This document shows positions 1 through 64,000 of a DNA stretch of 64,000 bases, piece after piece. The DNA comes from Toxoplasma gondii ME49. Taxonomy: Eukaryota; Apicomplexa; Conoidasida; Eucoccidiorida; Sarcocystidae. Position 1 is the first letter of the stretch. Each line of letters begins with the position of its first letter. Below the pieces are notes generated by a model. The model ran no database searches, was not told the DNA's origin, and saw only the letters and a list, made by a program, of their open reading frames with translations. The translations under genes were made by a program, and so were the position numbers. The stretch lies in contig NC_031478.1 of assembly GCF_000006565.2 (NCBI RefSeq), positions 2,029,874 through 2,093,873 of the forward strand, in the 5' to 3' direction.

Positions 1-1255
1 CCCTTGGGTTTGGCAAAAGGATTTTTATGAAGGAAAAATGCACTTCGGCGACAGAGAGCCTCTGGGACCGAAGGTTTGGTACCGCAAGGCTTTCAGGTGA
101 GTAAGAGGGACCGGGAAGGAATACTGAGGAAATGGAGGATTTTCTGGCTGCCGCTAGCGCGTTCAACATATCGAGGGGAGGTCGGAGTAAGGCGCGAATG
201 CATCTTCAGGCTTCTTGAACTAGACAAGCGTTACTAGATCAATATAAAAACAAGACATCACGACTTTACATCGGGGGGGGGGGGTAGTGAGTTTACCGCG
301 CAATACAGGTCGACGCCTCTATGTTTCTCTCCGTGTTGTTTGTGTTTTTATGTTTTTGACCTACATTTGAGAACGACCTTTCTTCTTTTGTGCGCCTTAT
401 AAGGCCATTCTACTGCAGTCATCAGGCACACGGCCACTCAGCATTTCTCGGACTGAAGGCATTCTTACTGTCTGCTTGACGGGTTGATCTGAAATTGGGT
501 TCTTACCCCTCATTTTGATGACATGTATATATATATATATATATGTACGTGTACTAAATGGTTTTTCATGTCGAGGTTTCCTTTTTGTGCCTCGGCTCAG
601 AAGGACTGGTGTGGTTGCGACTACCACAGTAAATGTGTGCCTTTTTAGAGCCATTTCGCAAATCGCTTTTGGTCGGGAGAGGCGAAACAGTCTTCTGGGC
701 ATCTGTGGTTTTCTCGAACGTTTTTGTGCGCAGAGAGGAAAGGGTGAAAGAGGCAATGAGGAAGATGGACGATCTCGTTCTCGACTACCGGCAAGTAGGC
801 TGCAGAGGCAAGACCGGGTGATGTCGAGGGTGTCGTGGTCGATCTCTCACGCCCGCAAGCATGCATGCTGTGCAATCATGTCGAAACACCTGCATTTGTC
901 AGTTGTTGCCTTCGTGCACAGAAATCGATGTCCGTATTTAGAACAAGACAGAGAGTTTGAAGAACCATGGACGGAACGGAGAAGCAAGACAACCTAACGG
1001 GTCGTAGTTCTCGGCTTTCTTTCTTCATTTCTCCGTCTGTGGGGATGTGTCTTTACATGTTTGTGGAGGCGCTTTGCATCTTTGAATGACCAACACTTAT
1101 TTTGAGAACTGCTTTGCTTTCCGCTGCCGTGTGTCCTTTCTCAGGAGAACCGGGATCGACGGAGGTACAATTGGTTCGAGAAGGTCGTCCACGATTTCGC
1201 AGGCGAAGAAATTGCAACTCAGTTCATCCGAAAGAGAAAGGAACCGAAACTGTAG
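1..1255 (+). CDS. 3' exons of a conserved-looking small basic protein, unknown function (5' end outside window)
   Basis: Three exons join in phase: <1-96 (frame from base 2, donor GTGAGT), 734-794 (acceptor TGCGCAG, donor GTAGGC) and 1145-1255 (acceptor TTTCTCAG), ending in TAG at 1253-1255. The joined C-terminal part is about 89 residues, very rich in charged and aromatic residues. It includes WQKDFYEGKMHFGDREPL, then REERVKEAMRKMDDL, then NRDRRRYNWFEKVVHDFAG. The middle segment should form an amphipathic helix. No domain is recognised. The dense Arg/Lys/Trp/Tyr composition without low-complexity filler resembles small subunits of mitochondrial ribosomes or respiratory complexes, but that is only an impression. 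The joined frame is far more protein-like than any single unspliced frame here, and phase is kept at both junctions. The gene converges on SufC. Intron 1 holds a (TA)n tract and a poly-G run. Confidence 0.72.
273..284. repeat. Poly-G run (12 G)
   Basis: Twelve consecutive G on the + strand inside intron 1 (97-733) of the first gene. It is a simple homopolymer whose length could be a sequencing uncertainty. No function is inferred. Confidence 0.9.
526..544. repeat. (TA)n dinucleotide microsatellite
   Basis: Alternating TA tract of about 19 bases in intron 1 of the first gene. It is likely to be length-variable between strains. Confidence 0.9.
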
Positions 1256-2792
1256 ACGATATGTCTTACGTTTTCTTTACCCTCTACAAAGTATGTCTCT
1301 TTTCTTCTTTCACTCCTCCGCGTTTCTCTTCGCACCTTCGTTTCCCTCGGTTTCCGGTACGCTCGTCGCCTGCTCTTCCGAGCTGCACAAAGAAATGGAC
1401 GCGACTACAGCTCTCTCAGCGAGCCTATGTTTTTTGTCTAGGCACACATGCACAATTCTGTATGATCAGTCTATCTGCCAGCCTCTCTCCCTGTGTACCT
1501 TGCTCCTTTTGTTTTGGAATACGACTACTTTGAACTATGCGCCTGCGTAGTACAACCATGTGTACGTCTCCTTGCTCTCCCATAGTGAGTGCACCTGAAC
1601 TGAACGAAAGCGCTTGTCTTCTTCGTTTCCCGTCTGTTTCTGGTTTCCTCCGTTTACGGAAGGCAGTCAGAACAAAGACGCGATTGATCTGTCCGATGGT
1701 TCACCCGAAAGAAAAACGGGGAAAAGGTACAACCGTGGAGACGTGCCTTTCAAGCGCCGGCTGCCTCGCGCAGCGCACGTTCGCGAGAACGCTGGAAAAG
1801 CCAAAGTTTTGGTTCTAAAGATCGGTAAAAACTGCGTACAGAGAACAAGGTGTATATCGAATGTGTTCGACTCTACACACAACAGCAACAAGGTAGCTGC
1901 AGCCCAGCTCGAACCTCAGATGACCGTTCTAGATTAATAAGGGATGGCATAAATACTGGCACACTGCTGGTTTCGGATGGAATTGCAATCTAGCCGCAGA
2001 TAGGAAAACCCATAACCAGACAGATGGATGTTTTGACACACTGAGGGCCCAAGACTTATCACGAGTGGTTTTGTACAGCTCTACAGTTCTCTGACTCGTC
2101 TCACCCGTGTTCGTCCTCACTTTCACGCAGAAATGTAAAGGCGCCGCGGCACAGTGTTTCGCGCTCGCGCACCACACAGAGAGGCTCGGGCGGAGTCAAA
2201 AGAAAAGCGAATAGTCCTTTCAGTGCCAGAAAAAAGTGCGGGCAGCCAGTAGACAGACACCTGGGCGCGGGAAGGACCACGGCGAGCGCGAAGCAAGAAC
2301 GGCGGGGATAAAGATGGGGAGGGGGGGGACAACCGAACCACCAATATAGATTGGTACAAAGAAGTTACCATATCCTCCGTACAAAGCCGGCATTAAGAAC
2401 ATACAGATCAGAGCTAGACCGGGTATAGATATACCGCTTAGGAGGAGAGAAAAGAGCGAAGTGAAAGCCAACGCAGAGATTCCCCAATGAAGTATGGGGC
2501 TGACGAAGACAGGGAGATCGCAAAAAAGCCGATACCCCGTTCGCGCTGCTATCTAGCTTTCTCCTTTCCCCTATTACTTCTCGATCGTTTTTGCTTTTTC
2601 CGCTTAAGTTCGATTCTTCGGTAGCAATCCTAGACTAAGAAGGGAGACCACTAATACTAAGAAACCACCGGTTTGGCATGAAATTACTGTTACACCGCAT
2701 ACTTGAGGTACGATGTGAACATTGGCATTCCCTTATTATTATTGTTTGTTAGATGAACACCTGGCGTTCAGTTGGTTCTATTTCTACAAAGA
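1256..2792. other. Convergent intergenic region between the first gene and SufC
   Basis: About 1.5 kb lies between the stop of the + strand gene and the stop of minus-strand SufC, so it must hold both 3' UTRs and terminators. Apart from the NUMT at 2333-2419 and a short G-rich stretch near 2316-2330, I see no coding exon with convincing splice context. Confidence 0.6.
2333..2419 (-). pseudogene. NUMT copy 1: fragment of mitochondrial cytochrome c oxidase subunit I (cox1)
   Basis: Read on the minus strand, the segment encodes FLMPALYGGYGNFFVPIYIG. This matches the conserved cox1 block around the MP-x-L-x-GG-x-GN-x-x-xP-I motif. It is flanked by ordinary nuclear sequence and has no start, stop or splice context, so it is a nuclear copy of mitochondrial DNA. 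The 87 bases are repeated at 11297-11383 with four substitutions. On the minus strand the open frame continues upstream into a further hydrophobic stretch (to about 2490, SALAFTSLFSLLLSGISI) that copy 2 lacks; this may be a second mitochondrial block joined to cox1, but I cannot identify it. Confidence 0.82.
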
Positions 2793-5756
2793 TTAGAGCA
2801 GGCGGTCTAGATTGCGTCTGCCGCCTCCGGCGGCGGAGGGAGACAGCAAGGATTCGGCTTCGTCCTCGCCCTCGTGTTCTTCTCTCTCGCCTTCGTCTTC
2901 TCTCCTATCTCGTTCTTCCTCCTCTTCGCCTTCGGCAGCGGCTCCCACGAGAGCCTGGAAGCCTTCTGCTTCAATCTGCCCCGCGAGGTCCATGGAGCCT
3001 GAAAGGACGATTTTCCCCGCATGCATCACGTGGATCTTGTGAGGCTGAAGGACGTCCAGCAACTTCTTGTAATGTGTTGTCACCAAGAATGACTTCCCTT
3101 TGCGTTTCGCTGAACAAAAGCGTAACACTCGAAACAACAATCGCTTCTCAATTCTCCACAGCCTCACAAGCATGTGGGCATGTGAATGAATGTGTCAAAC
3201 CGTTCTGGTGCGAATGGGTGTCTCTCCCTTCTCATGACATCTGATTCGTATTGAGACGCTTACAAAAGCGTTTGATGGCGTTCGCGGTGATGTTAAATGA
3301 GTCAACGTCGAGCCCGGAGTCCGTCTCATCCAACATAACCAGCTCGGGGTCGAGAACAAGCATCTGGAGGATTTCGTTTCGTTTCTTTTCCCCTCCGCTG
3401 AAGCCGTAGTTCAAAGGCCGATCAAGAAAGGACGGGTCCAAGCCGACCTCCTGGAAACAGGAAATTCGCACGCGACTCCGGCAGCTCGATCTCTTGGCTC
3501 CAAATAACTGTGGACCTACAGCTACGGACAAAAGCCAACTGAGTGCTCTCGAAACCACGCTGACACAGTAGAACTTGGAACCAGTAGACAAAGACTTTCG
3601 AGATCAACACCCAAAGTCCGACTCGCACGTGACTCTCAGACTACAGTGCCCACAGGATAGATCCGACGGGCTCGCTGTGCACTCAGATCGCACGCAGATA
3701 GTGTTTGTTCAGTTATACACTCTAGGCGCCGACACGGCCGAAATTTGAAAACCACATCAACTCATAAAGCCGTAACCGGCCAACAGCCCCGTGGAACTTT
3801 CTCAGGCAAGATGCCCTGTGATTTCCTCCCTGTTGAGGGGTGCCGACAGAACGCGACGGACCGTGGCAATCTGTACTTTTCTTTCAGCGGCTACTTGTAA
3901 CTCGTCTTTGCGTGGCGTTTCGTTGTTCTTCATCTCTTGTTCCCGCCCGTGTTCCCTTTCTTTCCAGGCTGTGTCAGAAACGTCCACAACGACACTAGTG
4001 TGTGTTGATGTCACCGTTCCGTCGCTACCCTATGCTCTGATCACGCGTCGCTCTCTCCACGCGTCTCTCTCTTTCGTATAGTGTTTTTACCCTTGTGAGT
4101 GTCCTCGTCATGCAGAGACCCACGGCAAAAAGGCGACCAGCGCAGGAATTCGAGTATTCCATGATGTAATCGTTTTTCCCCATCTTTTGCCTCTTTCCTG
4201 CGCAGTTCGAAAAGCTCGTCGCTCCCGCCTCAGGCTGGTGTTTCCAGCGCTTCCTTTCATTCTAGGCCCTGTGGGTGGGTTGGGAAGACGTCTCGAAGCG
4301 GCAACAGAAGCAAATGCATGCGCTGCGTCCCTCGCTTTTCTCCCTACCTTCAGCCTGCCCTCGACGAGCTCTCGAAACTCGTAGCTGACGACTTCGGGCT
4401 CCTTCTTCCACTTTCTTCTTTCGTTGAAGGCGACTCGCAGGAACTCGAGATTACTGACGAGAGGAATTTCGATAGGGTATTGAAAAGCCAAGAAGAGACC
4501 TGCAAGCCCCCGGTTGTCGATCGGCAGCTCCAGCAAGTCGAGGCCTTTATAGCGAACTTCGCCTGCGGTGACCTTGTAGCTCGGGTACCCCGCGAGCACC
4601 TTGGAAAGGGTAGATTTTCCTGCAGCGTCGCGCACACAGAAAAGCCAAGAACGTTCGGAGAAAGAGAGAACAGATGCGAAAAAAAGTAGCCACACGCGCT
4701 AACGAAATCAAGGACCGACAGACGTAAAAGGCGAAGTGTGCAATTTTCTCTGTCTGTGTTTCGTTAGAGCCGCTCCGCAGGTCACTCAATTCGCTGCCCC
4801 TCTTGTTTCCTCACATCTCTGTGTCCCTCTCTTGCCTTCTTGTCTCCACTTCTCTTCCAGACCTATCTGCCCTGTCTGTCCCTGGGTGTCTCCGAGTCTC
4901 GCTCGGGAACACATTTGCGGCTTCGCGTTTCTGGGGGTTTCTTTCTAGAGAGGAAAAGGCGTGGAAGGCGCGCACCCGATCCGTTCCGTCCCATGATGGC
5001 ATGGACCTCTCCCGGCATGATCGTAAGGTTCACGCCTTTGAGGATTTCTTGACCATCTTCTTCGGCCTCGACTCGAAGGTCTTTGATCTCGAGGAGCGGC
5101 TGGTCAGGTGTCCAATCTTCGGCCTGGAAGCGAGGTGTCTCTTGTTCACGCATGCTCTTGAGGGCGGCGAATCTCTCCTCGCGGCTGTCTCGCAGCTGCT
5201 GGAGGTCGCTGAAGCTACCTCTTCCCTCCTCTGTGTCTGGAGACAGTGGAAAGAGAGTAGGCGAGAGGCGGGCTGGAAAGGAGACAGTCTGCCTGCACGC
5301 AGAGTCGCGATTAAGTGCCGGCCGCGTGGAGGATGAAGAACCTATAAAAGAAGAGGTGGTGGAGGAAAGCGAGGCTGCCAGCTCAGTGCCCGAGGCAGCG
5401 GGGACAGAGATGAAGTGAGGCCGAACGCCGAGAGACGCAGACGAAGGAGAAGACGGGGCAGAGGAGGCCGAGGAAGAAGGAGATAACGAAGGACGAGAAG
5501 AGACACAAGACAGAGGAGACAGCGGAGGCGAGAAGCGCGAGGCCGGAGAAGAGAGAAACGCAGAAGTGGATTTGAGCGTCAAGGCAGAGCTGGGGACTAT
5601 GTCCGGGGACGTGACGAAATTGAAAAGGAAAGGCAACAGAACTGGGAGCACTGAAAGAGAAACGAAAGGGGAAACAAGTAAACAGCGAAGGCGACGAAGC
5701 CAGACGTGGTGCTTCCACCGGTCAAGCTCAACAAGGAACACTGGTAGCGACGCCAT
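2793..5756 (-). CDS. SUFC: SufC, Fe-S cluster assembly ABC-type ATPase, probably apicoplast-targeted
   Basis: Four exons on the minus strand: 5756-4976, 4619-4348, 3450-3264 and 3109-2793. All junctions keep phase, giving 1557 nt or 518 residues. Conserved SufC features are Walker A GRNGSGKST (about 256-264, split by intron 1), the Q-loop in AFQYP, the ABC signature [10 protein letters not shown] (about 368-377), Walker [13 protein letters not shown] with catalytic Glu about 393, and the H-switch in VTTHY (His about 426). SufC powers the SufBCD scaffold that builds Fe-S clusters; in apicomplexans this pathway is in the apicoplast. The first about 215 residues precede the ATPase core. A hydrophobic stretch at about 30-50 is followed by a Ser-rich basic region, which fits a bipartite signal plus transit leader. 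The ATG at 5756 sits in ACCATGG. The last about 45 residues are an unusual Glu/Arg-rich tail absent from bacterial SufC. Confidence 0.93.
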
Positions 5757-7707
5757 GGTCGCGAAAGGGAATGCCACGCCTTCTCATCAAGCGGAACTCA
5801 GGTTCGCGGAAGACAGAAAAGGGACTACAAACAGTTAAAGATGTCCCAAGAAAACCGTGCATCACGACTCCAGTAACAGTTTTTAGAGGCTTTGAGGACG
5901 AGCAGGGAACACACTAACGGTAGGAACTCGGTTTCCCAGTCGCTCTTTCCTGCTCCGCCGGGATAAAGCCGAGAGAGAAGAAACAGATCCGTCGAGTGCA
6001 AATGGAACCGGCGTGCGTCGCGCACATGTTACACTCAACCCGGGACAACTGGCACTCAGCCACGATACTAAACCATACAGCGTGACGAAGAAATCGAAAG
6101 GTACGGAAAACCACGTGCAAAATGCCCGTATAGGCACAAAGCGCTGACGAAGGAGAACAAAGACGGGAGAGAAAGCAGAAAAAGCGAAGGACGACGCAGG
6201 ACAACAAAGCGAACAACTCAAGGGGTGGGGGGCGACGATCAGGGGGCTTGCCACATTCAGCACTGCCAAAATCCCAGCTAAGGTGGGCGAACATCGAGGT
6301 TTTCTCTCAGGGAATAAATGATCTGAACAGAGGGAGACCGCCAGTGCTACAGACAAAAAGAGCATCCTTGGAGAAACGCGAACAGAAAATGACAAAGTTT
6401 GGTGAGCGTTGTCATAGTGAACGCTGTGTGCGATGTGTCCGACGGTCAGCAGCAACGTTTCACATTCTCCGCCGACCCTTCGGAAGATGTCGGAGCGCAT
6501 TCTCTTGACTCAAACGAACGCTGTCCTCCCTTGCCCCTCGCCGAAGTAGATGGGAACGAATGCAAGGGCTTCAGTGTGTTTTTTTGCAAGGGTTCCCCCG
6601 TGAGTTCGCCGCAGCAAGAGCAAGCCACGCATGCAACCAGAAGCGACTTGACGAACCACTTCGTATCTCTCTTCTGCAGCTCGAGGTTTCGCTGTGTCTC
6701 CGGTCAGTGAAGCATAGATCATTGGACAGTGAAGAGCATTTGATGACTTTTTTTCTCTTCGCAACGACAGGCAATATCTACACAAGTGTCAGGTAGTTTT
6801 TAGGATCTCGACAACGACGGATTCGCCCTGTGCCGCACACCGCTGGTGGGGTCTCGCGGTATACTGGATAATAAATTGCTCTTTGGAACTCTGAAGCGAT
6901 ACATACAATCCACGGAGGGGCTGTCTGTGCAACACATCTAACATCAAGTAGTAGTGGATCACAACTCGATGCTTCAGGTTTCAGACGTCACGGAGGCGGT
7001 GTCGTTGCCAAGGATTTGGTGATCCTGATCCACTGTTTTCTCTCTCTAGCGGAGCACGCGTCTTCACTGTGCGTGCGTGAAGAGGCAATGAGGACTACGG
7101 TACATGGGTCCGTTCTCTCACGATTGAGAAAGTTCCTTGCATCGTGAGAGGCAGTTCTCGCTGCTTCGCCATAGACACGAGAACGAAAACCCAGCTGTCT
7201 GGTCACACAGGGCCGTCTCCACCAGTGACTCACATCATGTCTCTTCAGCCGATAGTTCGTCAGGGGCGGAATTAGTGCTAGAGGGCGACACAGCTCAGCC
7301 GACAGGGCTGGTGACCGGAAGTGGAGGCAGCAAGCTGGTCATACAGCAGAAGTGGATCGACTTCAGCGTCTTCTGGACTTGCAAAAGCTGCATCTCCTGT
7401 ATAACTGCAAGCAGCCGTTTGTAGTACCCCATGGCTGCAGTCGTTGAATCCGTGAGCCTGAGCCTCTACTACGATAGTTGTCGAGACTTTTGTTGAGAGT
7501 ACAGCCTACGGGTACGTACTACCACCGAAGACTATGGTATGGAGTTATCAGAGTACGTATGTTCCATCACCCAGAAGCCATATGATCTACATATAATAAA
7601 ACATTAGATTGGCCTGCAATAGATGTGAAAAGTTACGTGATGCTCATGAGGACAGTTTGACTATCAGGTAGTCGGCCTGTAACGAAGTTCCAGTAACCAC
7701 GCATCAG
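5757..7707. other. Gene-poor region upstream of SufC
   Basis: About 2 kb between the SufC start (minus strand) and the next recognised + strand exon. It must contain the SufC promoter and probably the 5' exons of the 7708-8500 gene. A stretch at about 7240-7420 has two competing open frames: one Ser/Gly-rich, and one that could form a short helix containing EVDRLQRLLDLQKLHLL. Neither could be joined in phase with confidence. Confidence 0.45.
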
Positions 7708-8500
7708 CGGAAAGTGGTGTTTCTCTGTCCTCCACGCATGAACAACAACGCCGTAAGACACTCTTCAATTTGGCCTATGAAACAAGGCAAGGGAGAGAAT
7801 CTAAACGCGGCGTGTCGTTTGCGTCACTTACAAGGTGAATCGCAAACATGGCTTCTTACATGTGTAGGGACGAATCTACGCGGATTCACGTGTTTTCAGT
7901 CGTCGTTGTGCATGTTTTTGTGATACGGGCTGGCCACTACGCGTCTCATTCTAACCATGTTTTTTACAGGTTTCTCGCAAACGCTTGTAACACAGCCAGA
8001 CTGTACAACCGCAGCGTCTCGGAACCCCCTGTCAAGTGGCGAACTGTTTGTTACGCTCTTCGCATTGACAACAGACGAGCGAGGTATCCCAAACACAGAG
8101 TGTTACTTTCAGTCTACGACATCCTGAATTACGGGCTTTTGCAGTTCGTGTGTTTCGAAACCCAGATAGGGCGGCGTTAGAGGTGTCATGTGTATTGAGT
8201 CGACAGCTAGCCGAGTCCCTGTAAACGAGGCCGTTTCACGTGAGTTCTCAGAAAAACATCACGTTTCCGTGCGAAGTCATCGTGGGCGAGTTTTCTTTTC
8301 GCAGACAGAGATTTTCGGACGATTTGAACACGACAGGATTTTGGCTAGCCGTGAAGGCTCGTCTGCAGAGACGCGTTTACGATCGGCTGCGCGCGACCGT
8401 CGCGTGTGCGTATCACGTGGCAGTTACCGAGACGGCGATAATCCTGCTGTTCCTTTGCCCGATTTCCTTGATAACCGGACACATCATTCTCACGAAGTGA
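7708..8500 (+). CDS. 3' exons of a basic protein with a C-terminal membrane segment, unknown function
   Basis: Three exons join in phase: 7708-7834 (acceptor GCATCAG, donor GTGAAT), 7970-8083 (acceptor TTTTTTACAG, donor GTATCC) and 8305-8500 (acceptor TTTTCGCAG), ending in TGA at 8498-8500. The product end is about 145 residues. It has an Arg/Gln-rich part, then a mixed part with KWRTVCYALRIDNRRARQ, then a hydrophobic helix (AIILLFLCPISLI) just before the C-terminus, which suggests a tail-anchored or C-terminally membrane-embedded protein. No family is recognised. The 5' exons and start codon are unresolved. Other frames are open across parts of 7970-8206 (for instance one ending at a GTAAAC near 8207), so the middle exon's frame is less certain than the last exon's. 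The stop lies 312 bases before the next gene's ATG. Confidence 0.5.
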
Positions 8501-8812
8501 GCAAACCGCGTATACGTGCCCCAGGTACACGCTTCCGGTGAATTCCCTCCGTGTGCGATCCATCATCGCCCTTTCCTCTGTCAACCCTAATCCTCACTAA
8601 GTCCATGCAACTTTGAGTCAGCGACAGTTCTTTCTATCTACCTGCACTGTGACCTGATTGAATCGTAGCTCCGATGCACGCTGACAGCTGAGAAAGTTAG
8701 AGGGAACTCGTGTTTTCTTTGAGGTTCCCCGGTTTCCACACGTCGCCGACTTAAGTCGCTAAGTCGTGTAACTCCTCCCTCCGTTCCATCGGAAAAATTA
8801 AAACCATTCACA

Positions 8813-10718
<1,906 letters not shown>

Positions 10719-11282
10719 ATGACACGCGGACAGTCCCACGTTGAGGACGAGATTGAAAGATGATCCCGAGGTGTAAAGCAACTCACTTCCTCCACATACC
10801 AAAAAACTGCACAAACAGGAGAACAGAAGATGTGTATGCCCCTGCAGTGCAGCGAAGCAGATGGACACAAAGGGGTAATCGACTGTCGTCGCCGTAAGAT
10901 CTGACAGTGCGCTGCTTACTGGCATCCAAAGAGGACTTGTCGGACAGAAATACGAACCAGGAGAAGTGAGGAACTGGAGCACTGAGGGAGCCGGTGCTGC
11001 AAAAATGAAGGGAGGCAAGCGGACACCCGATAGAAGGCCGCCTTGGCACTGTCGTCGAATGGAATTCTACTTCAAGTGCTCAACGCGTGTACTTTTTGAA
11101 CCGCCAGTGGCGCGAGCGATAGGGGGGTATTTTTTGACACACACAGCCGTTGAGTTTTTTGCGCACGTCGTTCCGTCCCTACAGTTCCGCCAACAGGTGC
11201 GGCCTGCTACACCCAGATTGTCAACCGGGTACACCGAAATAGGAGGGATGAAGAAGTGGGGCTGAGGGGTCTTCGATAAACT

Positions 11283-11383
11283 TGGGAAAACGACTTCCGA
11301 ACCACCAATATAGATTGGTACAGAGAAGTTACCATATCCTGCGTACAAAGCCGGCATTAATAACATAAAGATCAGAGCTAGAC
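11283..11383 (-). pseudogene. NUMT copy 2: fragment of mitochondrial cox1
   Basis: On the minus strand the frame reads LLMPALYAGYGNFSVPIYIG followed by GSEVVFP, again the conserved cox1 block and about 13 bases longer at the cox1 3' side than copy 1. Over the shared 87 bases (11297-11383 against 2333-2419) there are four differences. Two of them change residues expected to be conserved: the second Gly of GG becomes Ala here, and Phe becomes Ser. That fits decay in the nucleus. Both copies stop matching at the same base on the side of GAGCTAGAC. Confidence 0.85.
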
Positions 11384-11509
11384 GTGTAATGTAATTGTCA
11401 CATTATAAGTAGATATTATCTCTGTACAAATGGTCCGCGAACAGGAGTCCTTTGTTTGCACCTTGCCTCGTTACATTCAGGCGCGTACCGTGATATTCGA
11501 CTGCTTCAC

Positions 11510-12290
11510 CCTGACAAGATAGTAAGGGAGGACGCAGATGAGAGACTTACTTTTTTCGTAGTCATGGTGAGTTGCCCAAAACTCTAGGCGACAGGAAGAC
11601 GCCTCCTGACGCTTTCGATTTGCTTGTTCCCTGAAAGTGGCAGGTGCCGATGAATTTCGTCCGGTGTGAGGTCTCGTCTCTTTTAGCACGTCTCGCACTC
11701 TTCCTTTGAGGGTTGCGCATATGCACAAACGAGTGTTCTTTAAAGAAGAATGCTGAAAAGCCTCTTTCGTCACGAAAAACAACTATTCATTTTGAGGATA
11801 GAGGAGCTGGAAAGGTGTGCAAGCGCGCTCCCAATACGCAACATTCGTCAAATCGGTGACAAGAGCCCTCACAATTCAGCTTCCTCTTTCCGTGAACGAC
11901 ACTACTTACTACTCTAGCTACGCGTGTTTACCTTTCGCTCTGCACAGTGGCCATCAACTGCCAGCTGGAGCCAGTTCAGTGCAAGAGGCGTCTCCCGTGA
12001 AAAGCGGACCCCGATGAAGACTAAATATTTCAACGCGCACTTTCAGTCTGCTTCCTTGCTTCGGGGAAACATGGAATGAATGTGTGGTCGCCGCGATTCT
12101 TTCTCAGACGCACACCCATAACATTTCTGTGTTCGTCTTGGAGAATGGGTGCTCTGATTCCCTCGACAAGGAGAATGGAGCGCGGCAGCAGCGAAACCGG
12201 TAGAGAAAACTTAATAGCCTGAACCGATACACTGGCACTTCGCAGGGGCGGAACGACACCCGAAGGGAAGCGCTCTAAATGCCGCATTCT
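11510..12290 (-). other. Unresolved minus-strand exon candidates
   Basis: Three pieces look exon-like on the minus strand. About 12228-12050 follows a GGTTCAG acceptor and is open (contains VSLLPRSILLVEGIRAP). About 11970-11940 ends GCGAAAG before GTAAAC. About 11645-11565 follows CACTTTCAG and ends before GTAAGT. The last two can join in phase as ...TVQSEREQANRKRQEAS... and reach a stop immediately after the next acceptor (about 11520). A different phase choice links all three and ends at a stop inside the third. The two solutions exclude each other and neither gives a recognised protein, so a small gene is likely but its product is not established. Confidence 0.3.
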
Positions 12291-13649
12291 GATTCAGTCA
12301 GCAGCGGCTGTTCGCTGACTTAAGCGTTCTAGAGCCGTTGATATACGGAGGCAAAGATGCATGCAGAGAGAGCAACCGAAGGATTCAGTGTGTCCGGTGT
12401 ATTCCTCATTTCTGCAGCACTACGCGACAAGACGGAACAGTCAGGAGTCACAGAAAAAAAACGAAAGAAATTCCCTGCTGCTTCGTCCCCGCGTCCCAAC
12501 GAAAACCGATCGCAGGGGGGGACGAAAAAAAAACAAAACAGACCTGAAAGCCTCATAGAGGGACAAAAGCAAAGAACAGAAGACAAATCACTCCACCGTC
12601 TGCATCAGAAACCATAAAACATGGCTGGCATACGACAAAGTAGTCGACCTCCAAAAGAGGAAACCGACCAAAATGGGGAGCATCACACTGCTCGTGTAAG
12701 AGGCGGAGGCAGACGCACACAGCGAAGGGCGTTCAGAAAGTCACGGCGCTGACCACTGACGAACAAGATAGACAAGACTTTAGCTTCTTGCTGTCGAGCA
12801 GCATTTCCGTTCCGCTATTGATAAAACGGGAGAGAAACCAAAGATGCAACAACCAAGATGGCTTCCCCTCCTCACCGACCCGCAAACTAGAGTGAAAAAA
12901 CGCGTAGATCACAGCGACAGAAGCCGTTGACAAAAGGGGCGCTCGACTACGTGTCTTCTTGTCACCACCTTTTGAAAAGAATAACCAAAGAAGAAACACG
13001 GACATAGATGCGAGGAAGCAGATGAGGCGGGTCGGCAGAAACTGCAGCCTGAATGTCGTTTCGTTCGACTGGCTAGCAGAAAGACGAGGTCACGGCAAAC
13101 CCGCTGGAACAAACAGACCAGGGACAAACGACGGACAGAAACGGGCGGCAGCTCCGACTCTTTGCCCAAAACAAAAGGAGGACGAGACGACAAACGGCAG
13201 AGGGGAGAACGACTGAATATCTCGTCCAGGACCTTTGGAAACAGCGGAAGCGGCTCCCCCATTAGAGCAGCCGCAGCGCTCACCGCCTGCCATTTCTTAC
13301 TACGCAGCGAAGATCTGCCGGTAGACCAACACCCCCTGCAGCCGTTGCCTGATTTTTCCCTACCTTCAACTTGTTCCTCTTGGGCCCCTGTTGTTCGACG
13401 TAGTTTGCATCTCTAGGTCTGTCTTTGCGACTTCTTTCCCAGTCACTTTCCCTCTGAGGCATCCCCGCACTTTCAGAGGTCTTCGCCGCCCACCTGCAAT
13501 CTGACCACGAGTGGTACTACACGGAGTCGGTTGGAGGCATCGCTTTCTCAACCTCGTATCGCTATCCACCGCCTGTCCCCGTAGCCCGACGTCTCTGTTA
13601 CTTTTTCGGCTTCTCCAGAGTCTGCGTCCTGGCTGACTCCCTTGTTCGC

Positions 13650-16073
13650 CTAGTTCTCTCCAAAAATGAGGTTCAGAGAGCTATACTCCGAGGCGAGTTC
13701 AGCAACGTCTTGCACGAAGCTCTGGGGGGTCGCTGGCGGCCAGTCCGATTCTTCCGTTACCGACACAGGAGAGCAGGGGACCCTGAAAGGCAACAGAGGG
13801 ATCGAACCCTGCGTGTGCTTGAAGAACATGGCCCGAACAGCTTGAAGGGTGATGTCCAGTGCAAAGTAGACTCGCCCCATGGCGCAGTCTGTGCGCATCG
13901 CCTCGAACAGTTTCTCGTTTTTCGCGACCAGGGGAACGTTCAGTGTGACGGAGAGACGGACTGAGTTGAGGCCATGCGTCAGGCCCACAATGAAGGGGAC
14001 GACGTTGCGGAGAAGGATGGTTGGGGGCACTTGCTGGTTCGCGCGCTTCATCGCCGCACTAAACATCATACCCACGGGATAGCTAGACTCTTTGGAGTGC
14101 TGCAGAAGCACCCGAGACACCTCCCTAGTCGACCCCGTGTTGGGATCGAAAACCTCGACTTCCTTCGGCACGTCGTGCGCCGAGCCCGAACTCGTGATAA
14201 GGGACAAGCCGTGAATCGCCCGGGTAATCAAATTCAAGTCAAAGTAGCGCTGCATCTGTTCCGCTAGACGTAGTTCCTCTTCCGTGGACAGGCTATCCAA
14301 ACGATTCTGGACACGGGCCGGGAGAGGATGACTGGACAGCGAAATGCCGTGACCGTCAATTTCGTCTAGTACCCACGCAGAATCGCCAGTTGCCGACGCA
14401 TCCGGGCGATATGCATACGAAGACGTCCGGGAACCCGCAAGCGAAGTAAAACACTCTTCCCTCGGCGTTCTTCCGATGCTGTCAGCAGGCACATACGATA
14501 AAGCCATCACAGCAGACAGCGCCTCTACGTAGGAACCTGAAAACGAAACGGAAATCAAAAAGCCACTCGTTCACAAAAGGAAGCACGCGTTCTGACCCAT
14601 ACGCCACTCTGAGAATGTTTGGTGGGGGGGACGGCAGAAGGTCTCGGCTCAGAGAACATTAATGCATGCACTCTGAAGCGAAAGGTACAGAGCATGAAGA
14701 TCGGTGGCACAGCATCCTCCCAAAATCACGCATTCGACACTACCACATCGCTTTCCTTCTCTGTACGCTGCTCACCAAGGGAATGCTCGGGAATCGACAC
14801 ATCAAACGCTCCGCGCAACACTGCCTTCACAGAGGGATCCGGATCCTTCCACCCCCCTTTCGACGTGTCGGGGAGATACAGCCGAACCCAGGAGACTCCG
14901 TGTCCATCTCGCCCGTCGAGATTGTCCAGGGCGCTGCCACTGAAAAGCGTCGTTCGGCACATGATCGAGCCGATGATGATTCCAACGGCGAAGGCGAGAC
15001 TGCAGACGGCCAGGATCGTGAGGAGCTGGAAGACGAGTTCAGTGAACCACGCTGGAAGAAACATCCAGGAAACAGAGACACATAACGGCACGGGTCACAC
15101 GGTAAACGTCCACTAGGTCCACAGATTAACTCACGCACACATTTCTCTGCAGATTTATATATATATATATATATATATATAGACAGCTATAATTATGCCG
15201 ATGCGTGTACTGCGCCGGAGTGGCGACATGTGTGGCCGGTGAACCGGAACCGTGAAGGACACGTAACCAGTTAAACAAACGTGAAAGCCCACACGAATCT
15301 GCAATCGAGGGCGCTACGATTGGGCACGAGAAGCCTGCTGGATCCAGGAAATGCTTCACACAGTCGGAGATGAGGAAACAGGGAAAAGTGAGGGTCGGTG
15401 GCGGGGGCAGGAAGGATAAAAAGTCACTGAAAATCAAAGTCTGCCCCAACAAGCAGTGCGGACACACAAGGCCGTTCGCCGCCTCCAAACTCCACTGGTC
15501 GACTGGACGTCATAACCTCTTGAAGATAACAACAGCAGTTAAGAAGCATCCAAGCACCAAAATCCAGAGAAGCGCGTCACAATCGAGAGCCAAGTCCGGA
15601 GGGAGCGGCACTTCTCGTGTTGTTTCGGATCAGCAAACTTCGGAAGCAGAATACTTTTGGGAATGTGGCTGGTATGCCGGGTCTGCATTTGTTTGTCGGT
15701 CCAAAGGATGCGTCTCTCTCTGACTTTTCAACGTTCACGTCTTTCCCGCTTTCTAGCTCCTGTGTGTATCCCCCCTGTTTTCCCTGCGCTTGGTTCCTGA
15801 ACAGAATTCACCTTGCACGAGAGGCTGGTCTTTGGCAATCGTCGCGTCGAGGTTCTCTCCCTCGTCCATGAAAGGCCGGACATCGACGGGTTGCGTGTCC
15901 AGCAACTCAGCCGCAGTTATAAGTCTCCTTTTCACGCGGAAAGGCGCATAGACCTTCCTGGCGGTCAGAGTGGCAACGCCGGAGACGACCGCACTAAAGC
16001 GCTCGTTGTCCATGTCATTCCCCTTGGCACCGCGGTCTCGCGGAGGCCGCTTACGAAAGAGTTTGCCCCACAT
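13650..16073 (-). CDS. Single-pass membrane protein, 474 residues, unknown function
   Basis: Three exons: 16073-15812, 15051-14776 and 14536-13650. Junctions keep phase and the total is 1425 nt, 475 codons with stop. The ATG at 16073 is the first in frame. Residues 1-87 are basic with no signal peptide (MWGKLFRKRPPRDRG). One hydrophobic helix at about 95-119 (QLLTILAVCSLAFAVGIIIG) is followed by about 355 residues. Charge distribution suggests type II topology, with the C-terminal part lumenal or extracellular. The C-terminal region is not low-complexity. It contains LYLPDTSKGGW, a helical stretch near EEELRLAEQMQRYFDL and a beta-rich part around VRLSVTLNVPLVAKN. One N-terminal helix followed by a beta-sandwich recalls NDR1/LEA-2 (WHy) proteins, but I cannot confirm that. 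Intron 1 (15052-15811) carries a (TA)n microsatellite. Confidence 0.85.
15156..15181. repeat. (TA)13 microsatellite
   Basis: Perfect TA dinucleotide repeat of about 26 bases in the first intron of the minus-strand membrane-protein gene. It is probably polymorphic between isolates. Confidence 0.93.
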
Positions 16074-19000
16074 CTTGCCCCGTCAGGCAGAAGTAAAAAC
16101 GGCAGCGCTTTATCTTCCTGACTCGTGGTGCCGCCTCATCTGGTGCACAGCGTGCGCTGCGGACTTTCCGAGCATTACTCTTCGAAATCGTGTACTTTGG
16201 AAAGAAAACAAGGAAGAAGAGAACGACGATGGAGAAAATGAAGAAGGGGGGAAGAAATATTCAGCGGGAAGCAGGCTCGAGAATCACGGAGGACCGAAGC
16301 AGACACTCGGTGCTGAAGAGCCGCTTTCCAAGGAGAGAAAAGACTGTGCCGATGACAAGAAAACATGACAAACACAGTCGAGGAAGTCGTGGAAAATTAA
16401 CGGTTCTATACAAGGCAAATACCCCGTTCAAAAAGCAGAACAAGTGACTGTGGAACGCAGTCCGAGGTGCGCCACTACGAACGAAGAGAACCTAGGATTT
16501 AGGGGTGACGGCCACAAAAAAGAGGAAGGCGAGACATATGGTGGCGACCAGACAGCTTTCCAGACACGACAAAAGGACCTGCGTCACTCGGCGCGTTTGG
16601 CCACACAGCATCTGAAAAAGGGAAACGCAAACGGAAGAGGACCCATCTGAAAAATCGAACGACGCGGGATAAAAAGGGAGGAGTACTGCCTCCTCCAGAA
16701 CTTTACCATGATTCGATTTCAGAACTTGAGAAGGAAAAGAAGGGATGGGATCGGTCTCTTCCGTTGCAAGGACGACGGCCGTCCGGGGATCAGATGTGTC
16801 GCGCGAAGGCACCAGCTCTCCTCGGGCGGGGGGGGGGCGTGCTCAGGAATGCGTCTGATTAGAGAGACTTAGACACTTCTGTGACAAGACACAGGTGCTG
16901 CTACGACGTTTGAAAAAGAGGAAAATGGCTGTGTAGGTCAACACGTGATTGCTTCCCGTTTGGCTGCCGCGCTGCAATGTCTAGATAGCGCAGGGGGCGC
17001 ACATAACAGAGAGACGTGCCCTCAGGTCCAGCACAGGCTCCCATTTTTCTCGAAACTGCTCCTAAACCCATCCGACAAGCAGGATGGGACACTCGGGAAA
17101 AGAAATCGCCTCCCAGCTCTTCACTCGTCTTTTCTCACCCCCGCTGTGCCCCCTAGGACGACCGAGCCATCGTGAGAGAAGGGACAAACGGTCTTTGATA
17201 CACGCCTTTTCATCTGATACTTTTCACTTGGCTCGGAATACAAAATATCGGAGACAGCATGCGCGAGAAAAGAAAGCATTTTGTGTAGGATAGCTTCAAA
17301 AAACAGTGACATGCAGAGCGAGCTGCCTCAGTCCCGGGTCACATGCGACAGCTCACCGGTCGCGCTGCGGGCAGGACCGTGTTTTGCGCGGCCGAGAGGC
17401 ACGCCATGCCATAGCCCCTTTCATCTCAAAAAAGTATAGAACAGTTACTGTAGTTGCTTGCTCGCTGCTTATTCTTCGTTGACCCACACAGAATACATGC
17501 ATGAGCTTCACTTGTCTTTTGCGCTTCTGCCTGTACCACCCACTGCCGGTTTGGCCGACACCCCTGTTCGCCGCGTGCAAAGAACCTTAATCGCCACTTC
17601 TTCCGCTTTCCTACGGACCGTTCATTTTCTCTCCACTTTTTGTCGATGCAAGGTGACCCTATGCATGCGATGAGGAAAGGACTGAAAAAAAGGGTGACAC
17701 TGCCCGCATGAGACAGCAGCCAGGACAGCAGAATGTAGCAGTTTCTTGTGGTTAGGCGCTACTCTTGTGTTGTGGCACAGTAGCCATCAACTACAACACA
17801 GATGTTTACTATGTTGCACTCTACGCTCTGGCTGGGACAGGCCTTGAACGGTGACAGCCACAATCATGCAAGCTAGCGCGTATGAGGCACTTCAGGACAC
17901 TCTCCGCAAAAACGCAGCCAGTATAATCTCGTTGAACAATGTAGGTAAGCGCACGAAAAGTCTACCACAAGTTTGTTAATTGTGCTCTATGGGAAGCAGT
18001 CATCCGTGCATCACACTGCTACTGGATTCGCACTATCCGGAGCTTTCACAGACAGCTCCGACGAGGATACATGTCCCACCGTTGACGTAGCAGGTCTGCC
18101 AAGTCGCTGGAAGTGGATGAAGTGAATCACAACCATATCTCATTTCAGTGCCGTCCTTCAACTGGAGATTTGTGACGAACAGCTTCGTCTGGTCTTCTGA
18201 TGATAGTCGTTAGTTACAGCCTCCGTCAAACGCCGGACAGTTGTTCTAACGAGACAGCCCCCCTTAAAGCCAATGGATGCCGTGCTTTGCTGTTTGCCTT
18301 TAACCTAATAGCAGTTCCTGAATGCTGTACTTTCTGCAACGCTATAAACCGCTAGTTTTCGTTATCCAACCGGAGTCCCTGTCCCTCTTGTACAGCGAAA
18401 GACTCCTTGATACTCTGCAGAGGAGCGTCAGAGGAACGCGACCGTCGTGACGATCGACGCAGAATGCATACAGCGAAAGAATAAGCTTATTAAGGGATGT
18501 TCAAGAGTTTTTGCTACGACGATAAGTGATTGGTACATCTCGATACGAAATGCCACCTGCCGACCAAAACTAAAACAACCTATCCAGAAAGACCTGATCT
18601 TTCGTTCCCCGCAAACCAGTGTAAACAATTCGTGGTTTCCGGTGTCAGAGAACCGTCTACCCGGCACTCATAGAAATGTACCGGCTAGCCACTTGACGGA
18701 GTGATCAAGGAGGCAAGGACGAAAAACAGAAGATAAATAATGCAAAAGGAAGCAAAACGCTGGCTTACAAATGACAACCACAAAGAGGGGTCAACCTATA
18801 ATCCCATCAAAGTCGCGGCGTATCCTGGAGATCTCTGACAGGAGGCTACGCGAAACCTAGATTATAAATGAGACAACGAAATGTGTGTCACGAGGTGGGG
18901 AACATCCAAGCAACACATCCTGAATAACATATCACGCGCTAACTTGCATTTCAGAAAGAAATTCCAAGCAACGTATCTTTTCGACATGTAGCACTTCCCT

Positions 19001-19313
19001 AAATGGTTTCATCTTCCTCAGTATACGCTTTTAGTCGTGAGTGAGGGCGGTCGCGTGCGCCGTGCCTCTCGTTCTATTTATCTTTCCACACCTGACTGTT
19101 TCTCAGAACCATCCACGCTATTTCTCTGAGAAATGGACTACAACGGAAATAGGCGAAGGGAACGAGACTTCTTACGCGAACACACTTGTGCAATCCGCGT
19201 GCCCGTGACAAAATCTCCATAGCATCCTGACGCGTATAAAACCTGGTCAGCCGTTCAGTCGGTTCCTTTCCTGTTCCTTCCAGTATTCTTCACCTTCCCT
19301 TTCTTCTTCGACC
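16074..19313. other. Intergenic region upstream of the membrane-protein gene
   Basis: About 3.2 kb. The part next to 16073 should be 5' UTR and promoter of the minus-strand gene. A minus-strand open stretch at 16800-16492 ends in a hydrophobic segment but begins without an ATG and could not be joined to anything. A poly-G run lies at 16828-16837. Between 17.3 and 19.2 kb both strands have frequent stops and I see no gene. Confidence 0.55.
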
Positions 19314-22300
19314 TCATTCTCCGTCCCGACGGCCTTCCCGTTTGGCAGTTGTTTGGTTGCTGGCTCCCGGTTCGTCAGCGACTTCCCCAGCCAAGAAGCG
19401 TCTAGCCTTTTCTGCGCGCACCTCCTGAGCCTCGGGCGCGTCATCCACTGATGCGGTCTCGAAAGAAAGCACTCCCCTGCCTTGAATTTGGCGGAGGGTT
19501 TTCGGACCCGAAAGAGCTCTTACAAAAGTTTTACAGTGAGCGCCACTTCCGTTCATACCTTTCTTACTCTGCCCACATCCTTCTCTTGCCTCCTCCTCCT
19601 GGGCTCCTCTTTCGTTCGCCTCCCCTCTCTCAAGATCGACAGAACTGGAACACGCGTGCCTGTGTTTGTCAGTGTGGACGTCTTGAATGCGTTCGTTGGA
19701 TTCGGCACCTGCAACTGCACCTTCCGTCGTCCCTGGCGCTGAATCCTTAAGACAACTCTCCCCCTGCACCACATCAAACTTAGGCCCGTCGCTGGGTGAG
19801 AGGATGAAGTGACCCGGACGCGGTGAAGCGGCACACGGTGTCCGAGATGTCTGTTCGTTGCATGGAGTAGCCAGGTACGAACAACTAGATGTGTTCAGCC
19901 GTTGCACTTGTGCCTTGCGAGAAAATATCCCAGATGTTGGTGATGAAAAAGAGGACGGTATCTCGCTGGTGAACTGGAAATCTGACGAGAGAGGGGCAGG
20001 GGACTGAAGGCAGAGAGACAGGCGCGGACACGTTCCTCAAGAATGTGAAACCACGGTAAATCCACGTTTACGACGCATTGCGAGAACTGGAATACGCAAG
20101 ATACGCCTCCACAATATTCACATTCGTGGAGCTTGGCAGGGGGACGGCCGAAACGAGGGCAGGGTCAGCGCCCATGCGCTTGCTACCGATACAACGCAGA
20201 GATGCTGCTGATAGGACCTATCATACCTATCACAACGTATACAGTTTACACGCTCGTGTCCTCTATAAACCTTAAGGGCAACCGTGCACCGTTGTGGGAT
20301 TCAGAGGCAACTTCTCTGACACACACATACGAATCATCGAAAAAAAATCCACAACCGAGCAGGAGACTAATAAAGTGCACGCTCGACTGCGTTACGGAAG
20401 GAACGTATCCACCGCTCCGATTGATTGCAAACAGGTTCTTTCTTGTTCTTTCTTGCAGTGTACCTTTGCTAGATGTTCAGTACATTCACCCCTGCAATCG
20501 CCGTGGATTTTCTGCCTCACTGTGAACGAACCTGGCAGAAAGCGTCTGGATGGCCAGGTTCGATAGGATCTGTGGTAGAGACCTCCGGCTGTTGGCGCCC
20601 CGAAAACAACGACGCAATAAAATCCCTGAAACCCTCTGGTCCTCGCGTCACCGGAACGTCATGAACTGTCGGCTGTTGCACTAGCGACAAGGCATCGGGT
20701 GTCTCTTGCCCACGATCGGCTGCTTCAGCTGTAGCGCCCTTTGGAATTGGTCCTCCGTCAGTTTCTTCCCCAGCGTTAAGCGACGAGTCGCCTTGGGTTA
20801 TGCAAACGGGCTCATCACCTGTTTTGTCGTTGCAGTTCAACAGATTCTCTCCTTCATGGGTTAGCGGGTCTCCACCACTGTCCACCCACCCTGCTGATCC
20901 CACGTCGTCGCCTGGGAGCTCTTTTGGCACACTCACTGGAAAATCGCCGAACGTCTGGTCAGCCTTGCCCTCGTTAGTAGCCATCTCGCTAGGCTCTTCT
21001 GTGGAAGTGGCTTGAGTAGAAGCTGGACAGGACCACAGCCTTCCCCAATCGGACCACATCGCGAACGACCGCCACGAGACTGTCAGAGGCTGTCGGTTGA
21101 GAACATGTGGCGCATCAGCAAGCTCATTTTCTTTGTGCATAGTCGTATCGCAAGGAGCAGGGGACAGACTTTGCAAAGCCGTTGCTTCCTCATCCTCAGA
21201 AAAGGGGATGTCTACTTTTTCGTATTTAGTGGCTTCAGAAGTCTGGGCGTCTGCATCATTATGCTCTGGATGACCTTCAGCTCTGGATATCGATTCACGA
21301 GATAGTGGCTTCTTAGGGGATACGTCCCCGTCGTTCGCAGGTTCTTCCAGTTCGAGTGGCGTTCCTGTGGCTGACGCTACCGCGAGGGTGTGGGGGAGCC
21401 GAATTGTCTTTGGACCGGTCCCGCTGTTCTTGCTTCCAACGAGGCAAGGGGGAGTACCCCCTGCGGAGCCCCGAACAGATAACTGGGGGAGATGGGAGGC
21501 GACACTCTTGGGGCGGCACGTGCTCGCGTCTCCTAATACTCCAGGAGCTGCAGACGCTGGCTGACTCAAATCACCTGATGCGAGAGCAACAGTGGTTGGT
21601 GGAGGGCCTCCGGAGACATCGCCTAAGAAGTCCGAGTGGCGCTTCAGAACCTCCATGGAAGGCTCCGGACTGAAAGCAGACGGCGGCGGCTTCTCCGATT
21701 CCAGCAGCCCAGACTGCGCTCGTTCGCTGGATGAAACCGTGTCAGCATGGAGCGGAGTCACCGTGTCGCCCTTTTCCTTAGAAGAGTGAGGACACATGTC
21801 TCGGCTGACCCGCAAGGTACCCGCTGTTCCATTGTTTAACTGCTTCCCTTCTCCACGGGCGCTGTTGCAAGCACTGCCTGCGTTAATAGGGGGTGTTGCC
21901 GGCGCGGTACTACTTGTGCTCCCTCCTGTGCCTTCCGTGAGTTGACATGCACTGCCTGGTCTGAGAGAACTGTAGTGGCAGTGGGCGGCACAAGCTCCAG
22001 AAAGGAGGGGAGAAGTGGCTAAAGTCGCCCTTTGGTCAGGCGAGACCAACTGAACCGTGTTCGTGCAGTGGGGCAACGGAGGAAAGCAAGTCGAGCCTTG
22101 AGCAGTGTCACTCTCACTGACAACACAAAGGCCCTTCCCCGAGGATAGAGAAAATGCCGACTGCGTTGTTTCCCCAACGGTTCGTGGGCTTCCCCGGTGG
22201 AAGTCAGGAGATGTGGGGAAGACCGACGATTCTCCTTCGTCACCTCTAAACCGCTCTGCGCATGACGACAACCCCTGGGGATTGTGTGAGGCGCTCGTCG

Positions 22301-25300
22301 CTTTTCGCCCCGCGGGTCGCTCGCAGCAGGGCTTTGCTCTCGGCAAGTCTTTGGCCTCTTCGTAGCGGCTGATTCGAGGTGCTGGAACAGCTTGGTGGTG
22401 ACTCCGAGATACTGCCTTGTCCTCCCAAGTATTGACTGGTGACGGATCCCCAGAGCAAGAACCTACGGTGTGCCGTTGACAGGCACACCCGCCGGGAAAA
22501 GAAGATTCACCGTCACCTTCTCGCTCTGCGCACATGCAGAACGAGACACTTCTTTGTTGATACGGCTCGTGGGCTTCGCGTTTGTCTTCTTCGATTCCCT
22601 CCTTCGTGACCCCTGGCGAGCAGTCCTGACGTTTCAGGCTGTCTCTTGGCTCCCCACACTGCCCGCTGAGGCAGTCCAGTTCCCTACGGATGGTCTTGTG
22701 GCAGCAAACCACCTGTGTCCCATCAAAGTGCCTTGGAGGGAGACCAGGAGGCGGTTCTCCAGGAAACGCACCTGGCACCTCGCAGACTAGAACTCCACGT
22801 GATCTGCCACCAGATGGTTTCTCTGTCTTCGAGAACGCAAGGGGTACTTTCGGTGCCAACGAATCAGCGTGGGGTGGCTCATGCATGTCTTCGTTGGCCT
22901 CACGCGGCAGGTTCCCTCTCTCATCATGAAACGTCCTGGTCGAAGAACCCTTGTGGAGATAACGGGGAACCTCCGCCCGAGACACCACATGCTTCTCACA
23001 AGTATCAGCGCGGAAGGAAGGCGCAGTGCAATTTCTGCGTAACTGGCAGTGGGAGGCGCCTTCGCCAACTCTCTCGTGGTCAGTCACTCGCTCTCCGGGA
23101 AAATCACGCCCTGGCTCGGCCGTAAATCCCCGTCGGTTAGGGAGTGTTGCACCAGGAGAAGAATTTTCCGCATCAGACGCAACCGCCTCGCCCTGAGAAC
23201 CCGCCGCTAATGGCTGAGAAGAAGAGGCAGTCCCCGAGCGGCTGTTTCCCCGCCTGCTGGAGAGCGTTACTGCGCGATGACCGCAAGCACATCGAAGAGA
23301 CTCTGCTGAACGGACTGAATCCCAAGACAATTGACGGAACCCAAATGGAGAATATTTACTGCATGTAGACGAAGCAGGAGTCGTACATGCGTGGCGACCA
23401 TCAGATGACGTGGCAAAAGGCACATGCGATGCTTCAGCAGGCTCCTGACACAAAAACTCTCTCGGGTGATTTGCTTCGAGAGAAGGGACGCTCTTCGCAA
23501 CAGCAGACAACTTTCGACTGTCACATGCGCTTGGCTCTTCAGACGGAGAAAACGCCTCGAATTCCTCCTCTGAACCCTCATCAGGCGATACCCGTGAAGG
23601 AGCCTCCGGGGTACACGAGGGGCAACTCTCCCGCGACGGACCACCGGGATTGACACACGAAGTCCAGGGGGCACAATCGGCACGCCGTGAAGAAGGAAGG
23701 CTTCCTGCAAGTGGTTGTCTACTGACAATGCGCAGCCTGGATCCTTTTGTGTAGTTTGATTGAGACGCCAAGCTACCAATGCCATGGCCTTTTGGTGACA
23801 TGCCTGAGGCGGTGGCCGTAGGGTCCGCGACATAAGTAGCTTCGTCGCCATTGCTGTGGAAAGGCAACGAACTGCCAATCATCGGGTGTGGCGGACGAAC
23901 GATAGGCGACTTTAACTCGACGTTGCCGCTGTCCAACTTAGAATCCCGTTCAACTGTCGCGTCTTCACGCTCACGTTGTGAAAGCTGGGATGGAGAGTCG
24001 TCAGATGGACCAGCGGCTGGCGACAAGGGGGGAGCGGCCTCCCGCCCGCAGGCAGGCTGCCCGTCTTCAGTCGCGGCGGAAGACCTAGTCGATGCTGCAA
24101 GGGAGGAAGCGGACGATGAGCAGCGGCCTGACAAGAACGAAGGAAACCCGGCGGAATAAACATGATCAGATGGGGACCTTTCTAACGCCAACGAACGCTT
24201 TCCAACAGACACACCAATAGCTCTAGCAGAGCGGAGTCTGATCGCCACTCCAGAGCGAGAAGGCGCATCATAAGGGAAGCAAACACCGGCTCTCTGTGGC
24301 AGAACGGAGAAAGAAGAGGAAGGCTCAATTGCTGAGACAAGGCACTGAGATGCAGAGGCTCTCCAACAAAGCTCTTTCTTTTCGAGAGCACCTCCTGAGA
24401 AAAAGAGAGAGCAATGATACAGACGAATCATAAGATCCTGCCTCTCTTCGCAGAGAGAATACACGAATCCAGGAAACGTCAGCATTCAGTGAAAGCAGGC
24501 ACTAGGTAGAACTGAGTTCCCAACAGTAGTCTGCGTTGTGCTTCGGGTGTCGGTTCCTGGCAAGCCTCGCGTTCGTTACGGCTATACGAATTTGCCCAGC
24601 GACTTTCCCGTCAAGCTTGCTCTGTCAGAACGACGACCTCTCCCTTTCTTCTACCTTCCACTGCTGCCGGCAACGCACACCACAGGTATTCGCGCACACG
24701 CCTATTCACACGTCTCACCTGTGTTCTCAGAGTCATTTCGCTGTAGTTGCCAGTTGTTGCCATGTTCACTCTTTTCGGAGGCCGTCTCATCGGGAGCAAA
24801 TCTTGGACTCCTCAAAAGTGTGCGCCCGTCTCCGTTTCTTTGGTTCATCTGTATTGTGAGAGACCCTTTGCTTGTTTGTTCAGCAATCTGTTCTCGTGCC
24901 TGTCCCAGGACATTATCACCTCGTTTTGCCTCATTTTCCTCCTGACTTTCTCGTCGGCATCCCGACACGACTCGCGTCCTTTCCTCTCTTTGTGCGCCTC
25001 CATCTACACCCTTCCGCGATGCCGTTGCTTCTGAGGCCTTGATCCTTGTTCCACCGCACTCTTTTGCAAATCCATCCATTCTTGTCTTCCTATTTGACAG
25101 TCTCTTCGCCTCTAGCTTGAACCCCCTGCCGACTCGGGGTGGCGACCCAAGGAAAGCCAGCTCGTCAGAAGCAGCATACGCTGCACGCGAACAGCCATTC
25201 CCTAAGGCGCATTTCATGCTGGAAGAGTCGGATGCGTCGTCGCACTCATTGTCTTGCTTGTCACGTCTCTCTCTCTCCCTGTACTCTCCACGGCTATCCC

Positions 25301-25482
25301 GTCTCCCCGTGACACGTATCATCTTCCTCATTGCTTTTGCCTCACGTGACGCGGCAGCATCAAAAGAAACCCCAGGCAAAAGAGGTGGAGACGAACACAA
25401 CGCCTTGCCCGCCTTGGCGTCAGCGCCACTGGCAGCCGCCGCCACAGCGCGCCCCAGAGCTAGGGAAGGACAAGGATGAAGA
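19314..25482 (-). CDS. Large, mostly disordered hydrophilic protein, at least 1,740 residues, unknown function
   Basis: Three exons join in phase on the minus strand: 25482-24719 (acceptor ATTCTGCTTCAG, donor GTGAGA), 24394-20532 (acceptor TTTTTCTCAG, donor GTTCGT) and 19913-19314 (acceptor CTCGCAAG). The middle exon alone is about 1,287 codons. The 5' end is missing: no ATG precedes the first exon in frame, and its start is an acceptor in phase 2. Composition is Ser, Pro, Glu, Gly and Thr with scattered Cys (CMCAEREG, CACQRH, CACGHRA), with no membrane helix and no recognised domain, as expected for an intrinsically disordered protein. The last junction uses a weak GTTCGT donor; without it the protein would end a few codons after 20532. 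The gene lies on the same strand as, and 3' of, the kinase. Nothing in the sequence links their functions. Confidence 0.68.
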
Positions 25483-26162
25483 CTGAAGCAGAATACGACA
25501 CACAAAACACAAGCGGCGTCACGATGGAAAGGCACAGTTGATCTCCAATAATCGCCTCACTGATTAGTAGAAGAGAGCAGACGACAATCTAGAAACCATT
25601 CTGTGCCTCCTCGAATGATTCAACCATGTGGCGATTCATTTTTTTAGGTGAATCTGTCAGTTCTATTGAGTATATTTGAAAATGAGAGCAGCACTAGTCG
25701 CATCTGAAACAGACATGCAAAATGTTGCGAAGAAACAAATGCATGTGCCACACAGCGAGTGTGAGAACGACGGAAACATAAAACTGTACGTGCGGAGGAC
25801 GAAAACACGATCTGATACATGGGCAGCAGATCGATCTTTGCTAGGTCCGATCTAGGTGGATGTCTGAGTGTGCGCAACAATCCGGCAATGACTCACAGCA
25901 ACGAATTATTTCTGAATAAAACATCAAAAATTTAGGAGGCATAATCTCCCTGAAGACCCTCCGCATGCACATGGTTGTGGGTGGCCTCCCCATCGCGCAC
26001 GGCAGGCATTTCCTCGACACGTAGGCATGACGCTCCCCTTGACATCTACTGTTTGTCGTGTTACTTGCGTGCTGTCGAAACTTCCCCGAGATCTAACAGT
26101 TTGGCCGTCGTCTACCATTCAGATAGTGGTCTCCAGCCTGTCCGCACTGCTGCTCGAAGGAC
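25483..26162. other. Spacer between the kinase stop and the first resolved exon of the disordered-protein gene
   Basis: About 680 bases that should contain the kinase 3' UTR and the 5' exon(s) and promoter of the downstream minus-strand gene. Several ATG-initiated short frames exist on the minus strand, for example near 25820, but none ends at a donor in the phase needed (2) to join the exon beginning at 25482. Confidence 0.45.
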
Positions 26163-29100
26163 TTACTTAGCCGCAGTGCAGAGGAGCTGAAGCTGCTGAA
26201 CGATGCTCCGGAACGGGGGTCGATGTCGCTCGTCCGCTTGAATACAGCTGTGAATGCACACAGAAAGCAGCTCCGGATACTGTGATATTTCAATAGCGAC
26301 TCACTGAAGAATACTGGAATACTGTATGGAACCACGGACGCATCCGTGTCAAAGCACTGCTCAGAATTGGAGATCCAAGCGAGGGACTAAGACGAACCCA
26401 GCGAGGCAATATCGAAATGTTGTTGTTTCCTCGCGCGAGGATGTCGTTGGCAGAAGCTGACTGTAACAGGTCACGCCGGCCTCCGTGTTGATGCCATGCC
26501 CATTTCATTTTGTCAAAAGCAAACTATCGTAAAGAACCAACCTGAAGGCAAGGATTGCCAGGGATTGAGCAAGGTGTGGAGGGAATCGAGCGCGCGGGTC
26601 AATGTAACCAAGAGTTCGACGAATGGATGTCCCGATAGTCGAGAGCAGATAACTGATGCTTCCATCGGCGTTCTGCAGAGATGAATTCACTCGGGAGGTT
26701 TCACTTCTATTTTCCGATGGCTAATATCAGCGAGCGTGCTAGGTAACAGACAATTGCCAGCCACGCACGAACGTCTGAGGGACTTCTTCTCAATCTATCT
26801 CGGCTTTTTTGTGGTTGCCAGTGTAGACGACGGCGTATGTCAGACTGGTTTCGTCAAGGCATGCAATCTCTTTCCGCAAGTCACGCAACAGGAGTGACTC
26901 CACTGCGTAGAGAGGTTTTGTTTGGGAATGTGCACACGAAAGAAACGGGAACACCACCAGACAGGACTGAAAAGAAAACCTCTACTCGGTGAAAACTTAC
27001 GAGTACTGCAGGGGGTCTGGCCGTCAGTAGCTCTAACAGAACCATACCGAATGAGTATACCTCTGTCATTTCCGTGACAACCGCGCTGCATGACACAATC
27101 GAGAGAACTCCCTTTAACTAGGACGATACCACGTTCGCGTCAAGGTGTCAAAAGCACACATCAGCTGCATATTACGCTACGCCCACGGATAAAGTTCGCC
27201 AAATGGCGTAGGCTCCCGCCTAATTTTCGTCCAACTCGACTCCGGCAACATACGAGCAGTACGAAAACCCTGAGTGTGCCGGAAAGCTCGTAGTTTCCGT
27301 GCCGTTTTTGCTGCAGTAGCGCCCACCTGGAAGCGTTTTACACCTCGACTCTGCCTGTTTCCGGATTGACTTCCCAAGCTACGTTCAGCAAAAGGGTAGA
27401 ACAAAGGAGCAGCCGGGGCGTCTTGGACTTGGCAAAAAAATCTTGAATCCTCCAGCTCTCCCCGTGACTACTGAGCGAACTCGAAACACAAATTCGCCGA
27501 ACTTTCCAGCTTGAGGTACCCTTTGAAGACCAAGTAGGTGCTACCAGCATAACAACGCCAGCTCACCTTGAAATGTATTTCGGATCGGCGTAGCCAATTG
27601 TGCCCGCTGTTTGCTTCACTGCACAGCCGTTCTCGCCTTTTTTGGCTAGACACGCAAGGCCGAAATCAGCCACCTGCACCGAAAAAAGATGAAGGGACTT
27701 TTAGCTCCACCACACACTCGTGGTCCCCATTGGGCACGTCCAATAACGAGACGGTTGAACACTCGCACGGCATTGTCTTGTCGGAATAAGAATGGACACT
27801 GGCCGCGCAGCAGAGGAGATGCGAAAAACGCATCCTTCAAATTGCAGAACCAGGTCAGCTTTACTCGGATGGCTTCAGGGTGGTAGAACATTGTTCCTTG
27901 AGCGCTGTTTAACGACAAAAGAACCCCTCACACGTCTTATCCAATCTTCCACGTACGGCAGGTCTTTCAAAAGACAGACACATTGGCGTTTCCCTGAGAG
28001 CTCCAAAAACCCTCTGACGCGGTGTTCCGTGTTGTGCCTCTACGTGTGCAGATGCGTGACTCACCTTTGCGCTGTTGTGCTTGTCGAGCAGAATGTTCGC
28101 TGTTTTAATGTCTCGATGATACACTTGAGGACTGTGATGCTGTAAATGCGACAAAGCACTGGCAGAGTCAAGAGCCAGGGAAAGCCGATCTTGCCACGAA
28201 AGGAGAGGACCTGAGAAAACAAAGACCGAGATTCAAACCTTGCTAAAATGCTCACGGAGTGCCTGACACCGGCAATGCAAATAGCCTGTGACTAAACAGG
28301 CTAGATGTCCCTCACGAGCAGTTATCGTTGGTTTTCCCGACCGTCAGATACTCGAGAGTTTTTGCCCCCCCACGCCGTCCCTCTGTCGCGTGTCTCGATG
28401 GTTCACGAAGGAGGGTCACTCTTTGTGGTACGGCCACAGCTGTCGGCAAGGAAATCATGTGGCATCTCGACGCCGTTTCGAATACAGTGCATTCTACGAG
28501 GAATCTTCTCCAATGCAGTCGCGAGTTTCTAGCTGAGGAGAATCGAGCAAATTATATTCCTTTCAAACTCAGGCGTCTCAAGAACCACTGCAGGAGAGAT
28601 ATACTGTACTAGTCGCCGTTGCCAGCTGGTCCCTGGTCGGCCTCTGTGTTTGAGTCGAGCTCTGGTGTTGCCGCACAGAACAACGTAGACGACAGAGTTC
28701 CGTCAAACACTCAGCTCCTGTTGACGACAGCCATTAAGTCACCGCCACCGAAAAACGAAGCTCACCTTTCTGAAGACGCATGCCTACGTCCCCTCCAGAG
28801 AGGAGCTCGTAGACAAGAAATCGATCCTTCCCATGGCGGGCGAACCCCAAGAGAATGACAAGATGCGGGTGCCTGGACAGCACAGTCAATGCAGCAAGGG
28901 ACCCCCTAACTGGCGATTCGCTTTGGCGATGTTACAGCCAAGTGGACACCACTCGCAGACCACCACAATTCCAAATGCAGCCCGGTATCGAGCTTTCGTT
29001 GTTCGGTCGAAGATTCACGTGCACGTCGCTGGCTGCTCTTTGCAAAAAGCGGGGTGGCATGATGAACAATTTCTTTTCTTCTATAATGCAAAGCACGACG

Positions 29101-29840
29101 TCAGGCGTTGTAGAGGCCGACCCTGAACAGTTCTGCCCAATCCAGTTCAAGAAAGCATGACTGAAAGCAGCAAAAAACTGCTTGCAAAGACTTGCGCTCT
29201 TGTTGGCCACCCGGGCAAAACCTGGAGCAAAATTCGTACCTGAATTTCGAAAGTACTTGGACTTCCTTCTCGAACCCAGCTTCCCTGGGCTTATGCAGCC
29301 ACTTAACAGCCACAGCTACTCCATCGCGCAACACGCCTTCATAGACATTTCCATATGCTCCCTGGCCCAGAATCACCGAGAACCCTGCTGTTGCCGCGTA
29401 AAGCTCCTGAAACCGAAAGTTTACAATTACACGGCTGTACCTGTCTTTCAGATATTCGCAGATCCTGGTAGAACTCTGCGGAAACGGTGTAATCTACCGA
29501 CCACACCAAATGTTTACTCGCAGCACTACTGAAGCTGCACTGTCTCGGAACTCAGCCCTGGGCGAAAGCTGGAAACCCCACTAACAATATGAAGAATATA
29601 AGCCTATGGCGGGACCGGCGCCATGCTCCTTCTGATATGTTTGCGTGGCACATGAGATAGTCTTACTTCATATGAATACTCCAGTGAAATGTCATTGAGA
29701 GCGTCGTCCTCTGTGCTTCGACTAGCGTTTTCGCCGTCGTCATTCATATTGTCACCTTTCACGGGCTTCTCCATGTTCCTCGCGTCCACAGCCTCCACTT
29801 CGTTATCCCGCTGCTTCACGCCCGGCGGTCCGGTTTCCAT
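26163..29840 (-). CDS. Plant-type receptor-like cytoplasmic / IRAK-like protein kinase (TKL group)
   Basis: Eight exons: 29840-29667, 29406-29240, 28872-28766, 28210-28065, 27673-27567, 27085-27001, 26672-26542 and 26247-26163. All phases agree; 1002 nt gives 333 residues. The ATG at 29840 lies in GCCATGG with an in-frame TGA just upstream. Residues 1-58 are acidic and the rest is one kinase domain. The glycine loop GQGAYGNV is at 72-79, preceded by [10 protein letters not shown], which resembles the E-L-x-x-A-T-x-x-F of plant RLKs. Catalytic residues are Lys93, Glu106, HRD 181-183 with Lys185 and Asn188, and DFG 201-203. [10 protein letters not shown] follows, then [17 protein letters not shown]. 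The gatekeeper is Tyr (LVYE, about 135), as in IRAKs and plant RLKs. The last exon supplies subdomain XI (RHRPPF, then IVQQLQLL). All catalytic residues are present, so it is predicted active and cytoplasmic. No signal peptide or membrane helix is seen. Confidence 0.92.
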
Positions 29841-32800
29841 GGCGAGAAAGACGCTTTGAACGTTTCACCTTAGTGCCTGCGACGCGCGAGGAAAAACATG
29901 GCAGACATCCTTCTAGTTCGAGGACTGCAAGGCTTGAGAGCATTGTGGACGGGTGGGAACTGCGTTGTATCGCTAGCTGTCAGTGACGTCCGTATCACGT
30001 CGAGGCCTCGGATTTCCAAGCGTTGCATGACATGGTGGGTGGTTTCCCTCTAGATCCATCGTCAAAGCCCTGTCGCGCACAATGAACGGAGTGACAGACT
30101 GACGCAAGCTCTTGCGCTGGCGTCCCAGAGAACGCGCTTGGTCTCATTTGCGGTCGGCTTGGCAGTAGGCGAGGAAGCAGTAAAACAGTTGATTCTCCGG
30201 ATGCTCTGCGCCAACGGGAGAAGGACGCACAAGGCACTGGGTCCGTAGCAGCCTCGTTTATGTTAGTGAGGAAAAATATGGGACGTTGTCGCGAGAAAAA
30301 CACAAACTTACACGAGGGCCGACGGAGCAGGAGAACTCGCCTCAGCGGCCCACCGGATGCGAAGGCTCCATTTGGATCGGAGTTCTCTGTTTCTCCCTCA
30401 CGGAGCTTTACCAGCCCGACAGACGAAGAAACAGATGGATCAGGACCTGGTTCTTCCGTGTTCTGAAAGAATCCTGAGGCACATTGACGCGGATCCTTCC
30501 TTCGAAAAAAACCAGCTTGCCGCAAAGCCAGTGCAGGCTGTCTGTAAAGCGGGCTGTTGTATATCGTGGATGAGACCGTCGCCTGTCTGGGGAGGCGAAG
30601 TGGGACAACCCGTGTGTGTAAAAGGCCACTCGCAATATGTTATTGCGCTTGCACTGACCAGTCCAGAACGGACCAGGCAGTGCTAAAAACATTCGGATTG
30701 AATCACGGACTTTCTGGAACAATCGCAGATCACTAGATACCCGGCAACTGCAGGGCCTCCACCTCGGTCAGTACTAGCCGTCCGCCGTAGGTGTAAAAAC
30801 CTGCGTGTGGCAGGCTTGAAAATCCCCTGCGGATTGCTGGTTTTGGTGATATTTTCAGGTCGGACGTGTGCACGTGAAGGGGCTGTCGAAGATTGAGAGA
30901 ACGTGCGAAAGCACAAGTCGGGGGACAACGCAGACACGACAGGATCTAGCCCTGCATCAACCGAACAAAATTCCAACGTGTCGGCATTGGGTGTGTGCCC
31001 TCGCTACCACAAAAACAAGCCAGGTGATCTCAGCGGAAGATAGCAGAAACCAAAACTGGGCGTCGACTATCTCAGCAGCGCAACACCGTGGAAAGTATTC
31101 GCCTCTTATACGATGTTGTTTTTGGAATGGTTTTCTTCGATCCTATGCAGGAAAAAAGAGGGCTAGCGCTTGCATGCTCACCGCAAGGCAATGCCTAAAG
31201 AGAGTGAAAGGCTTTCCTCTGTTCGATCGAGTCTCTTCTGCAAATCATGTTTAGAAGATATGGATAATTCCCCCGATATGAACACGAAGACAAAAAGAAG
31301 GGACACTAGGAACAGCCACAGCGAGGAGCAAATGCATCGTTTCTCAGACGACACAACAGGTAGGGACAGGGTACACTGTCCCGCCCGATAAGGCAGAGAG
31401 GAGAGGCGTGTGAGAGGAGGGATGCATCCAAGACAACCGAACCGCACACCGGGTGCGGGATCGAGGCGTAAACACAACGTTCAGGAGGCAGAAAATTAGA
31501 GAAACTTGACACGTTTGGGTCAAGCTACGGGGCAGCCAAGCATCTATGGCATAGTACGAACGCTAATGGGATAAACACGGGCTTTTTTTGTCGGGCACGT
31601 GGCTGGGTCTCGCTGTCCCGTGCGCATTCGCGTTTTCCCGCCCGCTTTGCGATCACTATTGCGGGCTCCGACGCCTCGCAAGTCAAGCCGTCACCTAATC
31701 CAGTCGGTTATCCTGATTTAGCAGACAGAAACGTGAGTCACAGTTTCTGCTTTTTGAGAAAAAACACGGATTGTTGGACGGCCGGGGTTTCGCTGCAGGA
31801 CGCCAATGACAGTCTTGGACGCGTGACACGCAGGAACGATGGGTAAGATTTTTATTAGACGTACAGACGAGATGACGGAACAGGGTGGCGGCTGCCTAGA
31901 GGCAGGAGGACAACTTCCCCAACAGTATGAGCAGAAATGCACACGATTCAAAACATTGCTATAGTGAAATGATTGTTCACTGCAGCACGGTCGCGAAGCC
32001 AGGTGAGTTACCATATTTATGCTGTGAGAAGGCGGCGGCTCAACATGTGTGTTTCAAGGAGGCGTCGTGACAGAAGCTCACTGATCTTCTCCACAACACT
32101 CAAGGTAACGCTAACGTTTCGAATGAGCCATACAGGTGCGGACCCTCGAGGTACGTTCACCTAGTATGCCACCTTAGTTCAAATCAACTCCCAGCGGACT
32201 TTAAAGCAACGTTTTCAGACGGCGTCAGTGAATATGCGGAGCCATCCAGTCCTCAACCCTGACTCTGGAAGGGTTTTCCCTGACCCACTGTAGCAATAGG
32301 ATCGGCAGATCTTCATCCTGTGGAATTGATCCATGAACTGAACATACCTCTACAAATACCAGGAGTGTCGGTGAGACACTGGAAAACTGAATGGAGAGCT
32401 GGCTGTTTGGAACGTCTCATCAGTTTACGGATAGGATAGGAATCCCAAGTTCAACCACTGGTCAAATCAGTGTCGAATTATTTAAGGTAGAAACTTATCA
32501 ATTTGGATGTGTTACGATGATGCGCATACGTGCGGGCAGCTACATTATCTCTTATATAGTCGAGATGCCACAAAAGCTTCCACATCCTCCTCAGTGGTAC
32601 TCACTTTGTGATGTGCACTGGCGGCCATAACGTCCTGACAGTATCCGCTTCATCGGAATGACTAATACTTCAGCGAACTTATGCCACCTCCACTAATATG
32701 TGTGCCCTTTGAAGTCATGAGCAACCTAATTCGAGACTGGAGAGTCGTCTGAAGCGGATGCGTACCCGGTATTGTAGTCTTACCACTACGGTATCTGCGG

Positions 32801-35800
32801 AGGAGCCTCTGACCTATGTAGAGAACAATCTTCCTGGTTAAAGATCAGCTTTAGAGGCTCACCACGATTTGATTTCGCCTGAAAATAGCCATGGAGTAGT
32901 CCGTCCTGCCCAAGGCTGGCCGCCTAACTGATGTTCCAGTAATTCTGAAAAACATCGACCGTTATGAGATGACGCACATTAAGGCACTGGATTAGCGAGT
33001 GTAGATCAGAAAAGCCCTCGAAAAAGCGACCAAGCTACAGGATCCTTTAACAGTGCACCCCGATGGCACCGGAGGCAACTATCGTTGCTGTGATAGACGC
33101 AATGCTGCCAGTAGTAGCTGAATCGCAGTTGTAGTCTATCATGCAATTGCAAACCAAGCGATACTGTGTTAATACTTGTGGATGGTTGTGCAGTATCAAC
33201 AAACAGATGCACTAAGACAAGACATCTCTTCTGAAAACAAAACTCCATCCTTGAGCTACAGGCAACTAGGTTCATCATGATTACTGTACACCGACCCACA
33301 GGACTGCTGACTCGGGAACGGCTTTTCTCCGGGGATCCCTTCCAGTTACAGGGTAAATATATGAAAAATATCCAGAAGGAATGCTTTTCAAAGCGTTATC
33401 ATGAAGTGATTCCGTTCAAAGGTCAAAGAAGATGTTTGTGAGCTAACGCTTTTCTGGAGCAGCCGTAGATGACGGATCATTTAAGCAATTCCAGTACTGA
33501 CGGCGATGCACTACAAAGAAACCGGTTCGTTTGCCCCCAAATTGAAGAGCTGCTCTCCATATGTGTCGATATACCAGACCTGTCGAAAATGGTAAGGACC
33601 GACTTCCGTACAATGTTGATAGGCACGAAAGGAACCCCATCTTGCCCGGTTACCTACAGCTCCGTCCACCAAAAGTTATGGTGACAGCAGCTGCTTCCGG
33701 GGGTATCTTCCATAGTGTTTCGTCCTCTGGCCAAAAAAACATTAACAAGTGCTCCCACATAGCACATGAAAGCAAGCCGACGGTCGAGATGCTTTTACAG
33801 GCAGAATGCAAAAGTGACTTCTTTCAACAACAGTCTGAGGCTAGTAGAAACGAGGTATAAGATACGCCATGGCACTATTTTAGTTGGTTGCCACCTTGCA
33901 GAGGCGCAACCTGTTTGACCCGGCTTGGTTTGAATTACCACGGCATTTGCGGAGCTCAAATTGAATCTGCCCAAACCTCGGACGGACGCTGGCGTCGTTC
34001 TTAACCTGCACGGCTTGCTAGTCGCCGGAGGAGGTCTCTCTTCTACCATCGAGGTGACTGGCACACACCGGATACGAGCCAAACTGGGGGCTTCAAGGAG
34101 TGAAACAACCACAGTCTGCCGCAAGAGAAAAATCATTTGAATGCTAACCTCGTTACTCACCTTCTCAGGAAGAGTATAATGTGCGCTAAAGGTGAACACT
34201 CGTCTAGCAACGTCGACCACGCTGGTCTGATTAGGACGCGCATACTTCCGTGCTCTCGTAGGTCGACGTTCCACATTCTCGTTTTAGCATTAAAAAAAAT
34301 CGCTACCTGTCACTACGCGAACGTCAAGGGTTGCGATATAAAATCGGACTCGACTTCACCTTGCGGAAAAAAAGGCTGTACAAGTGTTAAAGATAAATAC
34401 TCCACCAGAGCGAAGGCTAGCAGTTCGATCTTTCACGGTGCTGCCTCCGATGAAGGGGATCGCTTTCTTTCGATTGATGACCAGCACATTTTAGCAAATC
34501 CGCCTCCTGTCTTGATTGATTTCCAGCAGTCAGCCAACAGTTTTTTTCGTGCGAAGATGCCCACCCAGGTCTACAGAGGTCCGCTGCGTCCACAATTTTC
34601 ATCCCGCTTGATATTTTTGGGACGTTTTCCTCGAGAAAACATCAATTCACCGTCGCTCGACGTTGCCGCTCGACATGCAGCCCTCACACGGCGACCCGCC
34701 CGTTTCGTAGGGTGTGCCAAGCTTTTCTTTTCTCCGTCATCGGAATGGTTTTGCTTGTACCCTTCTTTTCTTACGTCTGATGAAGTTTTAAAACCAGGTT
34801 GCTGTACCCCAGAGAGTTCCGGTCTTTCCCGTGTCCCAGCCTGTGCGGTAACGTTGGGCGACTCCAGTTTCTGAAACCCAGTTCTGCGTTGCTTTGTCTT
34901 TCTGAACCGTTATTCTTTCCCTTAGATGCCTGAACATTTGAGAGCGTCTTTGCTGTCGCTGCCGCGTTGCTTTGTCGCATTTGGGCACTAAACTATGCAG
35001 TCTCACCTTGAGAGTGACTGAAAGGGGAGGCCCAGACACACGTGTTGGACCTCGACTCAGCAGGAGGCTCTTTCTCTTCGTTTCTTGACAGATTCTCTTT
35101 GTCGTACAGCTTTGCGTCATGCTTCTCTCTGCGGTCCTATTAAAGGATGTGCAGCCAATGCTGTTGGGTAGCACCGGTCCAGCTTGTGCCCGTTGTTGCG
35201 GTACTTGATTTCGTTTTTCCATCTGCGTTTATCACTATCTCGGGGGAACAGCATGGCGGCCGGCGTACCTGTATCTACCGGCAACAGTTGCCTATACAGT
35301 ACCAAGGCACGCATTTTTCAAAATCGTGCCTTGGAGTGCAACAGGAAAGGCACTTCTCGCCTTCTCATGCCCCTTTGTCAGGAGTTTGACGCAACGGCGT
35401 AGGAGCTAGAAATTGTTAGGCGTCCCGTTGCGATTGATGCCGTGGTTCTGCCTTGCGCTGTGCAGTCTCGGTGATAGTGACCTCTTTTCTCTTTGCGATC
35501 TGCAAAAAACATCCCACCTTGAAAGCAGGCTTGTCCGCATGCCTCAAGAAGATACGTAGGCAGAACAACCGTGCCACCAGCATCTCTGGCTCCACAGGAG
35601 TTTCCAAATTTTGTGGCATACGTGGAATTATGTGTCTTCTCGTATAGAATTTGTTTCGATCATCTTTACCTGCTTCTTTGCAACAATCCAAGCGTCATTT
35701 TGATTTTCTCGCATCTTCTTCGTTAAATGCTGATCTCTTGACTGAAAATTCCTGCCCTTCTCCGGTATCGCTACACTTCACTGCCCACTGTAGTTTCCAG

Positions 35801-36101
35801 TTTGCTTCTCGTCAAGCTCTTAACCGTGCTTGGCAGCCACGTTTTTCAGTGAGATCGTCATATCTGTAGCTGAACTGGTAGCGGCCACCGTTCCAACTCG
35901 ATTGACGTGATCTTTGGCCTTTTTGAGGAAGGGGTAACACTTACACGAGGAGTTTTAGAGGCCTCTTGCCTCCGCCGGACTCTCGTGTTGGCCTCGAGTC
36001 TTCTCGAGGCACCGTAGCTGTGTCTCAGCGCTTTGTGCGAGGGTCGGAGAAAGTCGAGCTCCGGTCCCCTTTTCTCTCCTTCACCCACATCGAGAAAAAC
36101 A
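29841..36101. other. About 6.3 kb divergent intergenic region between the kinase and VPS13
   Basis: The kinase and VPS13 are transcribed away from each other, so both promoters lie here. One exon-like piece is visible on the minus strand at about 30,466-30,309 (acceptor TTCTTTCAG, Ser/Pro/Glu-rich frame, donor GTAAGT), but it does not join the kinase start in phase. It could be a 5' UTR exon or part of another transcript. The stretch 31.7-33.9 kb is more AT-rich with dense stops. A 231-codon open frame from an ATG at 34179 to 34874 (+) has no recognisable protein character. No tRNA or rRNA gene was found by eye. Confidence 0.5.
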
Positions 36102-39100
36102 ATGTTTGTCGGACAAGTGCGCAAGTACGTAGACTCTGCGTTGGAGTCAGTCCTTTCGCCTTTCGTGGATTCCTTGGACAAGGCAGGATCTCTAGCCCGA
36201 AAACCGAAAAGAAAGGGGACATGTCCTTCCCGAGATCGAGATCCTGCGTCAGGAGGCAGTGGCCTCCCCTCTCGTTTGAGGACGACCAGGGATAGTGACT
36301 TCGTTGAGAGGAAGGAAGAAGAAAAACTAGGAGAAGTTTCCTCCGGCGAGGAGGGATCTGAGACACCGCGGGTCTGGTGGGCCCGCTGGAGACGTAAGAA
36401 TGAAAACCAGAACAAGAACCCAAGGAAATCAGCAGCAGATGGGTCACCTTTGTCAAGCGATGGGGACCCATTTCCACAGTCCGGCGTCTCAACAGATGCA
36501 CGTAGGCGGCGTACAAGCGATCTAACAGATGATGGAGTGACCAATTCTGGGGGGAGGACAAGTCAATATCGAGGTCACCGGAGCTCCACCGATGGAGCAA
36601 GTCCCAACAGAAAGGGGACTACCCAATCGAGCTCCGATGAGGGTGACCCGTCGTCACCTTCTTATGACGCCAGCCCGAAATGCGCAAGTGTCACAGGCAG
36701 CGGTGACATTGTCTACACAAATATCAAGTTACGCCGAGATCTTCTGTCGTCCTCAGGTCTCCCCTTCGTCCTGTCGGAAGGAGTCATCTCCTCTCTGCGC
36801 ATATCTATACCTCCTCTGCTATCTCTCGCTCCTCTTGCCGTTTCTGTTGAAGGTGTGCTCTTGTTGTTCACTCCTCTTCCTGGTGAACTGTGGAGTCCAA
36901 CTGAGGTTCGCCGTCGCGCCCAACAACATCGACGAGCTCTCATTGCAGATCTTGAGGAGCAAATTGAAAGTCAGGTCAGGGGAAGTCTCCGCTCGAGAAC
37001 GGTGCGTAGCCCCACCTCGCACACTAGCGGACTGTTCGGCAATTCAACGTCGTCTCATTACTTAGCCACCGAAAGGCATCTGTCCGGATATGGCACGCTA
37101 GGTTCAGCAGCTGATATGTCCGCTGTGGGTGGCTCGAACGCTGTCGGCGCAGGCACCGTGGGAGGAGTGGCAGGCGTGACAGGAGGTTCTCCTAACAGGG
37201 ATAGAACCAAATCTACAACAGGAGGCGGTGGAGTGCAGGCCTATATTCGTAATAACATCGAGCAGTGGCTCCTAGGGCGAATCAAGGTTAGTATTCGTAA
37301 TATTCACATTCGATATGAACACCCAGGAGGTGTGAGCGGTGCGCCGTTTTCGTGCGGCATAATCATCCCTTTCGTTCTTCTCAACCGGGGGATGCCTGAC
37401 GCGTCGTCTGCCAAAGTGACGCATGCAGCCGCTGCAGCGGCAGCGAAGGAGAAAGCGGAACGAGAAGCGAGGGAGCAAGACTTCAAGAACAACCGCGGGA
37501 ATCCGGCACACGTGAGCGAAGACCCACGAGAGCGCGAAATTAGTGAGTCGAAACGAAACCAAGCTGTTGACGGAGAGCGATACCGGCAGAGTTCGATCAC
37601 TGCGCGACAGGCGGCGTTGGTGAGAGGAGGCCCGAGTAGCAAGATGAGGGGTGCGGTGGACCTTGGCGACGCAGTTCTGGGCTCCTCTTGGAGAGTGGAG
37701 GAAGAAGGACAAGACAGTGTAAGTGAGGGTAGCGGGGCTACCGGCAAGAAAGAACCAGTACGTAAGATTTTGCTTTGCAGCATTGCCATGTACTGGAACA
37801 GCGGGGATACGCGGTTGATAAGCGGAAAACCGAAGGCGGTAGAGCAACTTTTCCTGTTAGCGGCACCTATGTGGTCGTCATCGCCCGTCAGCGCAGCACG
37901 GGCTGCCGCTGCGGATGCGGAAGCTGCCGCTACAGAACTGGCTGCCGGAGCAGCAGCGGGGAAAGGAAGAGATTGGCTTCAAGGAGCGCAGGGTGTGCTT
38001 CTGCGCACCCCACCCGAGCCGCCGTTGCCTGTGTGTACCAGTATCGAGCTGGGCGGCACTGAGGGCGCCGGAGATCGAGCGAAGCAGGAAGTCGTTTCGG
38101 CGCCCCTGTCGCATGCGGCACTTGCAAGGACTCGACAGACATCTCGAGGCTTGGAGGGATGCAGCTGGTTGTTGCGACTCTCATTTTTCGAATTCGCCGT
38201 GGTCCTGCAGCAGAGTGAGAAAGAATCACCTCACAGCTTTGACATTCGTGTTAACGGCCACGTGGACCCGGTCATTTTGCATGTGAACCGAGACATGCTC
38301 ACGGACATGCGGTCGTTGCAAATGCATATGAACGGTTTTTCTTTTTTCACAAAGTCCGTGCTGGTCACTCCCGCGTTTTTTCGCGGTCTGCTTGATAAAC
38401 AGAAAAACGATTCCGCTGGCGGACTTCGGCTCCCTGGGCGGATCGAGAACGTTACCAGCACCGCTGCCGGGTCGGTTTCGCGGGAACCAACTCGCGGTGT
38501 ACTTCTGCAGGCCTCGCGGTATAGCGGCAATGAATGGGTTCCCTCTGCTTGCCAGCGGTTTGATGAATCCGCCAAGGATTCTGAAAGGGGGGCATTTCTT
38601 TCCGCTCCGCCACCTGACCACCGGCGAAGCATGGCTACCCTGCCCTTTTCGGCTTCTTCCAGCCGGTCCATCCGGGCTCGGCACCGGTGGAGATTTGCTG
38701 TAACAGGTGTGTGCTGGCTGCGGCAGCTACAGAAACTCGGATCATCGATGCAGTCCCTAGTTTCACCTCCCGTCCTCACGATTCTGAAGCAGCAGCGAAC
38801 TTACATTGAGCTCCGCTGTAGATATCGCTGTGAGGTGGCCAAGGCTCGCGCAGCCCGAGCCAATGCTTCATTGCTTTCTACAGTGTACGGGAAGCCTTCG
38901 AGATCTGAATCAATGCAGAAGGAACTTGCTAGAGAGCTGCGCAAAATGGAAGAAGATGACCTTCTTTACCTGCCGACAGAGCTGGTGCTTCTGTGGTACC
39001 GTCAAGCAGTCCTCGATCCTGGCCTTCCCCCCTACGACTTGTTTCTTCTCCACCGGCATTCGCATGCCGAGGGTGACGAAATCGAGACAGACTCCGAAGA

Positions 39101-42100
39101 GGTGCAGTCGCAGACAGCTGCAGATACACAGGCAGTCACCGGAGAAGAAACTGCGGAAGCTGCAGCAGTGAAGGCCCAAAAAAGTGGACGCCACGAAGTC
39201 ACTTTCGCTGCTGAACATCTAGAGTCGAACATGCCGCGTTCACTGCCACGCTCTCATATACTTCCGAATCCACCTTTTGGGTTCGGAGCCATTGCTCACA
39301 GTCTGCCTCCTTTGTCTATATCTCCCTTCACCTTTTCAGCCTCGATGCTCCCTCGCAGGATTCGACGGATGCTTCGCAGTTTGTTTCCGGGCGATGACTG
39401 GCAGACAACGCCCCAGGGAAACAGGTTGCCTGCCAGTCGCAGATTGTTTCAGGAGTTTCCGCGGTCTTCGCACCCGCCTCACCACATGCACTACCGTTTC
39501 TGGAGCTCCCCTAACCGCTGGGTGGGCTTTCGTTCTGGGGTCTTGAATGGGCGTTGGACCGGAGAGGCTTCAGGCGGCTCACTTGTCGGACGTCCGCCCG
39601 GCAGTGCGGTTAAGGAATGCGCGAACACATATCTAATTGGTGGCGGATGGAGGCGGGACCCACGCCGATCCATGATCGGGAGCAATGCGGATGCTCAAAG
39701 TGATGACGGAACCTCGTTTGCTGCTCATCGAGGAGATGCCTCGTTCACTGACCCGACTGGCGACAATGGACCGAACGGGTTGTCCTATCAACAGCATCAT
39801 CCGCAGGTCACCGGCTCTGCATTTTCCAGTAGAAGTGCTGCCAGCATTGGGTCTGGCGAAATGGTGTCACATTGGGGAGAACAAGGAATACAGATGTTGA
39901 GAAATCCGCCTCCTGTTTTGCCTGCGTCGAACACACCGTATGCTGTTTCCGTGGGCTCGGATGACGTGGCCTTGCGACACATGGGAAGTCTAAAGACAGG
40001 AGATCCAGGACTGCTACAACAGTCTTCCACTCTACAAGGTCTGTCGCGATGGCGGCTGCCTCAGGACGTGGTGCGCGGCTTTCTTCCGGCCTACGAAGAC
40101 ACCACACGCTATCCGTGGGAAGAAGGGCAGCAGACGTGGCAAAAACAACAGACGCAGCTGCATCAAGCAGCAATGCTAGAACTCCAAAGCAGTACGCCAG
40201 GTGGCACTGCGTTGGAACATAACCCTGAACCAAGAAATGCCGTTGGAAGGTATCCGCCAACGCTAGGCCCAGACACATCGTCCAGTGAACGGTACTGCCG
40301 AGGCCTGAAGCCGTCTCAACCGAGGACAGGTGCTTTGGCTTCAACATGTAGCCAAGCAATGAGTAGGGTCACGGGGACACATGTTCGAGGGTGTCGTGGC
40401 GCGGTTGCGCATGGAGTGGCAGGTACCGCGGTACCCAAATCCTACCAAAGATCCGTTGGTGTTTCTGTGGCGCTTTCATTCAGCGCTGTCGGCGTCCGGT
40501 TACACCGGATAGAGGAGCAGAACCTCCGTAGACGATCACAGTGGCGTTTGATAGATTATTCTTTGGGTGACGAATCGGCTGGAAGAAGGAGCTGTGGTGC
40601 TCCTTCGGTGGAGGTGGAGGTGCATCGACAACGAACCGCTAAGCTATCAACATACCGGACACACGATCCAAGGGAAACAACACGACGTTGGGAGGTAGTT
40701 CCCGAAGAGGCGCGTCGTACAGGGGTTTTATTGTCGCATCAGCGGACGATCGTTCCACGCACCTCCTCTCGCAGCCCTCGAGCTCGGGGACTGTCTGCGC
40801 GTGAAGATAGACACCGATTTCATGATGCACCTGGATGTGCTTCAGGCTGGGCTGGTGGCGCTGGGGCTGCACCGCTACGTTTCCTACAGACTCCGCGAGA
40901 AGGAAGAAGGCGACCAGTCAGAAGTCCATGTCGCCTAACCTCTGAAGCACATGACTCCCACGCCCGCGCGTTTCTGCCCCACGCCGAAGATCGCCCATGG
41001 GCTAAAGATATTGACTTGGTGTTTTACGACTTAGCTTTTCGCTGGGAACTCCTGGGTCCCTATATTGACAGAGAGGGTGAGGACATGACTTACTACGGGG
41101 CACTGTGTGCCGGCACAGGGTTGGGGACCGGTTCGCGTGGCACGACCCCAGTTCGGCCCGGGTGTGTCGGATCAGCAGGTCGTCTGCGCGGTGGGCAACT
41201 CGCAGTGGACTGGCCCAGCTCGGAGTGCGACCAAGTTTTGACACCTGCTGTTCGAGACAGCGGCAGAATTGTTGTCTGGGAACTGTCTGTGGCCAATGGA
41301 TTTCTGGGGCCAGCAGAACCAACTTGGAATCACACCATACCGCTTGATGCCGCCTTCTTCGGCCTTCTTCCACCACCGTGCTCCATTCATCTTCTGCACA
41401 AGATTTATTCTGAAGCACTGTCTGGATTCGTGCCTGATTTCTCACCTGGGCAGCGCTGTTCCACCACCGCTTCCAGACGACCAGATGGAGGCGTCAGTGA
41501 CGTGACAGAAGGACCCGCTCGGACCCCACTCCGCCGCGTCCAGACTGGTGTACATGGGCAGTCGACAACTGGCGCTGGAAGGAGAGGGTCGTCGCCAAGC
41601 CGAGAAGTGCTGACAGGCGTGGCCCGAACGGACACCTCAGGTCCTGGAGTACAATTTCTCACCAGTGTATCGCAAAATGCTAACCAATCAACCTGGGGAG
41701 AAAGCGATTCAAACGACGGACAGAGTAGCTCCCCCTCGCAGACGCGCCTGAGACATGTGCAGCAGAACCTGGTCGCAACGAAACTGAGTCGATCGAAGTC
41801 AAACGTCCACAATCTGCAACCAAGAGATCGATATGTGTTTCCGTCAAAGTTCGTAGGTTCACGAGTAGCGCTTCCTGGAGTGGGAGCTCCCTTCTCCCTA
41901 CGACGCTCAGGCACACTCGCCCCAAGTCGACTTCATCAACCCAACACAGGCGTCGAACCTTGCTCTGGCAAATCCAGTTCGTCACAGCCTCCTGATGCGA
42001 CCTCAACCGATGGCCAGACCAGCGACCACCGTACTCCGGTGTCGAACCACCCTTCACCACGACACAGACGAGACACTCGAGAAGGTATTCGATCATCCTA

Positions 42101-45100
42101 CACAAGTTCTCAGGCATCGTCGCCCAGATTGGAGTCAGGTGGAAGCGCGGACCTTGATGGGGACTCTGTGTCGTGGAAAGGTGCTGTCGAAGGGCGAGAC
42201 CTGCTGGCAGTTCGATCTGAATTGGAGGAGTCGCTCACCTCGGTGTCCAGCGTCCTGATGCACTGCTCCTGTTCACCGTCAACATTTGTCTGCGAGTTAG
42301 CTATGCCAACAGTTATTCTTTCCCCAGCACTGCTGCGTCTCACGGCATGTATCTCCAGCATTTTTGATAGTCCTTCTCACCCCAGCGCCAAGCTCAAACT
42401 GAGCGACCAGAGACAGGGAACTATGCAGGGGAGAATCCACCATCATTCCGCGCTTGTGATATCTACGACATCTGGCAAGCACCTCCAACGCGAAAACAGT
42501 TTTCCGGCGGTGATGGAAATCGATCCAGCACTATTCTTGCCCCTGGAACCGCCTCTTTACATACCCGTATACCCCCCTCCTTCATCGTCGCCAGCCTTGG
42601 CGGCTTGTCTAATGGCGGCAGACACAGCTGCAGAAAAAGAGCAAGAGCAGGAAGCCGTTGCCCCAGCGATGGCGGCCTTTGGCGCTACAGAGAGTACCGC
42701 GACCAACGAGGCAGACCCCTTCGCTTCTAACGCGCAAAGAGAACCTCAAGACCGATCGTCGGGCGGGGGATTACCATTGAATGCGCGTGCTCCTGTGCTC
42801 TCTTCGTTGTCTGGAGCTTGTCGGGAAATGTTCAGAACGGTGTTCGATCGACCAGGAAGGGGAGTGAGAGGCCGAGGTTCCAAACGGGAAACGTCACGAG
42901 ATGGTCACCAGAAAGCCGACGGGACAGACAGCAAAGCATTCTTGGCGGAGGGTACTGTTCAGCAGGACTATCACGGTAATTCAGGTACACACGACTCCGA
43001 CTCTGAAATACTGCACGCCCGGGTGCACGGAAACATCTCTAGGAACTCGCTACAGTCACACGCAAGCCGCGGTGCTGGTCGTTTAGCCATTGATGGCTTA
43101 AAGGAAACCGCCGCTGCTGCAGCTGCGAGGGCTTCCACTATCGTTGACGCTGCAGCAAACGGTGTGATTGCAGCAATTTCACGTGCATCTGCAACAGCGA
43201 ACGTGCTGCTTGTGCAAACGAAAGCGGCAGCCCACACGCGCCACTCGGCGTTTAGCAACTCGAGACGGTGTAAGCGAGTCAGTGCCTTGTTAACACTCAA
43301 GCATCTCTCACTTCAGCATCGCCATGGAGTGGCTGACTCAGTTCCGAGACATTCGCGTACCCTTCAGGTTCAACTGAGCAATCTGCTTGTTCTGCTTCCT
43401 GCCGCTGTAGCCGGCATGCCCAAGGCCATTCAGCGTGCGAGGCGGAAGGAAAACGTTATTGAGGCGTTGGCAGCGACACCTGAGGTACCACTGCGGCCAT
43501 CGGAGGAGGTTGCCTCCAAGCGCCTTCCGACAGAAGGGAATTCTATAGCCTGTGATCGAAGTGGAGATGACGTACATATTGTGTCTTCATTGTCCCCGGA
43601 AACAACACTCGCTGTTGCTGTGTCTCCGGCGTTGCCCCTTATGGCGCCTCCATCAACTAGCGCGCCTTCAATCCTCGTTTCGTGCCACAAAGTGGCCTTA
43701 GTTTCAACGCCGCAAACGCCTTCGTCACCCGATGTGAAAGCCGCCGCGGTCGAGGGTCTTCAGGTGACTGTGGCACCACAGCTTCTCCAACTGTTACAGA
43801 TTCTACGTGAGCATACAACTCCGTTCGATAGAAACGGTGCAGAATTTCAGGAGACTCCGGCTAATGGCCCGTCCCAATCGTTCGACCCAGGAGTCCCGAC
43901 GGAGGCTCTGCTGCGAGATCATTGCGGGGGCGTGATGGGGAGACGAGGAAGGATCGCTCGTATGGAAAGGCCGCCAATGCCAAGGAGTGGCGATCCGTTT
44001 GCACCGAGCGACGAAGCCTCGCACAGGGTTCGGGATCAGGATAGGCCCGGCAGATCGGCTACTGGTTCTAGGGAAGGTAAATTTGAGACGTTAAGGACGC
44101 GCTGGCCGAGGAGTGGACGGGGTGCTTGCTACCTTGTTCTTTCCTGTCCCGGAGTAGCGGCTGAGATGACCAGTAGGCCTCCCAACACAGAATTTTCCAG
44201 GGCTGACGGGATCGACAGGGAGGTGACTATCCGGGTGGGGGCGGATATTGACACACTTTTTTTGTCCGAAAATCTACAACACCCGCATCAGGCGGATCTA
44301 CAGCAAGTGCACAACATTCGCAGCGGCAGTGCGTCACCTGCCTCCTTGTTGCTTTTTCCCGGAACTGACACCTCACGCTTCTCCTCCCGACCATTTCTTC
44401 TTCTTCCACTTCCTCCCATTCCGGTATGCTGTGTCGATGCGCACAGTTTGCACCTTTTGCTTCGAATTACTGCTACATGGAACGCGACTCTTCGCCTCGC
44501 CGAACTACAATCTAACCTCGTTTTTGTTCCATTCTATATCAGGCCAGCACCACTGCAGCTATGGGCTTCTCCGATGCTTGTTCCGGAAAGCCCGTGGTGG
44601 GCACCAACCCGTAGCAGGTCCACCTCAGGCCAACGTGAGACACTGACAGTATCCTCTCCAACTCCCTCGTCTTCTGGCTTTGACACAAGAGACCGGCTGT
44701 TACCGGACGGCTTCTTTCAGAGCCCTGCTAGTGTCAAATCTGCCACATCAGTGCCTGCGTCCCCGAGACGAGCTCGACCCTTGCAGCCTTCTGCGATTGT
44801 GTCTGGTCCTTCGGCAGCTCCTGCTTGCTTTCCCTCACATCGCCATGAACTTAATGCTTCAGGCGCGATGTCCCTTCGGAGAGACAGCGCAGAACCAAAC
44901 GTCGGCCGGACCGATGTCGGGCCTGCTTCTTCAACTCATACTCCCATCTCCCTCTTTTTGGACATTTCCGAGTGGAGCATGTGCTGTGCCTCGGGGTGGT
45001 ACGTGTTTCGCGGGTGCCACGCAGGGGCAGAATGCTGTGAATCACAGAAACCGGCTGAAGGCGAAGACCGTGGTGTTTCTTATGCTGACCACGAGTCCAG

Positions 45101-48100
45101 TGCCACTGACAATCGTGGGCCATTGGGCTCTTTTTCGCCTCGTTCAGAGGAACGTTGGGAACCCTCATATTTTTCCCGAAATACCATTCCTCGTAGGCTG
45201 CGCACTCGAGAGGGAACTGTGGCTGATCAGGAGCCAGCCCCACCTTGTGAGTCATTTGGTGGTTCCTCCCACGGAAACCAGGACGGACGTTGTTTTCCCC
45301 GACAGGTTTTCTGGTGTGAGTGGCGATGCCACCCCCGTCACTGTCGAGGAACTATATATCATCCTTGCGGCCTGGACGAGTCTGCTGCCGGGACCATCTG
45401 CTGCAGGTTCCGACCGGTTCAGTGCCCTTTAACACTGTGGATTTATCGACACCCAGATGATTTGGTTCCTCTCGTCGTGTGTCATCCGTTGGCCGTGAGG
45501 GCAGACAAATGCTGGTCGACTCGCTGTGTGTTGGCTCGAGGCGGATCGGGCGTATGCTCGTCTGGAGGCAATTCACTACCGTCGCTGCGCGTGTCATTCC
45601 TTGCGACTGGGCCTGCACCCGTCGACTTCGTCGTCAAATCAGAACGGCGATCGAGATTGCATCGAAAAAGAAGCGTTGACTCCGACAGAATGGTAGGGCA
45701 TAGTGACCGGCTGATGTCACCGAATAAAACGCACCCGAATCACGAAGGCCCGGGCTCCAAACGGAATGTGTCTTCTCAGTCGGCGACACAGAGACTCGAG
45801 ACCATGGCGTCTGTCCATCCGACACGTTTTCTGACTACACTAGATCGCGGACTAGCGGCACCATCAACGTCAGTGGTAGACGGGTGCACTCATTTCCGGT
45901 CGAGTAATGAAGGAAATATCTCCCCAGGCCAGAGAGGCTTCACCTTTTGGACTTGGAGTTTTGACGTCCCAGATGATCAGGAATGGCGGTGGGTGGAAAA
46001 GAGATGTTGTCTCCGTCGCTGCCAAGGTCCGCAAAAGTCATTCAGGAGATGCACAGGGTGCTGTTCAAGTGCTGCTCACATAATGGACGTTTCACGGATA
46101 GCCTCTTCAATGGCTGACGGTAACGCGGTGTCTTCGGAAACCGCCTTCGAATCGAAACAGACAACTGATGTTAGGGACCAATCCGGGGTATCATTGCGAG
46201 ATGAGCACGAACCTCGAATGGCAAGTTCTCTAGGGACGCGCTGCGAGTATCCATGCCGCCGTCTCTCGACCCTTTCTATCTCGTCTTTGACTTACGAAGC
46301 GGCCCCTTCTGGGGCATGCAATATTTCAGGAGTCTCACGAAGAACTATTTCTGAGCACTCACCCGCGACTCATATGGATACATGGAGTGCTGCGGCAGTG
46401 AAGAATGACCCTCTCTCTTTGACTCAACCCGGCCTGATCGAAAGCAACTTGTTTCCAAGTAGCTCTGAAGTCGCGTCTTCTATCGGATATGGTGCCGGCG
46501 CAGGAGGGTGTAGTGCCTCTGATCCGACATGCTTGAAGGCACGAAGCCCGCGGGTGTCGGTCTCCTCAGCTACTGGAAACGCTCTTGGAAGAGATTCGAT
46601 TGGTTCAGCAGGTGGATTGACTGCACCGGTAGACAATTCAAAATATGAGAGAGAAAACCGTTCTCATGACGATGCCCTACAGGGTGCACTTGCCAGGATC
46701 ACATGCGTGCTCAGGGGAGCGCTTGTTAAACTGCTGATAGACCGTCTTGCTGTGCAGCTTCTGCCTCCGTCAGCTCCTCTCATTGCATTGGCGAACGTGT
46801 GTGCACATGAGAATCCGGGAGGGGTCTTCGGTAGCCACGAGAAAAGCGGATTCACATGCACGGCGAGGCAGCATGCAGCGGGTCCCTCTCGAAATAGGGG
46901 GCTAGGCGACTACCAGCGTCTGCCCAGTCGCCGACTTCTGATGCAGCTGCAGGAGCAACAAGAGCTGTGGCATCAACAGCAGCTTCAACGTGGATCGCTT
47001 GTTTTATCCGTTGTCGGTGTTGCGGTAAGTGCCACAGTCTCCCCTCTTCTCACACCTCCCGCCTCCTTCGATTTTCTCCTCCGAAGTGTTGTCGCTGAAA
47101 ATGCCCACGTCATTCCTGAAAGCCGCCGGCGGATTCTGCTTCGACCGTCTCTCCAGACCTTGTCACTTTGCAGCGGGTCGCCCGCGGATTGCAGAGGTGG
47201 CGAGATGGATCCACGGAGGACCGCTGAATCACGGTTCTCGGCCGACACGACGTCTGGCCCAGTAATTGCCCCAGGCAGCATTCCAACGATTTTGAGTGCA
47301 GGCATTGGCGACGACACGGAGGTTGAAAGTCGTCGTGCGAGGCGTGCCCAGAATTATTTTATCCGCGGAGGCATTCAGTCAAATCGAGCGCGGCTATCAT
47401 TGTCGAAGGTTGATGTTTTCCTCGCACCCCAAACCATCCAGGAAGTATGCGGAGCGGTTGCGCCGCTCGTAGGTGTTCTGGCAACTGCCGCAGCCTTTTC
47501 TCGGTCACTGCAGGCAGTATTGCAGGAGACAAACGCCCCTTTGAGGCGGCAACCAAAATTCAAAGCAGGAACCGACGATGGCGGTTCGGAAGGTCGTGCC
47601 CAGTTGCATGAAGGAAGTAGGAAAAAACAGCCACAGTGGTTCGTCGAGGTCCAGTCGAAAGGCGTTGTCATCTCTCTCCTTCAGTGCTACACTAACACTA
47701 GTCTGTGCATCGTTGACATTGGAGATTGTGCATACACAGGCTCAACTAGTCATCGCTTCCACCTCTCGTCAATAAACGTTGTGAGTGGGGGTCTCGGAAG
47801 GCCTATTTTCGAGGCACACAACCAACGCGAAGCCTCCGACCATGGCAAGGGAAATGAAAAGTACGCACCGTCGAGCGGGAACGTCTCTAGCGGAGGGAGG
47901 ACGGGCGCTGGTGCCAGCTTGTGCGAAATGCCAGGTGGCCAGGCCCCAGCAGAAGCCGCGGCTGCTGATTTCACTCATGCGACTACTCGGGAACAGTGTT
48001 ACGGCGGGGTGGTCGGCTCGTTGCGTGACTCCGGAAGATCGCCAGACTCACTGGGCCACCAGAGGGCCCGATATGCTAGCGATCGTGGTATCATGCAGGA

Positions 48101-51100
48101 GAATAGGTTTGGTGATGGATGCGTTGATGGAGCTCCGTTGGCACGCGGCAATAAAGCACTAGGCACAAGGATACTGCCGTGGCTGGAGGTGATCTATAGC
48201 CCACAAGCCGAGCGAACAGCAACCGTTCAAGAGAGGCTGCAACAACAGGGATATTTAGCCTCTGCGGTTTCATCGGTGTCGCTTTACGTGGCAGACAGTT
48301 CGTGCTTTGTCCGCATTCCCGAGTTGATCCTAATTTCTCATTTTGTGTCTGACTGTCGGACGGCGGTGCAAGAGGTTCTTGAACGCCTGCGCCGGGTGGC
48401 ACGTCACCAGCAGATGCAGCTTCAACAGATCCAGCAGGCAAGACTAGAAAGCCTCCGTCAGAAGATGCATATGGACGAGCTGCAGCGGCAAGCAATGTTG
48501 TCTCAGCATCGTCTCCGGCACCAACAGGGGGTCCCTTCCGTGTTTCTCCGGACTGAGGGAATAACGCCTGTAGGCGGGACACAGAATAGCCGAATGAATC
48601 ATGGATTTCTATGCACTCCGGAGAAGGACGACGGTGCCAGGAAACCGCGTCGAGATTTGAGAGCAGAATTGCCCGAATGCAACCAGAGCGGTGCGCAGCA
48701 TCCGTTCGATGGAGCTCATGGTATTTTGGAGTCAGCAAAGGAGCGAAAACGACCTACATCACGAGGAGACTTAAGAGTTCTTCCCGCGCTGTTTCTCATC
48801 CGTGTTAAAGTTTCGTTTCCCACGCTATTTGTGGCCGCCGACAAGCCGGAGAAGCCTCCTCCTGTCGTCGTTAGTCTAGGACTTCTTCAAGTATCTACTC
48901 ATCTTCACGCCCAAGTAACCTTGCCTCCACCTGCTTTTGACATGCGCGCAGCTGTCGCCGAGGTTTCTGAGAAAGTGTCCAAGGGGAGCACGGTAGTGCC
49001 TGTCACTAGCGCAGAAATGAACTCCTCGCCAGCTGCCTCCACCGGCCAACGCCGCGTTTCCGCAGACTCGGGCCTCCGCCAAAAGGTGGAGAGTAGCGGC
49101 TCCTATGCCAGGGAGCTTCCTGACGAATGTAGAACGGAAGCGGTGGCTGGAGAATCTCGCGTGGATTTCCTCGTAGCTGGTTCTACCCCTCCAGGATCGT
49201 GCACTGATACGGCAGCGCGATACGAAGAGTGGAACCTTCCAGTTGCAGGAAGCTTCTCTGTTCCTGCTTGTGAATTCCAGATTACGTACGAAAATGCCCA
49301 GATTTATCTGTCCGGTCCGAGTGGTGCCTTGTTCACGGAGATGAACAAAAGGAACGAGAGTACCGGACGTCCATCGTTGGACAATAGGGTTTCCGTAGGT
49401 GAGTGCTTCACGTTGAATGCAGAAGTATGGAAGACTCTTCGAACAGGATGTTCTATGTATGCCGCAGGAAATGCGCGTGACAGAGGGGTACCCGCACGGC
49501 GAGAGATTGAGCCAGTGAAGAACCTGAAGTGGGCTGCGTCCCAAGGTGAATTTCGTCTCTCTGGTACCGGTGGTCTCCCGTATGGCTCGACTGGCCATTT
49601 CGAGTGGCAGACACACTGTTGCAAGAGCCCTCTCTGGCAGGAGCGCGCCAAGCTATTCCTCCGGTCTCAAAAGTGCGATCTGTGCGTGTGTGTTCGTTGC
49701 TCATACATTCACCTCCGTGTAGCGCCGCAGCTGGTCGCGGCTCTCCATGCCAATGCTCAAATGGATGTAGGATGTGCGCCTCAGCTCCCGTTGCTCCAGG
49801 CAGTGGTGGCCAGCGACGACAGCGAGCCTGGAGCAGGAGAAACTGAGGACGACTTTGCTGGTGGCATCCTTCGAGGACGGCGTCGCGACAGTAGACGCAC
49901 GGAAAGGCATCGCTATGTTGACAGTAAGGCGCCGGAGTCCAGAATGGCGACTCTTTCCACCGGTAGAGGTGAAGGCGTCTCTCCTGGAATGAACGGAACG
50001 GATGCAGCAAGGTCTGCTGCAAGTGTTGGCGGAGAAGGGACAGATGCAGACGCCTTGACGCGTGGGGTGGCCCTAGGTGTGCAAGGGCTGGGAGAATGTG
50101 AGACGATGGCCGGTCAGGTGTGGGACGGGAACGGTAGCGTGAGTGGTCGTCTGGGAGGACATAATGTTGAAGATGGCACAGATGAGCGGAAGAGCAGGGA
50201 TAGTCTCAAGCTGGATGTTGGGATTCAGCAGGACGGGGGGACTCCAGGTAATAACTTTGAAGATAGTTCTGAAGTGGAAAACCTCGGTGAACCGGATTAT
50301 GATCGTCACAGCAGCGATGGCGATGGAAGTGAGACTGAAAGTGAAGAGGACTTTTTTCTCGAAGCCAGCACTGACGACGAAGTGAATATGGCCGTGGAGG
50401 ACCAGCTGCTCGCACTGGTGAATGACGCCTCGAAGGTATGCAAGGACGGCGCGCTCGGAGACGCTAGTAGTGGCCTCCTTCAGAAACATCTGTCACTAAA
50501 TTGGCACTTTCCTGCCCGGCGATTGTCACTGCTATTCAGTGCCAAACTCGACGGATTGACGATATCTTTCTGCGATGCACAGGCAAAAGTGACACTGGTG
50601 CATGTGAACGCGAAGAACGTTCATATGTGGGATGTCGGGACGATAAATACTCGAGTGCTGACGATCGAATCTATATCGATTACCGAGTCCATTAGTAGCA
50701 GCGACCGAACACCATCGTCGGTCCTGTCTTTTTCGAAACACAACAGCCCTCAGGCCTCCCCCTGCACAACCACCACTTCATCTCCGTCAGGCGCAGGAAC
50801 AGTCGACGGCCCGTCGTCTGAGGCGCGTCCCTCACGTGACTGCACATCGCGTTCACAGACTAACGGGAACGCTGTATTACCAGGTGGCGAAGGAACAAAT
50901 GGTAAGACGCCAGCATATTCGTCAGAAATCTGCCTGTGTCGCATTCCTCTAATGCTTGTTCCGTCGCTCGCGACTTCGTTCCTCCGCACCGCTGACGACC
51001 GCCACCTGCGCGACGATTCCGCTGATGACTCGTCTGGCTTGAGCTGGAAGAGCGATTTCGGACTGGGTCAGACTGACCGTGTGGACTTGTCAACATACCC

Positions 51101-54100
51101 CGAGACTGGAGATGCCGCGGCGTCGTTGTTTCCTACAGCGGCCTGCGTGTTAGTGGGAAATCCGTCGATAGTTGTGGCGCCAGCTCTCCTCAGCGCCCTG
51201 CATTTCTGTCTGACCTTCCCCGTTTACACCTTTGGATCCGAAAACGGCTGCCAACACAGGACTGGTCTCGGAGCTCAACGCTCATGCATACCCTTCTCGC
51301 ACCCCCTCGAGTGTGCCTTCATGCCCAGTTCCACTATCGATGCTGCTGTGGGAGGTGGAGCTGTGCGCTTCGCTCGGCGGCAGGAGTACGATATATATGC
51401 AGCAATCCATAGCCAGGCATTACCACAGGGTCTTGAATCAAGATCGAGTCTGAAGCGTTTTGAGACAATGACGTCAGTGTCGGGAGGCGCAATGAGCGCA
51501 GAAGTCGAACATCTAGCGGAGCCTGCGAATAAATCAAACGGTGCCAATGTGGCCGAAGTCGAACCTGCCCGGAGGAACACTCGCAGCGCGTGGAGAGAGA
51601 TGTTGCTTGATAGCGTTGGCAATCACGGCCGCCACCATGTACCTGACCGTGGCTCTGGCCCGTCCGGAGGAGAGTCAGGTAGTGAATACTCGAAGGGACC
51701 GCGTGACCTTGCGTGTCGTAGTCATTATGTTAACGGGATGATGGGGATCCGGGCACGAGATCGTGTTGATTTGCGAGGTAATTCACAATGTCGTTTCTGC
51801 ATGAATGGACGTGGGAAGCGCTTACAGGCGGCTTTCTTGCCTGAGGGGCACAGCCGCCCCGGGAGGCGCTTGACAGCCGCATCCTCCATGGAGCCCATTC
51901 GGCCTCCTCACATGGTGAACATGGTGCCCGACTTAGCAATACCCGCGCACTCATCCAGGAACAACGCCTCACCGGCAGCTGGAGGTCCTGCGTCCAGTGG
52001 ACCAGAGAGTGTGGTGCTACCTGCTTCTTTTGAGTCATCGACCCCTGCGAGGAGGCACATCACTGGACGGCGGCCTCGTCGGTCAAGTCGGGTGGCTCTG
52101 GGCACACGAGGGTTCGTCTGTAGCCGAAATGACTATCCGTCCTCCCCAGTCGATGCCAACACGCTTGGCTCATGGACTTTTGATAACTCTGAAGCTTTTC
52201 CAGGTTCTGTGGAAGTGTCTGACGACTGCGAAGACCTGTATGTTCCCCACCCACGAGCAAGACGATCTGGATTCGGCTATACGTCTCGTGGGCGGGATTC
52301 TTGCCGCTCACTTCACAGGACATGGGGAAGGGATCCATCGGCGTGCAATGGGTCTATCGATTTTGTTGACAGTTTGACGCAGCTCGCAAGTGGATTCAGA
52401 GTCCCTTCTCGGTTGTCCACTGTTCGTGACCGAATGCTTGCGGAAGATCCGGAGGTGACCGCTTATCCTGACTCCACTGCGGTAGGCAACGAGGGACGGA
52501 CTGCCCCGCAGAAATCAGGTGCTGGTGTTACGAGCTACGACGCTGCCTTATTTCTGCACCCTTGTCTGGCAGCAGTTCAGCAGATCAATATACTCTCGTC
52601 GTGGCTTGCCGGGGAATTTCGGCGACAACAAATTCACAAACTTGAGTCCACCGCAGCCCGGGCCATCAGTGCGAGGCGTGCCCAGAGGCAGATCCAGAAA
52701 CAACGACGAGGCCAGAAGAGAGCTGACGTTGGACGCGTGTCTGTTTATCCCCGTGTAGACGTCGACTCCCAGCTGGAATTCGGGCGGCACCGTGCGGAGC
52801 ATCATTTGGAAGGGGATGGCGAAATGGAGAAGGATGAGCACGAGCAGACTACGATGGATGAGACTATGCAAAAGTCTGAGAGTTTGTCTAAGTCAGGGGA
52901 TTCAGCGGTGCACCGTGAAGAAGAGGGAGTCCCTCCGCATCAAACACCCAATCCTGCACTGACGAGTTTTGATCGCAACCAGCCTCTTTGTTTGCCTGAA
53001 CGGCATTTCGATCATAAAGATAATCTCACGTCTGAGCAGGAGAGACAGTTCGCATATTTGTCGCATCTTATTCGTCTTCTTGGCCTAGGCTTCGTCCGGA
53101 CGGGTCAGGTAGAAGGCGCAGGCATCGCTCGCCAACGCGCAGCCGTCACACTATCTGCTGAATACGTCCACTTTTCAGTGGAGGAGCTACGAGTCGAACT
53201 TAAAGCGATGCCTGCATCATTTATCCTTATGACTTCAGTTGAACTAACACGGAGCTCACATCTCCTCCACTTCGGTCTTACCGCGACGGACAGATATGTT
53301 GATCTCGGTCGTCAGCAGCCGCGCGGGACTCTTGAAAGGCACGCTAGGGGAGAAGGCCTGAACGCAGACGTGCATTGGCCTGACTTGGTTCAGGAAGAAG
53401 TCTCGGAGGGAGCTGATCCTTATAGCCAGGGAGAGTTTCTAGGCAATGCTTCGGAGGCTCAATCGCAAAGGCGTATCAAGGACACACAATCCGATCCAGC
53501 AATAGCCTCAGTGAGCGAGCCAGGACAGAACGCACGGCGCCAAGTACTCCTTTCTGTAGGGCGCCCGACGGAGAGCCGCGAAGCAACATTCAGGCCAGGC
53601 CAAAAAAAGTGGGCCGCCACGCAGATCCGACAGGAGGCGGAAGCGGGAATCCGGGAGGGCAATGCGTCCAGTGAAACACCGTGGAGCCGTGCGAGATTCG
53701 ATCCCGACGTAGAGTGCTTAGCATCGACACCAGCGCTTCAAATACGTGTGAGCGATACAAGCTGGGCCGACGGTAGCCGAGCTCCATGTCTTGAACTACC
53801 TAGCAGAAGTGGTGGCCAACGCATGCCTAGATCTCCTATATCTGCAACAGCCGATATCGCCAAAGGTGTGGGCGGTGGAGACCGTGCTGCGTCCAGACGT
53901 GTGATGGAGTTGTCCTCAGATTCCGGGATACGCCCAGTATCGGGACAACACGCACACCAAGGTCAGACTCCCTGTCCTCTTTGTCAGTTTGAAGAAATCA
54001 GCAACGAAAAGGTTGCTGCTGGCTGTCCGGATGGATGGTACGGCTCGACAGACAATATTCACCTCGATCTGAGTGCAGAAGAATGGGAGCAAGACATCAT

Positions 54101-57100
54101 CGATGTCGAAGCAGGCGCGGCGGAAATGCGGGCAACGGTTTTCAGCAGCGACGCAGTTTCATGCGTCCTCTCCAACTTCTCTATCACCGTGCACAAGGAT
54201 GTTTCTCTCTCTCGTCTGAACGCGCAAATCTCCGGGGCTTCGTCCGCGTTTGCCGTCGCCTCCGCCTGCAACGCTACGCCTCTTGCAATCATACCAGCAG
54301 CACCAGACGGAAACGGTTCGTCGGAGGTACTGCCAACATACTGCCACAGTATCTTGCCTTCACTTCGCACATCCTTCAGCTACCACTTCGGATCTCCTCC
54401 ATTCCAGTTTCTCTCCAACTGTATCTGGAACTACCGTCGGAGCTCCGCCAACAAAGTGCCTTTCACAGGAGGCGCGTTGCTGGGCCGACCACCCGGCGAG
54501 TCTCCGGAGCCATTACATGATAAATGCGATATACTCTCTGCTATAGCTTCCTGTGGACGCCAGCGGATGCCGGCGGGTCGCGGAACTGTCAGCCAGGTAG
54601 GTCGTGTAACGCAACCAGATGATGAGCAGTCGAATGATCGACTGAAACGCGCAAGCACTACCGCGGAACACTCCACCAACAAGATGGCTAGGCCCTGCGC
54701 CACCTCCCGCCTCAATGTTCCCCTCTTTCTTATGCTTCCGACGACAATGTTGCTGAGCCCGGATACGCTGGGCGAGACAGCCGCTTCATGGCTTTTCCCC
54801 GTTTATGAAGACATTCCACTTCAAGCAGTGTCGGAGGAATGTGCAGACGCCGTCACAGTAGAACATCGTAGGCGCGTGCGGCACGGAGAACATCCGAGCG
54901 AGACTCTGCCCTCGAAGTCAACGCGCTTGGCTCCACTATCGCCCCTGTCACCGCCAATCCACAATGTTGTGGTTTCGTTTTCCCCTATTGAACTCCGTAT
55001 TCGGACTTGGGATATTGAGCGCCTACAAAGGGCAGTTTCGTTAATGTTCGCGGACAAGCAAAGGCAAAAATTACAGGTTCTCAGTGCCTTTGAGAGAAAT
55101 CAACGGAGACAGCAGGTGAGTCACCTGGGGGATCTTCGTAGTAGTGTCGTGAATACTTCATTGACGTCAGACTCCGTTGCCTTCCAGGACTCACAAAACC
55201 TGGCAAGAATGTCTACGTCCGAACAGCCACTGCCCCGACGCTCAGACGACGCAGCTGTGCACGGACCGGGTGCATGCAGCAGCGAGGCTCCCACCTGGAA
55301 ACAACAACCAGATTCGCGACTGATTAACGAACCGACCCATTTTTACCGGAAGCCTGGATGTACAAACAAAAACGCTGTGTTGGACGAACATGGTGCGGTT
55401 ACCCCAGTCGTGTCACCTGCTCAGGAGCGGTATCCAAATAGACGTGCCTTCTGGTGTATTGGCGAGGACGAGGCTTACTTCCATCACTCTCCACTGACGG
55501 ACCCTATACGCAGGGGGGGTTCATCCCAATATCAAACAGATGCGCAAGCGATGGAAAGTCCTCTTGCGCTTCCAGAAGGCTATCCGAACATCGTTGCGTG
55601 GCAGGGATCATGGATAGGAGAAGACTCGACTTCACTGTCAAATGATGTCTCCGCTAGTGGACCGGTCGCAATGAATTTGCATGCAGCCAGTCCTGCTGTG
55701 GCGCCAACGAGCTCGCTGGCATCGCCTTTGCTGGGCCTCTGTGGCTTTGCGGGGGCACCGACACAACTGTTGTTCAACCTGCCGTATTTTTCGTGCACAA
55801 TTTTATATGACGTATTCGAGGGTGACCTCGAAACAAACCGGTCCTTGCCAATTTGTCGGATTTCTGAGAGGAGCCTGCCAGGATCAGGCAGCAAGAATGT
55901 TCGTATGACGCCTGATTCACAGACAAATACTGTCGGGGTCCTGTCAGAGTCATCACTGGGAAGGTACGGAGCTGGTAAGCGGTCTCAGCTCCGTTCTGTA
56001 CAACAATCCCGGAGACCGGCTCGGAAGCGCTGTCAGGCTCACGCCGGTGTGCAACAGGATTCGAGTTCATGCTGTACGCACTGGGTTTGTGTGGGAGAGC
56101 CGAGGACTCATGGAGCGCATCCCCTGATGCGGATCACCATCAAACATATTCGGGCGGCGGGAACAAACACACTCCTTCGGTCAGATTACACCCCGTCAGT
56201 GGTCGAGTCTAGTAGCGCTGCGACGTTGCTGATTCCGGAACACTTCCGCAGATCTGGAGCTGATGCGAGGTTGGCCCATCGGCACGCACCGGAGTGCAGG
56301 CGGACAGTAGAAACGAGTGGTCACGTCAGTACGAGGGACGATACTAAAGAAGACCTAAGCGGGGCGCGGCATCTCTTGATGCTACTTGAGAAACAGCTAG
56401 TGCAGCAGAAGGAGGACCTCATGAAGAGGGGTGCAGAAGCTGAAATAATGAAACTCGGTCTATTGTCTGACAATCTACTTGTCAACGGCGAAGCCGTTGT
56501 CAAAGTCGAGGCGTACGTCATGGCCAGGAGGTCGCTTGTGAGGAACTCCATGGTAACTGCGTCCCCAGAGCCGGCACAGACTGGGCTGTTACGTAATCCA
56601 TCTCAAAAAAAGTCTCGCCCTGTCACCAGCAATCCAGGCTCGGAGACGGGTGATTCATCGAGACGAGCTGGATTTGAATGCGGGCTCCAAGCGCAGCGGC
56701 AACATGACAAAGTCTGCTTGCCTAATGGGAACGTATCCGCACGGTGGACAAGGGAAGAAGGTTCTCCTGTCTCAGAGGCCGCGCTAGGTGTGCTAACCAC
56801 AGTGAGAAGTGAACGGAGTGCTCGGGAACGAAAGGAGGATGCCAAGCAACGCATAGCTGTAGGCAAAAGAGTAACAGCCGATCTCCCAAGGACGAGGCAG
56901 CCCGGCACTTCTGCGTGGCTGTTGAAGGTCGCAGGCGCGTATGGCAGAACTGGCACTGACAAAGGTGGGGAAACAACGCCGGTTAACAGCGAGCCCTTTT
57001 CAGAGATTAACAGCTGTTTTGTGGCAGCTGAACGATGTCAGGGGGAGTTGGAGAGTGCGCAGCGTTGCTCGTCACAACAAACATCGTCTGCTGGACGGGA

Positions 57101-60100
57101 GAACAGCCTTCCTGTCATGCGAGACATCTATGCGCCGATTGCCGAGCCTCACGTTGAGGTGGAGGAAATATGGGAGCCTATTGTTGATGCATTCGTAGGA
57201 TCGTTCCGAGCTTCTCTAAGAGCAGATTCTGCTGATATCGTTTTCACTGTTTCGGACAGGCCACTGTCCCAAAAGTCTTTTTCTCTGGTTGGCCTCACTC
57301 CCCGCCTGGCACCTCATTCTATGTCACCTTCTTCAGCAGTTGCGGCTGACAGCTTCCGTGCCAAGGCACGACTTGCGGGCACAGCATCCAGTAACATGGA
57401 GAAACGGACAGCAACGGAACTGAAATGCGACGGTACCGTTGCCAGCCGTGGCATGCAAGATGCCAGTTTCATGAGAGGGTTTCTGCAGAGCAGCTCTTCG
57501 CTCTCTGCAAGCGTTTGTGAAAGGTCACCGGACTTGAATAAGCAAGGTACTGTACGCGTAGCATTCGCGTCCTGGCATTTACAGACTGTGATCCATCTTC
57601 TGACGCACCTTCGTCTGGAGTGGTCAAAGGCTGCGGAGGAAAGCAACCGCGAAAACACAGCTTTCTGGGCTCATGCGGCCGCCGAGTGGCTGCTTCGATC
57701 TCAGTGGGCACACGACGACCAAGCCATAGATGAAGATCCAGCCGCTGAACGCGTGTCCTGTCATGCTGAAGTTTGCACAAGATGGCCAGTCGTTGGTGAC
57801 CTACTCTATCCCAGATCCGTCACAAATCGGGGAGAAGAATGGTTTTCGCTCGTCGGTCATGACGAGGGACCTCATTCGGGGTGCCTCCCGAAGAATGCGT
57901 CGCTTATTTCAGTCGATAGTCGAGGCAACCAGATTATGCACTTGCAGCCCGGTGAGCGTGCATCGGCATGTAGGGTTTCTTCCGTTACCTCTACTACCTT
58001 GCCAGCGTCAGGAAGTCTATCCAGCGTGGGACAGCGGAATGTCGCCTCTAAGAAAGTCCCGAGAGATGAATTGCTGAAGCGCATGGGGCTGACGAGGGAA
58101 ACGAGTGCTTCGGTTTGGGGTGCCGGCTCGCCCGAAGCGTCTGATAGTTTACAGCACGCCTCCAACGTCTACAACCCAGCATATGAGGGTATGCGCTCGA
58201 AAGGTACCGCTGTCAGCTCACGCGAGCAAGACGTTATTCCACGTCGCCAAGATTGTTTGGCTCTGCCGCGTTCGCCTCCTAATAGATTTATGCTTGGTGA
58301 TGGACGTTATCTAAGCGAGGATAGCCCTCGTGTAATCCCGTACTGCTACCTGCCATGTGTGACCGTAATGGACATCAAGCAGGCGAAGGGGCAGCATAGT
58401 GGGAGCGCAGGTGAGTATTGCCTGTCTAGTTGCGACAACAACCCGGGCATCTATCGCCTGCGAGACTTTGCGGTGTTTCTCCACAATGCATCGGGACTGC
58501 CTATGCTAATTTCCATCGAACCTTCGCCAGGACTGTTGACTGTAGACACTTTCCAGACGAAGAGAATCGCGTCGGCCTCATCACCAAGGCACAGTTTCGC
58601 AGACCCACCAAACGAACGCGTCGAAAGTCGCACAGACAGCAAAAGAAGCAGATCTGTTCGACTATTGGCTCCTGATCAGGTGGTGGCTCTAGACGCTTCG
58701 TTTTTCTATGGAGATCCGCAGACTCGAAGTGACCATCGAAGCTGCTTGTTGCACTTCGTAGCCGTGAACCATATGGAGCCTGAGGTAACAACCTCTGGTC
58801 ACGCGCATCCAGTTTCTGCAGCGCGAACTGCCACTCTGAGAAGGAGAGGTCCACTACCGACAGTACAAAAGATGAGAGAAAGGTCAAGCAACGACGGGCT
58901 TAAAAGGTTGCTCAGAAGAAGGAATCGTCTGTGGCTTCACTACGTCAAGACGAAAGGTGGCCGATGGAGGTGTGCGTTTCCGCCTCGTTTGAGAGTTGCC
59001 TCCAACCGACAAAGATGCGCCTCAAATAGTCGTGGAGATCGGAGCACCCGCTGTCACAGCCTTGTTCGGGCGGCTCTGGCGACGCCAGAGGTGTGGATGT
59101 GCGTGGAGTTACCCGTCGTGCCTTCCGCTGCTGTAATCCGCCTGCCTGTTGTTCAAGGCCTACATGCACCTCTAAATGAATCACCATCAGTGCACACGGG
59201 GGGTATGGGACAAATGAACACTCCAGCTACCGTGGACCCTTATTACGAGGATACGTTGAAAGGAGGTGATGCAAGCGACATCCACCTGTCCGTGTGCTGC
59301 ATTCAGCACTTGCTGCTGGCCCGAGCGGTGGTCAACGGGGGAGCCACATCTCCAGATGAGCAACAGCAGCTGATCACCATCGGTGCTCCTCTGACATTAA
59401 GAAACCTTACGCCGTTCTCTCTCGCATGCCAACTGGGCGTGGTCATGCCGCAGTTAAACGCTAGCAGCAAGGGTCAGGTAACAGGGGAGGGGCGCGATCG
59501 CAAACGCTTTTCTCGATCGGTTGATTCTTGTGGTTACCTAGAGAAGGATCGTGCTACAACCGGAGGGACAGCTGCCACCACTGTTCACGAGCAGCCGCCT
59601 CAGGAGGCACGTGATAACGACAGCGCTGCTTTGCAATGTTTTGATGACGACGAGGTCAACCTTATCCTTCCAACGACAGAGCAAGGCTCCCACAGTCACC
59701 CTCCGACATTCGAAAAAACAGAACATGTACAAGCCTGTGGGCAAGCGGGTTTTGCCGGTCCAGAGGACCGACAAAGAACTGCACCCTTGGTGATGCCTGC
59801 GATGCCCCGACGCAGCGAGGCGGCAAGCGCGACCCATGTCGTGCCATCGTTAACTCGGGTCCTGAAAAGAAGTCGGAGAAACCAGACCCTCCGACAGTCC
59901 GCATCAGCTCGAGTGGGAAAGAGGATTTTCCTACGGGAATTTGTTTGCCCTCCACGGGGCGGTGCCTACAGCTTGTCTGCCATGGCACTTGAGACTGGGG
60001 ATAATGATTGTTTCCACGACGCTTCACTGGCTCAAGGTATGAAGAGCTCAACCGCGACGCCGAGGGCGCCTGCAGGCGTCGAGCAAACGCCTTGCCCTTC

Positions 60101-63100
60101 GCGCTGCGGAACAGAGCACGTGAGGTCGATAGGGAAGATCGTTTATATAAGACCACTCAGACCTTTGATTTTTGACGCTTCCACGATGCTGTCTCTTAGG
60201 GTGCAGCTTCGGCAGACGGGTGGCTGCCACTCCGGATCTTTTTCAGGACCAGGCAATCTGTGGAAACATGAATGGCAGCGTCAGATGTTAAAATTATCAA
60301 ACCGTGTTTCCTGGAGTGGGCGCAGAGAGGATGAAGGGAGCCATGTCTGGGCGTCAGGCATATCATTCCAACCTGCTGGAATGCCAGGCGTGTTTGGTTC
60401 TATTATCACGCTGCGCGAAGAAACAAAGAAACGGCCGTCGCTAAAAGAGCTCCGACAGTTGTCAACAGTGTCTCAATGGAAAGCAGCATCCCTCAGGCTC
60501 CGACGTTCATCTAGCAACACGTCCTCATATTGCATCGGTGATTCCGGGCGTGTTTTCTTGCTCGCGTTTTACTCTTGCACGATGTGGAAACCCGCGGCAG
60601 TCACAATTAAAAACAGTGATAGTGAGAGACGCATCGATACCCCGTGGCTTCTCCCACCCTTCACCGCCTGCTGTTGCGGCCCGTCTCGTGACCTCGCGCT
60701 TGGCCACAACGAGAAGCAAAGAGACAAAGTTGCGCCTGGTTCGTCAAGTTTCATGCGGTTAGAAGATCTGTTCGACGACTGTGATGCTAAGGACCGAGAA
60801 TTGCAGGAGCGCTGTCAAAGGAGCACTTGGGTCGTGAAGGTGCCCCTTCGCATCTGTAATCACTTGCCCTTCCCCGTCACTCTGCACCTCAAGGATGCGA
60901 CAGCTCCGACGAACACGCAACGAGTTGAATGTCACAGTGACGCGACCTCTAAGTGCACCGATGCTGGCAGCAAAAAGGAGAGCAGCGCGTTGCCTCTGAA
61001 ACCGAGTGGGACGAACTGCCGAGATCCTCGTCACGCGCGCCAGCCTTCGTCTTCTGCTTGTATGGCACCCTCTGCAGCTTTCGGCAACCAGTCACACCCT
61101 GATGAATTTCGCCCGCTCGACGAGATGGCTGACCGCAAGCATGGTATGGTAACACGGGTTCAAGCCGCCGCAGCAGCTGCTGGGAGGGGATCCTGTGAAG
61201 TCATTGTTCCATCCCTTCAGCAGCGTCTTTGCTGCGGAGTCCATGGCGCCGAGGTATTGCTCGCCTCGATGAAGCTCCCCCAATCTAGCTGGAGCGAATT
61301 CTACCGTGTGTGGGGCGTGACTTCGCCGGTGGGTCAAAAGAACTTTGAGGTTGCACATGGCCCAAAGGACAATATCTGGTGCACTGATGACGGACATGCA
61401 AAAGGGGCCAGTGCCATGGCGTCGTCCGAAGTTGGTGACGGAGCGACACCGTCCTATGGATCATCTGGAGGCGCACACAGGGGTAATCAGCGCGCAGGTG
61501 GTAGAATTGGTATGGCGTATTCGAAGAGCCCAATACATGAAGTCCAAGTGATTCGAGTCGCTGATCTCCACAAGCGGAAAATATTCGAAGTTCGAGTAAC
61601 TGTCATTTACTCCCCATTTGACCCCATGCTGCCGCCGCATTTTCCGGGGGTAGCGGCTGCTTTGACCATGATCATTTCCGCGCCTGTCTGGCTGTCTCAA
61701 CGGTGCATTCAAGCACCACTGTCCTTCGTGCCTCTAGCCCCGCCACGTGAGGCAGCAACCAGCTGGGAAAGGGCGAGCGACCTCGCCCGTGGCTTATGCA
61801 CAGCACCGCAGTTCAGTGAGACTGAATCAATCGCAGATGAATGCTGCCTCGCTAGTGCCAGCGGATACGCCGAATGCGAGGTCGACACCCCACTTGCCAT
61901 GTACAACGCTGGGCGTTTCCTTACGCAGGGATCACAGCCGAGGCATCGTCAGTCTCGCAGTAGGTTGCTTTGTTCGATAGGCGTGCCAAGGCGAACCAAG
62001 TATGGAATAACGGAAAGTGTCTCAGGAAGGAGGAAATGGCGGAGGAGCGTTGTACATGGAATAAAATGTTCAAATGGAGCTCCTGCGATCGGAAGAGCCC
62101 TCCCGCTTCCGAGATGGACCTATGTAAAGCCAGTATCGGGCGGCGTTGCGTTTCGCAATCCCTCAAATAATCGCAGCGGCCATGAGGACGCACCTTTGCC
62201 GGCACATGGACATAGGGTCAGGCGCTCTCCAACGAGCAGCCGCCGTAACATCAATGTTGGAGACAGCAACTGCATTATCGATGAATCGAGGCGCTCCACT
62301 ATCAGTGAGCTGACAGATGGCACCATTGCAGCTAGCCTTGCGGGGGTTGGTGCAAGCCCACTCTTGTGCGCCTCTGCGAGCCTGGAGGTCGGCTGCTGCT
62401 TCCTGAGACGCCTGGAACAGGCCGCATGGGACGACCATGAACACGGACAAGGTCTGTCACAATGGGGCTCCACACTAGGTGGCTGGGGAAGCCGAAATGG
62501 GGGGCGACACCAGCACAGATATCCATCCCAAGGGCGAACGACCCGTTCGGCGTGTTCTAATGCGGCCACATCTGAGAGAAACGAGGAAATGGATGGCATG
62601 GCTTCAACCGTCTGCGGTTTTCACGGCCCCGGTCTCCTTGCCTTTCGTGCGTGTCGGGGTAGGGAAAACAGTAAAGCTCATACGACGTCTGATAGCTGGG
62701 AAGGGCAGAGGAGCGAGTCTTCTTGTCATGCCACAAATTCCTCTAGACAAGGCAGGGAGCAACTGTTGTTGCCTGGAATGTGCTGGCCTCCGGGTTGTGG
62801 GGTCCAAAGCGCCGAATCTGCATTTGACACGGTGCAATGGTGTCGCCGTCGCCTAGCCGCCACAACTGCCATGAACCAATTCATTCTCAGCGCAGGTGTT
62901 CTAGATATCCGGGTGCTACTAGATTCTGGTTCTCTGCTCTCGTATTTTTCAGTGTTACACAGACGTGACACAAAACAAGAGGGAACTATCTCGACAGAGC
63001 AAGCCGATGGTGGAAGCTCGTGCCTGGATCCGCATTGCTCCGCCTTTTTACCTTCTACCATTTCTCCACCACACGCGGCTCTACCGTTGAGAGTCGGCTG

Positions 63101-64000
63101 TTACGACATGGTCTTGCAGCAGTCCGGAACGTGTACTCCGGACACACATCTGCTTTGTCTAACGATGTTCCCGGCGTTGTTTCACAACCTCGTTTCTTCC
63201 TCTCTCCCTCGCTCAACTCTTCGCGGAGCTCCGAGGGCCTCGTTTGTGTCTGGCTCCAGGCTGACTCGAGCTGGGACATCCCTGTCCTTGTACGGAGCAT
63301 CGGACACCTGGTCGGAGAATGAGCACGCCGACAACAGCAATGGTGACGCGAAGGAGGATGAGATTTTGCCTTGTCTGTCGACTGCGACTCCGCTGCCAGC
63401 CGAAGAAGATCGCTCTGCGGCTTCCTTTCCCAGAGCAGCCACATCGTTCCCCTGTTACGTGTCATCGGCCACTTCGCTGTCTACTGCCCTTTTGTCAGCG
63501 TCCTCTTTGCTGACAGCTCGGTCGGTGTTGCTCCAGTGCGTGCCTCGGTTTGTCTTCATTAATTCTCTAAATGTGGACTTGGAGATTCGGCAGGCTAATG
63601 TGAGCGTGCCTTTTGCCATGCTTTCTTACTTCCCTCCTGGATCTCACAGTTACGGGTTTCACGACCGCGGCAGCAAGGATTCCCCTTCAGCATTCGCTTT
63701 GAATCGAAGACGCGATTCCGCGATGTGGCCCGATAGGGGGGTTGGTGGGTCTTTCGGTATTCCAGGTGACGACGATGAAGTTGAACAAGAGATGTCCTTA
63801 TTCAACACCGTATTCATGACTCCCTCGTCCCCCATTCTCTTTTTGCCAAAGGGTGCTGCAGCAGTGTTTCATTTTCCGGATCCAACAATGCCGTACGCCG
63901 TCAATATTAGACTAGCGTCTCACACGTACTCCTCACCCCAAACGACCAGATTCCGTCGACCGCAGACACATAACCTGCACGTGCATCAGCCGGATATCTA
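36102..64000 (+). CDS. VPS13: Giant VPS13 (chorein-family bridge-like lipid transfer protein), partial, C-terminus beyond window
   Basis: The frame from the ATG at 36102 (ACAATGTTT) stays open to base 64000: about 9,299 codons with no intron. The N-terminal chorein region is split by inserts. MFVGQVRKYVDSALESVLSP starts it. After about 170 Ser/Arg-rich residues come DIVYTNIKLRRDLL (about 202) and VISSLRISIPPLLSL (about 227). After another insert comes the hallmark IRNIHIRYEHPGG (about 398-410). The middle contains beta-groove segments such as FSAKLDGLTISF (near 50,530) separated by long low-complexity tracts, plus a Gln-rich coiled coil (about residue 4090-4140). Repeats of the VPS13 adaptor-binding (VAB) type with their conserved Asn occur at residues about 7462 (LHNASGLPM), 7768 (LRNLTPFSL), 8253 (ICNHLPFPV) and 9154 (FINSLNVDL). 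VPS13 proteins move bulk lipid between organelles at contact sites. Yeast and human members are about 3,100-4,400 residues, so this one is more than twice that before its C-terminal ATG2-like and PH regions. I read codons directly through about 43.5 kb and at many later points including the last. Confidence 0.93.
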   Translation, partial: MFVGQVRKYVDSALESVLSPFVDSLDKAGSLARKPKRKGTCPSRDRDPASGGSGLPSRLRTTRDSDFVERKEEEKLGEVSSGEEGSETPRVWWARWRRKNENQNKNPRKSAADGSPLSSDGDPFPQSGVSTDARRRRTSDLTDDGVTNSGGRTSQYRGHRSSTDGASPNRKGTTQSSSDEGDPSSPSYDASPKCASVTGSGDIVYTNIKLRRDLLSSSGLPFVLSEGVISSLRISIPPLLSLAPLAVSVEGVLLLFTPLPGELWSPTEVRRRAQQHRRALIADLEEQIESQVRGSLRSRTVRSPTSHTSGLFGNSTSSHYLATERHLSGYGTLGSAADMSAVGGSNAVGAGTVGGVAGVTGGSPNRDRTKSTTGGGGVQAYIRNNIEQWLLGRIKVSIRNIHIRYEHPGGVSGAPFSCGIIIPFVLLNRGMPDASSAKVTHAAAAAAAKEKAEREAREQDFKNNRGNPAHVSEDPREREISESKRNQAVDGERYRQSSITARQAALVRGGPSSKMRGAVDLGDAVLGSSWRVEEEGQDSVSEGSGATGKKEPVRKILLCSIAMYWNSGDTRLISGKPKAVEQLFLLAAPMWSSSPVSAARAAAADAEAAATELAAGAAAGKGRDWLQGAQGVLLRTPPEPPLPVCTSIELGGTEGAGDRAKQEVVSAPLSHAALARTRQTSRGLEGCSWLLRLSFFEFAVVLQQSEKESPHSFDIRVNGHVDPVILHVNRDMLTDMRSLQMHMNGFSFFTKSVLVTPAFFRGLLDKQKNDSAGGLRLPGRIENVTSTAAGSVSREPTRGVLLQASRYSGNEWVPSACQRFDESAKDSERGAFLSAPPPDHRRSMATLPFSASSSRSIRARHRWRFAVTGVCWLRQLQKLGSSMQSLVSPPVLTILKQQRTYIELRCRYRCEVAKARAARANASLLSTVYGKPSRSESMQKELARELRKMEEDDLLYLPTELVLLWYRQAVLDPGLPPYDLFLLHRHSHAEGDEIETDSEEVQSQTAADTQAVTGEETAEAAAVKAQKSGRHEVTFAAEHLESNMPRSLPRSHILPNPPFGFGAIAHSLPPLSISPFTFSASMLPRRIRRMLRSLFPGDDWQTTPQGNRLPASRRLFQEFPRSSHPPHHMHYRFWSSPNRWVGFRSGVLNGRWTGEASGGSLVGRPPGSAVKECANTYLIGGGWRRDPRRSMIGSNADAQSDDGTSFAAHRGDASFTDPTGDNGPNGLSYQQHHPQVTGSAFSSRSAASIGSGEMVSHWGEQGIQMLRNPPPVLPASNTPYAVSVGSDDVALRHMGSLKTGDPGLLQQSSTLQGLSRWRLPQDVVRGFLPAYEDTTRYPWEEGQQTWQKQQTQLHQAAMLELQSSTPGGTALEHNPEPRNAVGRYPPTLGPDTSSSERYCRGLKPSQPRTGALASTCSQAMSRVTGTHVRGCRGAVAHGVAGTAVPKSYQRSVGVSVALSFSAVGVRLHRIEEQNLRRRSQWRLIDYSLGDESAGRRSCGAPSVEVEVHRQRTAKLSTYRTHDPRETTRRWEVVPEEARRTGVLLSHQRTIVPRTSSRSPRARGLSAREDRHRFHDAPGCASGWAGGAGAAPLRFLQTPREGRRRPVRSPCRLTSEAHDSHARAFLPHAEDRPWAKDIDLVFYDLAFRWELLGPYIDREGEDMTYYGALCAGTGLGTGSRGTTPVRPGCVGSAGRLRGGQLAVDWPSSECDQVLTPAVRDSGRIVVWELSVANGFLGPAEPTWNHTIPLDAAFFGLLPPPCSIHLLHKIYSEALSGFVPDFSPGQRCSTTASRRPDGGVSDVTEGPARTPLRRVQTGVHGQSTTGAGRRGSSPSREVLTGVARTDTSGPGVQFLTSVSQNANQSTWGESDSNDGQSSSPSQTRLRHVQQNLVATKLSRSKSNVHNLQPRDRYVFPSKFVGSRVALPGVGAPFSLRRSGTLAPSRLHQPNTGVEPCSGKSSSSQPPDATSTDGQTSDHRTPVSNHPSPRHRRDTREGIRSSYTSSQASSPRLESGGSADLDGDSVSWKGAVEGRDLLAVRSELEESLTSVSSVLMHCSCSPSTFVCELAMPTVILSPALLRLTACISSIFDSPSHPSAKLKLSDQRQGTMQGRIHHHSALVISTTSGKHLQRENSFPAVMEIDPALFLPLEPPLYIPVYPPPSSSPALAACLMAADTAAEKEQEQEAVAPAMAAFGATESTATNEADPFASNAQREPQDRSSGGGLPLNARAPVLSSLSGACREMFRTVFDRPGRGVRGRGSKRETSRDGHQKADGTDSKAFLAEGTVQQDYHGNSGTHDSDSEILHARVHGNISRNSLQSHASRGAGRLAIDGLKETAAAAAARASTIVDAAANGVIAAISRASATANVLLVQTKAAAHTRHSAFSNSRRCKRVSALLTLKHLSLQHRHGVADSVPRHSRTLQVQLSNLLVLLPAAVAGMPKAIQRARRKENVIEALAATPEVPLRPSEEVASKRLPTEGNSIACDRSGDDVHIVSSLSPETTLAVAVSPALPLMAPPSTSAPSILVSCHKVALVSTPQTPSSPDVKAAAVEGLQVTVAPQLLQLLQILREHTTPFDRNGAEFQETPANGPSQSFDPGVPTEALLRDHCGGVMGRRGRIARMERPPMPRSGDPFAPSDEASHRVRDQDRPGRSATGSREGKFETLRTRWPRSGRGACYLVLSCPGVAAEMTSRPPNTEFSRADGIDREVTIRVGADIDTLFLSENLQHPHQADLQQVHNIRSGSASPASLLLFPGTDTSRFSSRPFLLLPLPPIPVCCVDAHSLHLLLRITATWNATLRLAELQSNLVFVPFYIRPAPLQLWASPMLVPESPWWAPTRSRSTSGQRETLTVSSPTPSSSGFDTRDRLLPDGFFQSPASVKSATSVPASPRRARPLQPSAIVSGPSAAPACFPSHRHELNASGAMSLRRDSAEPNVGRTDVGPASSTHTPISLFLDISEWSMCCASGWYVFRGCHAGAECCESQKPAEGEDRGVSYADHESSATDNRGPLGSFSPRSEERWEPSYFSRNTIPRRLRTREGTVADQEPAPPCESFGGSSHGNQDGRCFPRQVFWCEWRCHPRHCRGTIYHPCGLDESAAGTICCRFRPVQCPLTLWIYRHPDDLVPLVVCHPLAVRADKCWSTRCVLARGGSGVCSSGGNSLPSLRVSFLATGPAPVDFVVKSERRSRLHRKRSVDSDRMVGHSDRLMSPNKTHPNHEGPGSKRNVSSQSATQRLETMASVHPTRFLTTLDRGLAAPSTSVVDGCTHFRSSNEGNISPGQRGFTFWTWSFDVPDDQEWRWVEKRCCLRRCQGPQKSFRRCTGCCSSAAHIMDVSRIASSMADGNAVSSETAFESKQTTDVRDQSGVSLRDEHEPRMASSLGTRCEYPCRRLSTLSISSLTYEAAPSGACNISGVSRRTISEHSPATHMDTWSAAAVKNDPLSLTQPGLIESNLFPSSSEVASSIGYGAGAGGCSASDPTCLKARSPRVSVSSATGNALGRDSIGSAGGLTAPVDNSKYERENRSHDDALQGALARITCVLRGALVKLLIDRLAVQLLPPSAPLIALANVCAHENPGGVFGSHEKSGFTCTARQHAAGPSRNRGLGDYQRLPSRRLLMQLQEQQELWHQQQLQRGSLVLSVVGVAVSATVSPLLTPPASFDFLLRSVVAENAHVIPESRRRILLRPSLQTLSLCSGSPADCRGGEMDPRRTAESRFSADTTSGPVIAPGSIPTILSAGIGDDTEVESRRARRAQNYFIRGGIQSNRARLSLSKVDVFLAPQTIQEVCGAVAPLVGVLATAAAFSRSLQAVLQETNAPLRRQPKFKAGTDDGGSEGRAQLHEGSRKKQPQWFVEVQSKGVVISLLQCYTNTSLCIVDIGDCAYTGSTSHRFHLSSINVVSGGLGRPIFEAHNQREASDHGKGNEKYAPSSGNVSSGGRTGAGASLCEMPGGQAPAEAAAADFTHATTREQCYGGVVGSLRDSGRSPDSLGHQRARYASDRGIMQENRFGDGCVDGAPLARGNKALGTRILPWLEVIYSPQAERTATVQERLQQQGYLASAVSSVSLYVADSSCFVRIPELILISHFVSDCRTAVQEVLERLRRVARHQQMQLQQIQQARLESLRQKMHMDELQRQAMLSQHRLRHQQGVPSVFLRTEGITPVGGTQNSRMNHGFLCTPEKDDGARKPRRDLRAELPECNQSGAQHPFDGAHGILESAKERKRPTSRGDLRVLPALFLIRVKVSFPTLFVAADKPEKPPPVVVSLGLLQVSTHLHAQVTLPPPAFDMRAAVAEVSEKVSKGSTVVPVTSAEMNSSPAASTGQRRVSADSGLRQKVESSGSYARELPDECRTEAVAGESRVDFLVAGSTPPGSCTDTAARYEEWNLPVAGSFSVPACEFQITYENAQIYLSGPSGALFTEMNKRNESTGRPSLDNRVSVGECFTLNAEVWKTLRTGCSMYAAGNARDRGVPARREIEPVKNLKWAASQGEFRLSGTGGLPYGSTGHFEWQTHCCKSPLWQERAKLFLRSQKCDLCVCVRCSYIHLRVAPQLVAALHANAQMDVGCAPQLPLLQAVVASDDSEPGAGETEDDFAGGILRGRRRDSRRTERHRYVDSKAPESRMATLSTGRGEGVSPGMNGTDAARSAASVGGEGTDADALTRGVALGVQGLGECETMAGQVWDGNGSVSGRLGGHNVEDGTDERKSRDSLKLDVGIQQDGGTPGNNFEDSSEVENLGEPDYDRHSSDGDGSETESEEDFFLEASTDDEVNMAVEDQLLALVNDASKVCKDGALGDASSGLLQKHLSLNWHFPARRLSLLFSAKLDGLTISFCDAQAKVTLVHVNAKNVHMWDVGTINTRVLTIESISITESISSSDRTPSSVLSFSKHNSPQASPCTTTTSSPSGAGTVDGPSSEARPSRDCTSRSQTNGNAVLPGGEGTNGKTPAYSSEICLCRIPLMLVPSLATSFLRTADDRHLRDDSADDSSGLSWKSDFGLGQTDRVDLSTYPETGDAAASLFPTAACVLVGNPSIVVAPALLSALHFCLTFPVYTFGSENGCQHRTGLGAQRSCIPFSHPLECAFMPSSTIDAAVGGGAVRFARRQEYDIYAAIHSQALPQGLESRSSLKRFETMTSVSGGAMSAEVEHLAEPANKSNGANVAEVEPARRNTRSAWREMLLDSVGNHGRHHVPDRGSGPSGGESGSEYSKGPRDLACRSHYVNGMMGIRARDRVDLRGNSQCRFCMNGRGKRLQAAFLPEGHSRPGRRLTAASSMEPIRPPHMVNMVPDLAIPAHSSRNNASPAAGGPASSGPESVVLPASFESSTPARRHITGRRPRRSSRVALGTRGFVCSRNDYPSSPVDANTLGSWTFDNSEAFPGSVEVSDDCEDLYVPHPRARRSGFGYTSRGRDSCRSLHRTWGRDPSACNGSIDFVDSLTQLASGFRVPSRLSTVRDRMLAEDPEVTAYPDSTAVGNEGRTAPQKSGAGVTSYDAALFLHPCLAAVQQINILSSWLAGEFRRQQIHKLESTAARAISARRAQRQIQKQRRGQKRADVGRVSVYPRVDVDSQLEFGRHRAEHHLEGDGEMEKDEHEQTTMDETMQKSESLSKSGDSAVHREEEGVPPHQTPNPALTSFDRNQPLCLPERHFDHKDNLTSEQERQFAYLSHLIRLLGLGFVRTGQVEGAGIARQRAAVTLSAEYVHFSVEELRVELKAMPASFILMTSVELTRSSHLLHFGLTATDRYVDLGRQQPRGTLERHARGEGLNADVHWPDLVQEEVSEGADPYSQGEFLGNASEAQSQRRIKDTQSDPAIASVSEPGQNARRQVLLSVGRPTESREATFRPGQKKWAATQIRQEAEAGIREGNASSETPWSRARFDPDVECLASTPALQIRVSDTSWADGSRAPCLELPSRSGGQRMPRSPISATADIAKGVGGGDRAASRRVMELSSDSGIRPVSGQHAHQGQTPCPLCQFEEISNEKVAAGCPDGWYGSTDNIHLDLSAEEWEQDIIDVEAGAAEMRATVFSSDAVSCVLSNFSITVHKDVSLSRLNAQISGASSAFAVASACNATPLAIIPAAPDGNGSSEVLPTYCHSILPSLRTSFSYHFGSPPFQFLSNCIWNYRRSSANKVPFTGGALLGRPPGESPEPLHDKCDILSAIASCGRQRMPAGRGTVSQVGRVTQPDDEQSNDRLKRASTTAEHSTNKMARPCATSRLNVPLFLMLPTTMLLSPDTLGETAASWLFPVYEDIPLQAVSEECADAVTVEHRRRVRHGEHPSETLPSKSTRLAPLSPLSPPIHNVVVSFSPIELRIRTWDIERLQRAVSLMFADKQRQKLQVLSAFERNQRRQQVSHLGDLRSSVVNTSLTSDSVAFQDSQNLARMSTSEQPLPRRSDDAAVHGPGACSSEAPTWKQQPDSRLINEPTHFYRKPGCTNKNAVLDEHGAVTPVVSPAQERYPNRRAFWCIGEDEAYFHHSPLTDPIRRGGSSQYQTDAQAMESPLALPEGYPNIVAWQGSWIGEDSTSLSNDVSASGPVAMNLHAASPAVAPTSSLASPLLGLCGFAGAPTQLLFNLPYFSCTILYDVFEGDLETNRSLPICRISERSLPGSGSKNVRMTPDSQTNTVGVLSESSLGRYGAGKRSQLRSVQQSRRPARKRCQAHAGVQQDSSSCCTHWVCVGEPRTHGAHPLMRITIKHIRAAGTNTLLRSDYTPSVVESSSAATLLIPEHFRRSGADARLAHRHAPECRRTVETSGHVSTRDDTKEDLSGARHLLMLLEKQLVQQKEDLMKRGAEAEIMKLGLLSDNLLVNGEAVVKVEAYVMARRSLVRNSMVTASPEPAQTGLLRNPSQKKSRPVTSNPGSETGDSSRRAGFECGLQAQRQHDKVCLPNGNVSARWTREEGSPVSEAALGVLTTVRSERSARERKEDAKQRIAVGKRVTADLPRTRQPGTSAWLLKVAGAYGRTGTDKGGETTPVNSEPFSEINSCFVAAERCQGELESAQRCSSQQTSSAGRENSLPVMRDIYAPIAEPHVEVEEIWEPIVDAFVGSFRASLRADSADIVFTVSDRPLSQKSFSLVGLTPRLAPHSMSPSSAVAADSFRAKARLAGTASSNMEKRTATELKCDGTVASRGMQDASFMRGFLQSSSSLSASVCERSPDLNKQGTVRVAFASWHLQTVIHLLTHLRLEWSKAAEESNRENTAFWAHAAAEWLLRSQWAHDDQAIDEDPAAERVSCHAEVCTRWPVVGDLLYPRSVTNRGEEWFSLVGHDEGPHSGCLPKNASLISVDSRGNQIMHLQPGERASACRVSSVTSTTLPASGSLSSVGQRNVASKKVPRDELLKRMGLTRETSASVWGAGSPEASDSLQHASNVYNPAYEGMRSKGTAVSSREQDVIPRRQDCLALPRSPPNRFMLGDGRYLSEDSPRVIPYCYLPCVTVMDIKQAKGQHSGSAGEYCLSSCDNNPGIYRLRDFAVFLHNASGLPMLISIEPSPGLLTVDTFQTKRIASASSPRHSFADPPNERVESRTDSKRSRSVRLLAPDQVVALDASFFYGDPQTRSDHRSCLLHFVAVNHMEPEVTTSGHAHPVSAARTATLRRRGPLPTVQKMRERSSNDGLKRLLRRRNRLWLHYVKTKGGRWRCAFPPRLRVASNRQRCASNSRGDRSTRCHSLVRAALATPEVWMCVELPVVPSAAVIRLPVVQGLHAPLNESPSVHTGGMGQMNTPATVDPYYEDTLKGGDASDIHLSVCCIQHLLLARAVVNGGATSPDEQQQLITIGAPLTLRNLTPFSLACQLGVVMPQLNASSKGQVTGEGRDRKRFSRSVDSCGYLEKDRATTGGTAATTVHEQPPQEARDNDSAALQCFDDDEVNLILPTTEQGSHSHPPTFEKTEHVQACGQAGFAGPEDRQRTAPLVMPAMPRRSEAASATHVVPSLTRVLKRSRRNQTLRQSASARVGKRIFLREFVCPPRGGAYSLSAMALETGDNDCFHDASLAQGMKSSTATPRAPAGVEQTPCPSRCGTEHVRSIGKIVYIRPLRPLIFDASTMLSLRVQLRQTGGCHSGSFSGPGNLWKHEWQRQMLKLSNRVSWSGRREDEGSHVWASGISFQPAGMPGVFGSIITLREETKKRPSLKELRQLSTVSQWKAASLRLRRSSSNTSSYCIGDSGRVFLLAFYSCTMWKPAAVTIKNSDSERRIDTPWLLPPFTACCCGPSRDLALGHNEKQRDKVAPGSSSFMRLEDLFDDCDAKDRELQERCQRSTWVVKVPLRICNHLPFPVTLHLKDATAPTNTQRVECHSDATSKCTDAGSKKESSALPLKPSGTNCRDPRHARQPSSSACMAPSAAFGNQSHPDEFRPLDEMADRKHGMVTRVQAAAAAAGRGSCEVIVPSLQQRLCCGVHGAEVLLASMKLPQSSWSEFYRVWGVTSPVGQKNFEVAHGPKDNIWCTDDGHAKGASAMASSEVGDGATPSYGSSGGAHRGNQRAGGRIGMAYSKSPIHEVQVIRVADLHKRKIFEVRVTVIYSPFDPMLPPHFPGVAAALTMIISAPVWLSQRCIQAPLSFVPLAPPREAATSWERASDLARGLCTAPQFSETESIADECCLASASGYAECEVDTPLAMYNAGRFLTQGSQPRHRQSRSRLLCSIGVPRRTKYGITESVSGRRKWRRSVVHGIKCSNGAPAIGRALPLPRWTYVKPVSGGVAFRNPSNNRSGHEDAPLPAHGHRVRRSPTSSRRNINVGDSNCIIDESRRSTISELTDGTIAASLAGVGASPLLCASASLEVGCCFLRRLEQAAWDDHEHGQGLSQWGSTLGGWGSRNGGRHQHRYPSQGRTTRSACSNAATSERNEEMDGMASTVCGFHGPGLLAFRACRGRENSKAHTTSDSWEGQRSESSCHATNSSRQGREQLLLPGMCWPPGCGVQSAESAFDTVQWCRRRLAATTAMNQFILSAGVLDIRVLLDSGSLLSYFSVLHRRDTKQEGTISTEQADGGSSCLDPHCSAFLPSTISPPHAALPLRVGCYDMVLQQSGTCTPDTHLLCLTMFPALFHNLVSSSLPRSTLRGAPRASFVSGSRLTRAGTSLSLYGASDTWSENEHADNSNGDAKEDEILPCLSTATPLPAEEDRSAASFPRAATSFPCYVSSATSLSTALLSASSLLTARSVLLQCVPRFVFINSLNVDLEIRQANVSVPFAMLSYFPPGSHSYGFHDRGSKDSPSAFALNRRRDSAMWPDRGVGGSFGIPGDDDEVEQEMSLFNTVFMTPSSPILFLPKGAAAVFHFPDPTMPYAVNIRLASHTYSSPQTTRFRRPQTHNLHVHQPDI
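48360..48530 (+). other. Gln-rich coiled-coil segment inside VPS13
   Basis: Within the VPS13 frame, residues about 4088-4143 form a long helix-favouring run (LERLRRVARHQQMQLQQ, then ARLESLRQKMHMDELQRQA) with a heptad-like spacing of Leu/Met and almost no Pro or Gly. Canonical VPS13 rods are beta structure, so this is probably an inserted coiled coil that projects from the rod, perhaps for oligomerisation or adaptor binding. That role is inference. Confidence 0.6.
58440..63660 (+). other. VPS13 adaptor-binding (VAB) repeat region
   Basis: Inside the VPS13 frame, short motifs with a strand, an Asn, and then a second hydrophobic strand recur. The Asn codons are at 58485, 59403, 60858 and 63561. 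A further repeat near 61660 reads IISAPVWLSQRCIQAPLSF with Ser where Asn is expected. The conserved Asn is typical of VAB repeats, which in yeast bind Pro-x-Pro motifs of organelle adaptors. Spacing here is about 306, 485 and 901 residues, against about 100 in yeast, so the repeats are separated by large inserts or some were missed. Confidence 0.65.

Follow-up and report, generated by a model that had tools for sequence, protein, structure and literature searches.

The giant open frame and its surroundings

The window analyzed here, a 64,000-nucleotide stretch of the Toxoplasma gondii ME49 genome, ends in a single forward-strand frame that is stop-free at 36018..63998 (9327 codons, counted stop to stop) and still open at the window edge, in agreement with the 27.9 kb and more than 9,300 codons given in an earlier note on this DNA. 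From the ATG at 36102 it encodes 9,299 residues up to that edge. In the genome record the same frame reaches 10,865 codons, with a stop at window-equivalent 68,613, and comprises 10,837 residues from ATG 36102. The frame is real and bigger than the earlier note had it, and its product is more than twice the length of the largest human VPS13. T. gondii is reported to have seven proteins of more than 10,000 residues, the largest of 17,226 (PMC10993292), and the size seen here is therefore not unique.

Across the same stretch, the five other frames contain 228-434 stops each, with a longest open run of 261 codons. Codon-phase statistics, computed without stop codons over 460 windows of 300 nt, preferred the giant frame in 411 and another phase in 49, grouped in 16 runs; when stops were counted, the giant frame was preferred in 450/460. 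The coding score exceeded that of a non-coding model in 393/460 windows. The strongest off-phase run (stops excluded, minimum -19.6) lies at 45042-45581 (+), where the next phase is preferred; part of it coincides with a 261-codon open stretch in another frame (44647-45432), and the main frame is Cys-rich near it. The start methionine is shared with two annotated relatives, from T. gondii RH88 and Besnoitia. No tandem DNA repeats were found within the frame (the two arrays of the window both lie before 15.2 kb), and comparing the protein with itself revealed no internal repeats beyond the level of 8 shuffles. An Rfam search of the window gave no match, and a viral-contig scan gave 4 pattern matches and no relative. 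An assembly artefact or pseudogene was considered and rejected on the basis of the codon-phase signal, the first 1,397 residues kept in RH88 and the chorein parts kept in Besnoitia.

Past the window edge, a consensus splice donor (AAGG/GTAAGT) is found at 68,476, with candidate acceptors that include two with TCTTCTGCAG ends, at 68,599 and 68,660. On the 3' side of this donor, other phases contain open frames that are 750, 190 and 652 codons long. Judging from these signals, the gene is probably spliced near its 3' end and has a giant first exon rather than being intron-free; that exon would probably carry ~32.4 kb of coding sequence, or ~10,790 codons. The description "intron-free" in the earlier note thus holds within the window but not for the gene as a whole. 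By eye, the open frames past 68,476 resemble VPS13 C-terminal parts, a likeness that Pfam and the canonical HMM do not confirm: none of four open frames past the window matched Pfam at E 1, the best forward match of the canonical HMM had E 3 (reversed control, E 2.9), and a VPS13_C search was empty, as were its controls. The VPS13_C, ATG2_C and PH domains of a VPS13 C-terminus thus found no confirmation in these searches.

Homolog searches using the frame itself recovered nothing at their thresholds, and a two-row profile search found seven proteins, among them relatives in T. gondii RH88 (99%) and Besnoitia besnoiti (49%). The RH88 protein TGRH88_045390, named in its record as a chorein-domain protein, is identical to residues 1-1397 at 1377/1397 positions (98.6%, 0 gaps). 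It then exits the frame as if a 451-nt GT-AG intron at 40292-40742 had been removed, and ends 64 residues on, in another phase, for a total of 1461 aa; the RH88 annotation thus closes the gene at 40292-40935 (+) through an apparent intron. We regard this model as an automatic truncation because the intron would delete the RBG3-like strand (40431) and the frame stays open for 9,400 codons further, and the shorter RH88 splice form may occur as a minor isoform. The Besnoitia annotated model stops after 380 aa, and both models appear to miss most of the gene.

Upstream of the giant frame, an ABC-type ATPase gene, which we take to resemble SufC, lies at 4108-5783 (-) and is apparently split by an intron into 4863-5783(-) and 4108-4698(-). 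Positions 1-23 and 22-51 of the ABC_tran Pfam profile are matched by these consecutive pieces, with E values (0.0022 and 0.095) that miss the cut-off; introns, which the earlier note had ascribed to the neighboring genes in general, are in this way indicated for one of them. Other minus-strand features include the start of a protein-kinase-like domain at 29101-29493 (PK_Tyr_Ser-Thr, E 1.2e-4, 21.9 bits, just under the cut-off of 23.1), a long stop-free frame of 1322 codons at 20517-24485 that is rich in S, P and G and has no Pfam match at E 0.1, and a 306-codon frame at 13650-14570 with globular-looking sequence and no Pfam match.

A PF12624 profile search of the genome identified seven places, this locus being the third-best. 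The other chorein places are C11:4226000, C11:5725096, C8:2388100-2389432, C13:3573377 and C13:6248374; two of the seven, ~1 kb apart on C8, are probably one locus. PMC13298984 gives eight chorein candidates in T. gondii plus three by BLAST, and the count here is of the same order as that tally. A PF25036 profile search of the genome matched two other loci and nothing at this locus. Each of the two VAB places, both on C13, has a chorein place ~31-36 kb away on its own strand.

VPS13 landmarks along the frame

The chorein start proposed in the earlier note was confirmed by a PF12624 match (E 4e-9, 35.2 bits) that covers ~150 of 1317 profile positions and is below the curated whole-protein Pfam cut-off of 80 bits, and by N-terminal profile blocks that score above all shuffles. 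The top PDB sequence match was also a VPS13 N-terminus (6cbc, E 0.012), and proteins P0002 and P0003 carry PF12624 in precomputed annotation. The GD strand site falls at residue 201, vs 33 in the fungal VPS13 P0004; alignment with Besnoitia indicates that a fast-evolving insertion sits between the conserved chorein parts. Judged from its sequence, the product is a VPS13-family protein.

Downstream of the chorein domain, most mid-rod landmarks were placed by eye, and those individually significant are the N-terminal ones and two VAB repeats (Table 1). The whole canonical HMM matched the N-terminus only. Among 81 profile blocks, seven outscored every one of 40 shuffles. Four of these fall at the N-terminus and two at VAB repeat 5; the seventh, at aa 4813-4865, maps to P0004 1086-1170, away from the FFAT site. 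An automatic block chain scored 94.5, above 40/40 shuffles (maximum 86.6) and compared with 60.5 for the reversed protein, and puts several blocks elsewhere than the by-eye placement. A single-sequence model of aa 4790-5045 contained five consecutive strands at aa 4796-4844 followed by a loop, which is suggestive of one RBG unit and no more.

VPS13 proteins have their FFAT motif for VAP before or in RBG5. SEED-FFLEAST-DDE at aa 4751 was the top FFAT-like site of the frame under a scoring scheme of our own. The site fits the pattern of Plasmodium FFAT motifs given in PMC13036008, a hydrophobic position 1 in 5/7 motifs with an acidic position -1. Among the fungal proteins, FFAT-like sites were found in P0007 (RFFEAPE at 907, its best) and P0004 (SFEDAPN at 893, its third-best), and the other three canonical proteins had nothing as clear near that position.

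The VAB-like repeats that the earlier note had seen near the window end were borne out by comparison with 1000 shuffles for aa 9154 and 8253, the two top VAB-matrix sites of 10,837 residues. The score at aa 8253 was reached by the shuffle maximum in 19/1000 cases and by the shuffle second-best in 0/1000. The third-best site, aa 4235, falls outside the VAB, and Pfam's own VAB model reached only E 0.37 here. Of the six repeats with a conserved Asn that make up a VAB domain, two are significant here, with two further candidates in the window and one by-eye site past it.

Table 1. Landmarks of the giant frame, in positions of the window (aa, residue number in the protein).
Feature	Position	Strand	Basis or remark
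Giant first-exon open frame, VPS13-family gene	36102..64000	+	Continues to window-equivalent 68,613; probable exon end ~68,475
Chorein N-terminal helix, aa 1-29	36102..36188	+	27/29 identical in Besnoitia
Insertion within chorein domain, aa 30-197	36189..36692	+	49/168 identical in Besnoitia, 8 residues gapped
Chorein strands, aa 198-296 (GDIVYTNIKL...)	36693..36989	+	PF12624; 77/99 identical in Besnoitia
VPS13 signature IRNIHIRYE, in aa 388-428	37263..37385	+	Sequence/profile match
AMYWN stretch (fungal LAVYWN), in aa 553-600	37758..37901	+	By-eye alignment
RBG2 last strands and helix, aa 686-762	38157..38387	+	By eye; fungal RBG-end model gives no support
Helical RWRFAV...LLWYRQA, aa 858-975	38673..39026	+	By eye; resembles fungal AWLKFAG...FWRSLA
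Loop rich in S, R, G, P, Q, aa 986-1443	39057..40430	+	Gapless protein in RH88 model up to aa 1397
RBG3-like strands, aa 1444-1777 (VPKSYQRSVGVSV; DIDLVFYDLAF; IVVWELSV)	40431..41432	+	By eye; resembles fungal LPKDMIKYQL
RBG3-to-FFAT segment, aa 1444-4750	40431..50351	+	8.1x fungal spacing, 5.3-6.5x foldable residues; candidate place for extra RBG modules
FFAT-like core FFLEAST after SETESEED, aa 4751-4757	50352..50372	+	Predicted VAP/ER anchor; fraction 0.007 of 300 shuffles reaches score
Five consecutive predicted beta strands, aa 4796-4844, one RBG-like unit	50487..50633	+	pLDDT ~50-62
IWEPI, in aa 7008-7030	57123..57191	+	By eye; like fungal FWEPLIEPW just before VAB; 31/60 shuffles reach block score
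Candidate VAB repeat 1 (FAVFLHNASGLP, Asn 7462)	58458..58526	+	By eye, weak; score -3.2, rank 19
Candidate VAB repeat (APLTLRNLTPF, Asn 7768)	59376..59444	+	Score ~4, fourth best
VAB repeat (VPLRICNHLPF, Asn 8253)	60831..60899	+	Score 13.4
VAB repeat 5 (VPRFVFINSLNVDLEIRQ, Asn 9154)	63534..63602	+	Score 24.0, above 1000/1000 shuffles

Probable loop insertion and the length of the rod

P0004 (3182 residues) served as the yardstick for landmark spacing. The distance from the N-terminus to WEP, the latter placed by eye, is 3.80x that in P0004. By segment, the ratios were 6.2 from the N-terminus to the chorein strands, 1.6 from the strands to IRNIHIRYE, 2.9 to YWN, 2.3 to RWRFA, 1.5 to LLxYRxA, 6.4 to VPK, 8.1 to the FFAT-like site and 2.4 to WEP; from WEP to VAB repeat 1 and across VAB repeats 1 to 5 they were 6.1 and 3.7, with repeat 1 again placed by eye. 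The stretch alternates between ~1.5 in compact pieces and 6-8 over loops, as loop insertion would give. The two significant VAB repeats are 901 residues apart, whereas the six repeat starts in P0004 are 105-119 apart, corresponding to a stretch of 4.0x if the two are two repeats apart and 7.8x if they are neighbors. The VAB is not part of the rod yet is stretched equally or more, so length alone is no guide to rod length. By these landmarks, the first 1,444 residues and the VAB repeats, in which the number of elements is fixed, show roughly the same degree of stretching as the rod.

Sequence divergence separates the same compact and loop regions. Identity to Besnoitia was 27/29 and 77/99 in the chorein parts vs 49/168 and 27/92 in the two flanking loops; the second of these loops is close to where the Besnoitia model stops, and its alignment is less certain. 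The 20 differences from RH88 divide into 1 within the core (408 residues) and 19 within loops (989 residues; Fisher p 0.013, with core segments picked by us from the landmarks).

Foldable residues, counted relative to the fungal proteins, were 1.5-2.0x in the N-terminal part, 5.3-6.5x from RBG3 to the FFAT-like motif, 1.0-1.8x from there to WEP (2.1-3.1x for RBG3 to WEP combined, as a sum) and 2.5-3.6x in the VAB. On this count, the surplus between RBG3 and the FFAT-like motif goes beyond what pure padding would explain. With the N-terminal part as yardstick, the foldable-residue ratios give an estimate of 12-18 RBG modules, and any surplus would lie N-terminal of the FFAT-like motif. Several separate hydrophobic clusters were observed between aa 2000 and 4600.

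Attempts to count modules directly were less informative. Both AlphaFold models were poor (pLDDT 30 and 40). A strand counter showed no excess over shuffles and can serve as a rough upper guide only; at four thresholds it gave 1.8-2.2x the mean of four fungal rods, padding included (105 vs 45-55 at the loosest). A fungal RBG-end matrix, for which 32/40 canonical ends score >=5 in leave-one-out, found 3 sites here vs 3.9 in shuffles, again no excess. A strand-AP-helix end pattern gave 10 overlapping matches at 7 sites (100 shuffles: mean 0.8, maximum 6), and as it was written after the sites were seen it carries no weight. An unsupervised two-state composition model beat three shuffles and called only 17% 'ordered'; it is no disorder predictor and was set aside.

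Taken together, the locus very probably holds the 5' giant exon of a VPS13-family gene whose extra length is mostly flexible loops, with an estimated 12-18 RBG modules. The product would fold into a VPS13-type rod built from repeating beta-groove (RBG) modules, each of five strands plus a helix/loop. VAP, by way of the FFAT-like motif (aa 4751), would hold its N-terminal end at the ER, with the C-terminal VAB and downstream domains on the recipient membrane, and lipids would slide along the groove from the ER to another membrane. Flexible loops between strands would add length in rod and VAB alike, and extra RBG modules, if present, would sit between RBG3 and the FFAT-like motif. Supply of ER lipid to a second membrane is the probable function, on the analogy of PfVPS13L1 and TgVPS13A.

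A different way to account for the length is that the frame consists in part of stop-free introns, in which case the loops would be untranslated and the real product far shorter. The exit of TGRH88_045390 from the frame, the 49/460 windows that favor another phase when stops are ignored and the consensus-like donors inside the exon could all be read in this way, although the count of such donors is about equal to that in synonymous shuffles and is uninformative on splicing. However, the other frames have a stop every 21-41 codons, which makes a large number of stop-free introns sharing one phase implausible. The RH88 model itself retains residues 1-1397, several loops included, with 0 gaps, and its proposed intron would remove the RBG3-like strand; Besnoitia also retains the first loop in frame, with a different sequence. 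We therefore consider partly intronic loops highly improbable. A rod several times longer, with >=30 RBG modules, >60 nm and a wider contact site, appears very unlikely as well. It would be in line with the published reading of a 13,455-residue Toxoplasma VPS13 as 188 predicted strands, 38 RBG and >75 nm (Levine 2022, PMC7613979) and with the foldable surplus between RBG3 and the FFAT-like motif. Against this, the segment from the FFAT-like motif to WEP has only 1.0-1.8x the fungal foldable residues, the stretching of the non-rod VAB equals or exceeds that of the rod, and the crude strand count, which includes padding, does not rise above shuffles. A 38-RBG protein would have about three times the canonical number of strands; the crude counts of strands and foldable residues tend to lower values, if not decisively. 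A whole-protein strand total may also include VAB strands.

A moderately longer rod, with ~15-18 RBG, the extras N-terminal to the FFAT-like motif, and heavy padding in addition, is a possibility to be taken seriously, though short of even chances, and it overlaps the upper half of the 12-18 estimate. The RBG3-to-FFAT segment, with its spacing and foldable residues taken on their own, and the hydrophobic clusters within it speak for such a rod. It needs the FFAT-like motif to be at the fungal FFAT position, however, and a weak block match places it differently; moreover, the value for RBG3 to WEP lies inside the spread of the N-terminal and VAB yardsticks. More specifically, and rather doubtfully, the rod could have gained about four to six RBG modules, every one of them in the stretch from RBG3 to the FFAT-like motif, which would put the ER anchor near mid-rod and make the contact site wider than that of yeast Vps13, with the loops on top. 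On the choice between a longer rod and a padded one, which the earlier note had posed while favoring padding, landmark spacing, loop divergence and loop polymorphism lean toward padding, and the rod may be modestly longer in the part from RBG3 to the FFAT-like motif.

Comparison with known VPS13 proteins

The canonical VPS13 proteins (P0004-P0007, fungal, and P0008, nematode; 2953-3347 aa) have the same order of chorein, IRNIHIRYE-like, WEP and VAB repeats, and P0004 is ~3.8 times shorter than the giant protein over the common landmarks. RBG counts in the human proteins, as given in PMC7613979, are 12 for VPS13A, 13 for VPS13B and 15 for two paralogs. In a literature search on VPS13, chorein and bridge-like lipid transfer in Toxoplasma and apicomplexa, no title or abstract start among the matches listed settled the module number of this protein.

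Within Toxoplasma, TgVPS13A (TGGT1_291180) belongs to the same family and is anchored to the ER via VAP, as is predicted here. Its VAP-binding construct is given as aa 929-1392 (PMC13298984), whereas the best FFAT-like site here is at aa 4751 and none of the ten best falls within 929-1392. For this reason the gene is probably a different paralog from TgVPS13A, set apart by the position of the FFAT-like site. The locus could be the 13,455-residue Toxoplasma VPS13 of Levine (2022, PMC7613979), since the ~10,790 codons of exon 1 plus further exons come near that length. That protein, also a Toxoplasma giant VPS13, was read there as 38 RBG and >75 nm, and the idea of a wider contact site for parasites is already in print in the same paper.

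The P. falciparum protein PfVPS13L1 is likewise an apicomplexan VPS13 relative with a VAB near its C-terminus, described in PMC13036008 as having 12 RBG and a rod of ~22 nm, with an FFAT toward its N-terminal end; at 5988 aa the protein is about twice as long as that of yeast, by way of flexible stretches off the rod. It differs in size from the ~10,790 codons of exon 1 here. Both PfVPS13L1 and TgVPS13A are reported as bridging the ER and the inner membrane complex (PMC13036008, PMC13298984). Two published readings of giant apicomplexan VPS13s conflict: a 38-RBG groove of >75 nm (PMC7613979) vs a normal 22 nm rod with flexible stretches (PMC13036008). The present locus supplies an internal yardstick, the stretch of parts with a fixed number of elements, which favors loops and confines any lengthening to one segment, reducing the rod question to a single 3,300-residue piece.
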